From Streptomyces dioscori (GTDB lineage: Bacteria; Actinomycetota; Actinomycetes; Streptomycetales; Streptomycetaceae), in the NCBI RefSeq assembly GCF_003024195.1, contig NZ_KZ679038.1, positions 682,001 to 746,000 of the forward strand: a DNA stretch of 64,000 nucleotides, read 5' to 3'. The notes beneath the pieces are model-generated. The model did no database searches, was not told the DNA's origin, and was given only the letters and a program-made list of their open reading frames with translations. The translations under genes and the position numbers were made by a program. Of the stretch, positions 1 through 64,000 are shown in pieces (position 1 is the stretch's first letter; the number at the start of each line of letters is the position of its first letter).

Positions 1-21
1 TTGGTCCACGGTCAGTTTCAT
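1..21 (-). CDS. Start of a metal-chelate ABC transporter ATPase (partial)
   Basis: Only the first seven codons lie in the window, reading MKLTVDQ on the minus strand. The ATG overlaps the TGA of the upstream permease by four bases (ATGA), the usual sign of translational coupling. Because the two preceding genes are a FecB-type binding lipoprotein and a FecC-type permease, this is inferred to be the FecE/FepC-type ATPase that completes the importer. No domain can be seen, so the assignment rests on position and on the typical N-terminal beta strand. Confidence 0.6.
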
Positions 22-1043
22 GCGGTGTCCAAGCCCTTGTCGCGGCGCAGCAGCCACAGGAAGAACGGGGCGCCGAGCAGGGCGGTGAGGATGCCGAGCG
101 GCAGTTCGTTGGGGCGGGTGAGGGTGCGGGAGAGCAGGTCGACGGCCACGAGGTAGACCGCGCCGAGAAGCGCGGTCAGGGGCAGCAGCCTGCGGTGGTC
201 GGCCCCCGTCGTGAGCCGGATCAGGTGAGGGATCATCAGGCCGACGAAGCCGACGCCGCCCGCGACCGCGATGACGGTACCGGTGAGCAGGGCGCTGATC
301 ACCAGCAGGACGGCGCGCAGCCGGTTGACGTCCACGCCGAGCGCGGTGGCGGATTCGTCTCCGGCCAGCAGGGCGTTGAGCCGCCGCCCGAACAGGGTGA
401 GCAGGACGGTGCTCACCACAACCACCACCGCGACGGTGGGCAGTTGGTCCCACTGTGCGCCCGCGACGCTGCCGAGCATCCAGAACATCACGGTACGCAG
501 TTCGGTGGGGGTCGCCATCAGCTGGACGAAGCTGGTCATCGACAGGAGCACGTAACCGACCGCGACCCCGGCCAGGACGAGCCGGGTGGGGGCCAGTCGG
601 CCCCGTCGCTGCCCGAGGGCGAAGACCAGGGCCCCGGCCGCCAGGGCGCCGACGAACGCCGCGCCGGACACACCCAGTCCGCCCAGTCCGCCGAGCGCGG
701 CGCCGCCGAGGGTGATGACCAGGACGGCGCCCAGGGAGGCCCCGTACGAGAAGCCCAGGACGACGGGGTCGGCGAGCGGGTTGGAGACCAGGGTCTGGAG
801 GACCGCGCCGGCGACGGCGAGGCCCGCGCCGACCAGGGCCGCCAGGACGACGCGGGGTGCTCTGAACGTCCACACGATCTGGTCGAGCGCGGGGTCGCCG
901 GTGGCTCCGCGGCCGGTGACGTGGTGCAGGAGGACCGACCAGACGTCGGCCAGCGGGATGTTGACCGCGCCGATGCTCACCGCCACCACCATGACGGCGC
1001 CGAGGACGACCAGCAGCCCGAGGGTCGTGAGTGACCACCGCAC
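18..1043 (-). CDS. FecCD-type metal-chelate ABC transporter permease
   Basis: Hydrophobic integral membrane protein of the FecCD/BtuC family with about nine to ten helices. Family signatures include the stretch GAVNIPLADVW just after the first helix, GLAVAGAVLQTLVSNPLADP, LLAGDESATALGVDV and GFVGLMIPHLIRL near the C-terminus. It would form the membrane channel that imports a metal-siderophore or metal-chalkophore complex. The frame is open back to position 1178, but that start would overlap the binding-protein gene by 118 bases. A GTG at 1043, 17 bases after that gene's stop and just before the first helix, is preferred although its ribosome site is weak. It is the second gene of the importer operon that starts at the sigma-type promoter near 2170. 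The transported metal (iron or copper) cannot be read from sequence; the neighbourhood suggests copper. Confidence 0.9.
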   Translation of the reverse strand: MRWSLTTLGLLVVLGAVMVVAVSIGAVNIPLADVWSVLLHHVTGRGATGDPALDQIVWTFRAPRVVLAALVGAGLAVAGAVLQTLVSNPLADPVVLGFSYGASLGAVLVITLGGAALGGLGGLGVSGAAFVGALAAGALVFALGQRRGRLAPTRLVLAGVAVGYVLLSMTSFVQLMATPTELRTVMFWMLGSVAGAQWDQLPTVAVVVVVSTVLLTLFGRRLNALLAGDESATALGVDVNRLRAVLLVISALLTGTVIAVAGGVGFVGLMIPHLIRLTTGADHRRLLPLTALLGAVYLVAVDLLSRTLTRPNELPLGILTALLGAPFFLWLLRRDKGLDTA

Positions 1044-1060
1044 ACGGCCCGGGAGGCGCT

Positions 1061-2098
1061 TCAGAACCGGTCGGGGTGCAGCATCCCGGCGATCTTCTCG
1101 ACGGCCAGGTCGTTGCTCGGGCCGAGGTACATCGAGTCCGACAGGGCCACGTACGTGTTGTTCTTCGCGGCCGGCCACTGGGGGAACTCCTTCAGCAGTT
1201 TTTTGGCGTAGGCCGCCGGGTTCGGGTCGTTGTAGCCGATGACGACGAGGGCGTCGACGTCGGTGGCGGCCACCTTCTCCTTGCTCAGGTCGGCGAAGGA
1301 GGTCTTGGACGCCGACTCGAAGGCGTTGCTGCCGCCCGCCTTGGCGAGGATGTCGTTGTAGATGCCCTTGGCGACGACCGAGCTGAAGTCGTTGCCGCCC
1401 ATGGCCATGTTGGAGAAGAGCACCATGACCTCGGGCCGCTTCTCGCCCTTCACCTTGGCGGCGACACCGGCGATGTTCTTCTCGGACGCGGCGATCAGCT
1501 GCTCCGCCCGGTCGCTCCGGTCGAAGACCCTGCCCATGTCCCGCAGGAGGGTGTAGCTGTCCGCGATCGTCATCTTCGAGGTGTCCTGGTCGCAGCCCTG
1601 CGGGGACACGTAGGTGCGGGCGCCCACGTCCTTGAGCTGGTCGCGGGTGGCGAAGCCGTTCTTCTCGTCGAAGCCGTAGGAGGTCGTGGACAGCACGAGG
1701 TCGGGGCGCAGCCCGATCATCGCCTCGCGCGGGACGTCGTAGGCGTCGTTGAGCTTCACACCTCCGTCGGGAAGGCCCTTGATGGCCTCGGCCCGGCCGT
1801 CGACCTCGGACATTCCGTAGCTCTGCTGGTTGGCGACGATGCTGTCCCCGAGGCCGAGGGCGAGCAGGGTGGAGACCTCCGCCACCGAGGCGCCGTTCAT
1901 GACGACCACCCGGCCGGGTGCCTCGGTGAACTTCTGGGGCGCCCCGCAGTTGTCGAGGGTCACCGGGTAGCCCGACTTCGCCGCGGCGGCTGATGCCTCG
2001 CTCGCGGCGCCTGTCGTGTCGGTCGCGTCGGCACAGGCCGTCGTGACCAGACAGAGGGCGCCGGCCAGGGCGGCGGCGACCGGCCGTTTCTTCGACAT
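1061..2098 (-). CDS. Metal-chelate ABC transporter substrate-binding lipoprotein
   Basis: FecB/TroA-like periplasmic-binding-fold protein (Peripla_BP_2) of about 345 residues. The chosen ATG follows a good ribosome site (AAGGAG) and gives a lipoprotein signal: positive MSKKRP, hydrophobic core, then LVTTAC with the lipidated Cys near residue 23. Family features include GRVVVMNGASVAEVSTLLALG early and PDLVLSTTS in the middle. It should capture the metal-loaded chelate outside the membrane and hand it to the adjacent permease. It has its own sigma-type promoter about 70 bases upstream, shared with the biosynthetic and copper operons, which is the best evidence that its ligand is the isonitrile lipopeptide complex made next door. 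Ligand identity is inference. Confidence 0.92.
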   Translation of the reverse strand: MSKKRPVAAALAGALCLVTTACADATDTTGAASEASAAAAKSGYPVTLDNCGAPQKFTEAPGRVVVMNGASVAEVSTLLALGLGDSIVANQQSYGMSEVDGRAEAIKGLPDGGVKLNDAYDVPREAMIGLRPDLVLSTTSYGFDEKNGFATRDQLKDVGARTYVSPQGCDQDTSKMTIADSYTLLRDMGRVFDRSDRAEQLIAASEKNIAGVAAKVKGEKRPEVMVLFSNMAMGGNDFSSVVAKGIYNDILAKAGGSNAFESASKTSFADLSKEKVAATDVDALVVIGYNDPNPAAYAKKLLKEFPQWPAAKNNTYVALSDSMYLGPSNDLAVEKIAGMLHPDRF

Positions 2099-2167
2099 AC
2101 GGGGCTCCTTGCTACGGGGTGATACGTGGGTGGATCGACGGTGGGCGGCCATGTCGCGGCTCTGTTG

Positions 2168-2198
2168 CAGTAGTCGGAGGAGGTGACCGCCGAGTTCC
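2168..2198 (-). promoter_or_regulatory. ECF sigma promoter P3 (importer operon)
   Basis: On the minus strand GGAAC (2194-2198) is followed after exactly 17 bases by CGACTACTG (2168-2176). The same arrangement occurs upstream of the biosynthetic operon and of the copper/sigma operon. It lies 14 bases beyond the NRPS stop codon and about 70 bases before the binding-lipoprotein start, so the importer can be transcribed independently. GGAAC is a classic ECF-type -35 element. Assignment to the locus's own sigma factor is inference. Confidence 0.8.
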
Positions 2199-2211
2199 CG
2201 CGGGCCTGCGA

Positions 2212-5200
2212 CTACTTCGCCGGTGGGGGCAGCATTCCGCTGGTGACGCAGTGGTCGAGGTAACGGAGGACGAGGTGCCGGTCGACGGGCGGGCAGGTGA
2301 TGCCACTGCCGCGCAGACCGTTCCTCACGTTGTCCGAGCGGACGCGGCCCAGCCGGAGGTCCGGTCCGGCGGGCTCCTCGTCCCGGGAGTCGAAGAAGGC
2401 GAGCGTGGTCGCCGCAGGCGGGGCCTCAGCGCTCGGAGTGTCCGCGGAGCGCGCCAGTTCGGTGCGCCACCGGGCCGTGGTCATGCGGCGCAGCGGGTAG
2501 CCGTACTCCTCCAGCCAGTCGTAGAGGTCGCTCAGGCGTACCGGGGCGGTGGCCGCGTGGTTGAAGACGGTGGCGTTCGGGGGGCGTTGTACGAGGCTGA
2601 GGTGGATGAGCGCCTTGGCCACGTGGTCGACCGGGGTCCAGGTCTCCTCCTCGAACAGCTCGGGGACGATTCCTGCGGGCACTCCCGCGCGCAGCACGCT
2701 CCACAGGAAGTCCCGCTCGTCCACGTAACCGGTGGTGTACGGGCCGACGACCCGGCCGAGCCGGTGCACCGTGACCGGCAGGCCCCTCTCGGCGGCCTGT
2801 TCCAGCAGGCGTTCGGCCGCCCATTTCGACTGCTGGTAGCCGGACCGGAGTCCGGGGTGGGGCAGGAGGAAGGCCTCCGGTACCTCGCTGCTGTGCGCGA
2901 GTGACGGGGCGACCGAGAGGGTCGACACATGGTGCAGGGGGATCGAGTGTTCCGCCGCCATGCGCAGGAGTTCCCTGGTCGACTCGGTGTTGGCGGCGCG
3001 CAGAGTGGCGTACTCGCGCAGGATGCTGACGGTCGCCGCGCTGTGGACGATCGCCCGGCACGTACGGCCCAGTTCCGCGAAGTGCTTCGCGTCGAGGCCC
3101 AGTCGGGGGCGGGAGAGGTCCGAGGGGATCGCGGTGATGCGTTGGAGTGCCTGGTCCGGAAGGTGGATCCGGTGGGCCTTCAGGGCCTCCTGGATACGGG
3201 CGGTGGCCTCGGCGGGGGTCCGGGCCCGGACGGTACAGACCACTTCGGAATGACCGGCATCCGTACGCCCGCCCGTCCGCCCGCCCGTCCGCCCGCTCGC
3301 GCCCGTACTCGCGCCCGTCAGGAGCTCCGCCAGGAGGTGTACGCCGACGAAGCCCGTGGCACCGGTGAGGAGGATTCTGTCGGGCGTGTGCCCCGCCCGG
3401 GATCCGTCGCCGGGCCGGGGCCGGATGTCCGGGTCCAGGACGGCGTCCGCGAGCAGGGTGGCCGGCGGACCGGGAGCGACGGACAGCTGCCGTGCCCGTG
3501 CGTGGCCTGTCGACCGTGCCTGCCGTTCCTGCCGTTCCTGCCGTTCCTGCCGTTCCAGGAAACCCGCCAGTCCGGCGGGGGTCGGGTGCTGGAAGAGCCA
3601 GGCGACCTTCACCTCCCGGTGGAGTTCGGTACCCAGGCGGTTGGCGACCTGGATGGCCTGCAGGGACTGGGCGCCCAGGTCGAACACGTCGTCCTGCGCG
3701 GAGAGGGTCGTGATGCCGAGCGCCCGCTGCCAGGCCCCGGCGACGGCCCGCTCCAACGGGCTGTCGGGCGCGTCCTCGTACGCGACCGCCGTGCCGTCGG
3801 ACATGCCGTCGGTCGTACCGTCGGACATGTCGGTCTGTGCGCCGGGGCGGGGCGCCAGCCGCCCGAGCGCGTCGCGGTCGGTCTTTCCCGCGCCGGTACG
3901 AGGCACACGGTCCAGGAACTCGACCGCCGAAGGGATCATCGCGGCGGGGAGTGTCGCCCGGAGATGGTCCCTGAGTAGGGTTGTCGCAGGTGGCGGGCCG
4001 TCCGGGACGACGAACGCGATCAGACGCCGTGTCCCGTCCGCCAGTACCTGTCCGACCACGGCGGTGTCGCGGACCGCCGGATGGGTGAGGAGCGCGTTCT
4101 CCACCTCGGCGGGGTGCACACGGTGACCGCTGATCTTGAACTCCGCGTCCGACCGGCCCAGATACCGCAGCTGACCGTCGTCGCCGAGCCGTACCAGGTC
4201 GCCGGTGCGGTAGGCGCGGGGCGCTCCGGGGAGCCGGCCGAGTGGGGCGAAGCGGTACGCGTCCGGCGGCCGGGCCCCACGGTAACCGCGCGCCAGGTTG
4301 TCGCCCAGGAGGTGGAGTTCACCGTCGACGACGGCGGCACGGGTGCCGGGGAGCGGCAGTCCGATGGGGACGTCTCCCGCGGGGAGGGATTCGTCGTGCA
4401 GGTCGGCGACGGTGGCGACCACGGTCGCCTCGGTCGGCCCGTAGGTGTTGAACAGCCGCACCGAGGTGCCGACCGCCTTGCGCCAGCGGTCGACCCGTTC
4501 GGGCAGGGCGGCCTCTCCGCCGATCACGACGGTGCGTATCCCGGCGGGCAGGGCCGGGGCGTCGGCGGAGCCGGTCGAGAGCGCGTGGGCCAGTTCGTGC
4601 CAGTAGGCGGTGGGCAGGTCGAGGAAGCTGATCCGCAGCCGTGCGCAGGCGTCCAGGAAGCCGTGGACCGAGTCGGTCATGTCCTCGTCGCGGACGACGA
4701 GCGTGGCACCCCGGCACAGGGTGAGGAAGATTTCCTCGACGCTCGTGTCGAAGTGCAGGGGGGCGAACTGCAGGACGCGGTCCTCCTGCTGCGGGCCGTA
4801 GCGGTGGGTGGCGCCGGCCACGAAGTGCGCGAGGGCACGGTGGTCGATCTCCACGCCCTTGGGGCGCCCGGTGGAGCCCGAGGTGTGGAGGACGTAGGCG
4901 AGGTCGTCCGGCGCGGGTGCCGGAGGCTGCCGGGTGGCGGGCTCGTGGTGCGGCTCCACCGGCATCGCTTCGGTGGTCAGGACGAGCGTGGGGCGTGCGT
5001 CGTCGAGCAGTTCCGCCCTGCGGGCCGGAGTCGCGGCCGGGTCGAGCGGACAGTAGGCGGCTCCGGACAGCAGGACGCCGAGGACGGTGGTGACGGCGTC
5101 GATGCCACGCGGCAGGGCGACGGCCACCAGGTCGCCCCGGCCGATCCCCCGGCCCGTCAGCCGGCGGGCCGACTCCTGTGCTGCGTCCAGCAGTTGTGCG

Positions 5201-6672
5201 TAGGTGATCGCCCGACCGGCGTGCTCGACGGCGATGGATCCGCCGCGCAGGGAGGCGTGTTCGGCGATCAGGTCGAGGACGGGGTGGGCGGGGCTCGGCA
5301 GCGGACCTCCGTCCAGGACCTGGATGTCGGCGATGTCTGGCCGGGCACGCGTGCGCGGACCAGGGACGCCGAGCTCGCCATGGGGAGCGGCAATCGCCTT
5401 GTCGAGCAGCAGGAGCAGTTCGTCCAGGAGGGTGACGACGTCCGCCTCGTCGTAGAGGTCGGGGTGGGCGTCCACCGCGATGCGCAGGCCTCCGCCCTCG
5501 GCGCGGTCGTACACGTTGACGGAAAGGTCGTCGACCGGGCCCGCGGAGACGTTGTGGACGGTGCTGGGGTGTCCGGCGAAACGCAGGTCGTACGCGAAGG
5601 GCATGATGTTGACGCCCGGCCCGGACAACCTGCGCTCTCCGCCGACGAGCCTGAGGTCGCGCCGCAGTCGCTCGTAGCGGTAGCGCTGGTGCGGCAGGCC
5701 CGCACGCAGTTCGGCGGAGATCCGCAGTGCCAGGTCGCGCACGCTGTCCGACGCGGAGACGGTGACGCGCAGGGGCAGGATGTTGCGGACCATGCAGGGC
5801 ACGCGCAGGGCCACGGAACCGAGTCGGCCCATGGTGGGCAGGCTCAGGACGATCTCCGGTGCGCCGGTCGCGCGGTGCAGCTGTGCCGCCGTCACGGCCA
5901 GCACGACCTCCGACCAGGTGACCTTCAGTGCGCGGGCGACCGTTCGCAGGGCCCGCGTACGAGCTGCGCCGAGGTCGGCCACCTGACGGTGGAAGGTGCG
6001 TGCGGGCAGGGCCGTACGCCCGGCCGGCGTGGCCACCGGCGGGCGGTCGGCGAACCGGCCCGTCCAGTAGGCGCGGTCCTCGGCGAAGCGTGGCGACTCA
6101 CGGTAGGCGCGTTCCTCGTCCCGTACGGAGGCCAGGGTGCCGAAGCCGCTGTCGCCCGTCGGCTCGCCCTCCATCAGGGCGGTGTAGACCTGGGCGACCC
6201 GGCGGGCGACCAGCGACAGGCCGAAGCCGTCGAGGGCGATGTGGTGCACACGGTGGTACCAGAGGTGTTCCTCCGGAGCGATGCGCAGCAGGGCGTGACC
6301 GAAGAGCGGCCCCTGTGCCAGATCGACGGGGCAGGCCATGTCCGTGTCGATCCAGGCCAGGGCGGCCTCGTACGGGTCGGGCTCGGCGGTGAGGTCGGCC
6401 GTGTGCAGCCGCCAGTCCCCGGCCGGGGTTTCCCGCTGTCGGGGCCGGCCGTCCGCGTCGGCCACGAAGGAGACGTTCAGGGCCGGGGTCTCCGCGACGA
6501 CCTGGCGCAGGGCGGAGTCGAAGACGGCCGGGTCCACAGGGCCGGCGATGTGCACGTACTCGGCCGTGTTGTAGGCGGGGCTGTCCGGGTCCAGTTGCTG
6601 GCCGGTCCAGATGCCCTCCTGGGCGGCGAGCAGGGCGTGGCGGCCCGCCGTGCCGCCGTCATGCGCCGGCAC
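2212..6672 (-). CDS. scoA: Isonitrile lipopeptide NRPS, C-A-T-R (ScoA-like)
   Basis: Single-module nonribosomal peptide synthetase of 1486 residues. The condensation domain has HHIALDG at 143-149. The adenylation domain has the A3 core TSGSTGRPKG near 595, NTYGPTEA, the A8 region FKISGHRVHPAEVE and the A10 lysine in GKTDRDAL. A carrier domain has GAQSL near 1000. A C-terminal thioester reductase has TGATGFVG near 1105 and a YQQSK active-site motif near 1277. Aligning by eye to GrsA gives specificity residues DTEDVGTVVK; the acidic pair suggests a basic substrate such as lysine, as in known ScoA-type enzymes, where two isocyanoacyl groups are placed on lysine and the product is released by reduction to the alcohol. 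The GTG start has an AGGAGG ribosome site and overlaps the ACP gene by 14 bases. Linkers contain short repeats. Confidence 0.93.
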   Translation of the reverse strand: MPAHDGGTAGRHALLAAQEGIWTGQQLDPDSPAYNTAEYVHIAGPVDPAVFDSALRQVVAETPALNVSFVADADGRPRQRETPAGDWRLHTADLTAEPDPYEAALAWIDTDMACPVDLAQGPLFGHALLRIAPEEHLWYHRVHHIALDGFGLSLVARRVAQVYTALMEGEPTGDSGFGTLASVRDEERAYRESPRFAEDRAYWTGRFADRPPVATPAGRTALPARTFHRQVADLGAARTRALRTVARALKVTWSEVVLAVTAAQLHRATGAPEIVLSLPTMGRLGSVALRVPCMVRNILPLRVTVSASDSVRDLALRISAELRAGLPHQRYRYERLRRDLRLVGGERRLSGPGVNIMPFAYDLRFAGHPSTVHNVSAGPVDDLSVNVYDRAEGGGLRIAVDAHPDLYDEADVVTLLDELLLLLDKAIAAPHGELGVPGPRTRARPDIADIQVLDGGPLPSPAHPVLDLIAEHASLRGGSIAVEHAGRAITYAQLLDAAQESARRLTGRGIGRGDLVAVALPRGIDAVTTVLGVLLSGAAYCPLDPAATPARRAELLDDARPTLVLTTEAMPVEPHHEPATRQPPAPAPDDLAYVLHTSGSTGRPKGVEIDHRALAHFVAGATHRYGPQQEDRVLQFAPLHFDTSVEEIFLTLCRGATLVVRDEDMTDSVHGFLDACARLRISFLDLPTAYWHELAHALSTGSADAPALPAGIRTVVIGGEAALPERVDRWRKAVGTSVRLFNTYGPTEATVVATVADLHDESLPAGDVPIGLPLPGTRAAVVDGELHLLGDNLARGYRGARPPDAYRFAPLGRLPGAPRAYRTGDLVRLGDDGQLRYLGRSDAEFKISGHRVHPAEVENALLTHPAVRDTAVVGQVLADGTRRLIAFVVPDGPPPATTLLRDHLRATLPAAMIPSAVEFLDRVPRTGAGKTDRDALGRLAPRPGAQTDMSDGTTDGMSDGTAVAYEDAPDSPLERAVAGAWQRALGITTLSAQDDVFDLGAQSLQAIQVANRLGTELHREVKVAWLFQHPTPAGLAGFLERQERQERQERQARSTGHARARQLSVAPGPPATLLADAVLDPDIRPRPGDGSRAGHTPDRILLTGATGFVGVHLLAELLTGASTGASGRTGGRTGGRTDAGHSEVVCTVRARTPAEATARIQEALKAHRIHLPDQALQRITAIPSDLSRPRLGLDAKHFAELGRTCRAIVHSAATVSILREYATLRAANTESTRELLRMAAEHSIPLHHVSTLSVAPSLAHSSEVPEAFLLPHPGLRSGYQQSKWAAERLLEQAAERGLPVTVHRLGRVVGPYTTGYVDERDFLWSVLRAGVPAGIVPELFEEETWTPVDHVAKALIHLSLVQRPPNATVFNHAATAPVRLSDLYDWLEEYGYPLRRMTTARWRTELARSADTPSAEAPPAATTLAFFDSRDEEPAGPDLRLGRVRSDNVRNGLRGSGITCPPVDRHLVLRYLDHCVTSGMLPPPAK
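3520..3555 (-). repeat. 9-bp tandem repeat in the NRPS T-R linker
   Basis: Four consecutive copies of CTGCCGTTC (plus-strand reading) encode a repeated Glu-Arg-Gln tripeptide between the carrier and reductase domains. A second compositionally biased stretch, rich in Gly, Arg and Thr, is encoded near 3260-3310 inside the start of the reductase region. Both look like slippage-generated flexible linkers. Confidence 0.85.
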
Positions 6673-6961
6673 GGTCCACTCCCTCCTGACTGGTTTGGCG
6701 TGTCTGACCTGCCTGGCGTGCTTGGCGTGACTGACGTGCGGAGAGCAGGTGCCACCACTGGGCGAACGAGGTGCATTCGGCGAGTTCGACGAAGTTCACG
6801 TCCACGCCGGTCTCTCGCCAGCGTTCGATGAGGGTGACGATGCGGAGGGAGTCGAGACCCGCGAGGAGAGGGCTCTCTTCGAGGTCTACTTCGTCGGGCC
6901 GCTGGTACAGGTACTCCGCGAGGTCCGCGCGGAATCCGTCCAGGGTGAGGGGAGCAGGCAT
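6659..6961 (-). CDS. scoD: Acyl carrier protein (ScoD-like)
   Basis: Free-standing carrier protein of 100 residues with the phosphopantetheine site in LLAGLDSLRI (Ser38). In ScoA-E type pathways the ACP carries the alpha,beta-unsaturated acyl chain for glycine addition and later the isocyanoacyl chain for the NRPS. The carrier fold occupies about residues 5-78; the rest is a Gln/Arg/Ser-rich tail of short repeats not typical of ACPs. The start follows GAGAGA and a short hydrophobic first helix. The stop overlaps the NRPS start, so the two are probably made in a fixed ratio. It lies between the ligase and the NRPS, as expected for this family. Confidence 0.9.
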   Translation of the reverse strand: MPAPLTLDGFRADLAEYLYQRPDEVDLEESPLLAGLDSLRIVTLIERWRETGVDVNFVELAECTSFAQWWHLLSARQSRQARQAGQTRQTSQEGVDRAGA

Positions 6962-7046
6962 GTGGTCTCTCTCGTTGGCGCATGGCGCATGGCGCACGGT
7001 GCGTGACGCATGACGCCCGGCGCTTGGCGCTCGGGCTGTGCCGCGG

Positions 7047-8657
7047 TCAGTTGACCTTGCGGGCGGAGGCGCTCCAGAAGCGGTCGCGCAGTTCCCGGCG
7101 CAGGATCTTGCCGCTGGGGTTGCGCGGAACACTGTCGATCAGTTCGTAGCGGGCGGGCAGCTTGAATCCCGCCAGTTGCGGGACGAGGAAGGTGTGCAGG
7201 TCCCGGGGTGTGGGCCGGTGCTCGGGAACGGGGACGACGAAGGCGTGCACGTACTCGCCCCAGCGCTCGTCGGGGGCGCCGACGACGACGGCCTCGGCGA
7301 CGCCCGGGTGGCCTTCCAGGACGTTCTCGATCTCGGCGGGGTAGACGTTCTCGCCGGCGACGAGGATCGCGTCCTTGATGCGGTCCCGGATGACGACGTA
7401 TCCGTCCTCGTCGATGTATCCGGCGTCCCCGGTGTGGATCCAGCCGTCGACGAGGACTTCCGCGGTCTTCTCGGGCAGTCCCCAGTACTCCACCATGTGC
7501 GCGGGTGTGGCCAGGCAGAGCTCGCCGACCGCGCCCGGCGGCAGTTCGCGCCCCTCGCCGTCGATCACCTTGCCGCGCACGCCCGGATAGGGCCGTCCGG
7601 CCGCCTGCATGAGGGGACTGCCGGGAACATGGGCGGCCGGGGGCAGACAGACCGCGGTGTTACCGGTCTCGGTGAGGCCGTAGATCTGGGCGAACTCGCA
7701 GTTCACGACGGTGAGGCTCTCCTCCAGGAGTGCCTCGGAGATCGGGGAGCCGCCGTAGACGACCTTGCGCAGGGTGGTGAAGTCCCGTGCGCCGACGCCG
7801 GGTTCACCGAGCATCATGCGGAGCATGGCGGGCACGACGCAGGCGGTGGTGACGCCGAGGTCCCGGATGAGGGCGACGGCCTCGCGGGCGTCGAAGGCGC
7901 GCATCGCGACCACGGTCGTACCCGCGTTGAAGTTCTGGGTGGCCCACCACAGACCGCCGACGTGGAAGCCGGGGATGCCGATCAGCGCGATGTCACCGGT
8001 GCGCCAGTCGATCCAGTCCAGTTGCTCGCTCGCCAGCGCGTCCCGGATCGCGAAGAAACTGCGGTGGGCGAGGACGACACCCTTGGGCAGTCCGGTGGTG
8101 CCGCTGGTGTAGAGCTGGGCGACCGGGGTGTCGGGGGTGACGTGCGGTGCCGAGTCGGTGTCCGGGCGAACGCCCACGTCGATTTCGGGGAGGGCGGCCA
8201 GGTCGGTGTCCGGGTGGGACACCTTCCATGCGGAGAAGCCGTCGTCCAACGCGACGATCGTCTCAGGAGGCGCACTCGGCATCCCCTCGACGGTCGGCCC
8301 GAACTCGGCTTCCAGGAAGAGCAGTCGGGCCCGCGAGTCCCGCAGGATGTGGCTGACCTCGGGCGCGGCGAGCCGCCAGTTGACCGGAACGAGGACGGTG
8401 CCGCTCTTGGCGCACCCGAACAGCACCTCGTAGTAGTGCTCCGACTCCTTGCCGAGGTAGGCGACCCGGTCGCCCGGTGCGAGCCCGGCGGCCCGGAGGG
8501 CATGGGCGATGCGATTGCTCTCACTGTGCAGTTGCCCGTACGTCAGCGTGCGGCCCTCGCAGAGCACGGCGGGGGCGGTGGGCCGGCGCTCCGCGTGGAA
8601 GCCCGTGGTCCGGACGAGCGTCCGGAGCTGTGGGTGGTGGAGTCTGTCCGTGGTCAT
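7047..8657 (-). CDS. scoC: Acyl-ACP ligase (ScoC / FadD10-like)
   Basis: ANL-superfamily enzyme of 536 residues. Visible motifs are YTSGTTGLPKG (ATP binding), YGLTETGN, and the hinge and C-terminal region GYVVIRDRIKDAILVAGENVYPAEIE, followed by PSGKILRREL with the catalytic lysine. In the isonitrile lipopeptide pathway this enzyme adenylates a short unsaturated or beta-substituted fatty acid and loads it onto the partner ACP, not CoA. The start follows GGAGAGG. It sits directly downstream of the thioesterase gene and upstream of the ACP, the same gene set as the Mycobacterium tuberculosis nrp operon. Acyl length cannot be read from sequence. Confidence 0.9.
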   Translation of the reverse strand: MTTDRLHHPQLRTLVRTTGFHAERRPTAPAVLCEGRTLTYGQLHSESNRIAHALRAAGLAPGDRVAYLGKESEHYYEVLFGCAKSGTVLVPVNWRLAAPEVSHILRDSRARLLFLEAEFGPTVEGMPSAPPETIVALDDGFSAWKVSHPDTDLAALPEIDVGVRPDTDSAPHVTPDTPVAQLYTSGTTGLPKGVVLAHRSFFAIRDALASEQLDWIDWRTGDIALIGIPGFHVGGLWWATQNFNAGTTVVAMRAFDAREAVALIRDLGVTTACVVPAMLRMMLGEPGVGARDFTTLRKVVYGGSPISEALLEESLTVVNCEFAQIYGLTETGNTAVCLPPAAHVPGSPLMQAAGRPYPGVRGKVIDGEGRELPPGAVGELCLATPAHMVEYWGLPEKTAEVLVDGWIHTGDAGYIDEDGYVVIRDRIKDAILVAGENVYPAEIENVLEGHPGVAEAVVVGAPDERWGEYVHAFVVPVPEHRPTPRDLHTFLVPQLAGFKLPARYELIDSVPRNPSGKILRRELRDRFWSASARKVN

Positions 8658-8679
8658 TCGGCTTGCCTCTCCTCTCGTG

Positions 8680-9207
8680 TCAGGGGACGTTGACGAACGC
8701 CAGGACCGCTTTTCCGTCGCACCGGCCCGACGCGTCGTCCCAGTAGCGGTAGACGGTCTCCGCGTGCAGGAAGGGCGAGCCGTCGGCCAGGGCACGCCGG
8801 GTGACGGACCGGAATTCCATCTCCCCGCAAAAGGCACGGGGATTGACGGGGCGCCGGAAGTTCGCGGCGAAGCGGGCGATGAGAATGTCGGGAAGCTGAT
8901 GTTTCCAGAAATCGTCCAGCGTCCAGGATTCGAACCCCGTCAGCAGCCCCTCTTTCACGGACTTGGCGACGAGGTAATACATCATCTGGTTGTAGCAGAT
9001 GTTCACCTCGACGGAGTTCAGGTGCCCGGTGTCGTCGATGTAGCACGATTCCGGGATCGTGAACTCGCAGCGTGCGGAGGCCTGTCCGGCGGCCTCGGAC
9101 ACGACGACGGCCGAACGCAGGTACTTGCAGTGGTCCTTGTAGGGCGTGAGCACCCGCGCCAGCAGGTGCTCGTCCGTGGGGTGCTCGACGGCGAGGAGAG
9201 CTGTCAT
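8680..9207 (-). CDS. scoB: FcoT-like thioesterase (ScoB-like)
   Basis: Protein of 175 residues resembling the FcoT hot-dog-fold thioesterase of the nrp operon in Mycobacterium tuberculosis. Recognisable stretches are [23 protein letters not shown] and [12 protein letters not shown], followed by a second half with [11 protein letters not shown] and [15 protein letters not shown]. In ScoB-type enzymes the proposed role is to promote addition of glycine to the beta carbon of an unsaturated acyl-ACP and release of the beta-(carboxymethylamino) acid, the substrate of the isonitrile synthase. Its ATG overlaps the stop of the upstream scoE-like gene by four bases. Family membership is by sequence pattern; the catalytic residues were not assigned. 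Confidence 0.88.
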
Positions 9208-10094
9208 GCCGCCCCGATTCCGTCGTGGAGTCTGCGTTCGTCGTGCACGGTGACGCGGAAGGAGACGGTCGGCTCGGGTGTGGTCGTGTGCCGGGCGCGG
9301 TGGATGAGGCTGCGGTTGTCCCACACCAACAAGTCGCCCTGCTCGAAACCCTGGAGGTGGATGTTGTCGTGCGTGAAGGTCTCGTCGAGCTGACCGGTGG
9401 CCTCGAACAGCCGCTTGAGCAACTCCTCGTCGAGCGGCTCCCCGTCCCGGTCCTCGATGCCGACGGTGAATCCCTCACTGAGGTAGAGAACGGTCTCGCC
9501 GGTCATGGGATGGGTGAAGGTGGTCGGCTGTCTGACGGCCGGGGTCTTCCGCTCGACCTCCTCGATGATCTCGGAGATCGGCCGGTAGACGTCATGGGGC
9601 CGGATCTTGAAGTACTTGCGCACGGAGTGCCGGCAGTACGTTCCGTCGATCTCCTTCTTGAGCGCCTCGGGCAGACCTTCGTATGCCCGGCCCATGTCGA
9701 TGAAGTACGTACCGCGACTCTTCGCCGGAATCACTTGGGGGTATATCAGGGTGATTCCGAAGGGGTCGGGCATGAACTGGTAGTCGGCGTGCCAGAACTT
9801 GCCGGTCCTCGGTACGCCTATCTGCTGTCCGTTCTCCGGGACATTGGAGGAGACGAATATCTCCGTGACCTCCGGGTGGTGGTACATGGGCTCGTAGTAG
9901 GTCTCGGGTCGGCCCAGTCGCCTGCCCAGTGCGAGGAACTCCTGGGGGGAGAGGTCCTGTCCCTTCAGGACGGCGATCTTCTTCGTGTGGACGGCGTTCT
10001 TGAGGACGTCCATGTCGGCGTCGGAGGCGCCGGTGTGGTCGAAGCCCTCGACGATCACACCGATCGCGTCGCCGGGCTGGTCCTGGATCCGCAT
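9204..10094 (-). CDS. scoE: Isonitrile-forming Fe(II)/2-oxoglutarate oxidase (ScoE-like)
   Basis: TauD-family enzyme of 296 residues. Iron ligands are H102 and D104 in FWHADYQF and H265 in [12 protein letters not shown]280 in SFRVTV would bind 2-oxoglutarate. The residues I recall as important in ScoE (Tyr96, Tyr97, Tyr101, Arg157, Lys193, His299, Arg310) all have counterparts here at a constant offset of 30: Y66, Y67, Y71, R127, K163, H269, R280. That is strong evidence for true isonitrile synthesis by oxidative decarboxylation of an N-carboxymethyl amino acid, not generic hydroxylation. The start is the ATG after GAAAGG; the frame stays open further upstream but that part overlaps the exporter gene. 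It is coupled by ATGA to the thioesterase. Confidence 0.94.
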
Positions 10095-10188
10095 GGGATT
10101 GCCTTTCGCTTTTCTTGAGAGCTCGGCCGGGATACCGGCCGGCTGCTGGTACTGCCGGGAATGTTCGGGTTGCGCGTGGAGCGGGTGT

Positions 10189-11571
10189 TCAGGACGTGGT
10201 GACGTCCGCCGTCCGGTGGCGGGCGAACAGCGCGAGCGCGCCGCAGCCGATGCCTGCCGCGATGACGAGGACGGCGGTCCGGATGCCGTCGAGGAGGGCG
10301 GGGCCGGAGGCGTTCTGCCCGATGCCGCCGGCCACCGCGACCAGGAGGGCGAGGCCCACGGCACCGCCGACCTGCAGGGCGGTCGACGCCATTCCGGAGG
10401 CCACGCCCTGGTCACCGGGGGCGACTCCGGCGGACGCGGCGATCCACATCCCCGTCCAGGCGGCTCCTTGGCCGAGGCCCAGCAGGACGATCCCCGGCAG
10501 CAGCGCGGAATACGAGCCGTCCGACGTCAGCGCCAGAGCCAGTGCGACGGCTCCGGCGGCGCCCAGGGCCATCCCGCCGACCATCATGCGGCGGACGCCG
10601 AGGACGGCCACGGCCCGCTCACCGGCCTGCGTGCCGACGGCGACCACGAGGGCGGGCACCAGGAACGCGAGTCCGGTGGCGGCGGCGCCGTACCCCTGGA
10701 CAGAGCGGAAGTACAAGGTCAGGAAGTACGGGACCGAACTGAAGGTGGCGCCGAAGAGGGCGGCGACGCCCATGGCGGTGAGCAGACCGGGGTGGGCGAG
10801 CAGTCCTGCCGGTACGAGCGGATCACGGGCCCGGCGCTCCACTGCGCCGAAGAGCGTCAGCAGTCCGAGGGAGAGCACCGCGCTCAGGACGACCGTGGGA
10901 GTCCCCCAGCCCTCGGCGGGTGCCCGCACCAGCACGAACACCAGGAGGGTGATTCCACCCGTCGCGGTCAGCGCACCCGCCATGTCGAAGGTCCGCGAGC
11001 GGTCCCGCGGTCCGTCGGCGGGGAAGAGCAGCCGTCCCGCCACCGCGAGCGCTCCCGCCACGGGCACGTTGACGAGGAACACCGAAGGCCAGCCGAACGC
11101 CTCCACCAGCACGCCGCCGAGCAGGGATCCGAAGCACAGCCCGCCGGCTCCCGCGGCGCCCCAGACCGCGAGGGCACGGTTGCGGTCGCGCCCCTCCTCG
11201 TACAGGGTCCCGATCAGGGACAGCGTCGCCGGGAACAGCAGGGAACCCCCGATGCCCTGGACCGCCCGGACGGCGACGAGTACGCCGGGTGACTGCGACA
11301 GGCCGCCCACCAGGGACGAGCCCGCGTAGAGCAGCGCCGCCACGACGAACACGCGGCGCCGGCCGAGCAGGTCCGCGGCCCGGCCGCCCAGCAGCAGGAA
11401 GCCTCCCGTGGCCACGACGTAGGCGCTCACCACCCACTGGAGATCGTGGTCGGAGAAGCCCAGCCCGGCGCCGATGTCGGGCAGGGCGACGTACACGATG
11501 TTGTAGTCGAGCGAGATGACGAGTTGCCCCAGCGCCAGCACGGCCAGCGGAAGCCCGAGCGGATTGCGCAT
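10189..11571 (-). CDS. MFS exporter, DHA2/EmrB-QacA type
   Basis: Major facilitator protein of 460 residues with about fourteen helices. Motifs include [21 protein letters not shown] in the first helix, [15 protein letters not shown] (motif A) and the motif C-like helix near [18 protein letters not shown]. The ATG overlaps the stop of the upstream hydroxylase gene (ATGA), placing it firmly in the biosynthetic operon. The likely job is export of the finished isonitrile lipopeptide, or self-protection. DHA2 members carry many unrelated drugs, so the substrate is inferred from position only. Confidence 0.88.
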
Positions 11572-12335
11572 CACTCGGCCCGCATGAGCCGGCGCACCTC
11601 GGTCACGACGGCCTCCAACGCCCGGCGTTCCGGAACAGTGGTCTCCGGATGCCAGAGATCCATGAGCAGACAGGTCCGCGGTGCGGTGCCCTCGTTGCGT
11701 GCCTCGTGCTCGAAGGAGTAGTCGAAGAGCAGGCATTTCCCCTCCTCCCAGGAGCGCGTTTCTCCCGCGACCGTGATGCTGCACCCGTCGGGGACGTCCA
11801 CGGCGAGATGCAGGTTGATGCTGAAGTTCCACAGGTCGCAATGGGGTGCGATGACGGCGCCGGGCAACAGCGTGGAGAAATGGCATTCCAGGAGGGGGCA
11901 CAGGATTCCCGTCTCCACGGCGGATTCCTTCAGCACCCGGTATGCGGTGGGAGCGATACCGGCCGATTCCTCGACGAGGCCGCCCTCGTGGAAGAGATGG
12001 AGCGCCTGCCAGTTCCGCTGCCGGGTCAGATAGTGCTCGTAGTCCGAGAACGCCTCGCGGTGGGCGGCCCATGCGGACCCGATCTCCTTCTTGATCAGCC
12101 GATGGTTTGCCTCCAGTTCACGGACGACGGGAGCCAGTTCCGCGTAGACGTAAGGATCGTGCCAGGGGGTGGGAGAGATTCCCGGCATGACCCACTTGGC
12201 CGCCTTCTGCAGGGGATGCCTTTCCGCCCTGCCTGCCGCCAGCATCTGCTCGACCCGGTCGATCGCTTCCTTTCCGAACTCCGCTCTGATCGCGGCGAAG
12301 GCGTTCTCTATCTCTGGTGTCACACGGTTCTCCAT
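11571..12335 (-). CDS. Aspartyl/asparaginyl beta-hydroxylase-like enzyme
   Basis: Protein of 254 residues in the Asp/Asn beta-hydroxylase family (a non-heme Fe(II)/2-oxoglutarate fold). Visible signature: H165 and D167 in APHCDLWNFSINLHLAV, then GCSITVAGETRSWEEGK, distal H210 in DYSFEHEARN, R220 and DLWHPE. It is the first gene of the biosynthetic operon and couples by ATGA to the exporter. The ATG at 12335 is preferred over a GTG at 12398 because that one would lie at or above the predicted transcription start of promoter P1. It is not part of the minimal scoA-E set I know of, so it may hydroxylate the amino-acid scaffold or acyl chain. The substrate is unknown. Confidence 0.88.
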   Translation of the reverse strand: MENRVTPEIENAFAAIRAEFGKEAIDRVEQMLAAGRAERHPLQKAAKWVMPGISPTPWHDPYVYAELAPVVRELEANHRLIKKEIGSAWAAHREAFSDYEHYLTRQRNWQALHLFHEGGLVEESAGIAPTAYRVLKESAVETGILCPLLECHFSTLLPGAVIAPHCDLWNFSINLHLAVDVPDGCSITVAGETRSWEEGKCLLFDYSFEHEARNEGTAPRTCLLMDLWHPETTVPERRALEAVVTEVRRLMRAE

Positions 12336-12400
12336 GTCCCGCGTCCCGTCCCGCCGAATACCTCGCGGAGTGGTCGGCGTCCGGGTCTGCGCTTTCACCT

Positions 12401-12431
12401 CAGTAGTCGGTCACCGGGGTGCGGGAGTTCC
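12401..12431 (-). promoter_or_regulatory. ECF sigma promoter P1 (biosynthetic operon)
   Basis: GGAAC (12427-12431) and CGACTACTGAGG (-10 core 12401-12409) are separated by 17 bases on the minus strand, lying between the sigma-factor stop and the hydroxylase start. The -10 side is identical over twelve bases to promoter P2. The predicted leader before the hydroxylase ATG is about 60 bases. Confidence 0.82.
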
Positions 12432-12450
12432 CGGGAATTCGCGGGGTTTT

Positions 12451-13155
12451 TCATTGTGTCCGGGCGAGAAGCTCGACGAGGGTCGCGCGGGCGCGTGCCA
12501 CCCGTGAGCGGATCGTCCCGACGGCGCAGCCGCTCAATTCGGCGGCCTCCTCGTAGGCCAGTCCGGCCAGTTGGGTGAGCACGAACGCCTGGCGGCGCTC
12601 GGGCGCCAGCGCGTCCAGCAGATCGAGCAGCGCCACGCCCTCCTCGAAGCCGGGCAGTCCGGTCGGGCGGGCCCGGTCGGCACATGTCGTCCAGTCGTCC
12701 GTGTCGGCGAGCCGCGGCCGTGCGGCGGCGTACCGCAGGCTGTCGACGACCGTGCGGCGGGCGATGGACAGCAGCCAGGTACGTGCCGACGAGCGCCCCT
12801 CGAACCGGTGCAGGCTGCCCAGCGCCCGCAGGAACGTGTCCTGCGCCAGATCGTCGGCGGCCTGGTGGTCGGCGCCGACGCGGGTGAGATAGCGGACGAC
12901 GTCGGGACGCAGGGCGCGCACGAACCGGTCGACGGCGTAGGGGTCGCCGCCCCGGGCGGCCAGTGCCCAGGCGGTGGCCGCCTCGTCGCGCGCTTCCGAC
13001 GTGCCAGGTTCGACCGTGCCGGATCCAGACGCACCGCGTTCCGACCCACCGGATGTCGACGCACCGAACTTCGACGCACCGAATTTCGAGGCACCCGATT
13101 CCGACGCCCCGGATTCCGACGTGCCAAGCTCAGCCGTGCCGGGTTCAGATGTCAC
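12451..13155 (-). CDS. ECF-type RNA polymerase sigma factor
   Basis: Sigma-70 family protein of 234 residues. Region 2 includes DDLAQDTFLRALGSLHRFEGR and ARTWLLSIARRTVVDSLR. Region 4 includes LAPERRQAFVLTQLAGLAYEEAAELSGCAVGTIRSRVARAR, a helix-turn-helix. The first 50 residues are ten imperfect pentapeptides (S-x-x-G-A/T) absent from ordinary ECF factors. The GTG start overlaps the stop of the PCuAC-like gene (GTGA), so the sigma is the last gene of the copper operon. No typical anti-sigma gene adjoins it. Three matching promoter-like elements, including one in front of its own operon, suggest autoregulation and control of the whole chelator locus. In M. tuberculosis an ECF sigma (SigC) is reported to drive the related nrp operon, an instructive parallel. 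Confidence 0.92.
   Translation of the reverse strand: MTSEPGTAELGTSESGASESGASKFGASKFGASTSGGSERGASGSGTVEPGTSEARDEAATAWALAARGGDPYAVDRFVRALRPDVVRYLTRVGADHQAADDLAQDTFLRALGSLHRFEGRSSARTWLLSIARRTVVDSLRYAAARPRLADTDDWTTCADRARPTGLPGFEEGVALLDLLDALAPERRQAFVLTQLAGLAYEEAAELSGCAVGTIRSRVARARATLVELLARTQ
13001..13150. repeat. Ten 15-bp tandem repeats in the sigma factor 5' end
   Basis: Ten consecutive units of exactly 15 bases (for example GCACCGAACTTCGAC and GCACCGAATTTCGAG on the plus strand) make up the first 150 bases after the start codon region of the sigma gene. The length keeps the reading frame, so copy number can change without breaking the protein. Confidence 0.9.
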
Positions 13156-13664
13156 TGGCCCGGCCGGTCCACGACCGCGACGCTCCGTACGGCCCCGCTG
13201 CGCTCGAAGTGCAGGGTGACCGTCACGAGGTCGCCGATCCGCCAGTCCGCGTTCGCCGGCACGATCACGTCGAGGCTGTTCGGGGACATGGAGATGCTGT
13301 CGCCGGCCGCTACCGGGACCGAGGTCACCGTCCGCGCGGAGGCCGAGCGTGCGCCTGTCATGCGATGACGGCTGAGGCTGGTGGCGCCGTCGGCCTCCGT
13401 GGACGTCACCTTGAGCAGCCGGTCCGCGGAGCCTCCGGTGTTGGTGATCCGGAAGAAGGCCGCCGTCTCCGGGGTGTCGCCGGTGGGCAGGAACAGGCGT
13501 CCGCCGGTGACCGCGATCCGGGCCGGGCTGCCCGCGTTGCCGAGGACGGTCCAGATGCTCAGACCGCCGAGTGCGAGGACGGACGCGGCGACGGGCGCGA
13601 GTGCGGCGAGCAGGGTGTCGGTGAGCCGGCGGCGCGTCGGCCGCCAGAGGGTCTGGTCGGTCAT
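13152..13664 (-). CDS. Membrane-anchored PCuAC-like copper chaperone, degenerate site
   Basis: Protein of 170 residues with an N-terminal membrane segment (about residues 16-42) followed by an extracytoplasmic beta-sandwich of the PCuAC/DUF461 type: AAFFRITNTGGSADRLLKVTS, SLSRHRM, VPVAAGDSISMSPNSLDVIV. In the classic family the metal is held by an H...M...M...HxM set; here the first His and a nearby Met (HRM) remain, but the central Met and final HxM are not recognisable. It may bind copper differently or act as a partner protein. The ATG overlaps the stop of the copper ATPase gene (ATGA) and its own stop overlaps the sigma start. Confidence 0.82.
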   Translation of the reverse strand: MTDQTLWRPTRRRLTDTLLAALAPVAASVLALGGLSIWTVLGNAGSPARIAVTGGRLFLPTGDTPETAAFFRITNTGGSADRLLKVTSTEADGATSLSRHRMTGARSASARTVTSVPVAAGDSISMSPNSLDVIVPANADWRIGDLVTVTLHFERSGAVRSVAVVDRPGQ

Positions 13665-15991
13665 CGGGTACGCCTCCGGGCAGTGGGTGAGGGCTGCCAG
13701 GCGCGCAGGCGCAGGCTGTTGGCGACGACCAGGACCGAGCTGGCCGACATGGCCGCCGCGGCGAGCATCGGGTTGAGCAGGCCGACCATGGCGAGCGGCA
13801 CGGTGACGGCGTTGTAGCCGAAGGCCCACACGAGGTTGACGCGGATGGTGCTCAGCGTGCGCCGGGCGAGCAGGACCGCGTCCGCGAGGGCTTCGATGCC
13901 GCCGCGCACCAGGGTGACGTCGGCGGCCCCGATGGCCACGTCGGTGCCGCTGCCCATGGCGATGCCCAGGTCGGCGCCGGCCAGCGCGGCGGCGTCGTTC
14001 ACCCCGTCACCGACGACCGCGACCCGGTAGCCCTGCTCCTGAAGGTCCCGTACGAGGTCGGCCTTGTCCTCGGGTGTGCGGCGGGCGTGCACCTCGTCGA
14101 TCCGCAGGGCGGACGCGACGGCCCTGGCGGGCGCCTCCCGGTCGCCGGTCGCGAGCACGGGACGTACTCCGAGGTGGCGCAGCCGCTCGACGGCCCGGTA
14201 GCTCCCGGGCCGTACGACGTCGCCGATCGCGATCAGTGCTTCGACCGTGCCGTCGACCCGGACCATGACGGGTGTGTGGGCGGCGGCCTCGGCCGCCGCC
14301 AGGGCGTCCGCGAGTGCGGCGGGCACCTCGTCGTCCGGGGCTAGCACTTCGACGAGCCGCCCCTCGACCCGGCCGCGCACCCCCCGCCCCGGCAGAGCAC
14401 GGAACTCGCTCACCCCGGGCGACCCATGAACCTCAGACGTTTCAACCGCTTCCGGAACTCCCGCACCTCCCGGCCGCTGTCGACCCGCGGCCGACTCCCG
14501 TCGCGCGTACGCGGTGACGGCCCGGCCGAGCGGATGTTCCGAGCCCTGTTCCACGGCTCCCGCCAGCCGCAGCACCGCGTCCCTGCCGAGTCCGTCCGGT
14601 ACGGCGGTGACCGCGGCGACGCTCATACGGCCGGAGGTGAGGGTGCCGGTCTTGTCCAGGACGACGACGTCGACATGCTGCAGCCCCTCCAGTGCCTGCG
14701 GGCCGGTGACCAGGACGCCGAGCTGGGCGCCCCGGCCGGTCGCGGCCATCAGCGCGGTCGGGGTCGCGAGGCCCAGTGCACAGGGGCAGGCCACCACCAG
14801 GACGGCCACGCACGCGGTGACGGCGGCCTGCGCGTCGGCGCCCGCGCCCAGCCAGAACCCCAGGGTGGTCACGGCCAGCGCCAGCACGACGGGCACGAAC
14901 ACACCGGCCACCGTGTCGGCGAGCCGTTGGGCGCGCGCCTTGCCGGTCTGCGCCTCGGTGACCAGCCGGGTGATACGGGCGAGCTGCGTGTCCGCGCCGA
15001 CCGCCGTGGCCCGTACGAGGAGCAGCCCGCCGGCGTTGACGGCCCCGCCGACCACGGCCGAACCCGGCCCGACCTCGATCGGTTCGGTTTCACCGGTGAC
15101 CAGGGACAGGTCCACCGCGGAGCTGCCCTCCGTCACCTTCCCGTCGGTGGCGACCCGCTCCCCCGGCCGTACCACGAATACCTGACCGGCCCGCAACTCC
15201 GCGATGGGGACGAGCCGTTCGGTGCCGTCCGCGCGGACCGCCACCTCCTTGGCGGCGAGCGAGGCCAGCGATCTCAGCGCAGCCCCGGTCCCGCGCCGGG
15301 CCCTCGCCTCCAGGAAACGGCCCGCCAGGACGAACAGCGGTACGCCGACCGCCGCTTCGAGGTAGAGGTGCGCGACGCCGTCCGGGACGGAGGGCACGAG
15401 CGTGAACGGCATCCGCATCCCGGGGTCACCGGCTCCGCCGAGGAAGAGGGCGTACGCCGACCAGGCGAAGGAGGCCAGTACGCCCAGCGACACCAGGGTG
15501 TCCATGGTGGCCGCGGAGTGCCGCAGACCGCGTACCGCGCGGGTGTGGAAGGGCCAGGAGCCCCATACGGCGACGGGCGCGGTGAGGGCGAAGCAGAGCC
15601 ACTGCCAGTTGCGGAACTGGAGCGCGGGCGCCATCGACAGGACGAGTACGGGCAGGGCGAGCAGGGCCGTGACGACCAGCCGGTCACGCGCGGACCTCGC
15701 GTCCTCGGAACCGTCGTCGTCCGGTGTCTCCCGCTGCTCGCCCTTCGGCGTGGGCGGTTCGGGTACGGCCGCGGTGTATCCGGCCTTCTCCACGGTCGCG
15801 ACGAGTTCACCGGGGCCGATGCCCGCCGGATGGGTCACGCGGGCCGTACCGGTGGCGAGGTTGACGGTCGCCGTGACCCCCTCCAGCTTGCCCAGCTTCT
15901 TCTCCACTCGGCTCACACAGGCCGCGCAGGTCATCCCGCCGACGGTCAGATCGGTGGTGACCAAGGGGGTGGTCACCGGCTCCGCGCCCAT
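13661..15991 (-). CDS. P1B-type copper-transporting ATPase (CopA/CtpB-like)
   Basis: Heavy-metal P-type ATPase of 776 residues. An N-terminal HMA domain has GGMTCAAC (Cys22, Cys25). Eight membrane helices include the CPC metal site in VVACPCALGLATPTALM near 400. Phosphorylation motif DKTGTLTSG lies near 443, SEHPLG follows, and the hinge GDGVNDAAALAGADLGIAMG lies near 660. The last helix carries YNAVTVPLAM and MSASSVLVVANSLRLR, as expected for Cu(I) pumps. Usually such enzymes export Cu(I) to the cell exterior, for detoxification or for loading secreted cuproproteins. Coupling with a PCuAC-like protein and with a chelator pathway favours delivery to extracytoplasmic targets, but this is inference. 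Confidence 0.93.
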   Translation of the reverse strand: MGAEPVTTPLVTTDLTVGGMTCAACVSRVEKKLGKLEGVTATVNLATGTARVTHPAGIGPGELVATVEKAGYTAAVPEPPTPKGEQRETPDDDGSEDARSARDRLVVTALLALPVLVLSMAPALQFRNWQWLCFALTAPVAVWGSWPFHTRAVRGLRHSAATMDTLVSLGVLASFAWSAYALFLGGAGDPGMRMPFTLVPSVPDGVAHLYLEAAVGVPLFVLAGRFLEARARRGTGAALRSLASLAAKEVAVRADGTERLVPIAELRAGQVFVVRPGERVATDGKVTEGSSAVDLSLVTGETEPIEVGPGSAVVGGAVNAGGLLLVRATAVGADTQLARITRLVTEAQTGKARAQRLADTVAGVFVPVVLALAVTTLGFWLGAGADAQAAVTACVAVLVVACPCALGLATPTALMAATGRGAQLGVLVTGPQALEGLQHVDVVVLDKTGTLTSGRMSVAAVTAVPDGLGRDAVLRLAGAVEQGSEHPLGRAVTAYARRESAAGRQRPGGAGVPEAVETSEVHGSPGVSEFRALPGRGVRGRVEGRLVEVLAPDDEVPAALADALAAAEAAAHTPVMVRVDGTVEALIAIGDVVRPGSYRAVERLRHLGVRPVLATGDREAPARAVASALRIDEVHARRTPEDKADLVRDLQEQGYRVAVVGDGVNDAAALAGADLGIAMGSGTDVAIGAADVTLVRGGIEALADAVLLARRTLSTIRVNLVWAFGYNAVTVPLAMVGLLNPMLAAAAMSASSVLVVANSLRLRAWQPSPTARRRTR

Positions 15992-16293
15992 CAGCGGTCT
16001 CCCTCATGCGTGCCACCCATGCCGCCCATGTCCCCGCCGTCCCCGCTGTCCCCCATGTCGTCGGCCCCGCCGGAGCCGGGGCCGGTGCCGGAGTCCGTGC
16101 CGGTGCCGCTGCCGCTCGTACCGGTGGTGCCGTGCATCGAGGGTGCGACGGGCCCGGCGGACACTCCGGCGGCGTAGGACGCCGTGAAGACGAGGGCCAG
16201 CAGCAGGAGGAAGCCGCAGAGGGCGGGCGGGGGTGCCGCCTTTCTCAGCAGCACGGCCGCACCGCTGTCGGGGGATTGCCGGGGCTCGTCCAT
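15991..16293 (-). CDS. Small one-helix membrane protein with Met/His/Asp-rich tail
   Basis: Protein of 100 residues: a short basic N-terminus with one Cys (PPPALCGF), one membrane helix (about 25-45), then a low-complexity Gly/Ser/Thr linker and a tail with MHG, DDMGD, GDMGGMGG and THEGD clusters. The tail resembles a loose copper-binding sequence outside the membrane. The ATG follows TGGAG at good spacing. It is the first gene of the copper/sigma operon and overlaps the ATPase gene by ATGA. I do not recognise a named family. Possible roles are copper acceptor for the ATPase or sensor/anti-sigma for the ECF factor; neither is shown. Confidence 0.78.
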   Translation of the reverse strand: MDEPRQSPDSGAAVLLRKAAPPPALCGFLLLLALVFTASYAAGVSAGPVAPSMHGTTGTSGSGTGTDSGTGPGSGGADDMGDSGDGGDMGGMGGTHEGDR

Positions 16294-16626
16294 CAACCGC
16301 GTCTCCAGGTCACGTCGTACGGCGTCGCCGGGAGCGCGCCGAACCGCCTCAGTAGTCGGGCCGGCCGCGAGTGAGGTTCCTCGGTGCGCCTGTGGCCCGC
16401 GTCACACGAGTGGCGGCCGTTCCGGGCGTGGCTTCAGATCCGGGCATGGCTTCAGAGGTGCGGGCCCGCCCGGCGCCCGCGGACACGCCGGTGCTCCCGC
16501 AGCCGTGCCACACGGTCCCCGACCCGACGTGCGCGACCGGTGAGGCGGAGGTCACCGAGGCCGCGAGGGCAAGGTCACAGCCCTCGCCTCTGCTGTGACT
16601 CAAGCAATCTGCCCTAGCATCCGAGC
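16294..16626. other. Divergent intergenic region between copper operon and mutA
   Basis: This 333-base gap separates the minus-strand copper/sigma operon from plus-strand mutA. It contains promoter P2 and no convincing coding frame: a short open frame on the plus strand (16371-16598) has poor composition and no family resemblance. No palindrome of the CsoR or CopY type was found by eye. Confidence 0.6.
16350..16380 (-). promoter_or_regulatory. ECF sigma promoter P2 (copper/sigma operon)
   Basis: GGAAC (16376-16380), 17 bases, CGACTACTGAGG (core 16350-16358) on the minus strand. The leader to the ATG at 16293 would be about 50 bases. Because the operon ends in the sigma gene, this element implies positive autoregulation. 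Confidence 0.82.
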
Positions 16627-18434
16627 ATGACGGTCCTGCCCAACGACGGGCTCTCGCTGGCCGCCGGGTTTCCTTCCGCGACACATGAACAGTGGCGACG
16701 CCTCGTGGCGGGCGTGCTGAACAAGTCGGGCAAGGAGGTCTCGGACGAGACGGCGGAGGCAGCCCTGTCCACCGCGCTGGAGGACGGGCTCGCCACCCGG
16801 CCTCTGTACACGGCGCACGACGAGGCCCCCGACCCCGGTTTCCCCGGCTTCGCGCCCTTCGTACGAGGGGGCAGGCCCGACGGGAACACCGTCGGCGGCT
16901 GGGGCGTACGCCAGCGGCACACGACCGCCGACGGCGCCGCGGTCCTCGCGGACCTGGAGAACGGCGTCAGTTCGCTCTGGCTGGTCGTCGGCGAGGGCGG
17001 ATTCCCGGTGTCGTCGCTCGCTCAGGCCCTCGAAGGCGTGCTCCTCGACCTGGCGCCCGTCGTCCTCGACGCGGGACGCGACACCGAGCCGGCCGCGCGG
17101 GAACTGCTGCGGCTGTACGAGGAGCGGGGCGTCGCCGAGGACGCGGTGCGCGGCAGTCTCGGCGCGGACCCGCTGGGCCACGAGGCGCGCAGCGGCGAGG
17201 CGTTGGACTTCGCACCGGCCGCCGCCCTCGCACGTCTGTGCGCCGAGGGGTATCCGGGGCTGCGGGCACTGACCGTGGACGCGATGCCGTATCACGAGGC
17301 GGGCGGCTCGGCGGCGCAGGAACTGGGTGCTTCCCTGGCGAACGGTGTCGCCTGTCTCCGGGAGCTGACCGAGGCGGGGCTATCCGCCGAACAGGCTTGC
17401 GGACAGCTGGAGTTCCGGTACGCGGCCACCGCCGACCAGTTCCTCACCATCGCCAAGCTGCGCGCCGCGCGCCGGCTGTGGGCGCGGGTCGCCGAGGTGT
17501 GCGGGGCGCCGCGGGCGGGGGCGCAGGTGCAGCACGCCGTGACCTCGCCGGTGATGATGTCGCGCCGCGATCCGTGGGTGAACATGCTGCGCACGACGAT
17601 CGCCACGCTGGCCGCCGGGGTGGGCGGCGCCGACGCCGTCACCGTGCTGCCCTTCGACCACGCCCTCGGGCTGCCGGACGCCTTCGCCCGCCGTATCGCC
17701 CGCAACACCTCGACGATCCTGGTCGAGGAGTCACATCTGGCGCGGGTGATCGACCCGGCGGGCGGTTCCTGGTACGTGGAGCGGCTCACCGACGAACTCG
17801 CCCACGCGGGCTGGGAGTTCTTCCAGCGGATCGAGGGCCTCGGCGGTCAGGCCGCCGCCCTGCGCTCGGGCCGTCTCGCCGAGGACCTGGCGAAGACCTG
17901 GGAGGCGCGCAGCGCGAAGCTGGCCAAGCGGCGCGAACCCATCACCGGGGTCAGCGAGTTCCCGAATCTCGGCGAGCGCGTTCCGCGGCGTGAGCCCGTC
18001 CCCGAGCCGCCGTCCGGCGGGCTCCCGAAGGTGCGCCGCGACGAGGCGTTCGAGGTGCTGCGGGCCCGTTCCGACGCGCATCTCGCCGCCACCGGCAGCC
18101 GGCCGCGCGTCTATCTGGCCTCCATCGGCCCGGCCGCCGCGCACACGGCCCGGACCTCGTTCGTGTCGAACCTCTTCCAGGCCGGCGGCATCGAGCCCGT
18201 CACCGAGGGTGCCTTCGAGGACAGCGGGACCAGCGAGGCGTGTCTGTGCTCCAGCGACGCGCTGTACGAGGAGCAGGCCGCGAGCACGGCACAGGCACTC
18301 AAAGCGGCAGGGGCACAGCATGTGTTCCTCGCCGGCCGTCCCGGGCAGTACCCGGATGTCGACGCGTACGTCTTCGCGGGCTGCGACGCCGTCGCCGTGC
18401 TCTCCGCCACCCTCGACCGCATGGGAGTGTCCTG

Positions 18435-18435
<1 letters not shown>
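16627..18435 (+). CDS. mutA: Methylmalonyl-CoA mutase small subunit
   Basis: Protein of 602 residues, the MutA partner of the heterodimeric B12-dependent mutase that interconverts succinyl-CoA and (R)-methylmalonyl-CoA. Matches include [10 protein letters not shown] at the start, [63 protein letters not shown] and [30 protein letters not shown]. The C-terminal cobalamin-like domain lacks the DxHxxG motif, as expected for the non-catalytic subunit. The stop overlaps the start of mutB (TGATG). In Streptomyces the enzyme feeds polyketide extender units and propionate metabolism. Confidence 0.95.
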
Positions 18436-20605
<2,170 letters not shown>

Positions 20606-20609
<4 letters not shown>

Positions 20610-21604
20610 TCGAACTCGACACCTACGTCAAGGGTGTACTCGACGGGAAGCGGGCGCTGATCGCGCGTGCCATCACGCTCGTCGAGTCCACCCGGCCCCA
20701 GCACCGTGCGCTGGCACAGGAGTTGCTGACCGAGCTGCTTCCGTACAGCGGGCGGGCGCGGCGGATCGGTATCAGTGGTGTGCCGGGGGTCGGGAAGTCG
20801 ACGTTCATCGACGCGTTCGGCACGATGCTGACCGGGCTCGGGCACCGGGTGGCGGTCCTTGCGGTGGACCCGTCGTCCAGCCGTACGGGCGGTTCGATCC
20901 TGGGCGACAAGACCCGGATGGAGCGCCTCGCCGTCGACCCGGCGGCCTTCATCCGCCCCTCCCCCACCGCCGGAACCCTCGGCGGGGTGGCCAAGGCGAC
21001 CCGCGAGTCGATCGTCGTCATGGAGGCCGCGGGACACGACGTGGTGCTGGTGGAGACGGTCGGCGTCGGACAGTCGGAGACCGCGGTCGCGAACATGGTC
21101 GACTCCTTCCTGCTGCTGACCCTGGCCCGCACCGGCGACCAGCTCCAGGGCATCAAGAAGGGCGTCCTGGAACTGGCGGACGTGATCGCCGTCAACAAGG
21201 CGGACGGGCCGCACGAACGTGACGCCAAGGCCGCCGCGCGGGAACTGGCGGGCGCGCTTCGGCTGATGCACGGCAAGGACGCGGCCTGGACGCCGCCCGT
21301 GCTGAGCTGCAGCGCCCGCGAATCGGCCGGTCTCGACACCGTCTGGGAGCGCCTCGAACAGCACCGTACGCTGCTCGACTCGACCGGCCGGCTCGCCGCC
21401 AAGCGCCGTGACCAGCAGGTCGACTGGACCTGGACCATGGTCCGCGAGGAGCTGCTGGGCCGGCTGCACGCCGATCCGGCCGTACGCGCCCTCACGCCCG
21501 CCCTCGAAGAGCAGGTGCGCAACGGCGAGCTGACGGCCACGCTCGCCGCCGAGCGGATCCTGCGGGCGTTCAACGACCCGGCGGCGGACGGTGGCGAGGG
21601 CTGA
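20606..21604 (+). CDS. meaB: MeaB/ArgK-type GTPase, mutase chaperone
   Basis: G3E-family GTPase of 332 residues that protects methylmalonyl-CoA mutase and gates loading of adenosylcobalamin. The P-loop is GVPGVGKST (58-66); further motifs are [47 protein letters not shown] and the specificity motif NKAD. The GTG start overlaps the mutB stop (GTGA). Length and motif order match the family. Confidence 0.96.
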
Positions 21605-21615
21605 CGGTCAGCGGG

Positions 21616-21945
21616 TCACGGCGTGCTGTCCCGTACGTCGAGGTGGGCCCACGGGTCGTCGACCTGCTGCGCCCCGGCCGCCTCTTCCTGGGCTGCTGCC
21701 TCGGCCGCCGCCTCGGCGGCGCGCTTCTTGAACGCCACGGTCCTGCGGGCCTTGGCGATGACCTCGTCGTGGTCCCAGCCGAAGGTCGCGGCGTCGAGCC
21801 GGGCGTTGAAAGCGGTCAGCAGCTCGGGGCTGATCGCCGCGAGCGCGGTGCGCAGCTCGGCGAGCGTCTGCGGTCCCTGGGCGAACTCGAACTCGTACGG
21901 GTCCGAGGATGCCTCTGAGCTCGGCTCGTGCGGTAGCGCGGACAT
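21616..21945 (-). CDS. Small hypothetical protein
   Basis: Protein of 109 residues with an excellent ribosome site (GGAGGTCACACAC before the ATG). The middle has AELRTALAAISPELLTAFNARLDAATFGWDHDEVIAKARRTVAFKKR, probably helical, followed by an Ala/Glu-rich helix and a final VDDPWAHLDV. Not membrane bound. I do not recognise a family. It is convergent with meaB, 11 bases away. Confidence 0.7.
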   Translation of the reverse strand: MSALPHEPSSEASSDPYEFEFAQGPQTLAELRTALAAISPELLTAFNARLDAATFGWDHDEVIAKARRTVAFKKRAAEAAAEAAAQEEAAGAQQVDDPWAHLDVRDSTP

Positions 21946-22110
21946 GTGTGTGACCTCCGGTCGTGATGCCACCACGGTACGCGGTCGGCGTGACGGCCGT
22001 GCACGGAGGACCGCACACCGGCGGGCGCCCGCTCCCGGGGCCCGGTGACGACCGCATCACGATGGGCCGCACGGGCGTAGCCGCCCGCGGGACCTTTCGT
22101 TGAACGTGCC

Positions 22111-22386
22111 ATGACGACATGGGACGGGGACGGGCCTTCGGCGTTCTTCGCACCGGTACCGGGCGCGTCCTGGCCCGACGACGAGAGCGACTGCCGCTGG
22201 TGCAGCATCCTCCTGGGACCCGGCTCCGCCGTGGGACCCGTCCGGGCGCGACGCGCACCCGTGGGACGGCGCCCGGGAGCCCGCACCGGGCGCGTGCGCG
22301 CGTGGCTGGAGCGGACGCGGACGGTGATGCTCCCGGTGGCCGCGCTCACCGTACTGGCCGCGCTGACGCTGGTGGCCCTGGGCTGA
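22111..22386 (+). CDS. Possible tail-anchored small protein
   Basis: Frame of 91 codons with high third-position GC. The N-terminal half is soluble and has two close cysteines (SDCRWCSI), the middle is Arg-rich, and the last 20 residues form a membrane helix (MLPVAALTVLAALTLVALG), giving a C-tail-anchored topology. The ribosome site is weak and no family is recognised, so the gene is only moderately supported. Confidence 0.5.
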   Translation: MTTWDGDGPSAFFAPVPGASWPDDESDCRWCSILLGPGSAVGPVRARRAPVGRRPGARTGRVRAWLERTRTVMLPVAALTVLAALTLVALG

Positions 22387-22560
22387 TCCGGCGCCGGCCC
22401 TCCGGCCCGTGAACTGCCACGAAATGCCCGGCCACCGCGGCGGGACGAAGTCCGCGCACTCCTGGCAGGGTGAAGGCGCGGCCGCCGCCGTGGTCGGCGA
22501 CGGCGGCGGCCCGACCGCTTCCGTTTGCGGCCCCGCGGGTTCGCACGGCAGGGTTCGGGG

Positions 22561-23013
22561 GTGGCTACTTTGCTGATCGTGCACCACACGCCCTCGCCCC
22601 ACTGCCAGGCGATGTTCGAAGCCGTCGTCGCCGGTGCGAACGACCCGGAGATCGAGGGCGTACGCGTCGTCCGGCGGGCGGCGCTGGCCGCGACGGCGGC
22701 CGACGTGCTGGCCGCCGACGGCTATCTGCTCGGCACACCGGCGAACCTGGGCTACATGTCCGGCGCCCTGAAGCATTTCTTCGACCAGGTCTACTACCCC
22801 TGCCTGGACACCACGCAGGGCAGGCCCTTCGGCTACTACGTGCACGGGGGCAACGACGTCACCGGCGCGGTCCGGGGCATCGAGTCGGTCGTCAAGGGCC
22901 TGGGCTGGCGGCGCTCGGCCGAGGCCGTGACCGTGACGGGCGAGCCGGACAAGGCCGACGTCGAGGCGTGCCGGGAACTGGGTGCCTCCCTCGCCGCCGG
23001 CCTCATGGACTGA
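22561..23013 (+). CDS. Flavodoxin/NADPH-FMN reductase-fold protein
   Basis: Protein of 150 residues starting at GTG with MATLLIVHHTPSPHCQAMFEAVVAGA, a flavodoxin-like first strand and phosphate loop. It then has ADGYLLGTPANLGYMSGALKHFFDQVYYPCL, a common FMN-binding stretch in NAD(P)H-dependent oxidoreductases, and RPFGYYVHGGNDVTGAVRGIESVVKGLGWR. It likely binds FMN and acts as a small flavodoxin or quinone/FMN reductase in the cytosol. The partner is unknown. It stands alone between a hypothetical gene and convergent sodF. Confidence 0.82.
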   Translation: MATLLIVHHTPSPHCQAMFEAVVAGANDPEIEGVRVVRRAALAATAADVLAADGYLLGTPANLGYMSGALKHFFDQVYYPCLDTTQGRPFGYYVHGGNDVTGAVRGIESVVKGLGWRRSAEAVTVTGEPDKADVEACRELGASLAAGLMD

Positions 23014-23035
23014 CTGTGCGGATGCGCCTACGGCG

Positions 23036-23677
23036 TCAGGGCGCGAGCAGCAGGCTGTCGCCGCGCTCCTTGGCGGCGGCGTAACGCCGGGCCACGTCCT
23101 GCCAGTTGACGACGGCCCACATGGCGTCGATGAAGTCGACCTTCTGGTTCTTGTACTGGAGGTAGAAGGCGTGCTCCCAGGCGTCGAAGACCAGGACCGG
23201 CGTCGAGCCCTGGCCGACGTTGCCCTGGTGGTCGTAGACCTGCTCGACGATCAGACGGCCGCTGAGCGGCTCGTAGGCGAGGACGCCCCAGCCGGAACCC
23301 TGAGTGGTCGCGGACGCCTTGGTCAACTGGGCCTTGAAGCCGGCGAAGGAGCCGAACGACTCCGTGATCGCGTCCGCCAGCTCACCGACACCGTCCGCGG
23401 CGAGGGGCTCGCCGCCGCCGTCACCGGTCATGTTGTGCCAGTAGATGGAGTGCAGGATGTGCCCGGAGAGGTGGAAGGCGAGGTTTTTCTCCAGGCCGTT
23501 GATCGAGCCCCACGACTCCTTGTCGCGGGCTTCCGCGAGCTGCTCAAGGGTGTCGTTCGCACCCTTCACGTACGCCGCGTGGTGCTTGTCGTGGTGCAGC
23601 TCGACGATCTGCGGGTTGATGACCGGTTCGAGCGCCGCGTAGTCGTACGGAAGCTCCGGGAGCGTGTAAACAGCCAT
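23036..23677 (-). CDS. sodF: Iron (Fe/Mn-family) superoxide dismutase
   Basis: Protein of 213 residues. Metal ligands are visible in the family motifs: the first His in [12 protein letters not shown], the second in [11 protein letters not shown], and Asp and His in [26 protein letters not shown] and [11 protein letters not shown] are also typical. The protein starts [13 protein letters not shown] after AAGGA. In Streptomyces the iron enzyme SodF is repressed by the nickel sensor Nur while the nickel enzyme is made; a Nur-like box lies 26 bases before the start codon. Confidence 0.96.
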
Positions 23678-23702
23678 GTCCAACATCCTTCGGACTTGTT
23701 AT

Positions 23703-23717
23703 TGCAACCAGTATGCA
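23703..23717. promoter_or_regulatory. Candidate Nur (nickel uptake regulator) box at sodF
   Basis: TGCAA-CCAGT-ATGCA matches the Nur pattern tGCaa-N5-ttGCA known from the sodF and nikA promoters of Streptomyces coelicolor. It lies just upstream of the sodF start codon in the probable promoter. The site is read directly; binding is inference. Confidence 0.6.
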
Positions 23718-23758
23718 GTTGCACGCTAGCAGCAGAAGGTGCGGGGTGCCGCCCATCA

Positions 23759-23803
23759 ACACAGCGAGGGCCGGAGGGGTTTCCCCTCCGGCCCTCGCTG
23801 TGT
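23759..23803 (-). terminator. Strong hairpin terminator after cobN
   Basis: Perfect 21-base inverted repeat (ACACAGCGAGGGCCGGAGG and so on, 23759-23779 with 23783-23803) around a three-base TTT loop. It follows the cobN stop by about 30 bases and separates that gene from the sodF promoter. Confidence 0.9.
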
Positions 23804-23831
23804 CGCGGTCCTCAGTCAGTACTGACCGGGC

Positions 23832-26800
23832 TCACTCCTCGCCCTCCAGGTCGCCCTCCGTCTCCAGGTACACCTGGCGCAGCGCCTCCAGCACCGCCGG
23901 GTCCGGCTTCTCCCACATTCCGCGCGACTCCGCTTCGAGCAGCCGCTCGGCGATGCCGTGCAGGGCCCAGGGGTTGGCCTGCTGCAGGAACTCACGGTTG
24001 GTCGGGTCCAGGACGTACGTCTCGGTGAGCTTGTCGTACATCCAGTCGGCGATCACACCCGTGGTGGCGTCGTAACCGAAGAGGTAGTCGACGGTCGCGG
24101 CGAGTTCGAAGGCACCCTTGTAGCCGTGGCGGCGCATCGCCTCGATCCACTTGGGGTTGACGACCCGGGCGCGGAAGACCCGGGAGGTCTCCTCGACGAG
24201 CGTGCGGGTACGGACCGTCTCGGGGCGGGTCGAGTCGCCGATGTACGCCTCGGGGGCGGTACCGCGCAGCGCCCGGACGGTGGCGACCATGCCACCGTGG
24301 TACTGGAAGTAGTCGTCCGAGTCCGCGATGTCGTGCTCGCGGGTGTCCGTGTTCTTGGCGGCGACCGCGATGCGCTTGTACGCGGTCTCCATCTCGTCCC
24401 GGGCCGGCCGGCCGTCGAGTTCACGGCCGTAGGCGTAGCCGCCCCACACCGTGTACACCTCGGCGAGGTCGGCGTCGGTGCGCCAGTCGCGGGAGTCGAT
24501 GAGCTGCAGCAGCCCGGCGCCGTACGTACCGGGCCGGGACCCGAAGATACGGGTGGTGGCACGCCGTTCGTCGCCGTGCTCGGCCAGGTCGGCCTGGGTG
24601 TGAGCGCGTACGAAGTTGGCTTCGGCCGGTTCGTCGAGCGAGGCGGCCAGGCGTACGGCGTCGTCCAGCAGGCCGATCGTGTGCGGGAACGCGTCGCGGA
24701 AGAAGCCCGAGATGCGCAGCGTCACGTCGATACGGGGGCGGCCCAACTCCGCGTACGGGACCGCCTCCAGGCCCGTCACCCGGCGTGAGGCGTCGTCCCA
24801 GACGGGGCGGACGCCGAGCAGGGCGAGTGCCTCGGCCACGTCGTCGCCGGCCGTGCGCATCGCGCTGGTGCCCCACAGGGAGAGGCCGACGGAGGTGGGC
24901 CAGTCGCCGTTGTCGGTGCGGTAGCGCTCCAGGAGGGAGTCGGCGAGGGCCTGGCCGGTCTCCCAGGCGAGCCGGGACGGGACGGCCTTCGGGTCGACGG
25001 AGTAGAAGTTCCGGCCGGTCGGCAGGACGTTGACCAGACCGCGCAGGGGCGATCCTGAGGGTCCTGCCGGGACGAAGCCGCCGTTCAGGGCGTGCACCGT
25101 GTGGTCGAGTTCGGCGGTGGTCCCGGCGAGCCGCGGGACGACCTCGCGGGCGGCGAACTCCAGGATGGCGGAGACCTGTTCGCCCTGGTCGGTGGGGACG
25201 GCGGCCGGGTCCCAGTCGGCGTCGTCCATCGCCTGCACCAGCGCGCGGGCCTTCTCCTCGGCCTCGTCGGCGGTGGTGCGGGTCGCGGCCGACTCGTCCA
25301 GGCCCAGCGCCTCGCGCAGGCCCAGCAGAGCGGCGGAGCCGCCCCAGATCTGGCGGGCGCGGAGGATCGCGAGGACGAGGTTGACGCGGTCCGCGCCCTT
25401 CGGCGGGTTGCCGAGGACGTGCAGGCCGTCGCGGATCTGGGCGTCCTTGATCTCGCACAGCCAGCCGTCGACGTGCAGCAGGAAGTCGTCGAAGCCGTCG
25501 TCCTCGGGGCGGTCCTCAAGTCCCAGGTCGTGGTCGAGCTTCGCGGCCTGGATGAGGGTCCAGATCTGGGCGCGGATGGCGGGCAGCTTCGCCGGGTCCA
25601 TGGCGGCGATCTGGGCGTGTTCGTCGAGCAGTTGCTCCAGCCGCGCGATGTCCCCGTACGAGTCGGCGCGGGCCATCGGCGGGACCAGGTGGTCGACGAG
25701 CGTGGCGTGGACGCGGCGCTTGGCCTGGGTGCCCTCGCCCGGGTCGTTCACCAGGAACGGGTAGACGAGCGGCAGATCACCGAGGGCTGCGTCCGGACCG
25801 CACGCGGCGGACAGCCCGGCGTTCTTGCCGGGCAGCCACTCCAGGTTGCCGTGCTTGCCGAGGTGGATCATCGCGTCCGCGCCGAAGCCGCCGTCCGCGT
25901 GCGCGGCGGCGATCCAGCGGTAGGCGGCGAGGTAGTGGTGCGAGGGCGGCAGATCGGGGTCGTGGTAGATCGCGATCGGGTTCTCGCCGAAGCCGCGCGG
26001 CGGCTGGATGAGGATGAGCAGGTTCCCGCGGCGCAGCGCCGCGAGGACGATGTCGCCCTCCGGGTTGCTGCTGCGGTCGACGAACATCTCGCCGGGCGGC
26101 GGGCCCCAGTGCTGCTCCACAGCCGTGCGCAGGGACTCGGGCAGCGTCGCGTACCAGCGCTTGTAGTCGGCCGCCGGGATACGGACCGGGTTACGGGCCA
26201 GCTGCTCCTCGGTGAGCCAGTCCTGGTCGTGGCCGCCCGCCTCGATCAGCGCGCGGATCAGCTCGTCACCGTCCCCGGAGACCAGTCCTGGGATGTCCTG
26301 CTCGGGCCCGAAGTCGTAGCCCTCGCCGATGAGTCGGCGCAGGATCGCGACGGCGCTCGCGGGGGTGTCGAGGCCGACGGCGTTGCCGATCCGGGAGTGC
26401 TTGGTCGGGTACGCGGACAGCACCAGCGCCAGCCGCTTCTCGGCGGCCGGGATGTGCCTGAGTCGGGCGTGGCGTACGGCGATCCCGGCCACCCGGGCGG
26501 CCCGCTCGGGGTCGGCGACGTACGCGGGGAGGCCGTCCTCGTCGATCTCCTTGAAGGAGAACGGCACGGTGATCAGGCGGCCGTCGAACTCCGGGACCGC
26601 GATCTGGCTCGCCGCGTCCAGCGGGGAAACGCCCTCGTCGCTCTCCTCCCAGGCGGTCCGCGAGCCGGTCAGGCACAGGGCCTGCAGGATCGGGATGTCC
26701 AGGCCGGTGAGGGCGCCCGCGTCCCAGGACTCGTCGTCGCCGCCCGCGGAGGCCTCGGCGGGCTTGGTGCCGCCGGCCGCGAGGACGGTCGTGACGATCG

Positions 26801-27425
26801 CGTCGGCCGCCCGCAGTTCCTCGATCAGTTCCGGCTCGGGGGCGCGCAGCGAGGCGACGTAAAGGGGCAGCGGGCGCCCGCCGGCGTCCTCCACCGCGTC
26901 GCACAGGGCGCCGATGAAGGCGGTGTTGCCGCTCATGTGGTGGGCGCGGTAGTAGAGCACCGCGATGGTCGGGGCGCCGGGGATCTCACGGGCCGTGCGC
27001 TCCAGCGGGCCCCAGGTCGGGGCCGGGGCGGGCGGGTCGAAACCGTGGCCGGTCAGCAGGACCGTGTCGGAGAGGAAGCGGGCCAGCTGGTCGAGGTTGT
27101 CCGGGCCGCCGTGCGCGAGGTAGGCGTGCGCCTCGGCGGCGATGCCGATGGGCACGGTGGAGGCGGCCATCAACTGGGCGTCGGGGGCCTGTTCGCCGGT
27201 GAGGACGACGACCGGCCGACCGTCGGCGAGCAGCAGGTCGAGGCCGTCCTCCCAGGCGCGCAGACCGCCGAGGAGACGTACGACGACGAGGTCGGCGCCG
27301 TCCAGGAGGGCGGGGAGGGCGTCGGTGTCGAGGCGCGCCGGGTTGGCGAACCGGTAGGACACCGGACCGTCGGCCGCGCGAGCGCTGAGCAGGTCGGTGT
27401 CGGACGTCGACAGCAGGAGGATCAT
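23832..27425 (-). CDS. cobN: Cobaltochelatase subunit CobN
   Basis: Protein of 1197 residues, the large porphyrin-binding subunit of the ATP-dependent cobaltochelatase that inserts cobalt into hydrogenobyrinate a,c-diamide in aerobic B12 synthesis. Recognisable stretches are IAVLYYRAHHMSGNTAFIGALCDAVEDAG, FSFKEID, LSAYPTKHSRIGNAVGLDTPASA, GGFGADAMIHLGKHGNLEWLPGK and YGYDATTG-type C-terminal elements. The CobS/CobT-like partners are not in the window. Translation starts at an ATG after the riboswitch leader, and a strong terminator follows, so it is a single-gene unit controlled by the B12 level. Confidence 0.96.
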   Translation of the reverse strand: MILLLSTSDTDLLSARAADGPVSYRFANPARLDTDALPALLDGADLVVVRLLGGLRAWEDGLDLLLADGRPVVVLTGEQAPDAQLMAASTVPIGIAAEAHAYLAHGGPDNLDQLARFLSDTVLLTGHGFDPPAPAPTWGPLERTAREIPGAPTIAVLYYRAHHMSGNTAFIGALCDAVEDAGGRPLPLYVASLRAPEPELIEELRAADAIVTTVLAAGGTKPAEASAGGDDESWDAGALTGLDIPILQALCLTGSRTAWEESDEGVSPLDAASQIAVPEFDGRLITVPFSFKEIDEDGLPAYVADPERAARVAGIAVRHARLRHIPAAEKRLALVLSAYPTKHSRIGNAVGLDTPASAVAILRRLIGEGYDFGPEQDIPGLVSGDGDELIRALIEAGGHDQDWLTEEQLARNPVRIPAADYKRWYATLPESLRTAVEQHWGPPPGEMFVDRSSNPEGDIVLAALRRGNLLILIQPPRGFGENPIAIYHDPDLPPSHHYLAAYRWIAAAHADGGFGADAMIHLGKHGNLEWLPGKNAGLSAACGPDAALGDLPLVYPFLVNDPGEGTQAKRRVHATLVDHLVPPMARADSYGDIARLEQLLDEHAQIAAMDPAKLPAIRAQIWTLIQAAKLDHDLGLEDRPEDDGFDDFLLHVDGWLCEIKDAQIRDGLHVLGNPPKGADRVNLVLAILRARQIWGGSAALLGLREALGLDESAATRTTADEAEEKARALVQAMDDADWDPAAVPTDQGEQVSAILEFAAREVVPRLAGTTAELDHTVHALNGGFVPAGPSGSPLRGLVNVLPTGRNFYSVDPKAVPSRLAWETGQALADSLLERYRTDNGDWPTSVGLSLWGTSAMRTAGDDVAEALALLGVRPVWDDASRRVTGLEAVPYAELGRPRIDVTLRISGFFRDAFPHTIGLLDDAVRLAASLDEPAEANFVRAHTQADLAEHGDERRATTRIFGSRPGTYGAGLLQLIDSRDWRTDADLAEVYTVWGGYAYGRELDGRPARDEMETAYKRIAVAAKNTDTREHDIADSDDYFQYHGGMVATVRALRGTAPEAYIGDSTRPETVRTRTLVEETSRVFRARVVNPKWIEAMRRHGYKGAFELAATVDYLFGYDATTGVIADWMYDKLTETYVLDPTNREFLQQANPWALHGIAERLLEAESRGMWEKPDPAVLEALRQVYLETEGDLEGEE

Positions 27426-27509
27426 GTGGCGTCGGGCCTTCCTCGGGGTCCGCGCCCCGGGCGGTGATGGACATGGGTCTCCCTGTGCTCACGCGCGAAC
27501 TCGTGAGCT

Positions 27510-27640
27510 GGGGAAAGGGAGTTCCTGGCTCACCCGGATTCTCTGGCCGGGCTCACAGTGGCGGGACCGCGCCGGCTTCGCACCGGCTTCCTCCCCTGTC
27601 GCCGTGGTGGCGGTGGCGGATCGGATGATCCACCGAAAGG
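27510..27640 (-). promoter_or_regulatory. Cobalamin (B12) riboswitch upstream of cobN
   Basis: Read on the minus strand the leader has the class-defining elements: GGAAGCCGGTGCGAAGCCGG, then GCGCGGTCCCGCCACTGTGA containing the B12 box GCCACTG, and a following GTGAGCCAGGAACTC stretch. It ends roughly 85 bases before the cobN ATG. When adenosylcobalamin binds, expression should fall. Ends are approximate. Confidence 0.88.
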
Positions 27641-27694
27641 AATAGTAAGGGGCGGGGAAAAAGGGCGGGGCATACAGCCTGCGGGAACGTAGGT

Positions 27695-29020
27695 ATGCTC
27701 GCCGCCATGTCCTCGGCTGCCCTCCGTCCATCGTCCCAGGCCACAGCGGTCTCACGGGACCGCGGTGACGCCTGCCCGGGGACCCTGCGGCTGCACGCGG
27801 CGGACGACGGGGCGCTGGCCCGCGTCAGGATCCCCGGCGGTGTGCTGACCGTCAGCCAGGCCGAGGTGCTCGCCGACGCGGCCGAGCGCCTGGGCGACGG
27901 TGACGTGCATCTCACCTCGCGCGGCAACGTACAGCTGCGCGGGCTGGCGGACGGGTGCGGAGCCGCGCTGGCCGAGTCGCTGACCGCCGCCGGGCTGCTG
28001 CCCTCGCGCGGACACGAGCGAGTGCGCAACATCGTCGCCTCCCCGCTGTCCGGTCTCGACGACCACGGCCTGCTGGACGTACGGCCCTGGTTGTCGGCGC
28101 TCGACACCGCGCTGTGCGCGAGCGAGGCGGCGCAGGCGCTGTCGGGGCGGTTCCTGTTCGCGCTGGACGACGGGCGCGGGGATCTGGCCGCTCTCGAAGC
28201 CGACGTGACAGTACGGGCGACGGCCGACGGCGGCGCGCAGCTCGCGCTCGGATCGGCGGGCCGGGCACTCTGCATATCCGCCGAGGACGCGCCGCGGGCC
28301 GCGCTGGCGGCGGCCGAAGCGTTCCTGGAGGCCGAGCAGGCCGGCGGCACACGTGCCTGGCGGGTGGCCGAGCTGGCGCTAGCGGACGACGAGTTGACCG
28401 CGCTGGCCGGCCGCCGTCTGACGGCGGAGGGCATCGGCCATGAGCTGCGGGGGCGGGAGAGCGGCCGCGCGGACGGCCCGCTGCCGGGAGTGGTCGGGGA
28501 CGCCCTGTCCGTGCACGTTCCGCTGGGCCGCTTTTCGGCCCCGCAGTGGCGGGAGTTGACGCGGGTCGCCGTCGGTGAGCTGCGGCTGACCCCGTGGCGC
28601 GGTGTGGTTCTTCCCACTCCGGGGACGGCCCCCGCGCAGCGGACCGAGGCGCTGGGCCGCCTCGAAGCCGTAGGCCTCGTCACCGATCCCGGCTCGCCCT
28701 GGCTGCGCGTCGGCGCGTGCATCGGGCGGCCGGGCTGCGCCAAGTCGCTGGCCGACGTACGGGCGGACGCGACCGCCACGCTCGGTGCGGTCGGTGCCGT
28801 GCACCACCGGCGCGGCCTCCCCCTGTACTGGTCCGGGTGCGAGCGCCGCTGCGGGCACCCGCGGGGTGAGCGGATCGATGTCGTCGCCGCCCCGCAGGGG
28901 GGCTACCGGCTGTCCGTCGCCGGACCTGGACCCGGACCCGGCCCCGGAGACGACGGAGCGCGCACAGTCGACCTGGACGACCCTTCCCGGCTCGCCGCCG
29001 CCCTGGCGGCGATCACATGA
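27695..29020 (+). CDS. cobG: Precorrin-3B synthase
   Basis: Nitrite/sulfite-reductase-like protein of 441 residues that uses a 4Fe-4S cluster and oxygen to make precorrin-3B in the aerobic B12 pathway. Matches: DVHLTSRGNVQLRGL, HERVRNIVASPLSGLD, and the cluster cysteines in RVGACIGRPGCAKSL and YWSGCERRCGHP. It is divergent from cobN. Two nearby ATGs (27695, 27707) are both possible. The C-terminal part has a Gly-Pro dipeptide run. It is followed at about 50 bases by cobH. Confidence 0.93.
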   Translation: MLAAMSSAALRPSSQATAVSRDRGDACPGTLRLHAADDGALARVRIPGGVLTVSQAEVLADAAERLGDGDVHLTSRGNVQLRGLADGCGAALAESLTAAGLLPSRGHERVRNIVASPLSGLDDHGLLDVRPWLSALDTALCASEAAQALSGRFLFALDDGRGDLAALEADVTVRATADGGAQLALGSAGRALCISAEDAPRAALAAAEAFLEAEQAGGTRAWRVAELALADDELTALAGRRLTAEGIGHELRGRESGRADGPLPGVVGDALSVHVPLGRFSAPQWRELTRVAVGELRLTPWRGVVLPTPGTAPAQRTEALGRLEAVGLVTDPGSPWLRVGACIGRPGCAKSLADVRADATATLGAVGAVHHRRGLPLYWSGCERRCGHPRGERIDVVAAPQGGYRLSVAGPGPGPGPGDDGARTVDLDDPSRLAAALAAIT

Positions 29021-29071
29021 ACCAGAGCCCGATTCCGAGCCCGATCCGACCTGAGCCCGAACCTGAGCCGT

Positions 29072-29734
29072 ATGACGACCGAGAGCAGTGAGAAGAACAC
29101 CGTGACCACGTACGACTACGAGAAGGACGGCGCGGCGATCTACCGCCGGTCCTTCGCCACGATCCGCGCGGAGGCGGACCTCGCGGCGCTGCCCCCCGAC
29201 GTCAGCCAGGTCGCCGTGCGGATGATCCACGGCTGCGGAATGGTCGACCTCGTACGCGACCTGTCGTACACGCCGAACGTGGTGTCGCGGGCCCGTGAGG
29301 CCCTGCGCGCCGGTGCGCCGATCCTCTGCGACGTCCAGATGGTGGCCAGCGGGGTGACCCGCAAGCGGCTGCCCGCCGACAACGACGTGCTCTGCACGCT
29401 GTCCGACCCGGCCGTCCCGGAACTCGCCGCGAAGCTCGGCACCACGCGCAGCGCCGCCGCGCTGGAACTGTGGCGCGACCGCCTTGAGGGTTCCGTCGTC
29501 GCCATCGGCAACGCCCCCACGGCTCTCTTCCGTCTCCTGGAGATGATCGAGGAGGGCGCGCCCCTTCCGGCCGCCGTCATCGGCGTCCCGGTCGGCTTCG
29601 TCGGCGCCGCCGAGTCGAAGGACGCGCTCGCCGCGCACCCGTCCGGTCTGGAACACCTGGTCGTACGCGGCCGTCGCGGAGGCAGCGCCCTCGCCGCCTC
29701 CGCTCTCAACGCGATCGCGAGCGAGGAAGAGTGA
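29072..29734 (+). CDS. cobH: Precorrin-8X methylmutase
   Basis: Protein of 220 residues that moves a methyl group from C11 to C12 to give hydrogenobyrinate. Family stretches are [41 protein letters not shown] (with the catalytic His), [21 protein letters not shown] and [16 protein letters not shown]. An alternative GTG start at 29102 would remove ten residues and has a GAGAAG ribosome site. The stop overlaps the next start (GTGA). Confidence 0.95.
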
Positions 29735-31275
29735 ACGGCAAGATCGGCGAGAACGACGAGAACGGTAATACGGGCAAGCAGGACAAGAGCGGCAAGCTGT
29801 ACGGGGTCGGGCTCGGCCCCGGTGACCCTTCCCTGATGACCCTGCGGGCCGTCGAGGTCATCGCCGAGGCGGACGTGATCGCCTATCACAGTGCCCGGCA
29901 CGGGCGGTCCATCGCCCGCTCGATCGCGGCGAAGCACATACGCGAGGACCACATCGAGGAGCGGCTGGTCTATCCGCTCACGGTGGAGACCACCGATCAC
30001 CCCGGCGGCTACCAGGGCGCCATGGACGAGTTCTACGCCGAGGCGTCGGCCCGGCTCGCCGCGCATCTCGACGCGGGGCGCACGGTGGCGGTCCTCGCCG
30101 AGGGCGACCCGCTGTTCTACGGCTCGTACATGCACATGCACAAGCGGCTCGTCGACCGTTACGACACCGAGGTCATCCCGGGTGTCACGTCCGTGTCCGC
30201 CGCCGCGGCCCGGCTCGGCACCCCGCTCGCCGAGGGCGAGGAGGTACTGACCATCCTGCCGGGCACCCTGCCCGAGGAGGAGCTGACCGCGCGGCTCGCC
30301 GCGACGGACGTCGCCGTGGTGATGAAGCTGGGCCGTACGTTCCCCAAGGTGCGGCGCGCGCTGGAGAGTTCGGGGCGCCTCGACGAGGCCCGGTACGTCG
30401 AACGGGCCACCATGGACGGGGAGCGCGTCGCCGCACTCGCCGACGTGGACCCGGAGTCCGTGCCGTACTTCTCGGTGGCCGTGCTGCCCAGCCGCGTCGA
30501 CGCCGAGCGGCCCGTACGGGAGCGGGGCGAGGTCGTCGTGGTCGGCACCGGGCCCGCCGGACCGCTGTGGCTGACCCCCGAGACGCGGGGCGCCCTCGCC
30601 GCCGCCGACGACCTGGTCGGTTACACGACCTACCTCGACCGGGTGCCGGAGCGGGCCGGGCAGCTCCGGCACGGCTCGGACAACCGGGTGGAGGCCGAGC
30701 GCGCCGAGTTCGCGCTGCAACTCGCCCAGCGGGGGCGGCGGGTGGCCGTCGTCTCCGGCGGCGACCCCGGCGTCTTCGCGATGGCGACCGCGGTCCTTGA
30801 GGCCGCCTCGCAGAAGGAGTACGAGGACGTCCCGGTGCGGGTGCTGCCGGGGGTGACCGCGGCCAACGCCGCCGCCGCCCGCGCGGGCGCCCCCCTCGGT
30901 CACGACTACGCCACCATCTCCCTGTCCGACCGGCTCAAGCCGTGGGAGGTCATCGCCGAGCGGCTGCGCGCGGCGGCCTCGGCGGATCTGGTGCTGGCCC
31001 TGTACAACCCCGGCTCGCGGAGCCGTACCTGGCAGGTGGGCAAGGCGCGCGAGCTGCTGCTGGAACACCGGGCCCCGGACACGCCGGTCGTGGTCGCCCG
31101 GGACGTGGGCGGTGCGGGTGAGCGGGTGCGGATCGTGCGGCTGGGTGAGCTCGACCCGGGTGAGGTCGACATGCGGACCGTTCTGCTGGTCGGGTCCTCG
31201 CAGACGCGGGTTGCCGTGCGGCGCGGGGGTTCTGAGGAAATCGTCTGGACACCTCGGCGGTATCCGGAAGGCTGA
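29731..31275 (+). CDS. cobIJ: Fused precorrin-2 C20 / precorrin-3B C17 methyltransferase
   Basis: Two tetrapyrrole methylases in one chain of 514 residues. The first (CobI, about 25-260) begins [23 protein letters not shown] and has [18 protein letters not shown]. The second (CobJ, about 268-505) has [63 protein letters not shown] and [12 protein letters not shown]. The CobI-CobJ fusion is known in actinobacteria. The first 22 residues are a Lys/Asn/Gly-rich extension. It is coupled by GTGA to cobH. Confidence 0.95.
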
Positions 31276-31321
31276 GCCGCGTTGCCTGCGGCGCTGCTGC
31301 GCTGCGGGCTCGGTGTGGTGG

Positions 31322-31500
31322 GTCGGGTGCGGGTGCGCTGTGGCTGGGCGCGCAGTTCCCCGCGCCCCTGAGGGGCGTTGGTCGGCTGCGGGTGCGTCGT
31401 GGCTGGGCGCGCAGTTCCCCGCGGCCCTGAGGGACGTTGGTCGGCTGCGGGTGCGCTGTGGCTGGGCGCGCAGTTCCCCGCGCCTCTTAGGGGCGCCCTA
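31322..31500. repeat. Three tandem 59-bp copies of a Streptomyces intergenic repeat
   Basis: Three imperfect direct copies share the core GGCTGGGCGCGCAGTTCCCC followed by CGCGCCCCTGAGGGGCG-like palindromic ends, with a period of 59 bases. This core is very common between genes in Streptomyces and each copy can fold into a GC stem. The last copy runs into the 3' end of cobK, where a 9-bp stem (31490-31498 with 31506-31514) overlaps the final codons. Confidence 0.88.
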
Positions 31501-32248
31501 CTGCGGGGCGCCCCATACGCTGTGTGACCCAGTGGGCCGCCGACTCGGGGGCTGTGGCCACCGGGACTCCCTCGGGAGTCTGCGGGCGGCGGACCACGAT
31601 CACCGGGACTCCTGCCTCTCGCGCCGCCGTCAGCTTCGGTGCTGTGGCGGTGCCGCCGCTGTCCTTCGTCACCAGGACGTCGATGTGGTGGTGGCGCAGC
31701 AGGTCGCGTTCGGCGTCGAGGGTGAAGGGGCCCCGGTCGAGCAGCACCTCCATGCGGGCCGGGTACGGGGGCTCCGGTGCGTCGACGGACCGGACGAGGA
31801 ACCACAGGTCGTCCAGGTGCGCGAACGTGGCCAGGCCCATGCGGCCGGTCGTGAGGAAGACCCGGCGGCCGAGTCCGGGCAGCAGCCTCGCCGCCTCCTC
31901 CAGCGAATCGGCCTCCTGCCAGGAGTCACCCTCGACCGGGGCCCAGCCGGGGCGCCGCAGCGCGAGCAGGGGAACATGGGCCGTGGCGGCGGCGCTCGCC
32001 GCGTTGAAGCTGATCGTTCCGGCGAAGGGGTGGGTGGCGTCGATGAGCACGTCCACCGCGTGCTCGCGCAGCCACACGGTCAGCCCCTCGGCCCCGCCGA
32101 AACCGCCGACCCTGACCTCGCCCGGCGGCAGCCGCGGGCCGGCGACCCGTCCGGCCAGGGAACTCGTCACTTCCAGGCCGGGGGTACCGTGCAGTAGCCC
32201 GGCCAGCTGTCGGGCTTCGGTCGTTCCGCCGAGTATCAGTACGTGCAT
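31487..32248 (-). CDS. cobK: Precorrin-6A reductase
   Basis: NADPH-dependent reductase of 253 residues that reduces precorrin-6A to precorrin-6B. It begins MHVLILGGTTEARQLAGLL, the nucleotide-binding start of the family, then VLIDATHPFAGTISFNA, RRPGW, FLTTGRMGLATF and LVTKDSGGTATAPKL. The frame is open far upstream but that sequence is antisense to cbiD; the ATG at 32248 fits the family. The last residues (MGRPAVGRP) lie in the intergenic repeat, so the natural C-terminus may have been altered. Divergent from cbiD with only 18 bases between the two start codons. Confidence 0.93.
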   Translation of the reverse strand: MHVLILGGTTEARQLAGLLHGTPGLEVTSSLAGRVAGPRLPPGEVRVGGFGGAEGLTVWLREHAVDVLIDATHPFAGTISFNAASAAATAHVPLLALRRPGWAPVEGDSWQEADSLEEAARLLPGLGRRVFLTTGRMGLATFAHLDDLWFLVRSVDAPEPPYPARMEVLLDRGPFTLDAERDLLRHHHIDVLVTKDSGGTATAPKLTAAREAGVPVIVVRRPQTPEGVPVATAPESAAHWVTQRMGRPAVGRP

Positions 32249-32266
32249 GGAGATCCGGGTCCGTTC

Positions 32267-33457
<1,191 letters not shown>

Positions 33458-33498
33458 GCCCCGCACATCGTCACGGGGTGCGGCGTGCTCGTCCGGCA

Positions 33499-34248
33499 TC
33501 AGCAGACATGGCGGTCCCGCTCGGCCGAGTACAGGTGGCTGTCCCGGAACTGTTCCGCGCCCAGGGTCCGCCCGACCATGATGACGGCGGTCCGCAGCAC
33601 GCCGGCCTCCTTCACCTTCCCGGCGATCTCGTCCAGCCTGCCGCGGATGACCAGCTCGTCGGGCCGGGAGGCGTAGGCGACGACCGCGGCGGGACAGTCG
33701 GCGCCGTAGTGCGGAAGCAGTTCGTCGACGACCCGGTCCGCGTACCGGGCGGCGAGGTGCAGCACGATGAGCGCGCCGCTGCGGCCGAGGGTGGCCAGGT
33801 CCTCCCCCTCCGGCATGGCGGTGGCGCTGTGGGCGACGCGGGTGAGGATGACGGTCTGGCCGACGGTCGGCACGGTCAGCTCCCGCTTCAGGGCGGCTGC
33901 TGCCGCGGCGAAGGCGGGGACACCGGGGACGACCTCGTAGGGCACCCCGGCCGCGTCCAGCCGCCGCATCTGCTCGGCCATCGCGCTGAACACCGACGGG
34001 TCCCCGGAGTGCAGCCGCGCCACGTCGTGCCCCTCCTCGTGCGCGCGGACCGTCTCGGCGGTGATCTCGTCGAGGTTGAGCTGAGCGGTGTCGATCAGGC
34101 GGGCGTCCGGCGGGCATTCGGCCAGCAGTTCACGCGGGACCAGGCTGCCCGCGTACAGGCAGACGTGGCAGGCGGCGAGCGTACGGGCGCCGCGTACCGT
34201 GATCAGGTCGGCGGCACCGGGTCCGGCGCCGATGAAGTACACGGTCAT
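33499..34248 (-). CDS. cobM: Precorrin-4 C11-methyltransferase
   Basis: Tetrapyrrole methylase of 249 residues using S-adenosylmethionine. It starts MTVYFIGAGPGAADLITVRGARTL, then CLYAGSLVP, DVARLHSGDPSVFSAMAEQMRRLDAAGVPYEVVPGVPAFAAAAAALKRELTVP, all typical of CobM/CbiF. The ATG overlaps the stop of cobL (ATGA), so cobL-cobM form an operon, convergent with cbiD. Confidence 0.95.
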   Translation of the reverse strand: MTVYFIGAGPGAADLITVRGARTLAACHVCLYAGSLVPRELLAECPPDARLIDTAQLNLDEITAETVRAHEEGHDVARLHSGDPSVFSAMAEQMRRLDAAGVPYEVVPGVPAFAAAAAALKRELTVPTVGQTVILTRVAHSATAMPEGEDLATLGRSGALIVLHLAARYADRVVDELLPHYGADCPAAVVAYASRPDELVIRGRLDEIAGKVKEAGVLRTAVIMVGRTLGAEQFRDSHLYSAERDRHVC

Positions 34249-35579
34249 CTGTCTGCTCCTGAACGGGGGTGGCGGGGATCGAGGGTCTTCTGTACGGCCC
34301 ACTGGGTCACCGGCATCGCCTGCCGCCAGCCGGTGAAACCGCCCACCGGCACGGCGTGCGCCACCGCGAGCCGTACCAGCTCCCCGCCGTGGCGCCGGTA
34401 GGCGTCGGCGAGCAGTGCCTCCGACTCCAGGGTCACGGTGTTGGCGACCAGGCGTCCGCCCGCGGGCAGCGCCTCCCAGCACGCGTCGAGCAGGCCGGGC
34501 GCGGTGAGCCCGCCGCCGATGAACACCGCGTCGGGCGGCGGGAGTTCGGCGAGGACGGCGGGCGCGGCACCGGTGACGACCCGCAGCCCGGGTACGCCCA
34601 GCCGGTCGGCGTTGCGGGCGATGCGCTCGGCCCGCACCGGGTCGCGTTCGACGGTGACCGCCCGGCACGAGGGGTGCGTACGCATCCACTCGATCGCGAT
34701 CGAGCCCGAGCCGCCGCCGATGTCCCACAGCAGCTCGCCGGGGGCGGGGGCGAGCGCGCCGAGCGTGGCGGCGCGGATGTGCCGCTTGGTGAGCTGCCCG
34801 TCGTGCTCGTACGCCTCGTCCGGCAGCCCCGGAACGGCACCGAGCCGCAGGGCGTCCGGGGCCCGCCGGCATTCCACGGCGACGATGTTGAGGGGGTCGC
34901 CCGACGGGTGCGCCCAGTCGTCGGCGGTCGCCCCGGCCGTCGTACGTTCCTTCGCGCCGCCGAGTTGTTCCAGCACCCGCATCCGGCTGGGGCCGAAGCC
35001 GCGGTCGCGCAGCAGGGCGGCGACCTCGGCGGGGGTGGTGGCGTCCGCGCTGAGCACGAGGAGCCGTCGGCCGTCGTGCAGGGCGGCGGCGAGGCGGGCG
35101 GCGGGCCGGCCGACGAGGGTGACGACCTCGATGTCCTCCACGGGCCAGCCGAGGCGCGCGGCGGCGTGCGAGACGGAGGAGGGGTGCGGCAGAACGCGCA
35201 GTTCGCGAGGTGCCTGGTCGTGCACCTCGCCGTGCGACTCGTCGAGCACCTCGTCGTGCAATGCGTCGAGCACCTCGGTGAGGGCGCGGCCGATGCCGTA
35301 GAACATCGGGTCGCCGCTGGCCAGCACCGCGATCCGGCGGCCGGAGTGCGCGGCGAGGAGGCCGGGGACGGCGGGACGCAGCGGTGAAGGCCAGGCGATC
35401 CGCTCCCCGGCGCACTCCGGGGGCAGCAGGTCCAGCTGGCGCGCTCCCCCGATCAGGACCTCCGCGTCGCGAAGTGCCGTACGGGAGGGGCCCGGCAGGC
35501 CTTCCCAGCCGTCGGCCCCGATCCCCACGGCGGTGACGACGGTGACGGCGGGCGGCGGTCCAGGTCGCGCGGGGATCAC
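34245..35579 (-). CDS. cobL: Precorrin-6Y C5,15-methyltransferase (decarboxylating)
   Basis: Two-domain CobL of 444 residues. The N-terminal CbiE-like part has TALRDAEVLIGGARQLDLLP and LASGDPMFYGIG; the C-terminal CbiT-like part has LLWDIGGGSGSIAIEWMRTHPSCRAVTVERDP and DAVFIGGGLTAPGLLDACW. It methylates C5 and C15 and decarboxylates the acetate side chain. A GTG at 35579 with a GAGG ribosome site is preferred over a TTG further upstream. The middle has a His/Asp/Glu-rich insertion (about residues 108-126) not typical of the family. Confidence 0.93.
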   Translation of the reverse strand: MIPARPGPPPAVTVVTAVGIGADGWEGLPGPSRTALRDAEVLIGGARQLDLLPPECAGERIAWPSPLRPAVPGLLAAHSGRRIAVLASGDPMFYGIGRALTEVLDALHDEVLDESHGEVHDQAPRELRVLPHPSSVSHAAARLGWPVEDIEVVTLVGRPAARLAAALHDGRRLLVLSADATTPAEVAALLRDRGFGPSRMRVLEQLGGAKERTTAGATADDWAHPSGDPLNIVAVECRRAPDALRLGAVPGLPDEAYEHDGQLTKRHIRAATLGALAPAPGELLWDIGGGSGSIAIEWMRTHPSCRAVTVERDPVRAERIARNADRLGVPGLRVVTGAAPAVLAELPPPDAVFIGGGLTAPGLLDACWEALPAGGRLVANTVTLESEALLADAYRRHGGELVRLAVAHAVPVGGFTGWRQAMPVTQWAVQKTLDPRHPRSGADR

Positions 35580-35749
35580 TGCTCGGTACCTCGGAATTCG
35601 GCGGCGGGTCTCGGGACGGGTCTCACGAACGGGTGCCGGGAGGGGCAACAGAGACGCACTTTACGGGGCGCCGACCTGCACACCTACGCTCGGGTACGCA
35701 TCCCGGGGCCGCCGTGGACCTGTCATCGACAGCGTCTAAGCTCCAGGTC

Positions 35750-36487
35750 ATGCGTGTACTGGTCCTGGAGGACGATCCCGATCTGGGGCCCGTCGTCGCC
35801 TCTCGGCTGCGCGAGGCGGGGTTCGCCGTGGACCTCGCGCGCACGCTGGCGGAGGCCGATCTCAAACTCTCGGTGAACGGCTACGACTGTGTCGTCGCCG
35901 ACCGTTCGGTCCCGGACGGTGACTCGCTCACCCTGCTCGCCGCACACCGGCGCAAGGGTTCGGCGCTGCCCTTCCTGCTGCTGACGGCGCTGGACGCGGT
36001 GAGCGACCGGGTGGCCGGCTTCGAGCACGGCTCGGACGACTACCTGGTCAAGCCCTTCGCCTTCGCCGAACTGGTCGTACGGGTGCGTGCGCTGTGCCGC
36101 AGGGAGCAGCCCGCGCGGTTGCCGGTCCTGCGGGCGGGCGATCTGGAGGTGGATCTGCCCAGGCGCCGGGTGTCCCGCGCAGGGGTGTTGCTCAGCCTCT
36201 CCGCCAAGGAGTTCGCGGTGCTGGAGGTACTGATGCTGCGCGCGGGCCAGGTGGTGACGCGCACCGAGCTGATCGAGAGCTGCTGGGACGAGGCGAGCGA
36301 GCCGATGTCCAACGTGGTGGACGTCCTGATCGGACAGCTGCGACGACGGCTCGGCCCGCCCGACCCGATCGGCACGGTACGCGGCGTCGGCTACCGGCTG
36401 GACGGCCCCGGCCAGGACGGCACGGACCTGAGCGGCGGCGGCCCGAGCGGCACCGACCAGGAGCGGTCGGCAGGGGCACGGACATGA
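35750..36487 (+). CDS. OmpR-family response regulator
   Basis: Protein of 245 residues. The receiver domain has acidic ED pair in VLVLEDDPDLG, phosphoacceptor D51 in CVVADRSVPDGDS, Thr in LLLTALDAVSDR and Lys in DDYLVKPFAFAEL. A winged-helix output domain follows (SLSAKEFAVLEVLMLRAGQVVTRTELIESCWDEASEPMSNVVDVLIGQLRRRLG, GTVRGVGYRLD). The last 25 residues are Gly/Ser/Asp-rich. It is coupled to the kinase gene by ATGA. Target genes are unknown; GH9 cellulase follows downstream of the pair. Confidence 0.94.
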   Translation: MRVLVLEDDPDLGPVVASRLREAGFAVDLARTLAEADLKLSVNGYDCVVADRSVPDGDSLTLLAAHRRKGSALPFLLLTALDAVSDRVAGFEHGSDDYLVKPFAFAELVVRVRALCRREQPARLPVLRAGDLEVDLPRRRVSRAGVLLSLSAKEFAVLEVLMLRAGQVVTRTELIESCWDEASEPMSNVVDVLIGQLRRRLGPPDPIGTVRGVGYRLDGPGQDGTDLSGGGPSGTDQERSAGART

Positions 36488-37935
36488 TCCGTCTCCGCCG
36501 CCCGGCGGCCGTGCCCTCCCTGTCCTCCCCGTCCTCCCTGCCCTCCACGTCGCCCGCCGCCGCCCGGCTGCGGCGCACCCGCCGGTCCATGACGCTGCTG
36601 TTCGCCGGGACGACCGCGGCCTGTCTCGTCGTACTCGCCACGGTCGCCGTCCGCATCGATGCCGAGTCCCGTCGGTCCGGCCTGGACCACGAGGTCGGCA
36701 GCCGGGCGGTCGGTCTGTCGCGGGCGGTCTGGTTCGACGACGGTGCGTTGCACCTGGAGCCGCTGCGCGAGGACGAACTCGCCCGCAGCGCGGAGGTGTT
36801 GGCCGTCCTGGAGGTCGCTCCGGGCCGGTCGCCCTCCGTCTGGAACGTCGTTCCCGCCCGAACGGCGCTTCCCCGGGAGGACTGGCTCGACCATGTCTGG
36901 CGGGACGTCCTGGAGGAGCAGGAGACCGTCTCGGTCAGCGCCCCCTCCGAGGAGGGCGAGCGTCTGAGGTGGGCGGCGGCTCCCGTCTGGGACGGCGACC
37001 GGATCGGCGCGGCCGTGCTGGTCGGCACGGCACTGGCACGCAGCGAGCACGATCACGACCTCCTCGTCCGCTGGCTGGCCCTCGGCTGCACGGCCCTGGT
37101 GTGCTGCGCGGCGGCCGTCGGGCACCTGCTGTCCGGCAGGGCCATGCGTCCCGCTCTCGTCGCGCTGGGCCGCCAGGAGCAGTTCCTGGCCGAGGCGGCG
37201 CACGAACTGCGTACACCGCTGGCCACGTTGCGGCTGGTGGCGGAGCGGGACGGTTCCTCCGACCGGACGCTGCGGCTCGTGGACCGGCTGAGCCGGCTGG
37301 TCACCGGGCTGCTGACCAGGGCCCGTACGGAGGCCGGCACACAACAGGTCGAGCTGGTGCCCCTGCGCCTCGACCAGCTGGTGGAGACCACGGTCGAGGA
37401 ACTGCCCGACCACGCGAGTGTCACCGTGCACTCGACGGAAGCGGTGGTGGTCCTCGGAGATCCCGACCTGCTGGCCCAGGCCGTACGGAACCTGGTGGAG
37501 AACGCCCAGCGCCACGGGGGCCCGGCCGGGGCTCCGGTGGAGGTCACCGTCACTCCGGGGCTCGTACAGGTCCGCGACCACGGCGCGGGGGTACCTCTCG
37601 CGGACCGGGAGCGGGTCTTCGCCCGGGGGGTCACCGGGGCCGGCGGAGTCGCATCGGCGACGGGAGGCGGCGAAGCGACAGAAGCGACCGCCGCCACCTC
37701 AGGAGCAGTGGTTGCCTCAGGAACAGCGGCCGTTTCAGGAACAGCGGTGATCTCAGGAACAGCGCCTCTCCCGGAAACAGCGGCCGTCCCCGGCACAGGC
37801 GCCGGCCTCGCCATCGTCCGCTGGGTCGCCGAACTGCACCACGGCACCGCCCACCTCACGGACGCCCCCGGCGGCGGCCTGATCGCCGAACTCCGCCTGC
37901 CGGAACACCCGCCCCGGACGCCTCGGGCTTCGTAA
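36484..37935 (+). CDS. Sensor histidine kinase with repeat insertion in the ATP lid
   Basis: Protein of 483 residues with two membrane helices (about 37-57 and 195-218) flanking an extracytoplasmic sensor of about 135 residues. The dimerisation/phosphoacceptor box is FLAEAAHELRTPLATLR (H240). N-box DLLAQAVRNLVENAQRHG, G1 DHGAGVPLADRERVF and G2 GAGLAIVRWV mark the catalytic domain. Between F-box and G2 there is an Ala/Thr/Gly/Ser/Val-rich insertion of about 55 residues where most kinases have 10-15. Most of it is encoded by five 18-bp repeats. It pairs with the upstream response regulator. Confidence 0.93.
   Translation: MIRLRRPAAVPSLSSPSSLPSTSPAAARLRRTRRSMTLLFAGTTAACLVVLATVAVRIDAESRRSGLDHEVGSRAVGLSRAVWFDDGALHLEPLREDELARSAEVLAVLEVAPGRSPSVWNVVPARTALPREDWLDHVWRDVLEEQETVSVSAPSEEGERLRWAAAPVWDGDRIGAAVLVGTALARSEHDHDLLVRWLALGCTALVCCAAAVGHLLSGRAMRPALVALGRQEQFLAEAAHELRTPLATLRLVAERDGSSDRTLRLVDRLSRLVTGLLTRARTEAGTQQVELVPLRLDQLVETTVEELPDHASVTVHSTEAVVVLGDPDLLAQAVRNLVENAQRHGGPAGAPVEVTVTPGLVQVRDHGAGVPLADRERVFARGVTGAGGVASATGGGEATEATAATSGAVVASGTAAVSGTAVISGTAPLPETAAVPGTGAGLAIVRWVAELHHGTAHLTDAPGGGLIAELRLPEHPPRTPRAS
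37699..37788 (+). repeat. Five 18-bp tandem repeats inside the kinase gene
   Basis: Five in-frame units (for example TCAGGAACAGCGGCCGTT) encode repeated S/P-G/E-T-A-hydrophobic hexapeptides in the ATP-lid region of the histidine kinase. The first four units are close copies and the fifth has diverged. Confidence 0.9.
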
Positions 37936-38017
37936 CCCTCCATGTGCTCGGACCCATACCGCCGTACCCCCACCCGTCCTCATCCTCATCTCATGAAAGC
38001 TCCGGCACCGTAGGCGT

Positions 38018-39964
38018 ATGAACTCTCCGCGCACTTCCCGGCTGGTGGTCGCCGCAGCCGCGGGACTCGGTACCCTGCTCGTCGTCGCGGGCCTGCACGG
38101 GCTGCCCCTCGGCGGCGACGGGGTTCCCGCGACCGACGTGGCCGTCAGGGTCGACCAGGTCGGCTACGCGCGCGGCGAGACGAAACGGGCCTACGTCATG
38201 GGACCCGCGGCAGCACTCGCGGGAGCACGTTTCAAGGTCGTCGACGCCGGGACCGACGACGTGGTCACCGCGGGGCGGCTCGGAGCCGTCACCGGCCGCT
38301 GGAACGCCGAGTACCCCTCGGTACGGACCGTCGATCTCTCCGCGCTGAACACGCCCGGCACCTACCGCATCGTCCTGACCGGGAGCGCGGCCGGCCGCTC
38401 GCCCGCCTTCCGGGTGGCCGGAGCCCGCGAGCTGATGACCCCGCTCGTGCGCGACAACGTCCGCTTCCTGCAGGCGCAGCGCGACGGGGCCGACGTGTTC
38501 ACCGGCGGCCCCCGGAACTCCCTGCGGCACGGTCCCTCGCATCTGGCCGACCAGGACGCGACCGTCTACGAGCCGCCGGAGTACGACGAGGAGGGCACCT
38601 GGCTGCTCGACGAGGAGCTGACTCCGGCCGGTGAGCGGGTCGACGTCTCGGGCGGCTGGTTCGACGCGGGGGACTTCCTCAAGTTCACCGGCACCACCTC
38701 CTATGCGGTCGCCGAACTCCTGCTCGCGCAGCGCGACCTGCCCGGGATGACGGAGCTGTCCGACGAGGCCACGCACGGGCTGGCCTGGCTGGACAAGATG
38801 TGGGACGGCGACACCGAGACCCTCTACGCACAGGTCGGCATCGGGGCGGGCAACGACGCCGTACGGACGGACCACGACGTGTGGCGGCTTCCGGAGGCCG
38901 ACGACCGGCTCGACGTGTCACCCGGGGACCCGGACTACACGATCAAGCACCGGCCGGTCTTCCGCGCGGCCGAACCGGGCGAGGGGGTCAGCGCCAGTCT
39001 GGCGGGACGGGTGGCCGCGGTCTTCGCCCTCGCCGCACAGCGCTCCGCCACCGATGACCCCGAGCGGGCCCGGGAGTGGCTGGACAAGGCCGCCGACGTC
39101 TACGCCCTGGCCGACACCGCCCCCGATCCCGACGAGCCGCCCCTCACCGCGAGCCCCGGCAACTTCTACCCCGAGGATTCCTGGCAGGACGACATGGAGT
39201 TCGGCGGCGCCGAACTGGCCCTGGCCGCGCAGGCGCTCGGGGACGACCGGGAGGGCGACTGGGCCGACGACGCGGCCCGGTGGGCCGGGGCGTATCTGCG
39301 CTCCGACGTCCGGGGCACGCTGGGCGTCGCCGATGTCAGCGCCCTGGCCCACGTGGACCTGGCCGCCGTCCTGGACGGCGGGCGGGCGCACGGGATCGCG
39401 GCGGCGGACCTGTACGACGATCTGCGCCGCCAGTTGGAGGACGGGGTCGGCCGCGCCGGGGACGACCCGTTCGGGGCCGGTGCCGTCTACGACGACTTCG
39501 ACGCCGTCCCGCACACCTTCGGGCTGGTGGCCACGGCCCGTCTCTACGCCCGGGCCACCGGGGACACGCGGTACGCGGCCTTCGCCGGCCGGCAGCGCGG
39601 CTGGGCCCTCGGCGCCAACCCGTGGGGCACCAGCTTCATGATCGGCGCGGGTGAGGTCTATCCGCACTGCCCGGAGCACCAGTTGGCCAACCTCGGAGGC
39701 AGCCTCGACGGCACGGGCGCCATCCTGCGGGGAGCGGTCGTCAACGGACCCAACGCCGCCGCGAAACTGGAGGAGTTGAACAGCTTTCCCACGATGAAGA
39801 AGTGCACGGCCGCCCCGCCGGAAGGGGCCTGGAGCGACTTCGACGGCAAGGGCGCGCGGTACCTGGACGACGTGGGCGCCTGGCAGACCGTGGAGCCCTC
39901 GCTGGACTTCACCACGACGGCACTGCTGGCCTTCGCCCTGACCGCGGGAGCCGGCGAACGGTAG
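38018..39964 (+). CDS. Secreted or anchored glycoside hydrolase family 9 protein
   Basis: Protein of 648 residues with an N-terminal signal or anchor (about 8-27), an Ig-like N-terminal domain (VRVDQVGYARGETKRAYVMG ... PAFRVAG) and a GH9 catalytic domain. Catalytic signatures: VSGGWFDAGDFLKF near 212-219 (Asp nucleophile activators) and TVEPSLDFTTTALLAFAL near 624 (Glu acid). GANPWGTSFMIGAG is also typical of the family. The expected activity is endo-beta-1,4-glucanase or related, outside the cell. No cellulose-binding module is present. It follows a two-component system in the same direction. Confidence 0.92.
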   Translation: MNSPRTSRLVVAAAAGLGTLLVVAGLHGLPLGGDGVPATDVAVRVDQVGYARGETKRAYVMGPAAALAGARFKVVDAGTDDVVTAGRLGAVTGRWNAEYPSVRTVDLSALNTPGTYRIVLTGSAAGRSPAFRVAGARELMTPLVRDNVRFLQAQRDGADVFTGGPRNSLRHGPSHLADQDATVYEPPEYDEEGTWLLDEELTPAGERVDVSGGWFDAGDFLKFTGTTSYAVAELLLAQRDLPGMTELSDEATHGLAWLDKMWDGDTETLYAQVGIGAGNDAVRTDHDVWRLPEADDRLDVSPGDPDYTIKHRPVFRAAEPGEGVSASLAGRVAAVFALAAQRSATDDPERAREWLDKAADVYALADTAPDPDEPPLTASPGNFYPEDSWQDDMEFGGAELALAAQALGDDREGDWADDAARWAGAYLRSDVRGTLGVADVSALAHVDLAAVLDGGRAHGIAAADLYDDLRRQLEDGVGRAGDDPFGAGAVYDDFDAVPHTFGLVATARLYARATGDTRYAAFAGRQRGWALGANPWGTSFMIGAGEVYPHCPEHQLANLGGSLDGTGAILRGAVVNGPNAAAKLEELNSFPTMKKCTAAPPEGAWSDFDGKGARYLDDVGAWQTVEPSLDFTTTALLAFALTAGAGER

Positions 39965-40008
39965 TCTCACGCGGACGCTCCGACGGAGATACCGGCCGAA
40001 AGGCGGAC

Positions 40009-40851
40009 ATGACCACCGACTGGGAGTGGGACGACACCCTGTTCCTCGGCACGGCCGCCCACTACCGGCGCGGCAGACTCCCGTACGCCCCCGGGCTGGC
40101 GGACGCGCTCGCCGAGATCCTGGAACTGGACGGACGAGGACGCCTCCTCGACGTGGGGTGCGGACCCGGCACCGTCGCCCTGGGTCTGGTGGACCTGTTC
40201 GGCGAGGTCGTCGGCGTGGACCCGGACCGCGGGATGATCACCGAGGCCGCCCGTGCGGCCACCGAGCGCGGGGTGGGCGGGAAGACGCGGTGGGTCCGGG
40301 CCCGGGCCGAGGAACTGCCCGCCGGCCTCGGCACGTTCACCGTCGCGGTCTTCGCCCAGTCGTTCCACTGGATGGACCGGGACCTGGTGGCGGCCACCGT
40401 GCGGGACATGCTCCGGCCGGGCGGAGCGCTGGTGCACATCTCCGACCTGAAGACGGAGACCCGGACCGTCGAAGGCCTGCCGCATCCGGCCGTGCCGTAC
40501 GCGGCCCTGGAAGAGCTGGTGAGCGATTACCTGGGGCCGGTCCGCCGGGCCGGCCGGGGCGTACTGCCGCACGGGACTCCCGGCGGCGAGGCGGCGGTGT
40601 TCCACCGGGCGGGCTTCACCGGCCCCCGACGGCATGTGGTTTCCGGCGGGCAGGCGTTGGAGCGCACGAGTGACGACGTCGTCGCGGGTGTCTTCTCGAT
40701 GTCGTTCTCGGCCCCGCATCTGTTCGGCGCGCATCGGGACGGCTTCGAGGACGACGTACGCCGACTGCTGCGCGCGGCCTCCCCGACGGGCCTCTTCTCC
40801 GCACGCCAGCCGGGCACGGAGATCCACATCTGGGGGGCGGCCCCCCGCTGA
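40009..40851 (+). CDS. SAM-dependent class I methyltransferase
   Basis: Protein of 280 residues with motif I GRLLDVGCGPGTVALGL, acidic end of strand 2 VVGVDPDRGMI, and VFAQSFHWMD followed by MLRPGGALVHI, the pattern of Methyltransf_11 proteins. It starts MTTDWEWDDTLFLGTAAHYRRGR after GAAAGG. Substrate unknown. It stands alone, 44 bases after the GH9 gene and convergent with the LacI regulator. Confidence 0.88.
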   Translation: MTTDWEWDDTLFLGTAAHYRRGRLPYAPGLADALAEILELDGRGRLLDVGCGPGTVALGLVDLFGEVVGVDPDRGMITEAARAATERGVGGKTRWVRARAEELPAGLGTFTVAVFAQSFHWMDRDLVAATVRDMLRPGGALVHISDLKTETRTVEGLPHPAVPYAALEELVSDYLGPVRRAGRGVLPHGTPGGEAAVFHRAGFTGPRRHVVSGGQALERTSDDVVAGVFSMSFSAPHLFGAHRDGFEDDVRRLLRAASPTGLFSARQPGTEIHIWGAAPR

Positions 40852-40960
40852 GACCCACTCCCGCACAGGACGCCCAGCCACTCTTCACGAACCGACAGCG
40901 ACCGGACAGCGATCGGGCAGCGATCGGGCAGCGGCAGAACAGTGCCAGGTCAGCGACCGG

Positions 40961-41986
40961 TCACGCCGTCGGCGGATCCGTCCGCGTGCTCTCCCGCACC
41001 ACCAGCTCGTACCCCGCGATGAGTCGCGTGTGAGGGGCCTCCGCGTCAGTGGTGATCCTGTGCAGCACGGCGTCCACGGCCAGTTCGGCGATCTCGCGCT
41101 TGTCCGGTGACACCGTGGTCAGCGACGGGACGCTGTAGCGGGTCTCCTGGATGTCGTCGAAGCCGACGACCGCCAGGTCCTGCGGTACGCGCAGCCCGTG
41201 TTCGTGCGCGGTGCGCACCGCGCCGGAGGCGAGCAGGTCGCTGAAGCAGAAGACGGCGTCCGGGGGTTCGTCCAGGGCGAGCAGCACCCGCATGGCCGCG
41301 GCCCCGTCGGCGCGGGTGAACTCGCCGGTGTCCGGGACGAGTCGGGGGTCGTGCGGCACCCCGGCGGCGTGCAGTGCGGTGAGGAAGCCGTGCATGCGCT
41401 GCACGGTCGTGGCGTGGGCCCGGTCCGAAGGCTGACCGATGACCCCGATGCGCCGCCGGCCGAGCTTGAGCAGGTGCTCGGTCGCCTCGCGCGCCGCCGC
41501 GGAGTTGTCGATCAGTACGTGATCGGCCGGGATCTTGTACGACTGCTCGCCGAGGAGGACGAGAGGTACGCGGCGCTCACGGTTGGCGAGCATGGTCTCG
41601 TCGAGGCAGAGCGGGCTGAGCAGTACGCCGTCGATGAGGGGGTCGCTGAGTCCGCAGGCGATGCGCAGTTCCTCGGCGGGATCTCCCCCGGTGTCCTCGA
41701 TGAGGACCGTGCAGCCGCGCTTCTTGGCGGCCGCGATGACCTCGGCGGCGAGTTCCGCGAAGTAGGGGGCGACCAGTTCGGGCACGGCCAGCGCGATGAT
41801 GCCGCTGCGGCCGGTGCGCAGATGGCGTGCGGAGGCGTTGGGCTGGTAGTTCAGTTCGGCTATGGCGCGCAGCACCCGTTCCCGGGTCTGTTCCGCGACC
41901 CGGACCTCACCGCGGACGACGTTCGAGACGGTCTTGATCGATACGCCCGCGCGCTCGGCGACGTCCTTGAGGCGTGCACCTGCCAT
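40961..41986 (-). CDS. LacI-family transcriptional regulator
   Basis: Protein of 341 residues. The helix-turn-helix is ARLKDVAERAGVSIKTVSNVVRGEVRVAEQTRERV with hinge helix PNASARHLRTGR, followed by a periplasmic-binding-like sugar-sensing domain (DGVLLSPL, GVIGQPSDRAHATTVQR, FCFSDLLASGA, VGFDDIQETRYSVPSLTTV). The ATG at 41986 puts the DNA-binding domain at the N-terminus; the open frame upstream adds 34 unlikely residues. It is divergent from the arabinosidase/ABC cluster, and three CAACGTTG palindromes lie between, so it should repress both itself and the cluster until an arabino-sugar binds. Confidence 0.94.
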   Translation of the reverse strand: MAGARLKDVAERAGVSIKTVSNVVRGEVRVAEQTRERVLRAIAELNYQPNASARHLRTGRSGIIALAVPELVAPYFAELAAEVIAAAKKRGCTVLIEDTGGDPAEELRIACGLSDPLIDGVLLSPLCLDETMLANRERRVPLVLLGEQSYKIPADHVLIDNSAAAREATEHLLKLGRRRIGVIGQPSDRAHATTVQRMHGFLTALHAAGVPHDPRLVPDTGEFTRADGAAAMRVLLALDEPPDAVFCFSDLLASGAVRTAHEHGLRVPQDLAVVGFDDIQETRYSVPSLTTVSPDKREIAELAVDAVLHRITTDAEAPHTRLIAGYELVVRESTRTDPPTA

Positions 41987-42090
41987 GGTGGTCGCCCCTC
42001 CCTCCCCCGACTTCCTTCCGGCCGACGGCCGCCTTCCGCGTTGCTCCGTCACGCCTTTCGGTCCGGTGCGCTGCTCAGCGTAAGCCATGT

Positions 42091-42102
42091 TCCAACGTTG
42101 TA
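42091..42102. promoter_or_regulatory. LacI-type operator O1
   Basis: Palindromic core CAACGTTG (42093-42100) with flanks TC...TA, one of three in this divergent gap. It lies nearest the regulator gene and probably serves autoregulation. Confidence 0.72.
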
Positions 42103-42204
42103 ATAGCTTCGCTGACCTGTTGGGCGATATCGACCGATATGGCGTCGACGGCTCGTCGAACAGGAAGTTCGTGCAGAAGTGTTGACGTCACATTTCCCCG
42201 GGGA

Positions 42205-42216
42205 TACAACGTTGTA
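42205..42216. promoter_or_regulatory. LacI-type operator O2 (best palindrome)
   Basis: TACAACGTTGTA is a perfect 12-base palindrome with the central CG step typical of LacI-family operators. It is the most symmetric of the three copies. Confidence 0.8.
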
Positions 42217-42260
42217 ACCGCCTCGACCCAGTGACCGAGCGGATCGGTTCGATCTCCCAT

Positions 42261-42272
42261 TCCAACGTTGTA
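42261..42272. promoter_or_regulatory. LacI-type operator O3
   Basis: Core CAACGTTG (42263-42270), about 33 bases before the binding-lipoprotein start codon, placed to block transcription of the transport operon. Confidence 0.75.
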
Positions 42273-42302
42273 CTCCCTGAGTTTTCCGCCGTGGAAGGAC
42301 GC

Positions 42303-43676
42303 ATGCCCATGCGGGACCGCACGCCGCACACCTCCCCGCCCGCTCCGTCCCGGCGCCGACTGCTGCGCGGCACCCTGTCGCTCGGTGCCGTCGCTGCCTC
42401 GGCCGCGGCGCTCTCCGGCTGTGACAGCACCCTCGCGCAGGGGTTCACCGGCGGGTCGCCCACCCCGGACCGGCTGAACTTCTGGAATCCCTTCACCGGC
42501 GGTGACGGTGAGCGGCTGCTCGCGATGCAGGCCGCCTACCGGGCCGGGCACAGGAAGACGGACCTGAAGTCGGCGACCTTCGTCTGGGGCAACCCGTACT
42601 ACACGAAGCTCACCCTCGCCACGCTCGGCGACCGGCCGCCGCAGGTCGCCATCAGCCATCTGTCGAAGGTGCCGACGCTCGCCGAGGCGGGTCTGCTCGC
42701 CGAGATCCAGCCGGCCGATCTGGCCCGGCACGGGCTGACCGAGGACAAGTTCGACGCGCGGCCGTGGAAGAAGTCGCAGCTGGACGGGAAGCTGTACGCC
42801 ATCCCGCTCGACACCCACCCCTTCGTGCTCTACTTCCGGACCGACATCGCCGAGAAGGCCGGACTGCTCGACGGCAAGGGGCAGTTGACGGACGTGGACG
42901 GGCCCGACGCGTTCATCGACGCCCTGCGCGCGGCGAAGGAGGTGACCGGGCAGTGGGGCGGTTCGATCGCCTCGGTGAAGGACGCCTCGACGCAGTTCCG
43001 GCTCTTCTGGTCGTTCTACCGGCAGATCAGCGGCGGCGATCTCGTCGCCGACCAGGGCAGGAAGGTCGTCATCGACACGGAGGCCGCGGCCGAGGCCCTC
43101 GCGTACATCCGCCGGCTCACCGCGGAGAAGGTCGTCCCGACGACCACCGACGGCCCGGGTGCCATCACGATGCTCACCACCGGCAAGGCCGGGTTCCTGA
43201 TGGACGGTGTCTGGCAGGTGCTCACGGTCCAGGGCTCGAAGGTGAAGTTCGACATGCGGCCCCTGCCGCGGATCTTCGACGACGCGCCCTACGCCTGCGC
43301 CGCCGACTCGCACTCCCTCGTCCTGCCGAAGGCGCCCTCCGACTCGGCCCAGCGCCTCGACCTCTCCCTCGGTTTCATCGCCTCCCTGCTGGGCTCCAGC
43401 AAGCTGTGGGCGGAGGGCGGCCACATCCCCGCCTGGCTGCCGACGCAGCGGTCGGCGTCCTACAAGGCCCTCGAACCGCAATCGCACTACGCGGCCGCCG
43501 CCGACGGGGCCGCCTACGACCCGGCCGCCTGGTACGGGGGTGCGGGCAGCAGCCTGCAGATCGTCATCGGCGACGCCGTGACCTCGGTGTTCACCGGAGC
43601 CACCAGCCCGACGGCCGGAGCCGCCCGGATGAAGCGCGAACTGCGCGAGCTGGCAAGCCGGCCCTCGCCCGTGTAA
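42303..43676 (+). CDS. Sugar ABC transporter substrate-binding lipoprotein
   Basis: Family 1 (MalE/UgpB-like) binding protein of 457 residues. The ATG follows GGAAGGAC. The signal has RRRLLRGTLSLGAVAASAAALSGC: a twin-arginine-like start and a lipobox with Cys near 40. Then LNFWNPFTGGDGERLLAMQAAY, KLYAIPLDTHPFVLYFRTDIAEKAGLL and GAITMLTTGKAGFLMDGVW are typical. It likely captures arabino-oligosaccharides for the two permeases that follow, based on the linked GH51 enzyme. No ATPase gene is present; in Streptomyces such systems commonly share MsiK encoded elsewhere. Confidence 0.92.
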   Translation: MPMRDRTPHTSPPAPSRRRLLRGTLSLGAVAASAAALSGCDSTLAQGFTGGSPTPDRLNFWNPFTGGDGERLLAMQAAYRAGHRKTDLKSATFVWGNPYYTKLTLATLGDRPPQVAISHLSKVPTLAEAGLLAEIQPADLARHGLTEDKFDARPWKKSQLDGKLYAIPLDTHPFVLYFRTDIAEKAGLLDGKGQLTDVDGPDAFIDALRAAKEVTGQWGGSIASVKDASTQFRLFWSFYRQISGGDLVADQGRKVVIDTEAAAEALAYIRRLTAEKVVPTTTDGPGAITMLTTGKAGFLMDGVWQVLTVQGSKVKFDMRPLPRIFDDAPYACAADSHSLVLPKAPSDSAQRLDLSLGFIASLLGSSKLWAEGGHIPAWLPTQRSASYKALEPQSHYAAAADGAAYDPAAWYGGAGSSLQIVIGDAVTSVFTGATSPTAGAARMKRELRELASRPSPV

Positions 43677-43778
43677 CCCGTCCGGCGCCCGCCACCGCTC
43701 CCACTGTCTCCATCACGGCCCGCATCGGGCCCCCGTACGTCGTGAGATCCCGTATGTCCTGACTGAAAGGGCCGTCCC

Positions 43779-44687
43779 ATGGCCACGACAACCGCACCGA
43801 CCAAGGCCCGAGGCAGAGGTGACCGCTGGGCCGGTCCGGGGATGCTGTTGCCCTTCTCCCTCTTCTATCTGGTCTTCCTGGTGGGGCCGCTGATCTACAC
43901 CGTCGTGGCCGGCTTCTTCGACACCAGCCTGCTCAAGTCGGGCCTCGGCGACTTCGCCGGCTTCTCGAACTACTCGACCGTGCTGGGCGACAGCGAGTTC
44001 TGGCGGACGCTCAAGAACACGCTGTGGTTCACCGTGCTGACCACCGTCCCCCTGGTGCTGCTCAGTCTGGTGCTGGCGATCCTCGCCGACCGCTTCGTGC
44101 GGGGACGCTGGTTCTTCCGCTTCGCCTTCTTCGCGCCGTTCGTGCTGCCCTCGGCGGTCGTCGCGCTCATGTTCACCTTCATCTACGCCGACCAGGTGGG
44201 CCTCGCCCAGCAGGCCGCGACCTGGGTCGGCGTGGACACCCCGCCGTCCTGGCTCGGTGACCCGGACTGGGCGATGATCTCCATCGCCGCCGCCACCGTG
44301 TGGTGGACGCTCGGCTTCAACTTCGTCCTGTACCTGGCCGGTCTGCAGGACATCCCGCGGTCCGTGCACGAGGCCGCGGCCATCGACGGAGCCGGTCCCT
44401 GGCAGCGCATCCGCCATGTGGTCGTGCCGATGCTCGGCCGCACCACGACCCTCGTCACGGTCCTCCAGGTCGTCGCCTCCCTGAAGGTCTTCGACCAGAT
44501 CTACATGCTGACCAACGGCGGCCCCGACGGAAGCACCAGGCCCTCGCTCCAGCTCATCTATGACACCGGCTTCGTCGAGGGCCGCGTCGGCTACGCGTCC
44601 ACCGTCTCGCTGCTGCTCTTCGTGGTGATCCTGCTGGTCTCGCTCGTCTGGTTCGCCCTCGTCCGCCGCGCCGAGAAGGAGCGCTGA
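43779..44687 (+). CDS. Sugar ABC transporter permease, MalF type
   Basis: Membrane protein of 302 residues with six predicted helices. The cytoplasmic coupling loop has the EAA motif EAAAIDGAGPWQRIRHVVVPML. It begins MATTTAPTKARGRGDRWAGPGMLLPFSLFYLVFLVGPL, as in other family 1 permeases. It is two bases from the next permease gene, and the pair form a heterodimeric channel for sugar import. Confidence 0.94.
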   Translation: MATTTAPTKARGRGDRWAGPGMLLPFSLFYLVFLVGPLIYTVVAGFFDTSLLKSGLGDFAGFSNYSTVLGDSEFWRTLKNTLWFTVLTTVPLVLLSLVLAILADRFVRGRWFFRFAFFAPFVLPSAVVALMFTFIYADQVGLAQQAATWVGVDTPPSWLGDPDWAMISIAAATVWWTLGFNFVLYLAGLQDIPRSVHEAAAIDGAGPWQRIRHVVVPMLGRTTTLVTVLQVVASLKVFDQIYMLTNGGPDGSTRPSLQLIYDTGFVEGRVGYASTVSLLLFVVILLVSLVWFALVRRAEKER

Positions 44688-44689
44688 TC

Positions 44690-45577
44690 ATGACCGCCAC
44701 CGCCACACCGCCCGTGACCGAGCAGCCGGCCCCCGTGGCCGAGCCGCGCCGGAAGTACGACGCCGAGCGCCTGTTCAACCGGGTGGCCCTCGGCGTCCTC
44801 GTCGCCTTCTCGCTGCTGTGGCTGGTGCCGCTCGCCTGGGCGCTCGCCACCTCGATCCGGCCCTCCCAGGAGGTCATCACCGACCCCACCAGCTGGTTCA
44901 CGGCCCACCCCACCCTCGCCGCGTACGGGGACATCTTCGACGCGGGGAAGCTGCCCTACTGGTACGCGAACAGCTTCATCACCTCGATCCTGACGACCGT
45001 GCTCACGGTGCTGGCCGGCTCGCTCGCGGCCTTCGCGCTCTCGCAGACCCGTTTCCGCGCGCGCCGCGTCGCGTTCGTGATGCTCCTCGCCGGGATCATG
45101 ATCCCGGGTCAGGTACTGATGATCCCGCAGTTCCTGGCGCTCCAGGAGGCGGGCCTGCTCAACACCTACTGGGGCGTCGTGCTGCCGCAAGTACCCAATG
45201 TGGTGGCTGTGTTCGTCTTCAAGCAGTTCTTCGACGGCATCCCCAGGGAGCTCATCGACGCGGCCCGCGCGGACGGCGCGTCCTGGCTGCGTACGTACCG
45301 GCAGATCGTCATGCCCATCTCGCGGCCGGTGATCTCCGCGGTCACGATCTTCGTGTTCGTCGGGGTCTGGAACAACTTCCTGTGGCCGCTGCTCGTCGTC
45401 ACGGACCCGGAGATGATGACCCTCCCCGTCGGACTGACCTCCGTACAGGACGTGTTCGGCGTCCCCTACGCCCAGCTGATGGCCTCCGCCGTGCTCGGCG
45501 CCATCCCGCTCCTCGCCGTGTTCGCGCTGTTCCAGCGCCGCATCGTCGAGGGCATCGCCGGAACCGGCCTCAAGTAG
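44690..45577 (+). CDS. Sugar ABC transporter permease, MalG type
   Basis: Membrane protein of 295 residues with six helices. The EAA loop is ELIDAARADGASWLRTYRQIVMPISRP, and the helix 1 to loop pattern LWLVPLAWALATSIRPSQEV is typical of MalG-like subunits. It partners with the preceding permease. Confidence 0.94.
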   Translation: MTATATPPVTEQPAPVAEPRRKYDAERLFNRVALGVLVAFSLLWLVPLAWALATSIRPSQEVITDPTSWFTAHPTLAAYGDIFDAGKLPYWYANSFITSILTTVLTVLAGSLAAFALSQTRFRARRVAFVMLLAGIMIPGQVLMIPQFLALQEAGLLNTYWGVVLPQVPNVVAVFVFKQFFDGIPRELIDAARADGASWLRTYRQIVMPISRPVISAVTIFVFVGVWNNFLWPLLVVTDPEMMTLPVGLTSVQDVFGVPYAQLMASAVLGAIPLLAVFALFQRRIVEGIAGTGLK

Positions 45578-45635
45578 TCCCAGCCACAGGCCGGTTCACG
45601 CCCCAAGAGTTCACACCCCTGAGAAAGGCTCCAGC

Positions 45636-47153
45636 ATGCCGCACACCGCACGGTTCACCGTCGACCCCGAGTTCACCGTCGGGGAGGTGGACCCGCGCCT
45701 GTACGGAACGTTCGTCGAGCACATGGGACGCTGCGTCTACACCGGCATCTACGAGCCCGAGCACCCCTCGGCGGACGCCGCCGGTTTCCGCACGGACGTC
45801 GCCGACCTCGTACGGGAGCTGGGTACGGGCCTGGTCCGCTACCCCGGAGGCAACTTCGTCTCCGGCTACCACTGGGAGGACGGCGTCGGTCCGGCCGCCG
45901 AGCGGCCCCGCCGGCTCGACCTGGCCTGGCGCTCCATCGAGACCAACCAGGTGGGCACCAACGAGTTCCTCACCTGGGCCAAGGAGCAGGGCCTCGACCC
46001 GATGATGGCGGTCAACCTCGGCACGCGCGGCATCGACGCCGCCCGCGCCCTGGTGGAGTACTGCAACCAGCCCGGTGGCACCGCCTGGTCCGATCTGCGG
46101 ATCAAGCACGGCTACTCGGCGCCGCACGACGTCAAGCTGTGGTGCCTGGGCAACGAGATGGACGGCCCCTGGCAGACCGGCCACAAGACGGCCACCGAGT
46201 ACGGCCGGCTCGCGGCCGAGACCGGCAAGGCGATGCGCCAGGTCGACCCGACCATCGAACTGGTCGCCTGCGGCAGCTCGAACGCGGCCATGCCGACCTT
46301 CGGCACCTGGGAGCGCGAGGTCCTGGAGCAGACGTACGACGAAGTGGACTACCTCTCCCTGCACGCCTACTACGAGGAGTTCGACGGCGACCGCGCCAGC
46401 TTCCTGGCCTCCGGGGCGCACATGGACCAGTACATCCGCGACGTGGTCGCCACCGCGGACCACGTCCGGGCCGCGCGCGGCGCCAAGAAGCACATCAGGC
46501 TCTCGTTCGACGAGTGGAACGTCTGGTACGCCGCCCGGTTCGTCGGCGAGCGCAACCTGGAGACCGCCGAGACGCCCCGACTGATCGAGGACACCTACAG
46601 CGTGACCGACGCCGTCGTCGTCGGCTCGCTGCTCATCACGCTCCTGCGCAACGCCGACCGGGTGGCCATCGCGTGCCTCGCCCAGCTCGTCAACGTCATC
46701 GCCCCCATCCGCAGCGAACCGGGCGGCCCCAGCTGGCGCCAGACCATCTTCCACCCGTTCGCCCAGGCTGCCCGGTTCGCCACCGGCAAGGTGCTGCGCA
46801 CCGAGGTCACCGGGTCCCGGATCGACACCGAGCGGCACGGTGACGTGCCGGCGCTCGACTCGGTGGTGACGTACGACGAGGAGAGCGGCGCGGTGACCGT
46901 CCTCGCCGTCAACCGCGGCCAGGAGGAGTCACTGAACCTGCGGGCCGAGCTGCGCGGCGCGCTGTCCGGCTACCGGGTCCTTGAGCACCTCGTCCTGGCC
47001 GACCAGGACCCGGACGCCGTCAACACCCAGGCCGAGCCGGACCGCGTGACCCCGCGCGCCGACGGCGGAGCCGAGGTCTCGGCCGACGGCGCCCTGGAGG
47101 CCCGACTGGCCCCGGTGTCCTGGCACGTCATCCGCCTGGTCCCCGGCGCCTGA
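45636..47153 (+). CDS. abfA: Alpha-L-arabinofuranosidase, GH51
   Basis: Intracellular enzyme of 505 residues with no signal peptide. Retaining GH51 signatures: acid/base Glu in LWCLGNEMDGPWQ (near 174) and nucleophile Glu in SFDEWNVWY (near 293); also YGTFVEHMGRCVYTGIYEP and VRYPGGNFVSGYHWEDG, with a C-terminal beta domain. It would cleave arabinose from oligosaccharides after import by the ABC system just upstream, 58 bases away in the same direction. A small hairpin follows the gene. Confidence 0.95.
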   Translation: MPHTARFTVDPEFTVGEVDPRLYGTFVEHMGRCVYTGIYEPEHPSADAAGFRTDVADLVRELGTGLVRYPGGNFVSGYHWEDGVGPAAERPRRLDLAWRSIETNQVGTNEFLTWAKEQGLDPMMAVNLGTRGIDAARALVEYCNQPGGTAWSDLRIKHGYSAPHDVKLWCLGNEMDGPWQTGHKTATEYGRLAAETGKAMRQVDPTIELVACGSSNAAMPTFGTWEREVLEQTYDEVDYLSLHAYYEEFDGDRASFLASGAHMDQYIRDVVATADHVRAARGAKKHIRLSFDEWNVWYAARFVGERNLETAETPRLIEDTYSVTDAVVVGSLLITLLRNADRVAIACLAQLVNVIAPIRSEPGGPSWRQTIFHPFAQAARFATGKVLRTEVTGSRIDTERHGDVPALDSVVTYDEESGAVTVLAVNRGQEESLNLRAELRGALSGYRVLEHLVLADQDPDAVNTQAEPDRVTPRADGGAEVSADGALEARLAPVSWHVIRLVPGA

Positions 47154-47177
47154 CCCCCGCTCGCCGCCCCCTGCTGT

Positions 47178-47199
47178 GTGACGCCGCCTTCGGCGTCAC
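47178..47199 (+). terminator. Short hairpin after the arabinofuranosidase gene
   Basis: GTGACGCCG and CGGCGTCAC form a 9-bp stem around CCTT between the GH51 gene and the next start codon. There is no T-run, as is usual in Streptomyces. It may limit read-through into the exported propeller gene. Confidence 0.55.
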
Positions 47200-47240
47200 C
47201 GACCGAACAGATCCGACCCCCACCCCATTGGGAGCATCTG

Positions 47241-48437
47241 ATGTCGGCAAGACCACGTACCCCCATACCCCCACTCCGCCTGGCCGCCCTCCTCTCCGCG
47301 CTGGTCGCGCTCCTGGCGGCGCTGCTCACCGCGCAGACCGGCACGGCCGGCGCGGCGAGCGGCACCGTCCTGCGCAACGACACCGGCCTGTACCCCCGGG
47401 CCATCCGTCTCGCGTACAACGGGAGCGCCAACGGCCGCGTCCTGTCGTCGGTGGTCACCTTCTCCGGGAACAACGGACTCGGGACCATCTACGAGAGCAC
47501 CGACTCGGGCGGATCCTTCCGCCAGGTCGGCGCGGTCGCAGACCCGGAGGCGGCGGGCGGCCAGGGCCTGTGCTGCTCCACGCTCTTCGAACTCCCGCGG
47601 GCCATCGGGAGCCTGCCCGCCGGCACCCTGCTCTGGGCCGCCTCGGTCGGCCAGGACGAGACCGACCGGCGCATGGCGCTGCGGGTCTTCAAGAGCAACG
47701 ACGTGGGCCGCACCTGGAGTTACCTGTCCACCATCGCGACCGCGGGCAGCACCGGCGGCCTGTGGGAGCCCGAGTTCTCCGTCGACGCCTCCGGGCAGCT
47801 GGTCGCGCACTACTCGGACGAGACCGACGCGGCCCACAGCCAGAAGCTGATGGCCGCGCGCACCTCGAACGGCACGACCTGGACGGGCCACCACGCCACC
47901 GTGGTCAGCTCCCTGGTCTCCGACCGGCCCGGCATGGCGGTCGTCCGCAAGCTCGGCAACGGCACCTATTTCATGTCGTACGAGATCTGCGCGGCCCCCG
48001 GCCAGTATCAGTGCGTCGTGCACTACCGGACCTCGCCCGACGGCTGGGACTGGTCGAGCGGGCCGTTCCTCGGCCACCGGCCCGAGACGGCCGACGGCAA
48101 GTACTTCAAGCACGCGCCGACCGTGGCCTGGTCCCCCGAGGCCGGCAATCCGCTGGGCCGGCTCTTCCTGATCGGTCAGGTCCTGTACAACAAGGACGGC
48201 AGCGTGGCCGCCGGGAACAACAAGACGGTGTGGGTCAACAGCGCGGGCGGCAGCGGCACTTGGCGGGAGATCGCCGCGCCCGTCACCGTCTCGTCGACGG
48301 TCGTCGACTACTGCCCCAACTACAGCTCGGCCCTGCTGCCGTCGGCGAACGGCACCAGCCTGCTGGAGATCGCCACCGACTGGGACGGTGGCATATGCAA
48401 ACCGTACTTCGCCACCAAGTCCGTACCGTCCTCCTGA
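47241..48437 (+). CDS. Secreted sialidase-fold hydrolase, GH93-like exo-arabinanase candidate
   Basis: Exported protein of 398 residues with a clear signal peptide (hydrophobic 13-32, cleavage near TAGAASG). The mature part is a beta-propeller of the sialidase superfamily with Asp-box-like repeats: IYESTDSGGSFRQVG, VFKSNDVGRTWSYLS, ARTSNGTTWTG, YRTSPDGWDWSSG. This fold with linkage to a GH51 arabinofuranosidase suggests GH93 exo-alpha-1,5-arabinanase, releasing arabino-oligomers for the ABC transporter. Family assignment is by pattern and context. The ATG follows GGGAG. Confidence 0.75.
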   Translation: MSARPRTPIPPLRLAALLSALVALLAALLTAQTGTAGAASGTVLRNDTGLYPRAIRLAYNGSANGRVLSSVVTFSGNNGLGTIYESTDSGGSFRQVGAVADPEAAGGQGLCCSTLFELPRAIGSLPAGTLLWAASVGQDETDRRMALRVFKSNDVGRTWSYLSTIATAGSTGGLWEPEFSVDASGQLVAHYSDETDAAHSQKLMAARTSNGTTWTGHHATVVSSLVSDRPGMAVVRKLGNGTYFMSYEICAAPGQYQCVVHYRTSPDGWDWSSGPFLGHRPETADGKYFKHAPTVAWSPEAGNPLGRLFLIGQVLYNKDGSVAAGNNKTVWVNSAGGSGTWREIAAPVTVSSTVVDYCPNYSSALLPSANGTSLLEIATDWDGGICKPYFATKSVPSS

Positions 48438-48652
48438 GTCTCTTCACCTCATGACCTGTGGGCCGATCGCGACACGTCGTCGCGGTCGGCCCACTGCTGT
48501 GCCACAGCCGTCGGGACCGGTTCCGCCGCTGCCTGCCCGTTCCGCGGGCCGTCACACGTGGTAAAGACCACTTCACGTTCCGGAGTGCAATCGGGCCCGA
48601 GTTGGGCATTGATGAATGCGCCCGTGAACCTTGTGAAGGAGCGCTGATCCAA

Positions 48653-50023
48653 GTGACGGTCGCCACGCCTCCCCCCATTCCCAGAGCGGCGGGCTCCCTC
48701 CCGCTGCTGGGCCACGCGATACAGCTCATGCGCGACAACCTCGGCTTCATCGCCTCGCTCCGCGAGACCTACGGTCCCGTGGTCGAGATAACCCTTCAGC
48801 CCGGCACCCGGACCCTCATCGTCCAGGACCCCGCACTGATCCGCACGATGCTCGTGGACCTCGGCCCCAGCCTCGACAAGGGCCGGTTCTTCGAGAAGAT
48901 GGGTCAGCTCCTGGGTGACAGCGTGGTTACCGCTGCCGGTCAGGAACACGTCCGCAAGCGACGTCAGTTGCAGCCGGCGTTCACCCACACCGAGATCGCC
49001 CGGTACGTCGACATCATGCGCGACGAAGCCGAGGCGGTCGTCTCCCGCTGGCGGCCCGGTGAGGCGGTCGACGTCCGCGAGGCGATGGTCGAACTGTCCC
49101 TCGACATGCTCGCCAAGACCGTCTTCTCGGGCAGCCTCGACAAGGAAACGTTCCTGCGGCTGCGCAGTGATCTGTCCGTGGTCATGAACGGCGTCGGGGC
49201 GCGCGTCATGCTCCCCGACTGGGCCGAGCGGCTGCCCCTGCCCTTCAACCGCCGCTTCAACGAGGCCCGGGACGCCGTACGCGCCACCATCCACGAAGCG
49301 CTCGGCGCACTGCGGGCCTCCGGCCACGACACCGGCGACATGCTGTCGATGCTGCTGCGCGCCCGGGACGAGGAGACCGGCGCGCCCCTCACGGACGAGC
49401 AGATCTGCTCCGAGATCCTCACACTCGCCGTGGCCGGCACCGAGACCACGGCGTCCGTACTGTCCTGGGTCCTGTACGAACTGGCCCGCGACCCCGCCGT
49501 CGAGGCCCGTGTCCAGGCCGAACTGGCGGACGTGCTCGGGGAGCGGCCGGTCACCTTCGACGACGTCATGCGGCTCCCCTACCTCAACCGTGTCATCACC
49601 GAGACCCTGCGGCTGCACCACACCGGATGGCTCGTCACCCGGCGCACGGTCACGGACACCCGCCTCGGGGAGTGGACCGTGCCGGCCGGTACGGAACTGG
49701 CCTACTGCCAGCACGCCCTGCACCGCGATCCCGAACTCTTCGCCGATCCCCTCGACTTCGACCCCGACCGCTGGCTGGACGACGCGCAGGCCCGGCTGCC
49801 CGCGGGGGCGTTCCTGCCTTTCGGGGCCGGTAGACACAAGTGCATCGGCGACCGGTTCGCGCTCACCGAGCTGATCACCGCGATCGCGACGATCACGCGC
49901 GAGGTGCGCTTCACCCTGGCGCCGGGGCAGACCGTCGAGCCGGTGGCCCGGGCCACCGTACGCCCCAGGACCCTGCTGATGACCGTCGGCCCGCGGAGCA
50001 CGTCACCCAAGTTTCCAGGGTGA
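48653..50023 (+). CDS. Cytochrome P450
   Basis: Protein of 456 residues. The heme-binding loop is FGAGRHKCIGDRFA, the I-helix oxygen motif is AVAGTETTAS, and the K-helix ExxR is ETLR. PIPRAAGSLPLLGHAIQLMRDNLGF at the start is more like fatty-acid or terpene hydroxylase P450s than typical macrolide P450s. The GTG start lies 12 bases after AAGGAG; the frame is open further upstream. No ferredoxin or reductase gene adjoins. Substrate unknown; it is followed 82 bases later by an amino-acid oxidase gene in the same direction. Confidence 0.92.
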   Translation: MTVATPPPIPRAAGSLPLLGHAIQLMRDNLGFIASLRETYGPVVEITLQPGTRTLIVQDPALIRTMLVDLGPSLDKGRFFEKMGQLLGDSVVTAAGQEHVRKRRQLQPAFTHTEIARYVDIMRDEAEAVVSRWRPGEAVDVREAMVELSLDMLAKTVFSGSLDKETFLRLRSDLSVVMNGVGARVMLPDWAERLPLPFNRRFNEARDAVRATIHEALGALRASGHDTGDMLSMLLRARDEETGAPLTDEQICSEILTLAVAGTETTASVLSWVLYELARDPAVEARVQAELADVLGERPVTFDDVMRLPYLNRVITETLRLHHTGWLVTRRTVTDTRLGEWTVPAGTELAYCQHALHRDPELFADPLDFDPDRWLDDAQARLPAGAFLPFGAGRHKCIGDRFALTELITAIATITREVRFTLAPGQTVEPVARATVRPRTLLMTVGPRSTSPKFPG

Positions 50024-50105
50024 ACGTCCGGTTCTCACAGGGGCGTTGACCAGGGCCGCCCGGTCATATGACGGAACGAGTGGTTTGAGCTCCCCGTCCG
50101 TGTGA

Positions 50106-52172
50106 ATGCCCTGGTTCCGCGCCGGTCGCGCACCAAGCATGATCTTGATGAGTACACACGACATGAACACTCCGGACCTGACCACCGCGGACCTGGCCAC
50201 CTCGGACGTGACCGCTTCAGGCCTGCCCGACGCGAACAGCGCGCCACCGACACGCCGTTCGGTGGTCACGGTGACCGGTGCCACGGTCCTTGCCGCCGGG
50301 CTCACCGCGGCCACGGCCGCCCCGGCCACCGCGCTGAGCCCTGTCACCACACCCTCGGCGGCGCCGGCCGCGGTGCCGCGCGGCACCGATCCGGCGGCGT
50401 ACACCACGGTCGCCCGCGCCATCGTGGTCTTCGACAAGAACGACAAGTCGCTCGTCCCGTCCTATCTGAAGGCCATCGAGAGCGGGCTGCCGTCGAGCGG
50501 GGCCAGGGCCTCGAAGCGGATCCTGATCGTCGGTGCCGGTCCTGCCGGTCTGCTCGCCGCCGATCTGCTCAACCGCGTGGGCCACGACGTGGTCGTCATC
50601 GAGGCCAACGACAACCGCGTCGGCGGCCGGATCAAGACCTTCCGCAAGGGCGGCCACGAGAACGGCGAGCAGCCCTTCGCCGACCCCGCCCAGTACGCCG
50701 AGGCCGGGGCGATGCGGCTGCCCGAGAGCCACCCGCTCCTCATGGCGCTGATCAGGAAGTTCGACCTCCCCCGCCAGGAGTTCCTGCTGGTGGACGTCGA
50801 GGTCGACAACCCGACGAAGCGGGCCAACCGCACCTGGATGCACATCAACGGCGTCCATATGCGCAAGGCCGAGTACGAGGAGGACCCGGCGAAGATCAAC
50901 GACACCTTCGGCGTCACGGGCCCCAACCGTACGAGGACCGCCGCCGCCATCCTCGCGGACGCCCTCGAACCGGCGCACCTGCTCATCCGCGGCAAGGAGG
51001 GATCGGCTCTCGTCGAGGGCTGGGTCAAGGTCCTCAAGCGGTACGGCCACTGGTCCATGTACCGCTACCTCACCGAGGTCGCCGGGCTCGACACCAGGAC
51101 CATCGACCTCGTCGGCACCGTCCAGAACCTGACCTCACGGCTCCATCTCTCCTTCCTGCACAGCTTCCTGGGCAGCGCGCTGATCGACCCCAAGACCAAG
51201 TTCTGGGAGCTCAAGGGCGGCACCGCGAAGCTCGTCGACGCGCTGTACGCGCCGGTGAAGGGCAAGGTGCGGCTCGACAGGCGTGCCGTACGCATCGAAC
51301 GCGACGGCGGCACGGTGCGGGTGCACACCGTCTCCGAGGACTGCCAGACCGGCAAGGGTGGCACCACGGAGGTGTTCGAGGGTGACGAGGTGATCGTCAC
51401 GGTGCCGTTCTCCGGGCTGCGCCATGTGGCCTTCGACCCGCCGCTGACCTACGGCAAGCGCCGGGCCATCACCGAGCTGCACTACGACGCCGCGACCAAG
51501 GTGCTGCTGGAGTTCTCCCAGCGCTGGTGGGAGTTCACCGAGCAGCAGTGGGAGGAAGCCCTGGACTCCATCGAGGACGGCCTCTACACCCGGTACAAGA
51601 AGGGCCAGGTCAGGGACGGCAGGCACCTCGGCGCGCACCGGACCGTACGGGACCTGGGAGTGACCGTCCCCGGCGAGCTCAAGGAGTGTTTCGGCGCCTT
51701 CAGGCCCGCCGTGCTCGACGACCCCGAGGCCTCACATGTCCGGGGCGGTGGCTCGGTCAGCGACAACGCCAACCGGTTCATGTTCTTCGAGCACGCCCAT
51801 CCGATGGAGGGCAGTGACGGAGGCATCGTCCTCGCCTCGTACAGCTGGTCCGACGACGCCCTGAAGTGGGACGCGTACGCCGACGAGGAGCGGTATCTGC
51901 GGGCGCTCGCCGGGGTGCAGGCCGTCTTCGGGCGGCGCTGCGAGGTGTTCTTCACGACCAAGTGCAAGACCCAGTCGTGGATGCGCGACCACTACGCCTA
52001 CGGGGAGGCCTCCGTGCTCTTTCCTGGCCAGCACACGGAACTGTTCCCGGACATCCCCACCTCGGAGGGGCCCATTCATTTCGCGGGGTGCCACACGTCC
52101 ATCAAACCCGCCTGGATCGAGGGCGCCCTGGAGTCCGCCGTCAGGACGGCGTTGAAGGTCCACACGGGCTGA
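50106..52172 (+). CDS. Exported L-amino-acid oxidase (L-glutamate-oxidase-like)
   Basis: Flavoprotein of up to 688 residues with a Tat-type signal ([25 protein letters not shown]). The FAD-binding start is [43 protein letters not shown], and [59 protein letters not shown] and the C-terminal [12 protein letters not shown] closely resemble the secreted Streptomyces L-glutamate oxidase. It would deaminate an L-amino acid to the 2-oxo acid with release of hydrogen peroxide and ammonia. Specificity is not assigned. Several nearby starts (50106, 50139, 50148, 50163) are possible and none has a strong ribosome site. Confidence 0.88.
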
Positions 52173-52206
52173 CGATGTCCGTTCGGCCGGTGAGGCCGAC
52201 GGGGCC

Positions 52207-52254
52207 GACGGGGCCGACGGGTCGGGGTGTCCCCCACGACCGGTCGGCCCCGTC
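52207..52254. terminator. Bidirectional hairpin between oxidase and TetR genes
   Basis: GACGGGGCCGAC (52207-52218) pairs with GTCGGCCCCGTC (52243-52254), with inner GGGG/CCCC pairing continuing the stem. It sits between two convergent genes. Short repeats of CCTGTCGCCCCGG follow to about 52312. Confidence 0.75.
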
Positions 52255-52316
52255 GTCTCGGTCCTGTCGCCCCGGCCCTGTCGCCCCGGCCCTGTCGTCT
52301 CGGCCCTGTCGCCGGT

Positions 52317-52976
52317 TCACGGTGTCAGGTGTGCCTGGACAGCGGGGGCGTACCGCTGGACGACGTCGTCGAGCGGCGCCGTGCGCAGTGCGCCGCCCCG
52401 CGCGATGCCGTACATCACGCCGAGGCCGAGCAGCATGCCCACGGCGAGTTCGGCACGCAGTCCGGCGTCCGGGCCGTCGAGACGCAGCGCGAGCCGGTCG
52501 CTCACCTGGGTACGGAAGTTGGCGCGGAGCGTGTCTCCCTGTGTGCCCTGGAGCGGGGCGAAGACGATCCTCAGCAGTGGGTCGGCGCCGCGTTCGCTCT
52601 GGCTGACGAGGACGTGGCGGACCATGTGGCGCCCGAGGCCGGCCAGCGGCGCGTCCAGCAGGACGGCCGCGTCCTCCTCGAAGGACATCACCCGTGCGAA
52701 GAGCGTCTCCTTGTTGCCGAAGTACTTCATGATCAGGGGAGGGCTGACACCGGCCCGTTCGGCCACGGCCTTGAGCGTGATGTCCGCGTGGGCGTGGCGC
52801 GCGAGGAGGTGGCGGGCCGCGCGCAGGATCGCCGCCTTGGTGGCCTCGGCGTCCCGGCGGCTCGGACCGCCGCTGTCCGTAGCCGCCGTCCCCTCACCGG
52901 CCCCGGCATCGGAGGACGTCCCGGAAGCCTTTCCGGTGGAACCCTCGAAGGAGTTCGCGGTCTTCGCGGGCCTCAT
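52317..52976 (-). CDS. TetR-family regulator
   Basis: Protein of 219 residues. After a 40-residue Ser/Gly/Thr-rich leader comes the DNA-binding domain RRDAEATKAAILRAARHLLARHAHADITLKAVAERAGVSPPLIMKYFGNKETLFARVM, then a helical ligand domain (MVRHVLVSQSERGADPLLRIVFAPLQGTQ). The ATG overlaps the stop of the MFS gene (ATGA), so both are made from one transcript and the regulator probably represses it at the inverted repeat upstream of the transporter. The effector is unknown, likely an exported drug. Confidence 0.92.
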   Translation of the reverse strand: MRPAKTANSFEGSTGKASGTSSDAGAGEGTAATDSGGPSRRDAEATKAAILRAARHLLARHAHADITLKAVAERAGVSPPLIMKYFGNKETLFARVMSFEEDAAVLLDAPLAGLGRHMVRHVLVSQSERGADPLLRIVFAPLQGTQGDTLRANFRTQVSDRLALRLDGPDAGLRAELAVGMLLGLGVMYGIARGGALRTAPLDDVVQRYAPAVQAHLTP

Positions 52977-54484
52977 GATTCCCCTGCTCCCTCCAGCAGC
53001 TTTGCCGCGGCTTGTCCGCCGCGCCGCCGTCGCGAGAACCGGCCGGGCTTCTCCCGCTCGACGTGACCCGGTATCGCCAGGGCCATCGCGCATCCTGCCA
53101 GTGCGACCGCACCGGCCATCGCGAAGGCCAGCAGATAGCCCCGCAGGCTGGGCAGCGCCAGTCGGCCGACCGGGCTGATGTGATGCACCAGTATGGCGGC
53201 CACGGCGGCACTGCACACGGCCTGGCCGATGGTGCGCATCAGCACGTTGACGCCGCTCGCCGAGCCGGTCTGCGCGGCGGGCACCGCGGCCAGGATCAGC
53301 GTGGGCAGGGCCGAGTAGGCGAGAGCCGTGCCCGCCGACACGATGGCGCCGCCCAGGACGATCACCCACAGGTCGCGGCTGTCCAGGATGCGTATGCCGT
53401 ACCCGCACGCGATGACGACGGCCCCCAGGGCCAGCGTCACGCGGGGCCCGCGCGACAGCGAGATGCGGGCGGAGACCGGTGACAGGAAGAGCATGATCAC
53501 GCCGCTGGGCAGCAGGCACAGTCCGGCCCCGACGATCGACAGACCCAGTCCGTACCCGGTGCCCTCGGGTGCCTGCACGAGTTGGGCCGTGACCAGGGAG
53601 TTGGCGTAGAAGGAGAATCCGACGAGCAGGGCGGTCAGATGCGGCAGCGCCACGCGTGGCCGGGCGGCGAGCCTTAGGTCGACCAACGGCCGTTCGGCGC
53701 GCAGTTGCTGCCACCACCACAGGGCCAGGGTGACCGCGAAGCCCGTGAACAGCGCGATCACCGGCACGCTGCCCCATCCCCATTCACCGCCCTGCGAGAC
53801 GGCCAGGAGCAGACAGATCAGGGCGGTGGCCAGTCCGAGCGCGCCGAGCGTGTCGAACCTGCCGGGGTGCCGGACGGCCGACTCGTCCACCGTCCACGCC
53901 GCGAGTCCCAGCCCCACCGCGCCCAGCGCGGCCGACACCCAGAACATGGTGTGCCAGTCCGCGTACTGCACGATGAGCGCCGCGAGCGGCAGTCCGAGGG
54001 CCGCCCCGATCCCGACCGTGGAACTCATCAGGGCGACGGCCGAGACGGTCCGCTCGGGCGGCAGTACGTCCCGCAGGATGCTGATCGACAGGGGTACGAC
54101 CGCCGCCGCGGCTCCCTGGAGGGCCCGCGCCGCGATGAGCACCCGGATGTCCGACGTCAGCGCGCACAGCACGGACCCGGCGGTCATGAGGGAGAGGGCG
54201 AGGAGCAGGACGCGCTTCTTGCCGTACATGTCTCCGGCCCGGCCGAGCACCGGGGTCAGCACCGCGCCCGCGAGGAGCGTCGCGGTGACGGTCCACGACA
54301 CGGCGGCGGCGGACGATCCGGTCAGCCGCGGCAGGTCGGGGAGCAGCGGCACGACGGCGGTCTGCATGACCGCCATCAGGATGCCGCCGTACGCGAGGAC
54401 GGGGACCGTCAGCCGGGCACGGAGCCCCTCCGTGGACGCGGACCCCCCGGTGCGGGAGGGCTCCCTGGGTATCGGATCCTGCAT
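52973..54484 (-). CDS. MFS drug transporter, DHA2 type
   Basis: Protein of 503 residues with about fourteen helices: AVMQTAVVPLLPDLPRLTGSSAAAVSWTVTATLLAGAVLTPVLGRAGDMYGKKRVLLLALSLM contains motif A (GRAGDMYGKKR), and GIGAALGLPLAALIVQYADWHTMFWVSA holds a motif C-like helix. The ATG follows GGGGAAG. Paired with the overlapping TetR gene it is a typical inducible efflux unit. Confidence 0.92.
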   Translation of the reverse strand: MQDPIPREPSRTGGSASTEGLRARLTVPVLAYGGILMAVMQTAVVPLLPDLPRLTGSSAAAVSWTVTATLLAGAVLTPVLGRAGDMYGKKRVLLLALSLMTAGSVLCALTSDIRVLIAARALQGAAAAVVPLSISILRDVLPPERTVSAVALMSSTVGIGAALGLPLAALIVQYADWHTMFWVSAALGAVGLGLAAWTVDESAVRHPGRFDTLGALGLATALICLLLAVSQGGEWGWGSVPVIALFTGFAVTLALWWWQQLRAERPLVDLRLAARPRVALPHLTALLVGFSFYANSLVTAQLVQAPEGTGYGLGLSIVGAGLCLLPSGVIMLFLSPVSARISLSRGPRVTLALGAVVIACGYGIRILDSRDLWVIVLGGAIVSAGTALAYSALPTLILAAVPAAQTGSASGVNVLMRTIGQAVCSAAVAAILVHHISPVGRLALPSLRGYLLAFAMAGAVALAGCAMALAIPGHVEREKPGRFSRRRRGGQAAAKLLEGAGES

Positions 54485-54512
54485 GGCACTTCCCCGAAGC
54501 GAGACACGGCAT

Positions 54513-54554
54513 GGTGAACAGCCATTCACCTTAGTTCATGAATGGCTGTTCACC
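54513..54554. promoter_or_regulatory. Large inverted repeat, probable TetR operator
   Basis: GGTGAACAGCCATTCA (54513-54528) and its exact reverse complement (54539-54554) flank ten bases, 29 bases upstream of the MFS start codon. Two nested half-repeats (TGAACAGCCATTCA) could bind two dimers, as for QacR-like regulators. Confidence 0.78.
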
Positions 54555-54573
54555 AACTGTTCCGGATAGCTGC

Positions 54574-54607
54574 GGACAGCTGGTGAATTCCCATTCACCA
54601 GCTGTCC
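54574..54607 (-). terminator. Hairpin between lipoprotein gene and MFS operator
   Basis: GGACAGCTGGTGAAT (54574-54588) and ATTCACCAGCTGTCC (54593-54607) form a perfect 15-bp stem with a TCCC loop, 14 bases after the lipoprotein stop codon. It also shares the GGTGAAT element with the neighbouring operator, so a regulatory role is possible. Confidence 0.7.
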
Positions 54608-54620
54608 GTGCCGCGTCTCG

Positions 54621-55145
54621 CTACGAGGCTTTCGGGCCTGGCGGTACCGCGGGAGCCGCCGTGCGCGCGGCATCCAGGTCCTCGATGGTCCCGCCGACCT
54701 TCGTGCGCAGCGTTTCCAGCATCTTCGGCTTCGCGCTGATGGCCCACTGCGGGCCGACCAGGTACTTGCCCCCGTACATGGAGGCACTGTCGAGCCAGGT
54801 CAGCTTGTACTTCTCGGCGGGGAAGGTGGTGATCAGGTAGTCGCCGTCGGCGGTGTCGCAGACGCCCTCGCGCAGTTCGTCCGCGTCGGTGCGGATCTTG
54901 ACCTTGCAGCCGGTCAGGCCGGCGATCACCTCGACCTTCGCCGGTGCCACCACGCCGGCGGAGGGCGCGGACATCGCGGAGGTCTCCGCCGGCTTGCCCT
55001 TCGCGTCGCCGTCCTCGTCCCCGCCGCAGGCCGTGGCCAGCGGCAGCAGGGCCAGGCCGCCGACCAGGGCGACAGCGCGTACCCCGCGGGCGACAAGGGC
55101 GTGGCCGGTACGTCGCCGCTGTGGCTGCTTCGGCTGCTGTGGCAC
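54621..55145 (-). CDS. Hypothetical lipoprotein
   Basis: Protein of 174 residues starting at GTG after GGAGAGGCAC. The signal has basic PKQPQRRRTGHALVARG, hydrophobic VRAVALVGGLALLPL and lipobox ATAC with Cys near 40. The mature part has two more Cys (GLTGCKVKI and EGVCDTADGDYL) that could form a disulfide, then LITTFPAEKYKLTWLDSASMYGGKYLVGPQWAISA. No named family recognised. Predicted to be anchored outside the membrane. Confidence 0.8.
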   Translation of the reverse strand: MPQQPKQPQRRRTGHALVARGVRAVALVGGLALLPLATACGGDEDGDAKGKPAETSAMSAPSAGVVAPAKVEVIAGLTGCKVKIRTDADELREGVCDTADGDYLITTFPAEKYKLTWLDSASMYGGKYLVGPQWAISAKPKMLETLRTKVGGTIEDLDAARTAAPAVPPGPKAS

Positions 55146-55269
55146 GTGCCTCTCCGTATCCGTGCTGGTCCCGCGCGAGCGGGCGGTGTCCACCAGGGAT
55201 ACGGAGGAGGCGTTCGGGCCGTTCACCACTCGCGCCCAGCTCTGTCGGTCCTCTCAGCTGTCGGTCCTC

Positions 55270-56466
55270 TCAGCTGAACGGGTCGAGCGTGATGTACGCC
55301 GTCTGCGGGTTGCCGTCGTTGACCAGCGACTCGTGGGCGCCGACGTCGTCGAACGCGAAGCCGTAGGCCTTGCCGTCGGCCATCTGCTCGTGGATCTTCT
55401 TGGCGTAGTGGTTGGTCACCGCGTCCTGGTAGAAGCCGGCCGAACCGCTGTCGGGCTGGTTGGAGTTGGTGAGGAGCGTGGAACGGTTGTAGCCCGCGCA
55501 CAGGGTGCGGGAGATCGGTCCGCGTACGAGGTCGTTGGGCGCGTCCAGCAGCTTGTAGCAGCCGAAGACGCTGTCCGAGTCGGGCTTCTGGAACGACGTG
55601 ACGACCGCACCGGCGCTGTTGGTGAAGTTCATGACGTTGCCGGAGACCCTGCCGTAGTACTTGGTGGCGGGCTGGTCCTTGAACGGTGTCACCGTCAGGG
55701 TGGAGGTGGCGTACTTGGTCCACACCCGGTTGATGTAGTCGTTCATGACGGTGCCCGGCAGCGCGCCGGCCTCGATGCCGTGTCCGGGTGCGAGGGCGCG
55801 CAGGATCGTACCGTCGGAGCGGGTCCTGATGAGGTTGGCCCAGCCGCCGGACTGGCTCCGCAGGGAGTTGAAGAAGGCGTTGTAGCCGCCGGCTTTGAGG
55901 TGTCCGGTGGTCTTGACGGTGCCGGCGGCGGTCTTGACTCCGACCGCGTACGGGGCCGAGAACATGTCGACCTGTGTGCTGTTGATCCACAGCCCGGCGT
56001 CGTTCAGGGTGTACTCGGTCCAGTTGAAGAGGATGTTCGCGTTCGGGTCGGACGGGTTCTGCACCGCGGGCTGCACGAGCCCGCCGGTGGTCAGTTTGAA
56101 GACCAGCTTCTGCCCGTACGAGAAGTAGACCCGGCCGGAGAACTTCGGCATACGGATCGTCTTGGTCTGGCCGTTGGCCGGGCCGGCGATCGAGGCGTCG
56201 GGCGCCGGGGTCGGCGGGTTGCCGCCCGCGGGCCAGGCGTGGAAGGTGCCGTTGGCGTCGGCCCACCCCTGCTGGCCGGTCGAGAGCAGGGTCCCGATGA
56301 CGTAGACGTAGACCTGGTCGCCGCGCCCGGAGCTGTTCTTGAGTTCGAGCGGGATGGTCGTGGGTACCGCGGCCTCGGCGTGGGACACGGGTCCCACCGC
56401 CGTCAGCGCCGTGGCGACGGCCGCCGCGGCGACCAGGGGCACCAGCATTCTTCGCATGGCTAGCAC
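55270..56466 (-). CDS. Secreted beta-1,3-glucanase, GH64
   Basis: Exported enzyme of 398 residues: signal (MLVPLVAAAAVATALTAVGPVSHAEA), then a GH64 (laminaripentaose-producing type) catalytic domain with PLELKNSSGRGDQVYVYVIG, RVYFSYGQKLVFKLT, FNWTEYTLNDAGLWINSTQVDMFSAPYAVGV, AFFNSLRSQSGGWANLIRT, TLCAGYNRSTL and AYGFAFDDVGAHESLVNDGNPQTAYITLDPF. It hydrolyses beta-1,3-glucan of fungal cell walls or algal laminarin. GTG at 56466 has GGAGGACGAGC; an ATG at 56457 is possible. A LacI-type operator lies 43 bases upstream, suggesting sugar-controlled expression. Confidence 0.93.
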   Translation of the reverse strand: MLAMRRMLVPLVAAAAVATALTAVGPVSHAEAAVPTTIPLELKNSSGRGDQVYVYVIGTLLSTGQQGWADANGTFHAWPAGGNPPTPAPDASIAGPANGQTKTIRMPKFSGRVYFSYGQKLVFKLTTGGLVQPAVQNPSDPNANILFNWTEYTLNDAGLWINSTQVDMFSAPYAVGVKTAAGTVKTTGHLKAGGYNAFFNSLRSQSGGWANLIRTRSDGTILRALAPGHGIEAGALPGTVMNDYINRVWTKYATSTLTVTPFKDQPATKYYGRVSGNVMNFTNSAGAVVTSFQKPDSDSVFGCYKLLDAPNDLVRGPISRTLCAGYNRSTLLTNSNQPDSGSAGFYQDAVTNHYAKKIHEQMADGKAYGFAFDDVGAHESLVNDGNPQTAYITLDPFS

Positions 56467-56509
56467 GCTCGTCCTCCTACCAGGTGGAAGCGGACCGTTC
56501 GACTCCTCA

Positions 56510-56523
56510 TGAGAGCGCTCTCA
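56510..56523. promoter_or_regulatory. LacI-type operator upstream of the GH64 glucanase
   Basis: TGAGAGCGCTCTCA is a perfect 14-base palindrome, close to the TGGGAGCGCTCCCA operator of CebR-type cello-oligosaccharide repressors in Streptomyces. No regulator gene is adjacent, so an unlinked LacI protein may act here. Confidence 0.75.
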
Positions 56524-56611
56524 GAGTGCTCCCATGAGGCGAACACGTCAAGGTCTAGACCAACATCGCTTGACGTCGGCCTTCCGGCCTGAGAGGCGCG
56601 GGCGCGGAACG

Positions 56612-57649
56612 TCAGCCGCGGGCCATCGCGATCGACCCCGCGAGCCGCTCCCCCGCCTCGTAGATCATGTACGGGACACCGCCGTCCGTACCGAACGAGG
56701 GGGCGGCTGCGCGACCGTTCTCCGGCGCCGCGCTGCGGGAGTCGTAGAAGACGCCGAGGTGCGTGCGCTTGCTGAAGTCGTTGCCGACCTCGGTGATCAT
56801 CATGTCGCCGCCGCTCGCCTTGTCCTTGTTGTAGACGACGTACGTGCTGTTGTTGCGGTACAGCAGATGGGGACCGCCGACGTTGACGGCTCCGACGTCC
56901 GCGTGCCGCACGAGCGGCTGCTGGTCGAAGGTCCAGTTGCGTCCGTCGGCCGACCAGCCCCAGTGGATGTCACGGTGGTTGGAGGTGTTGTTCAGCATGA
57001 AGACCATCACGAAGTGGGCGCCGCGCGACGGCAGTTCGTGGGGGAAGACGCGGGCGTACGACGTCTCGGTCGTGCCGCTGGGCAGCATGGACGTGGACAG
57101 GACGACCTTGTCGTAGGTGAAGTTGATGCCGTCCTTGGAGCGGGCCAGGCGGGTCGTGGTGTTCTCCCCGTGGAAGTACATCCACATCTCCTTGGATGCC
57201 TCGATCCACATCACGTGTGCGGACGCGACATGACTGACCTTGTAGTGCGGCTGCCAGTTGTTGGAGACGATCGGGTTGTCCGGGTACTCCGTGAACGGGC
57301 CTTCGAGGGAGTCGCCGTACGCCAGGCAGATGCCGCCGGGGGCGTCGTGCGGCCCGTAGTACAGGTAGTACCTGCCCAGCGGGTTGGCGAGGCGGCCGGC
57401 CGTGCCCCGGATGCACGGGAAGATGATCTCGCCCGTCGGGTTGTACTTCAGCTGGGACGGGGTGAGCAGGGTGCGGACGTACTTGTAGTCGGGGAATCCG
57501 CCGGGTGCGGCGGCCACGGCCGGGGCGGCGGCCCCCTCCGCGGTGAGGGCCGACGCGGCCGGGGCGGTGAGTCCGCCCACGGTCAGCGCGGCGCCGGTGG
57601 CGGCACCGGCACGCAGGAACAGACGACGGGCGGGACGCGGCTCATTCAT
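56612..57649 (-). CDS. Tat-exported beta-propeller protein, probable glycoside hydrolase
   Basis: Protein of 345 residues with a Tat signal (ARRLFLRAGAATGAALTVGGLTAPAASA). The mature protein resembles five-bladed propeller glycosidases (GH43/GH117-like): YYLYYGPHDAPGGICLAYGDSLEGPFTEYPDNPIV, HVASAHVMWIEASKEMWMYFHGE, RLARSKDGINFTYD, WGWSADGRNWTFD. The catalytic set was not assigned. The ATG follows TGGAG; the frame is open far upstream but that part is antisense to the transporter gene. It lies 53 bases after the transporter stop and may belong to its operon. Confidence 0.75.
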   Translation of the reverse strand: MNEPRPARRLFLRAGAATGAALTVGGLTAPAASALTAEGAAAPAVAAAPGGFPDYKYVRTLLTPSQLKYNPTGEIIFPCIRGTAGRLANPLGRYYLYYGPHDAPGGICLAYGDSLEGPFTEYPDNPIVSNNWQPHYKVSHVASAHVMWIEASKEMWMYFHGENTTTRLARSKDGINFTYDKVVLSTSMLPSGTTETSYARVFPHELPSRGAHFVMVFMLNNTSNHRDIHWGWSADGRNWTFDQQPLVRHADVGAVNVGGPHLLYRNNSTYVVYNKDKASGGDMMITEVGNDFSKRTHLGVFYDSRSAAPENGRAAAPSFGTDGGVPYMIYEAGERLAGSIAMARG

Positions 57650-57702
57650 GGTCGACTCCAGGAAGAGAAGCGGGGGTGGGTCAGGGGTCGGTCGGAGGTG
57701 GG

Positions 57703-58989
57703 TCAGAGGTAGGTGGCGGCGGTGACGCACAGCCCGCCGAGCGCGACGGCCCACACGTACGGCAGGGTGCGCACCATGACCTGCTGCGGGGAGACGCCCG
57801 CGTACTGGGCGGCCCACACGGTCTGGGTGCTGGTGGGGTCGGCGACGCCGAAGACCTGGTTGTACGAGGTGGCCATGCCGAGGACGACCGCGGCCGGGTA
57901 GATCCCGGTGGAGATGAGGACACCGGCGATCCCGGCGCCAAGGCCGAATACGTTCAGCGGCCCCCGGTACAGGCACAGCGGCACGAGCAGCGTGAAGACA
58001 CCCACGAACAGCACGGCGTTCTGCGGACTGACCGCCTTCACCAGCGGTTCGAGCGCTTCGACCGCGCCGGGCAGTTTCACCGCGGCCAGCAGGATGCCGA
58101 TGGCGATGAACAGGGCGATCGGCGGGGCCGCGACCTCGAATCCGCCGTACAGGGTGCGCAGCAGGCGCTTGTTCATCTCGCGGGGGCGGGTGGTGGTGAC
58201 CAGCGCGTAGAGGACGCCGGCCAGCAGCGACGGGATGATGGCGAGTTCGAAGCCCAGGGCGAGGATCAGCGGCACGGCCGGGGTGAGCAGGGCGTACCAG
58301 GGGGCGTCGCCGAGCCGCTGCCGACGGCTGGGTGAACGGGGCTTGTCCTGGACGGACTTGAGGGACCAGGTGTGTTCGACGCCCCGGCGGCGCGACTCGA
58401 CGAACACGTACAGGACGGCGGCCACCAGGGCGAACGGGAACAGCTTCACCATGAAGCCGCGGACGGTCGGGACGGGCAGTTCCAGGGCGGTGGAGAAGAA
58501 CTGCCACAGCGGCAGTTCGAAGGGGATGCCGACGGCGATGCCCATGAGGATGGTCCCGGCGGCGGTCACCTTCGGGATACCGACCGCGATCATCGCGGGG
58601 ATGCCGATGAGGCCCGCGAGCATCGCGGCGGGCGCGGACCCGGTGACGGTGCCGACGAGCGCGGAGACCGCCAGGACACCGAGGGCCACGACGACCGGGC
58701 GGTCCCCGCCGAACTCGACGATCTTGCGTACGAGGGTGGCGGCGACCCCCGTCTCCTCCAGGAGCTTGCCGAGCCACGAGCCCAGCACGATCGCGATCAT
58801 GGTGGCGGCGAGCGCGGGCGCGCCCTCCTGGAGCACGGTGTCGATGACGCTGTTCTCGCCGGTCAGCGGTGCGCCGGCGACGAAGGCGATGACGACGGCG
58901 AGGAGGACGAGCGCGAACGCCGTGGGCAGTTTGCGGGTCAGCATGGCGGCGACACCCGCGGCCATGACGAGCAGGATGACGACACCCAT
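57703..58989 (-). CDS. Ion/carboxylate transporter (GntP/CitM/DcuC-like)
   Basis: Integral membrane protein of 428 residues with about twelve helices. The start, MGVVILLVMAAGVAAMLTRKLPTAFALVLLAVVIAFVAG, and the two-fold pattern of broken helices (LVGTVTGSAPAAMLAGLIGIPAMIAVG; YRGPLNVFGLGAGIAGVLISTG) fit the ion-transporter superfamily that moves organic acids with protons or sodium. It stands in a cluster with a hydantoinase A-like gene, so its substrate could be a hydantoin, oxoproline or related acid. The stop codon of the HExxH gene is 4 bases upstream. Confidence 0.82.
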   Translation of the reverse strand: MGVVILLVMAAGVAAMLTRKLPTAFALVLLAVVIAFVAGAPLTGENSVIDTVLQEGAPALAATMIAIVLGSWLGKLLEETGVAATLVRKIVEFGGDRPVVVALGVLAVSALVGTVTGSAPAAMLAGLIGIPAMIAVGIPKVTAAGTILMGIAVGIPFELPLWQFFSTALELPVPTVRGFMVKLFPFALVAAVLYVFVESRRRGVEHTWSLKSVQDKPRSPSRRQRLGDAPWYALLTPAVPLILALGFELAIIPSLLAGVLYALVTTTRPREMNKRLLRTLYGGFEVAAPPIALFIAIGILLAAVKLPGAVEALEPLVKAVSPQNAVLFVGVFTLLVPLCLYRGPLNVFGLGAGIAGVLISTGIYPAAVVLGMATSYNQVFGVADPTSTQTVWAAQYAGVSPQQVMVRTLPYVWAVALGGLCVTAATYL

Positions 58990-58992
58990 GGC

Positions 58993-59586
58993 TCAGTTCT
59001 CTCTTCTTGGCGCGCCGACCGCGGCGGCCAGCGCGGCGGTCAGCAGGAGGGGGCTGCGGCCGAGTCCGCAGACGGTACGGGCGTAGGCGTGGGCGGCGAT
59101 CTCCTCGGCCCCCGCGACATGGGCGAGGACCCGGAGGCGGCCGAGCCGCAGCGCGGTGTGCCCGATCGCCGCCTTGAGCGCGGCACGCGTGTCCTTGTGG
59201 TGGAAGTGCTCGTGCGCGCTCTCGTGGGCGAGGGCCGCGGCGCGCACGGACCCCACGGGATACCAGGAGCGCCAGCCGAGTTCGTCGATCAGCCGCTCGG
59301 CACGGTCGACGGTGTCGACGTAGATCTCGACGGTCGCGGGACGCGAGGTGTAGCGGGCGAGCAGCAGTTCTTCGAGCCCGTCGTCGCGTTCCACGATCCG
59401 GGCGCGGCACGGCCCGGGTTCGAGGGCCGCGCCGAACGCGTCGGCGGCCTCGGCCCATTCGCGCAGGAGGGCGGGGTCGCGGCCCTCGTGGGTGGGGGTG
59501 CCGGCGAGCAGGCGTACCGCGAGATCGAGGTCGTCGGTGGCCTGGTGGGCGGCCGGGTCCGCGGTGGTCGCGAGGGCGCGGTTCAT
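58993..59586 (-). CDS. Unknown protein with HExxH motif
   Basis: Protein of 197 residues. The centre has AALAHESAHEHFHHKDTRAAL, which contains HESAH (an HExxH zinc-type motif) followed by more His. The N-terminal half has DDGLEELLLARYTSRPATVEIYVDTVDRAERLIDELGWRSWYP. No signal peptide and no named family recognised; a metal-binding or peptidase-like role is possible. The ATG overlaps the hydantoinase stop (ATGA), tying it to that operon. Confidence 0.72.
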   Translation of the reverse strand: MNRALATTADPAAHQATDDLDLAVRLLAGTPTHEGRDPALLREWAEAADAFGAALEPGPCRARIVERDDGLEELLLARYTSRPATVEIYVDTVDRAERLIDELGWRSWYPVGSVRAAALAHESAHEHFHHKDTRAALKAAIGHTALRLGRLRVLAHVAGAEEIAAHAYARTVCGLGRSPLLLTAALAAAVGAPRREN

Positions 59587-61742
59587 GACCGCACCTCCAC
59601 CACGGCGACCACGGGCTCGTCGGCGGCCCGGTCCCGCATCTCGCTGCGGGCCAGGGCGAGCAGCGGCTGCGGGTCGAGGACCCCGGAGAGGTCGGCGATC
59701 CGGGAGCCGAGCAGCAGCCGCAGCGCGGGCGCCCGTACCCCGCCGTCGCCGTACGAGGTCGCCTCGCGGACGAGGTTGCTCAGCAGTTCGGGGGCTGCCC
59801 CGACGGTGGTGGCGGCCACCTGCGCGTCGGCGGCGTGCAGCCGTACGACACCGTCGGCGTCCACGACACGCACGGGATGGCGCGGAGCCCGCAGCCGGCG
59901 GCGCACCTCGGTGCCGTAGACCGTGTGGGCGGGGGTGCCGGCGAGGACGCTGACCCGGCCGGGGTCGGTCTTGAGGCTGGCGGCCGCCGCGGCGAGGCGT
60001 TCGCCGTCGTCGGCGCTGTGCGAGCGGTCCTGGGTACGCAGTTCGGTGGCGCCGGTGGCGATGGCGCGGACGGTGCTGGTCTGCGGGTCGACGGTCACCT
60101 CGACCTCGACCCCGTCGGCGGCGGCGCCCTGGGCGACGACGGCCTGCTCGGCCTCGGCCCGTACGGCGAGGATCTGTTCCTGGGTGGCGCCGGGGATGAT
60201 CCGTTCGATCTGCTCGCGCACCAGGGCCAGGGCCACCCCGATGGGGCTGATGACCTCGTTGTGCCGGGCGATCCTGCCTTCCATGCCGGTGAGCGCCGCG
60301 AGGTGCGGGGTGACGGTGGCGGCTCCTCCCCCGCCGCCGACGAGGATCGCGGTGTCGGCGTCGAGCCGGTAGTCGCGCACGATCTTGTCGACGACCGATT
60401 TCACCTGCTCGGCGCCCGCGTCGAGGATGCGGGCGGCGGCCGTCGGCACGTCCACGCCGAGGGCGGCGGCGAGCGGGGCGATCGCGGCCTTCGCCACCTC
60501 CTGGTCGCAGCGTGCGAAGTCCCCTTCCGGGACGCGGCCGAGCGCGTTGGCGGCGCAGGTCATGGTGATGGCGTACCGGCCGCCCGCCGCGTCCAGGACG
60601 GCGTGGTCGGCCGGGTCGTCGGGCATCGGACGCACGGTGGCCAGGGTGGCGTCGCGCAGTTCTTCCGGGTCGGCGAAGCAGGCGTAGGGCAGCCCCGCGA
60701 TATGGGCGCTGCGCGGTCCGACGGCGGTGACACGGGCCTGGCCGCCGCGTCCCTGGTCACCGTGGCCGAGGTCGACGCGGACCATCGAGCCGCCGCCGAC
60801 ACCGACCGTGCGGACGTCGAGGGCGTTGAGGTACGAGCTCTTGCCGAGCATCGTGGCGTGCCGGACGGCGACCTTGCCCCGGCGCACGACGCTGATGTCG
60901 GTGGAGGTGCCGCCCGTTTCGAGGAAGACGCCCTCGCTGATCCGCTCCTGCATCAGGGCTCCGGCGACTCCGGCCGCCGGGCCCGACAGCACGGTCAGCA
61001 GGGGGCGCCGGCGCATCTCGTCGAGCGCCATGACTCCGCCGTCGCAGCGCATGACCATGAGCGGCGCGGTGATGCCCGCCTTGGTGATGGACGCGTCGAC
61101 GAGGTCGGCGGTGGCGAGCATGCGCGGCAGGATGGCCGCGTTGACGACGGCGGTCCGGGTGCGCTTGTGCAGCCCGTACAGCGAGGTGATCTCGTGCGCG
61201 GCCGTCATCGGGAGCCCGGCGGTACGGGCGGTCTCCAGTACGGACTGCTCGCCTTCGGGCCGGTCGACGGCGAACGGCTCGGTGGCGACGAGGACTTGGG
61301 CCCCCGCGGCGGTGACCTGCTCGACCGCGGTGCGTACGGCGCCGGTGTCGTCGGGGTCGGCGACATGGGCGTAGACGAGCGGAAGCCGTTTGCCGGGGGC
61401 GAGTTCGAGTCGGCCGAGGGCGGCGAGGCGGCTGGTGAGGAAGGCGCCGGGTCCGGTGCCGATACCGATCAGGCCGACGGTGGCGACGTCACCCTCCAGC
61501 AGGGCGTTGGTCGCCTGGGTGGTGCCGTGGGCCAGGAACGCGACGTCGGCGGGATCGCGGCCGATCTGCCTCAGCAGCCGGTCCAGTGCCTCGACGATGC
61601 CGTGGGCGACACCGTCCTCGTGGTGGTGGCTGGTGGGGACCTTGACCTGGCCGAGCAGGCTCAGTGTCGTGGCGTCAACGGCCACGGCGTCGGTGAAGGT
61701 TCCGCCGACGTCGATGCCGACGCGGATTCTGTGGGTGGTCAT
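59583..61742 (-). CDS. Hydantoinase/oxoprolinase subunit A-like protein
   Basis: Protein of 719 residues of the HyuA family. It begins IRVGIDVGGTFTDAVAVD (phosphate-binding actin-like fold), with AFLAHGTTQATNALLEGDVATVGLIG, VNAAILPRML, MRCDGGVMALDEMRRRPLLTVLSGPAAGVAGAL and ETGGTSTDISVVRRGK. These enzymes open 5-membered cyclic amides using ATP, usually with a HyuB partner; no HyuB gene is in the window. An AAGGAGGTG ribosome site precedes the ATG. Confidence 0.9.
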   Translation of the reverse strand: MTTHRIRVGIDVGGTFTDAVAVDATTLSLLGQVKVPTSHHHEDGVAHGIVEALDRLLRQIGRDPADVAFLAHGTTQATNALLEGDVATVGLIGIGTGPGAFLTSRLAALGRLELAPGKRLPLVYAHVADPDDTGAVRTAVEQVTAAGAQVLVATEPFAVDRPEGEQSVLETARTAGLPMTAAHEITSLYGLHKRTRTAVVNAAILPRMLATADLVDASITKAGITAPLMVMRCDGGVMALDEMRRRPLLTVLSGPAAGVAGALMQERISEGVFLETGGTSTDISVVRRGKVAVRHATMLGKSSYLNALDVRTVGVGGGSMVRVDLGHGDQGRGGQARVTAVGPRSAHIAGLPYACFADPEELRDATLATVRPMPDDPADHAVLDAAGGRYAITMTCAANALGRVPEGDFARCDQEVAKAAIAPLAAALGVDVPTAAARILDAGAEQVKSVVDKIVRDYRLDADTAILVGGGGGAATVTPHLAALTGMEGRIARHNEVISPIGVALALVREQIERIIPGATQEQILAVRAEAEQAVVAQGAAADGVEVEVTVDPQTSTVRAIATGATELRTQDRSHSADDGERLAAAAASLKTDPGRVSVLAGTPAHTVYGTEVRRRLRAPRHPVRVVDADGVVRLHAADAQVAATTVGAAPELLSNLVREATSYGDGGVRAPALRLLLGSRIADLSGVLDPQPLLALARSEMRDRAADEPVVAVVEVRS

Positions 61743-61834
61743 GTCTGGGCACCTCCTTGTGCTCTGTCAGTCATGTACGACACCGGGTCGGGCCGGACGC
61801 GGGCTGAGCAGCCGGTCCGGCCCTCCCCTCGATC

Positions 61835-63448
61835 TCAGTAGCCCCGTACGTCGGGCCAGTGGCGCTGTACGCCGGCCCGGTCGAGGCCGCGTGCGAACTC
61901 CTCGAACCGCTTGTCCTCGGCCTGCACCTGGTGGGGTTCGACGTCCTCGGCCAGGCAGTGGGCGGCGAGTGCGCCGGCGACCTCGCCGATGTTCCACTCG
62001 ACGGGGTGGAGCCGGTAGCAGCCGTTGGTGATGTGGGTGGTGCCGATGTTCTTGCCGGCGGGCAGCAGGTTGCGGACCCGCCTCGGCACGAGTGCGCCCA
62101 GCGGGATCTCGAAGGGCACCGAGCCGATGTCGATGTAGTTGTCGCCACCGGTCGAGGGATGCAGGTCGATGCGGTAGTTGCCGACTCCTACGGAGTCCCG
62201 GTACTTGGTGCCGCCGTAGGGTCCGACCAGGTCAATGGCCACGTCGTGCTCGGTGACGGTGGTGACGGCGTTGATGCGGCGCGACTCACGGACGTAGGGC
62301 GCCTTCGCGAGGCCGTCCGGGGTGCCGGTCACGTCCGGGCGCGGACGCAGGCCCGGGAATCCGGTGCCGCCGTCCTGGCGGGGCGCTTCGGTCTGCAGCC
62401 AGTACAGGACCGACAGCGACAACTGCCGCGCCCCGGCGACCGCTTCGGCTCCAACCTCCGGGCCCGCTCCGACGAGCGGCTTCAGCCAGTAGTCGTTGAG
62501 CGGCCAGTTGACGAGCGTGATGTCGGAGTCGAAGGCGCCGGGAGTGTGCAGTTTGCGCGCCAGGATGCGGCGGAAGCCCCACAGTTCCTTGTCCCCGGCG
62601 TCCGCGCTCTGGTCGGCGCTCACGGCGAGCGGGTCCAGCTCCGGATTGGGCTCGAACGTGCGCGGTACGGACTCCAGGGAACGCGGGTCCGGCGCCTGGA
62701 ATCCCAGCAGCGGTCCGGGCCAGAAGTCGGGCCGGTACTCCCGCCAGAAGTCGTGGTCGGCGGGCCGCTCGACGGTGTGGTCCTCGCCCTCGTGGTGGGA
62801 GAGCGCGAAGCACACGGTGATGCCCTGCTGGTTGAGCGGCTGAGCCTCGTCCGGGGCGTGCGGTTCGTCGTACTCGGACCGTGCCTCGGCCCCGATGACG
62901 TGCTCGACTCCCGCGAGTTCGAGGAGTTCACCGGTCTCGGTCGCGTCGATCACGTACCGGGCGGGGACGGTGACCTGTCGGCCGCTGTCCTGGCAGTGCT
63001 CAAGCGTCACCGACCGTACGACATCGTTGTCGGCCTCGGCCGCGACGGGCCGGTGGTCGGTGAGGACGGTCAACCGGCCGGCGGCCCGGTGGGGCGCCAG
63101 CATCGCCTCGATGACGGCGAGCGCGACACGCGGCTCGTGACAGAGCTTGCTCACGCGGCCGGCGCCCGGGTTGAGGTCCGTGAGGGCCAGTGCCTCGGCA
63201 CGCAGCGGATACCACTGCCGGTAGAACTGCCGGATTCCTTCGCGTAGTTGACGGTACGTGGCGGTGGTGCCGAACTGCTCGACCCACGGATGCTCGTCGG
63301 GCGGCACGGCCTGCGACGTGAGCTGTCCGCCGAGCCAGTCGGTCTCCTCGGTGAGCACGACGGTACGTCCGGCCCGGCAGGCCGCCAGCGCGGCGGCCAC
63401 GCCGCCGAGCCCGCCGCCCACGATGAGGATGTCGGCTTTCGGTATCAC
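61835..63448 (-). CDS. FAD-dependent oxidoreductase (FAD_oxidored family)
   Basis: Protein of 537 residues. The Rossmann start is ADILIVGGGLGGVAAALAACRAGRTVVLTEETDWLGGQLTSQAVPPDEHPWVEQFG, and YVIDATETGELLELAGVEHVIGAEARSEYDEPHAP and LLPAGKNIGTTHITNGCYRLHPVEWNIGE are hallmarks of the family. The GTG start at 63448 has an AAGGAGAAGC ribosome site. Substrate unknown. It is first in a minus-strand run with the hydantoinase-like gene 92 bases on, so it may oxidise a precursor of that pathway. Confidence 0.9.
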   Translation of the reverse strand: MIPKADILIVGGGLGGVAAALAACRAGRTVVLTEETDWLGGQLTSQAVPPDEHPWVEQFGTTATYRQLREGIRQFYRQWYPLRAEALALTDLNPGAGRVSKLCHEPRVALAVIEAMLAPHRAAGRLTVLTDHRPVAAEADNDVVRSVTLEHCQDSGRQVTVPARYVIDATETGELLELAGVEHVIGAEARSEYDEPHAPDEAQPLNQQGITVCFALSHHEGEDHTVERPADHDFWREYRPDFWPGPLLGFQAPDPRSLESVPRTFEPNPELDPLAVSADQSADAGDKELWGFRRILARKLHTPGAFDSDITLVNWPLNDYWLKPLVGAGPEVGAEAVAGARQLSLSVLYWLQTEAPRQDGGTGFPGLRPRPDVTGTPDGLAKAPYVRESRRINAVTTVTEHDVAIDLVGPYGGTKYRDSVGVGNYRIDLHPSTGGDNYIDIGSVPFEIPLGALVPRRVRNLLPAGKNIGTTHITNGCYRLHPVEWNIGEVAGALAAHCLAEDVEPHQVQAEDKRFEEFARGLDRAGVQRHWPDVRGY

Positions 63449-63543
63449 GCTTCTCCTTGCTGGTGGTTCAGCTGCTGATTCAGCCGTGGTTCGTCCGCTG
63501 GTGCGGTGCGGCGATGGTTCAACTCGCGCGACGGGCGCCGGTG

Positions 63544-64000
63544 TCAGGGCCGCCCCGGTGGGCTGCCGGTGGTGGCACCGGCCCGGAAGGCACAGGCGAC
63601 CAGGGGTTCCTCGGCCGCCTCCCCCGCCACGAGTGCGGCGAGCATGCGGACCGCGGCGGCACCCAACTGGTGCCGTGGGACGTCGAATCCGGTGGGCTGC
63701 GGGTCCCCGGCGAGGTCGGACGGCGGGCTGCCGAGGAGCGCGAGGGACAGGTCTCCCGGGTAGCTGAGACCCGCCTCGTCGGCGGCCCCGCGCAGGGCTC
63801 GCCACGCACCCCCGGTGTCGGTCTCCTCCGCGACGAAGGCGGTGACGCCCTCGTCGATCCAGCTCCGCAGCCGTTCGGGGGTGACCTCGCGCCGGGGATC
63901 CGCGCAGCGGAAGACGGCCTCGGAACCGCCGGGCAGTCCGGCCGCCTCCAGTCCTTCCAGGAAGCCCAGTTGACGGTCGGTGGAGGCGGGCGCGTCGTCG
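63544..64000 (-). CDS. LacI-like sugar-binding-domain regulator (C-terminal part)
   Basis: Only the last 152 codons are in the window; the start lies beyond 64000. The visible part ends AAAVRMLAALVAGEAAEEPLVA and contains LEGLEAAGLPGGSEAV, DEGVTAFVAEETDTGGAWRALRGAADEAGLSYPGDLSLALLGSPPSDLAG and PTGFDVPRHQLG, the pattern of a periplasmic-binding-like sensor domain in LacI or GntR-LacI regulators. It lies 95 bases before the FAD oxidoreductase start in the same direction and probably controls that cluster. Confidence 0.82.
   Translation of the reverse strand, partial: DDAPASTDRQLGFLEGLEAAGLPGGSEAVFRCADPRREVTPERLRSWIDEGVTAFVAEETDTGGAWRALRGAADEAGLSYPGDLSLALLGSPPSDLAGDPQPTGFDVPRHQLGAAAVRMLAALVAGEAAEEPLVACAFRAGATTGSPPGRP

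Follow-up and report, generated by a model that had tools for sequence, protein, structure and literature searches.

Three matching ECF-type promoter elements lie on the minus strand of a 64,000 bp stretch of the Streptomyces dioscori genome (contig NZ_KZ679038.1, positions 682,001 to 746,000; hereafter the window), and one of the operons behind them encodes a sigma factor. The locus therefore raises the question of which sigma factor reads these elements, which genes they serve and which signal sets them in motion. We consider it probable that the three elements, together with a fourth elsewhere in the genome, are promoters of a SigC-type sigma factor for copper scavenging under copper scarcity, with a leader protein as the sensor and a sigma factor without a leader as the amplifier.

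Putative promoter elements and the genes behind them

The motif GGAAC-N17-CGACTACTG occurs in exactly three copies in the window, all on the minus strand, at 2198-2168 (P1), 12431-12401 (P2) and 16380-16350 (P3), where the initial annotation had placed them; a search with the exact 31-base string added no site in the window. P1 precedes an importer operon, P2 a biosynthetic operon and P3 a copper/sigma operon. The distances from the motif end to the chosen ATG codons are 69, 65 and 56 nt, respectively, in agreement with the leaders of 50-70 bases that had been proposed. The pattern GGAAC-N15-19-CGACTA matches three times in the window against a shuffle mean of 0.04, and none of 100 shuffles reached three. 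The proposed spacing of 17 bases holds for the motif as written here; if the C before CGACTA is joined to the -10 element (CCGACTACTG), the spacer is 16, and the string given in the initial annotation, N17 plus CCGACTACTG, has to be allowed 2-3 mismatches before it matches.

The 10.24 Mb genome contains four exact copies of the motif in total, the fourth being located at G000:C11:262067-262097, 56 nt before a PepSY_TM gene. The claim that the element occurs nowhere else thus stands for the window and fails for the genome, and the description of the locus as a self-contained regulon was dropped because of this unlinked promoter; in addition, contig C4 encodes a paralogous sigma by which these sites may also be recognized. 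While the exact form is rare, the bare core GGAAC-N15-19-CGACTA is common, with 21 sites genome-wide against 18 for a reversed control. Since the core barely exceeds its control, the signal is carried by the fixed spacing and the CTG extension. A looser pattern gave 11 matches genome-wide against 3 for the control. Besides the four sites, these comprise three within coding frames, three repeats of a single element (GGAACTGCGCAATC), behind which the stretch read showed no co-directional gene, and one without a clear gene; accordingly, no additional regulon member was accepted.

All genes of the window described below are encoded on the minus strand. Behind P1 lie a substrate-binding protein (1061..2098; Peripla_BP_2, Pfam PF01497; start chosen by eye) and a FecCD permease (18..1178; Pfam PF01032), both likely parts of an importer; an ABC-type ATPase ORF, read by eye from locus L057, follows the permease gene just outside the window. 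The operon behind P2 begins with an aspartyl/asparaginyl beta-hydroxylase-like (AspH-like) gene (11571..12335; Pfam PF05118), followed by an MFS transporter (10189..11568; Pfam PF07690) that is likely the product exporter, a TauD-like enzyme (9204..10109; Pfam PF02668) that we take to be of the isonitrile-forming ScoE type, the (2E)-enoyl-ACP glycyltransferase ScoD (8680..9204; NCBIfam equivalog NF049938, 302.2 bits against a cut-off of 250) and an acyl-AMP ligase (7047..8660; AMP-binding, Pfam PF00501). Apart from that of ScoD, these starts were chosen by eye. The operon continues with a probable acyl carrier protein (6659..6961), read from the sequence by its LDSLRI motif and not by a profile scan, and a nonribosomal peptide synthetase (NRPS; 2212..6672) with condensation, adenylation, carrier and NAD-binding reductase-type domains (Pfam).

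A TauD-like ScoE, an AMP ligase and an NRPS with a terminal reductase (Pfam) are, besides ScoD, components by which a diisonitrile lipopeptide cluster is recognized, and all are present here. Judged from sequence, the window genes likely form a diisonitrile-chalkophore set with a corresponding product. We take the diisonitrile lipopeptide clusters (SF2768 / INLP, ScoA-E) to be the closest known biosynthetic system; the window resembles them in its ScoD equivalog, TauD-like ScoE, acyl ligase, probable carrier protein and C-A-T-R NRPS. It would differ from SF2768/INLP in the AspH-like gene, the MFS transporter, the FecCD importer and the copper/sigma operon behind one motif.

The operon behind P3 starts with a small protein (15991..16293), which in the sequence consists of one hydrophobic segment and a Gly/Asp/Met-rich tail and matches nothing in Pfam or NCBIfam at E 0.001; the tail is likely an extracytoplasmic copper-binding region. 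It is followed by a copper-type P1B ATPase, CopA/CtpB-like (13661..15991; Pfam; HMA domain with MTCAAC, CPC motif), which scores 490.5 bits on NCBIfam TIGR01511 (cut-off 397) and for which either direction of transport is possible. A PCu(A)C copper chaperone (13152..13664; Pfam PF04314; start chosen by eye) comes next, and its stop overlaps the start codon of the sigma gene (GTGA).

The sigma factor and the motif across Streptomycetaceae

That a sigma factor is encoded in the locus was borne out: the last gene of the P3 operon (12451..13155; Pfam) encodes an ECF sigma factor whose N terminus is extended by a low-complexity stretch. Its best PDB match is the Mycobacterium tuberculosis SigC fragment 2o7g (E 2e-22), ahead of 35 other PDB matches. 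On the curated SigC model NF007231 it scores 153.5 bits, below the cut-off of 219, and its top NCBIfam model, PRK12535, belongs to another ECF family and is likewise below cut-off (168.1 against 290); we therefore call it SigC-like and not SigC. It is a full-length open frame, is 92% identical to the S. tauricus sigma over residues 48-234 and retains the conserved columns of the family. The paralogue on contig C4 is 67% identical to it, is an open frame with a leader gene upstream and has SigC as its best model (185.1 bits, below the same cut-off). Conserved cysteines were considered as a copper site in the sigma factor; the one invariant cysteine (63/63 rows with a residue) lies in region 4 and was uninformative.

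Seventy-five sigma loci were fetched, 60 from Streptomycetaceae and 15 from outside the family; the former include three contigs of one S. alfalfae genome, which are without sites. In the 60 Streptomycetaceae loci, GGAAC-Nk-CGACTA at k=17 gave 47 sites in 34 loci, against 0-1 at each of 19 other spacings from 8 to 27; 60 permuted -10 strings matched a mean of 0.48 loci (maximum 5). None of the 15 loci outside the family had the motif at spacers 16-18. A dyad count without a preset motif ranked GGAA-N17-CCGA at the top, and GAAC-N17-CGAC was present in 42 of the 64 upstream regions, where the background gives 3.3. Because these regions took in 90 nt of each gene, GCCT...AAGA and other high-ranked dyads were taken as conserved coding sequence.

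Among 150 genomes of the genus, 66 contained the motif, with 100 sites in total; the reversed control gave 29 sites in 27 genomes. The motif and the sigma factor tend to occur together: 62 of the 66 motif-bearing genomes have the sigma, 44 genomes have the sigma only and 40 have neither (Fisher p 7.7e-9, a value that ignores kinship). No sigma was detected in the remaining four, and in one of these (G099) the motif precedes a PepSY_TM gene. Since 44 of the 106 sigma-bearing genomes are without the strict form, either the strict motif misses members or some sigmas read a variant.

The next gene was determined at 29 of the 96 motif sites outside the source genome, and was a PepSY_TM gene in 11 cases, a binding protein in 5, FecCD or an ABC ATPase in 3, PCuAC in 1, a leader-like gene in 1 and a methyltransferase cluster in 5, with 3 chance-like cases. 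With a loosened -10 element the motif was found before 12/13 PepSY, 8/9 substrate-binding protein, 15/25 CopA, 6/17 AspH and 5/16 MFS genes, and before none of the ScoE, ScoD, ligase, NRPS, PCuAC and FecCD genes, which are mostly inner operon genes. The motif also precedes CopA in relatives L059-L062. Over the 60 loci and 150 genomes, the proposed ECF-type promoter set is associated both with copper-related genes and with this family of sigma factors. We infer that the sigma reads the GGAAC-N17-CGACTA motif. Two other ScoE/ScoD-like clusters (L171, L172) showed no excess at the 17-base spacing; the L172 genome additionally has a motif-bearing ScoE/ScoD-like cluster.

The elements would alternatively be a chance or repeat-derived coincidence and not promoters, a reading that agrees with the genome-wide count of the short core (21 against 18) and that we regard as scarcely credible: across 51 distinct sites the two elements and their spacing are constant although the spacer sequence and the flanks differ, and chance is rejected by the window shuffles, the spacing-17 enrichment in the loci, the association with the sigma in 150 genomes and the dyad count.

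Autoregulation had been predicted as well. For the window sigma this is plausible, because it is the last gene of a motif-preceded operon. As a general rule it was rejected: the motif was absent within 600 nt upstream of the sigma in all 60 sequences, and in the 500 nt preceding the leader gene the strict form was found in 0/56 cases and the loose form in 1/56, against 0.8 for control spacings.

The nearest described regulon is that of M. tuberculosis SigC, whose targets under copper starvation include ctpB and the nrp operon; the gene of the ctpB-type ATPase and the diisonitrile nrp operon are reported to have near-identical promoters, and sigC itself is described there as monocistronic and not autoregulated (PMC7924339). 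In two Mycobacterium-like genomes (L169, L170), GGAAC-N17-CGAC has 8 sites against 0-3 at other spacings and precedes PPE, HMA/P-ATPase (copper-ATPase-like) and ScoE-like genes, an arrangement that corresponds to the promoters before ppe1-nrp and ctpB in mycobacteria. The window shares with the M. tuberculosis regulon a SigC-like ECF sigma and a promoter architecture before a copper ATPase and diisonitrile genes. It differs in that its sigma, which lies below the SigC cut-off, is encoded in the cluster behind the motif, in its ABC-type importer, and in the RGPP leader that most Streptomycetaceae relatives have. Titles and abstract openings of the open-licence literature searched described no Streptomyces copper-starvation sigma.

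The leader gene upstream of the sigma factor

In 54 of 58 Streptomycetaceae loci the gene directly upstream of the sigma encodes a membrane protein rich in Met and His, with R(G/A)PP, a hallmark of translation arrest, at its end; counted as a small membrane protein with R(A/G)PP near its C terminus before a co-directional gene, it is present in 56 of 62 sigma loci. Only 38 of 780 plausible ORFs in the sigma loci end in R[AG]PP, and 37 of these resemble the leader protein. R(G/A)PP is present in all 44 leaders chosen for alignment, in 42 of them exactly six residues from the end. The leader has four predicted long helices, a Met/His-rich loop and the C-terminal R(G/A)PP; its structure model is of low confidence (mean pLDDT 60.6, pTM 0.34). 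His14, His63, His170 and Met166 (numbering of P0006) are invariant. The family is without a Pfam domain; DUF2946, the domain of CruR, was looked for among 7 leaders and gave no Pfam match up to E 5, a search in which weak matches may be lost to the HMMER filters. Folding at z < -2 was seen for the 70 nt behind the leader stop codon in 29% of cases, against 3.6% for a sigma-internal control (n=55, mononucleotide shuffles).

The sigma locus of the window has neither a leader homologue nor an R[AGSD]PP ORF. At the junction where close relatives carry the gene (13004..13158, minus strand), blastn shows 153 nt here against 1071 nt in S. tauricus (L059), and the absence is very likely a loss. A leader-sigma pair remains elsewhere in the source genome, namely the C4 paralogue and its leader, and distant leader relatives, also with RGPP, precede YcnI-like and DsbA-like genes (named by eye). 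As the window copy is without it, the leader gene carried by most relatives is invisible from the window alone.

Seven S. lividans proteins are reported to undergo RAPP/RGPP-dependent arrest, two of which have four TM segments and are encoded before ECF sigma genes; SLIV_33595 and SLIV_33605 are among these arrest peptides, and the report calls the relevance of the conserved regions unknown (PMC12992588). Likened by description, our leaders share with SLIV_33595/SLIV_33605 the four-TM architecture, the C-terminal RAPP/RGPP and the position before ECF sigma genes. The present sigmas differ from those of that work in being tied to a copper-related regulon, with the window sigma without a peptide. 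No copper role for sigma-linked arrest peptides appeared in titles and abstract openings of the open-licence literature searched. The leader is predicted to be an arrest-peptide copper sensor that feeds a sigma amplifier.

Proposed copper sensing and rival explanations

In the proposed mechanism, SigC-type sigmas would turn on the likely diisonitrile chalkophore, the likely importer and the copper-handling proteins when copper is scarce. The copper input would most likely come from the leader encoded directly before most of the SigC-like sigma genes examined in Streptomycetaceae. At low copper the ribosome would remain arrested at RGPP on the nascent leader, a state that would permit transcription or translation of the downstream sigma; binding of copper by the loop or by conserved helix His/Met residues would release the stall, as proposed for CruR. 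In the source genome the sensor module would be the C4 leader with the paralogous sigma. The chalkophore-cluster sigma, being leaderless and behind P3, would probably serve as a self-amplifying second stage. That ribosome-stall copper sensing licenses the SigC-type sigma and its scattered regulon of chalkophore, importer, PepSY_TM and copper chaperone genes, with the leaderless cluster sigma as a feed-forward amplifier, is a proposal to which we give even odds.

Nascent exported copper sensors that regulate downstream genes via a C-terminal stall motif have been described as CruR in Bordetella pertussis and CutF in Rhodobacter capsulatus (PMC9426467, PMC9973294). The direction of the copper effect on the stall is uncertain here, because CutF is reported to act oppositely, with copper favouring the stall (PMC9973294). 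The CruR operon also contains a PepSY_TM gene (PMC13038864). CruR and CutF control structural genes directly, whereas the target of the leader would be a sigma factor and its regulon would therefore be scattered.

The leader may instead be a classical membrane anti-sigma, or a copper sensor that binds the sigma, with the C-terminal RGPP incidental. In ECF/anti-sigma pairs the two genes are generally neighbours and the anti-sigma is membrane-bound, and the leader, a family without a Pfam domain, agrees in both respects. We hold this to be unlikely, since a protein-binding anti-sigma has no need of an R(G/A)PP that is kept in 44/44 leaders and placed six residues from the end in 42, the distant RGPP relatives precede non-sigma genes, the 70 nt after the leader are more folded than the control (29% against 3.6%), and the four-TM proteins before ECF sigma genes of S. 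lividans are reported to arrest translation (PMC12992588). It is a further step less likely that the C4 paralogue alone reads the four promoters while the window sigma is silent or has another target. The paralogue has its open frame, its upstream leader and the higher score on the SigC model (185.1 against 153.5 bits), and the window sigma, extended at its N terminus by a low-complexity stretch, is without a leader; against this, the window sigma is full-length with intact conserved columns and 92% identity to its S. tauricus counterpart, and the order CopA-PCuAC-(leader)-sigma recurs: counting the window, 12 of the 60 loci examined have it, and in 10 of these a loose motif precedes CopA.

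A regulon answering copper excess, with CopA as exporter, PCuAC, a detoxification sigma and an isonitrile that sequesters copper, is in our judgement very unlikely. The ATPase passes the copper-translocating model, could be an exporter and matches the CopA exporter model, though below its cut-off (475.8 against 1316), and both the small protein and the leader are Met-rich. The motif, however, also precedes importer-type and PepSY_TM genes; a PepSY_TM protein of Bordetella, CrpH, is reported to support copper oxidases (PMC13038864), ctpB and nrp are under the control of mycobacterial SigC in copper starvation (PMC7924339), and CtpB is argued to be a copper importer (PMC9147137).

Copper scavenging under scarcity, the reading we prefer, joins two questions: copper sensing by SigC and the arrest peptides before ECF sigma genes of S. 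lividans. They meet because, in the loci examined, the sigmas behind the leaders are SigC-like and their motif precedes copper-related genes. How M. tuberculosis senses copper deficiency is described as an open question, with no anti-SigC factor known (PMC7924339). If correct, our reading would give a genus-level answer for SigC-type sigmas without a known anti-sigma. We know of no earlier arrest peptide that drives a whole sigma regulon, and the leader would be the first. The analysis gives a putative promoter motif, a regulon list and a candidate sensor, and new metallophore clusters can be sought with the motif; one candidate cluster was found in this way.

Predicted promoter elements and operons in the window

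The window (G000:C1:682001-746000, within the 10.24-Mb source genome) contains three copies of GGAAC-N17-CGACTACTG, all on the minus strand, at 2168-2198 (P1), 12401-12431 (P2) and 16350-16380 (P3). They lie 69, 65 and 56 nt before an ATG, respectively, which bears out the three matching elements of the initial annotation; for the short form (GGAAC-N15-19-CGACTA), 0.04 copies were expected in the window against the three observed, and none of 100 shuffles reached three or more. The genome-wide search it had proposed supported the exact 31-base form, with only four copies in the whole genome, but not the short form, which was at control level (21 sites versus 18). With Y after GGAAC, 4 matches were obtained in the source genome versus 0 in the reversed control. 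The fourth exact copy, at C11:262067-262097, stands 56 nt ahead of the ATG start codon of a gene for a PepSY_TM/PepSY protein of 482 residues; the predicted regulon therefore extends past the window locus, and its description as self-contained did not hold. A recurring intergenic element starting GGAACTGCGCAATC also fits the loose motif in the source genome (L185 and L186 on contig C3, L188 on C6), with no co-directional gene downstream within the stretch read.

In transcription order, the P3 operon encodes a small Gly/Asp/Met-rich protein, a copper-type P-ATPase, a PCu(A)C chaperone and the ECF sigma factor (12451..13155, minus strand; the window sigma). The P2 operon comprises genes for an AspH-like protein and an MFS transporter, followed by the ScoE, ScoD, ligase, carrier and NRPS genes, and the P1 operon those for a binding protein and a FecCD permease, followed immediately beyond the window edge by an ABC ATPase ORF. 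Because ScoD scores 302.2 where its curated equivalog model requires 250, the cluster is assigned to the diisonitrile lipopeptide (chalkophore) kind, with such a compound as its predicted product. Two methylmalonyl-CoA mutase-type ORFs (16627-20609, plus strand), situated on the opposite strand 5' of P3 and directed away from it, show no sign of belonging to the copper set.

Motif, sigma and predicted target genes across genomes

Scanning GTDB genomes with the sigma as query yielded 75 loci. In the 60 from Streptomycetaceae, 1.12 Mb in all, GGAAC-Nk-CGACTA was counted for k = 8 to 27. At k = 17 there were 47 sites in 34 loci, versus no more than one at any other k, and 60 permuted -10 strings matched a mean of 0.48 loci (maximum 5). 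Removal of two duplicate S. alfalfae contigs left 58 loci and the same 47 sites at spacing 17, and the 15 excluded loci (mostly alphaproteobacteria and Chloroflexi, one Cellulomonas) held zero motif sites. The consensus of 51 distinct sites was GGAAC[T/C]-N16-CGACTACT(G), with variable spacers and the base after GGAAC always T (31) or C (20). A dyad count without preset motif, over 64 upstream regions of PepSY, CopA, SBP and AspH genes, ranked the dyad of the GGAAC-N17 motif top (42 regions versus a background of 3.3).

In a genus sample of 150 genomes including the source genome, the strict 31-base motif gave 100 sites in 66 genomes (reversed control: 29 sites, 27 genomes), and the sigma, called at E 1e-40, was present in 106. 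On the co-occurrence check proposed in the initial annotation, motif and sigma go together: 62 of the 66 motif genomes carry both, against 4 with motif only, 44 with sigma only and 40 with neither (Fisher p 7.7e-9, kinship ignored), and there were 0.91 sites per genome with the sigma versus 0.09 without. A sigma gene lay no more than 20 kb away from 44 of the 100 sites, or 41 of 96 when the source genome was omitted. The strict form is incomplete, since 44 genomes have the sigma without it; in G099, a motif-only genome, the site stands before a PepSY_TM gene. The motif is very likely real and linked to the SigC-like sigma family. Near the sigma stop, 9 of 62 loci (0-1 at control spacings) have a motif directed back into the sigma gene (L066, L071, L072, L091, L095, L097 and L106; looser in L092 and L178), from which the sigma may drive antisense transcription of its own gene.

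For 29 of the 96 sites beyond the source genome, one in each genome (the retrieved loci L134-L162), the gene that follows was identified, with Pfam confirmation at L141, L149, L161 and L162. It encoded PepSY_TM proteins at 11 sites, binding proteins at 5, FecCD at 2, and an ABC ATPase, PCuAC and a leader-like protein (270 nt off) at one each; five sites preceded methyltransferase clusters and three were chance-like. With a looser -10, the motif was found in 12/13 PepSY, 8/9 SBP and 15/25 CopA upstream regions (control spacings average ≤0.2), and in 6/17 of AspH. By type, these motif-preceded genes belong to metal uptake and copper handling; CrpH, a PepSY_TM protein of Bordetella, is described as supporting copper oxidases (PMC13038864).

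Behind the same motif, adjoining a leader-sigma pair, L177:7413-11946 and L178:7516-9420 hold a different set, a candidate new copper metallophore cluster, with a methyltransferase and a PLP (PALP) enzyme, and in L177 also an ATP-grasp ligase and an MFS transporter; its first gene recurs at L145, L148 and L157. DJ-1/PfpI-type proteins follow the motif in L136 (Pfam), L090 and L114 (by eye), and a nickel/cobalt-transporter-like protein (by eye) begins 293 nt after it in L082. The ScoE/ScoD-like clusters of L171 and L172 (ScoE 54-61% identical) have no excess at 17-base spacing and are possibly other isonitrile pathways under different control.

Kinship with mycobacterial SigC

The closest relatives found for the window sigma among named genomes are from Streptomyces (S. 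tauricus, 92% identical over residues 48-234); among sigmas of solved structure, M. tuberculosis SigC is the closest in sequence. Both the window sigma (153.5 bits) and its paralogue on contig C4 (185.1) score below the curated SigC cut-off of 219, and the window sigma scores slightly better against PRK12535, another ECF model (168.1, cut-off 290), so both are termed SigC-like. In two genomes, called Mycobacterium-like because PPE-family genes adjoin nrp-type genes, GGAAC-N17-CGAC has 8 sites versus 0-3 at other spacings. Five lie 9-89 nt upstream of PPE (2), HMA or P-ATPase (2) and ScoE-like (1) genes, one precedes a large membrane-protein-like ORF, and two are without clear target. This placement before P-ATPase, PPE and ScoE-like genes resembles the M. 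tuberculosis SigC regulon: as described in PMC7924339, SigC controls ctpB and ppe1-nrp, with near-identical promoters before both, and has a copper-starvation phenotype; it is not autoregulated, and no anti-SigC factor is known. Motif, gene set and sigma therefore resemble a single ancient circuit of actinobacteria for copper starvation. Copper shortage is the likely signal, judging by gene content and by the precedent in mycobacteria.

The leader protein and the leaderless window sigma

Directly upstream of the sigma gene, on the same strand, 54 of 58 non-duplicate Streptomycetaceae loci encode the leader, an unannotated protein of 233-281 residues (11 examples) with hydrophobic helices, a Met/His-rich loop, one further long helix and a tail ending R(G/A)PP. 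Among 62 sigma loci it is present in 56, with R(G/A)PP exactly six residues before the stop in 48 of these, and missing at L062, L099, L113, L089 (contig end), the window and the Mycobacterium-like L170. Only 38 of 780 plausible ORFs in sigma loci end in R[AG]PP, and 37 of them resemble the leader. All 44 chosen aligned leaders carry the arrest-type motif (42 RGPP, 2 RAPP) and invariant His14, His63, His170 and Met166. No Pfam family passes for the leader, 2645 homologues were found, and the structure predicted for it, at low confidence, comprises four long helices and short helices at the C terminus, with residues 77-159 as an unstructured loop. Compared with mononucleotide shuffles (n=55), the 70 nt 3' of the leader stop were more structured than an in-sigma control (z below -2 in 29% versus 3.6%). 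The motif promoter was found before 0/56 leader genes in strict form and 1/56 in loose form (control 0.8).

In PMC12992588, stalling was supported by RAPP/RGPP sequences in several contexts. It was shown in vitro as well as in B. subtilis for two four-TM proteins encoded ahead of ECF sigma genes, SLIV_33595 and SLIV_33605, for whose conserved regions the paper states that the functional relevance is unknown. We propose for the leader the nascent-chain copper sensing logic of CruR and CutF, whose reported signs are opposite, and put the chances that it is a copper sensor acting by translation arrest at about even.

The window and S. tauricus (L059) match as far as the PCuAC end and again from the sigma core onward. 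The stretch between measures 153 nt in the window versus 1071 nt in S. tauricus: the window has no leader gene at this junction, and its PCuAC stop codon overlaps the start of the sigma gene. The order CopA-PCuAC-(leader)-sigma occurs in 12 of 60 loci including the window, 10 of them with a loose motif before CopA. Because the leader gene is missing here and a leader-sigma pair is kept elsewhere in the source genome, on contig C4, the window sigma is probably a second stage: the C4 pair would start it via P3, and it would then be self-sustaining. RGPP ends are shared by two distant leader relatives in the same genome (L175 on contig C15, L176 on C6), located ahead of genes that were judged by eye to be YcnI-like and DsbA-like, settings that PMC12992588 reports for such proteins from S. 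lividans as well.
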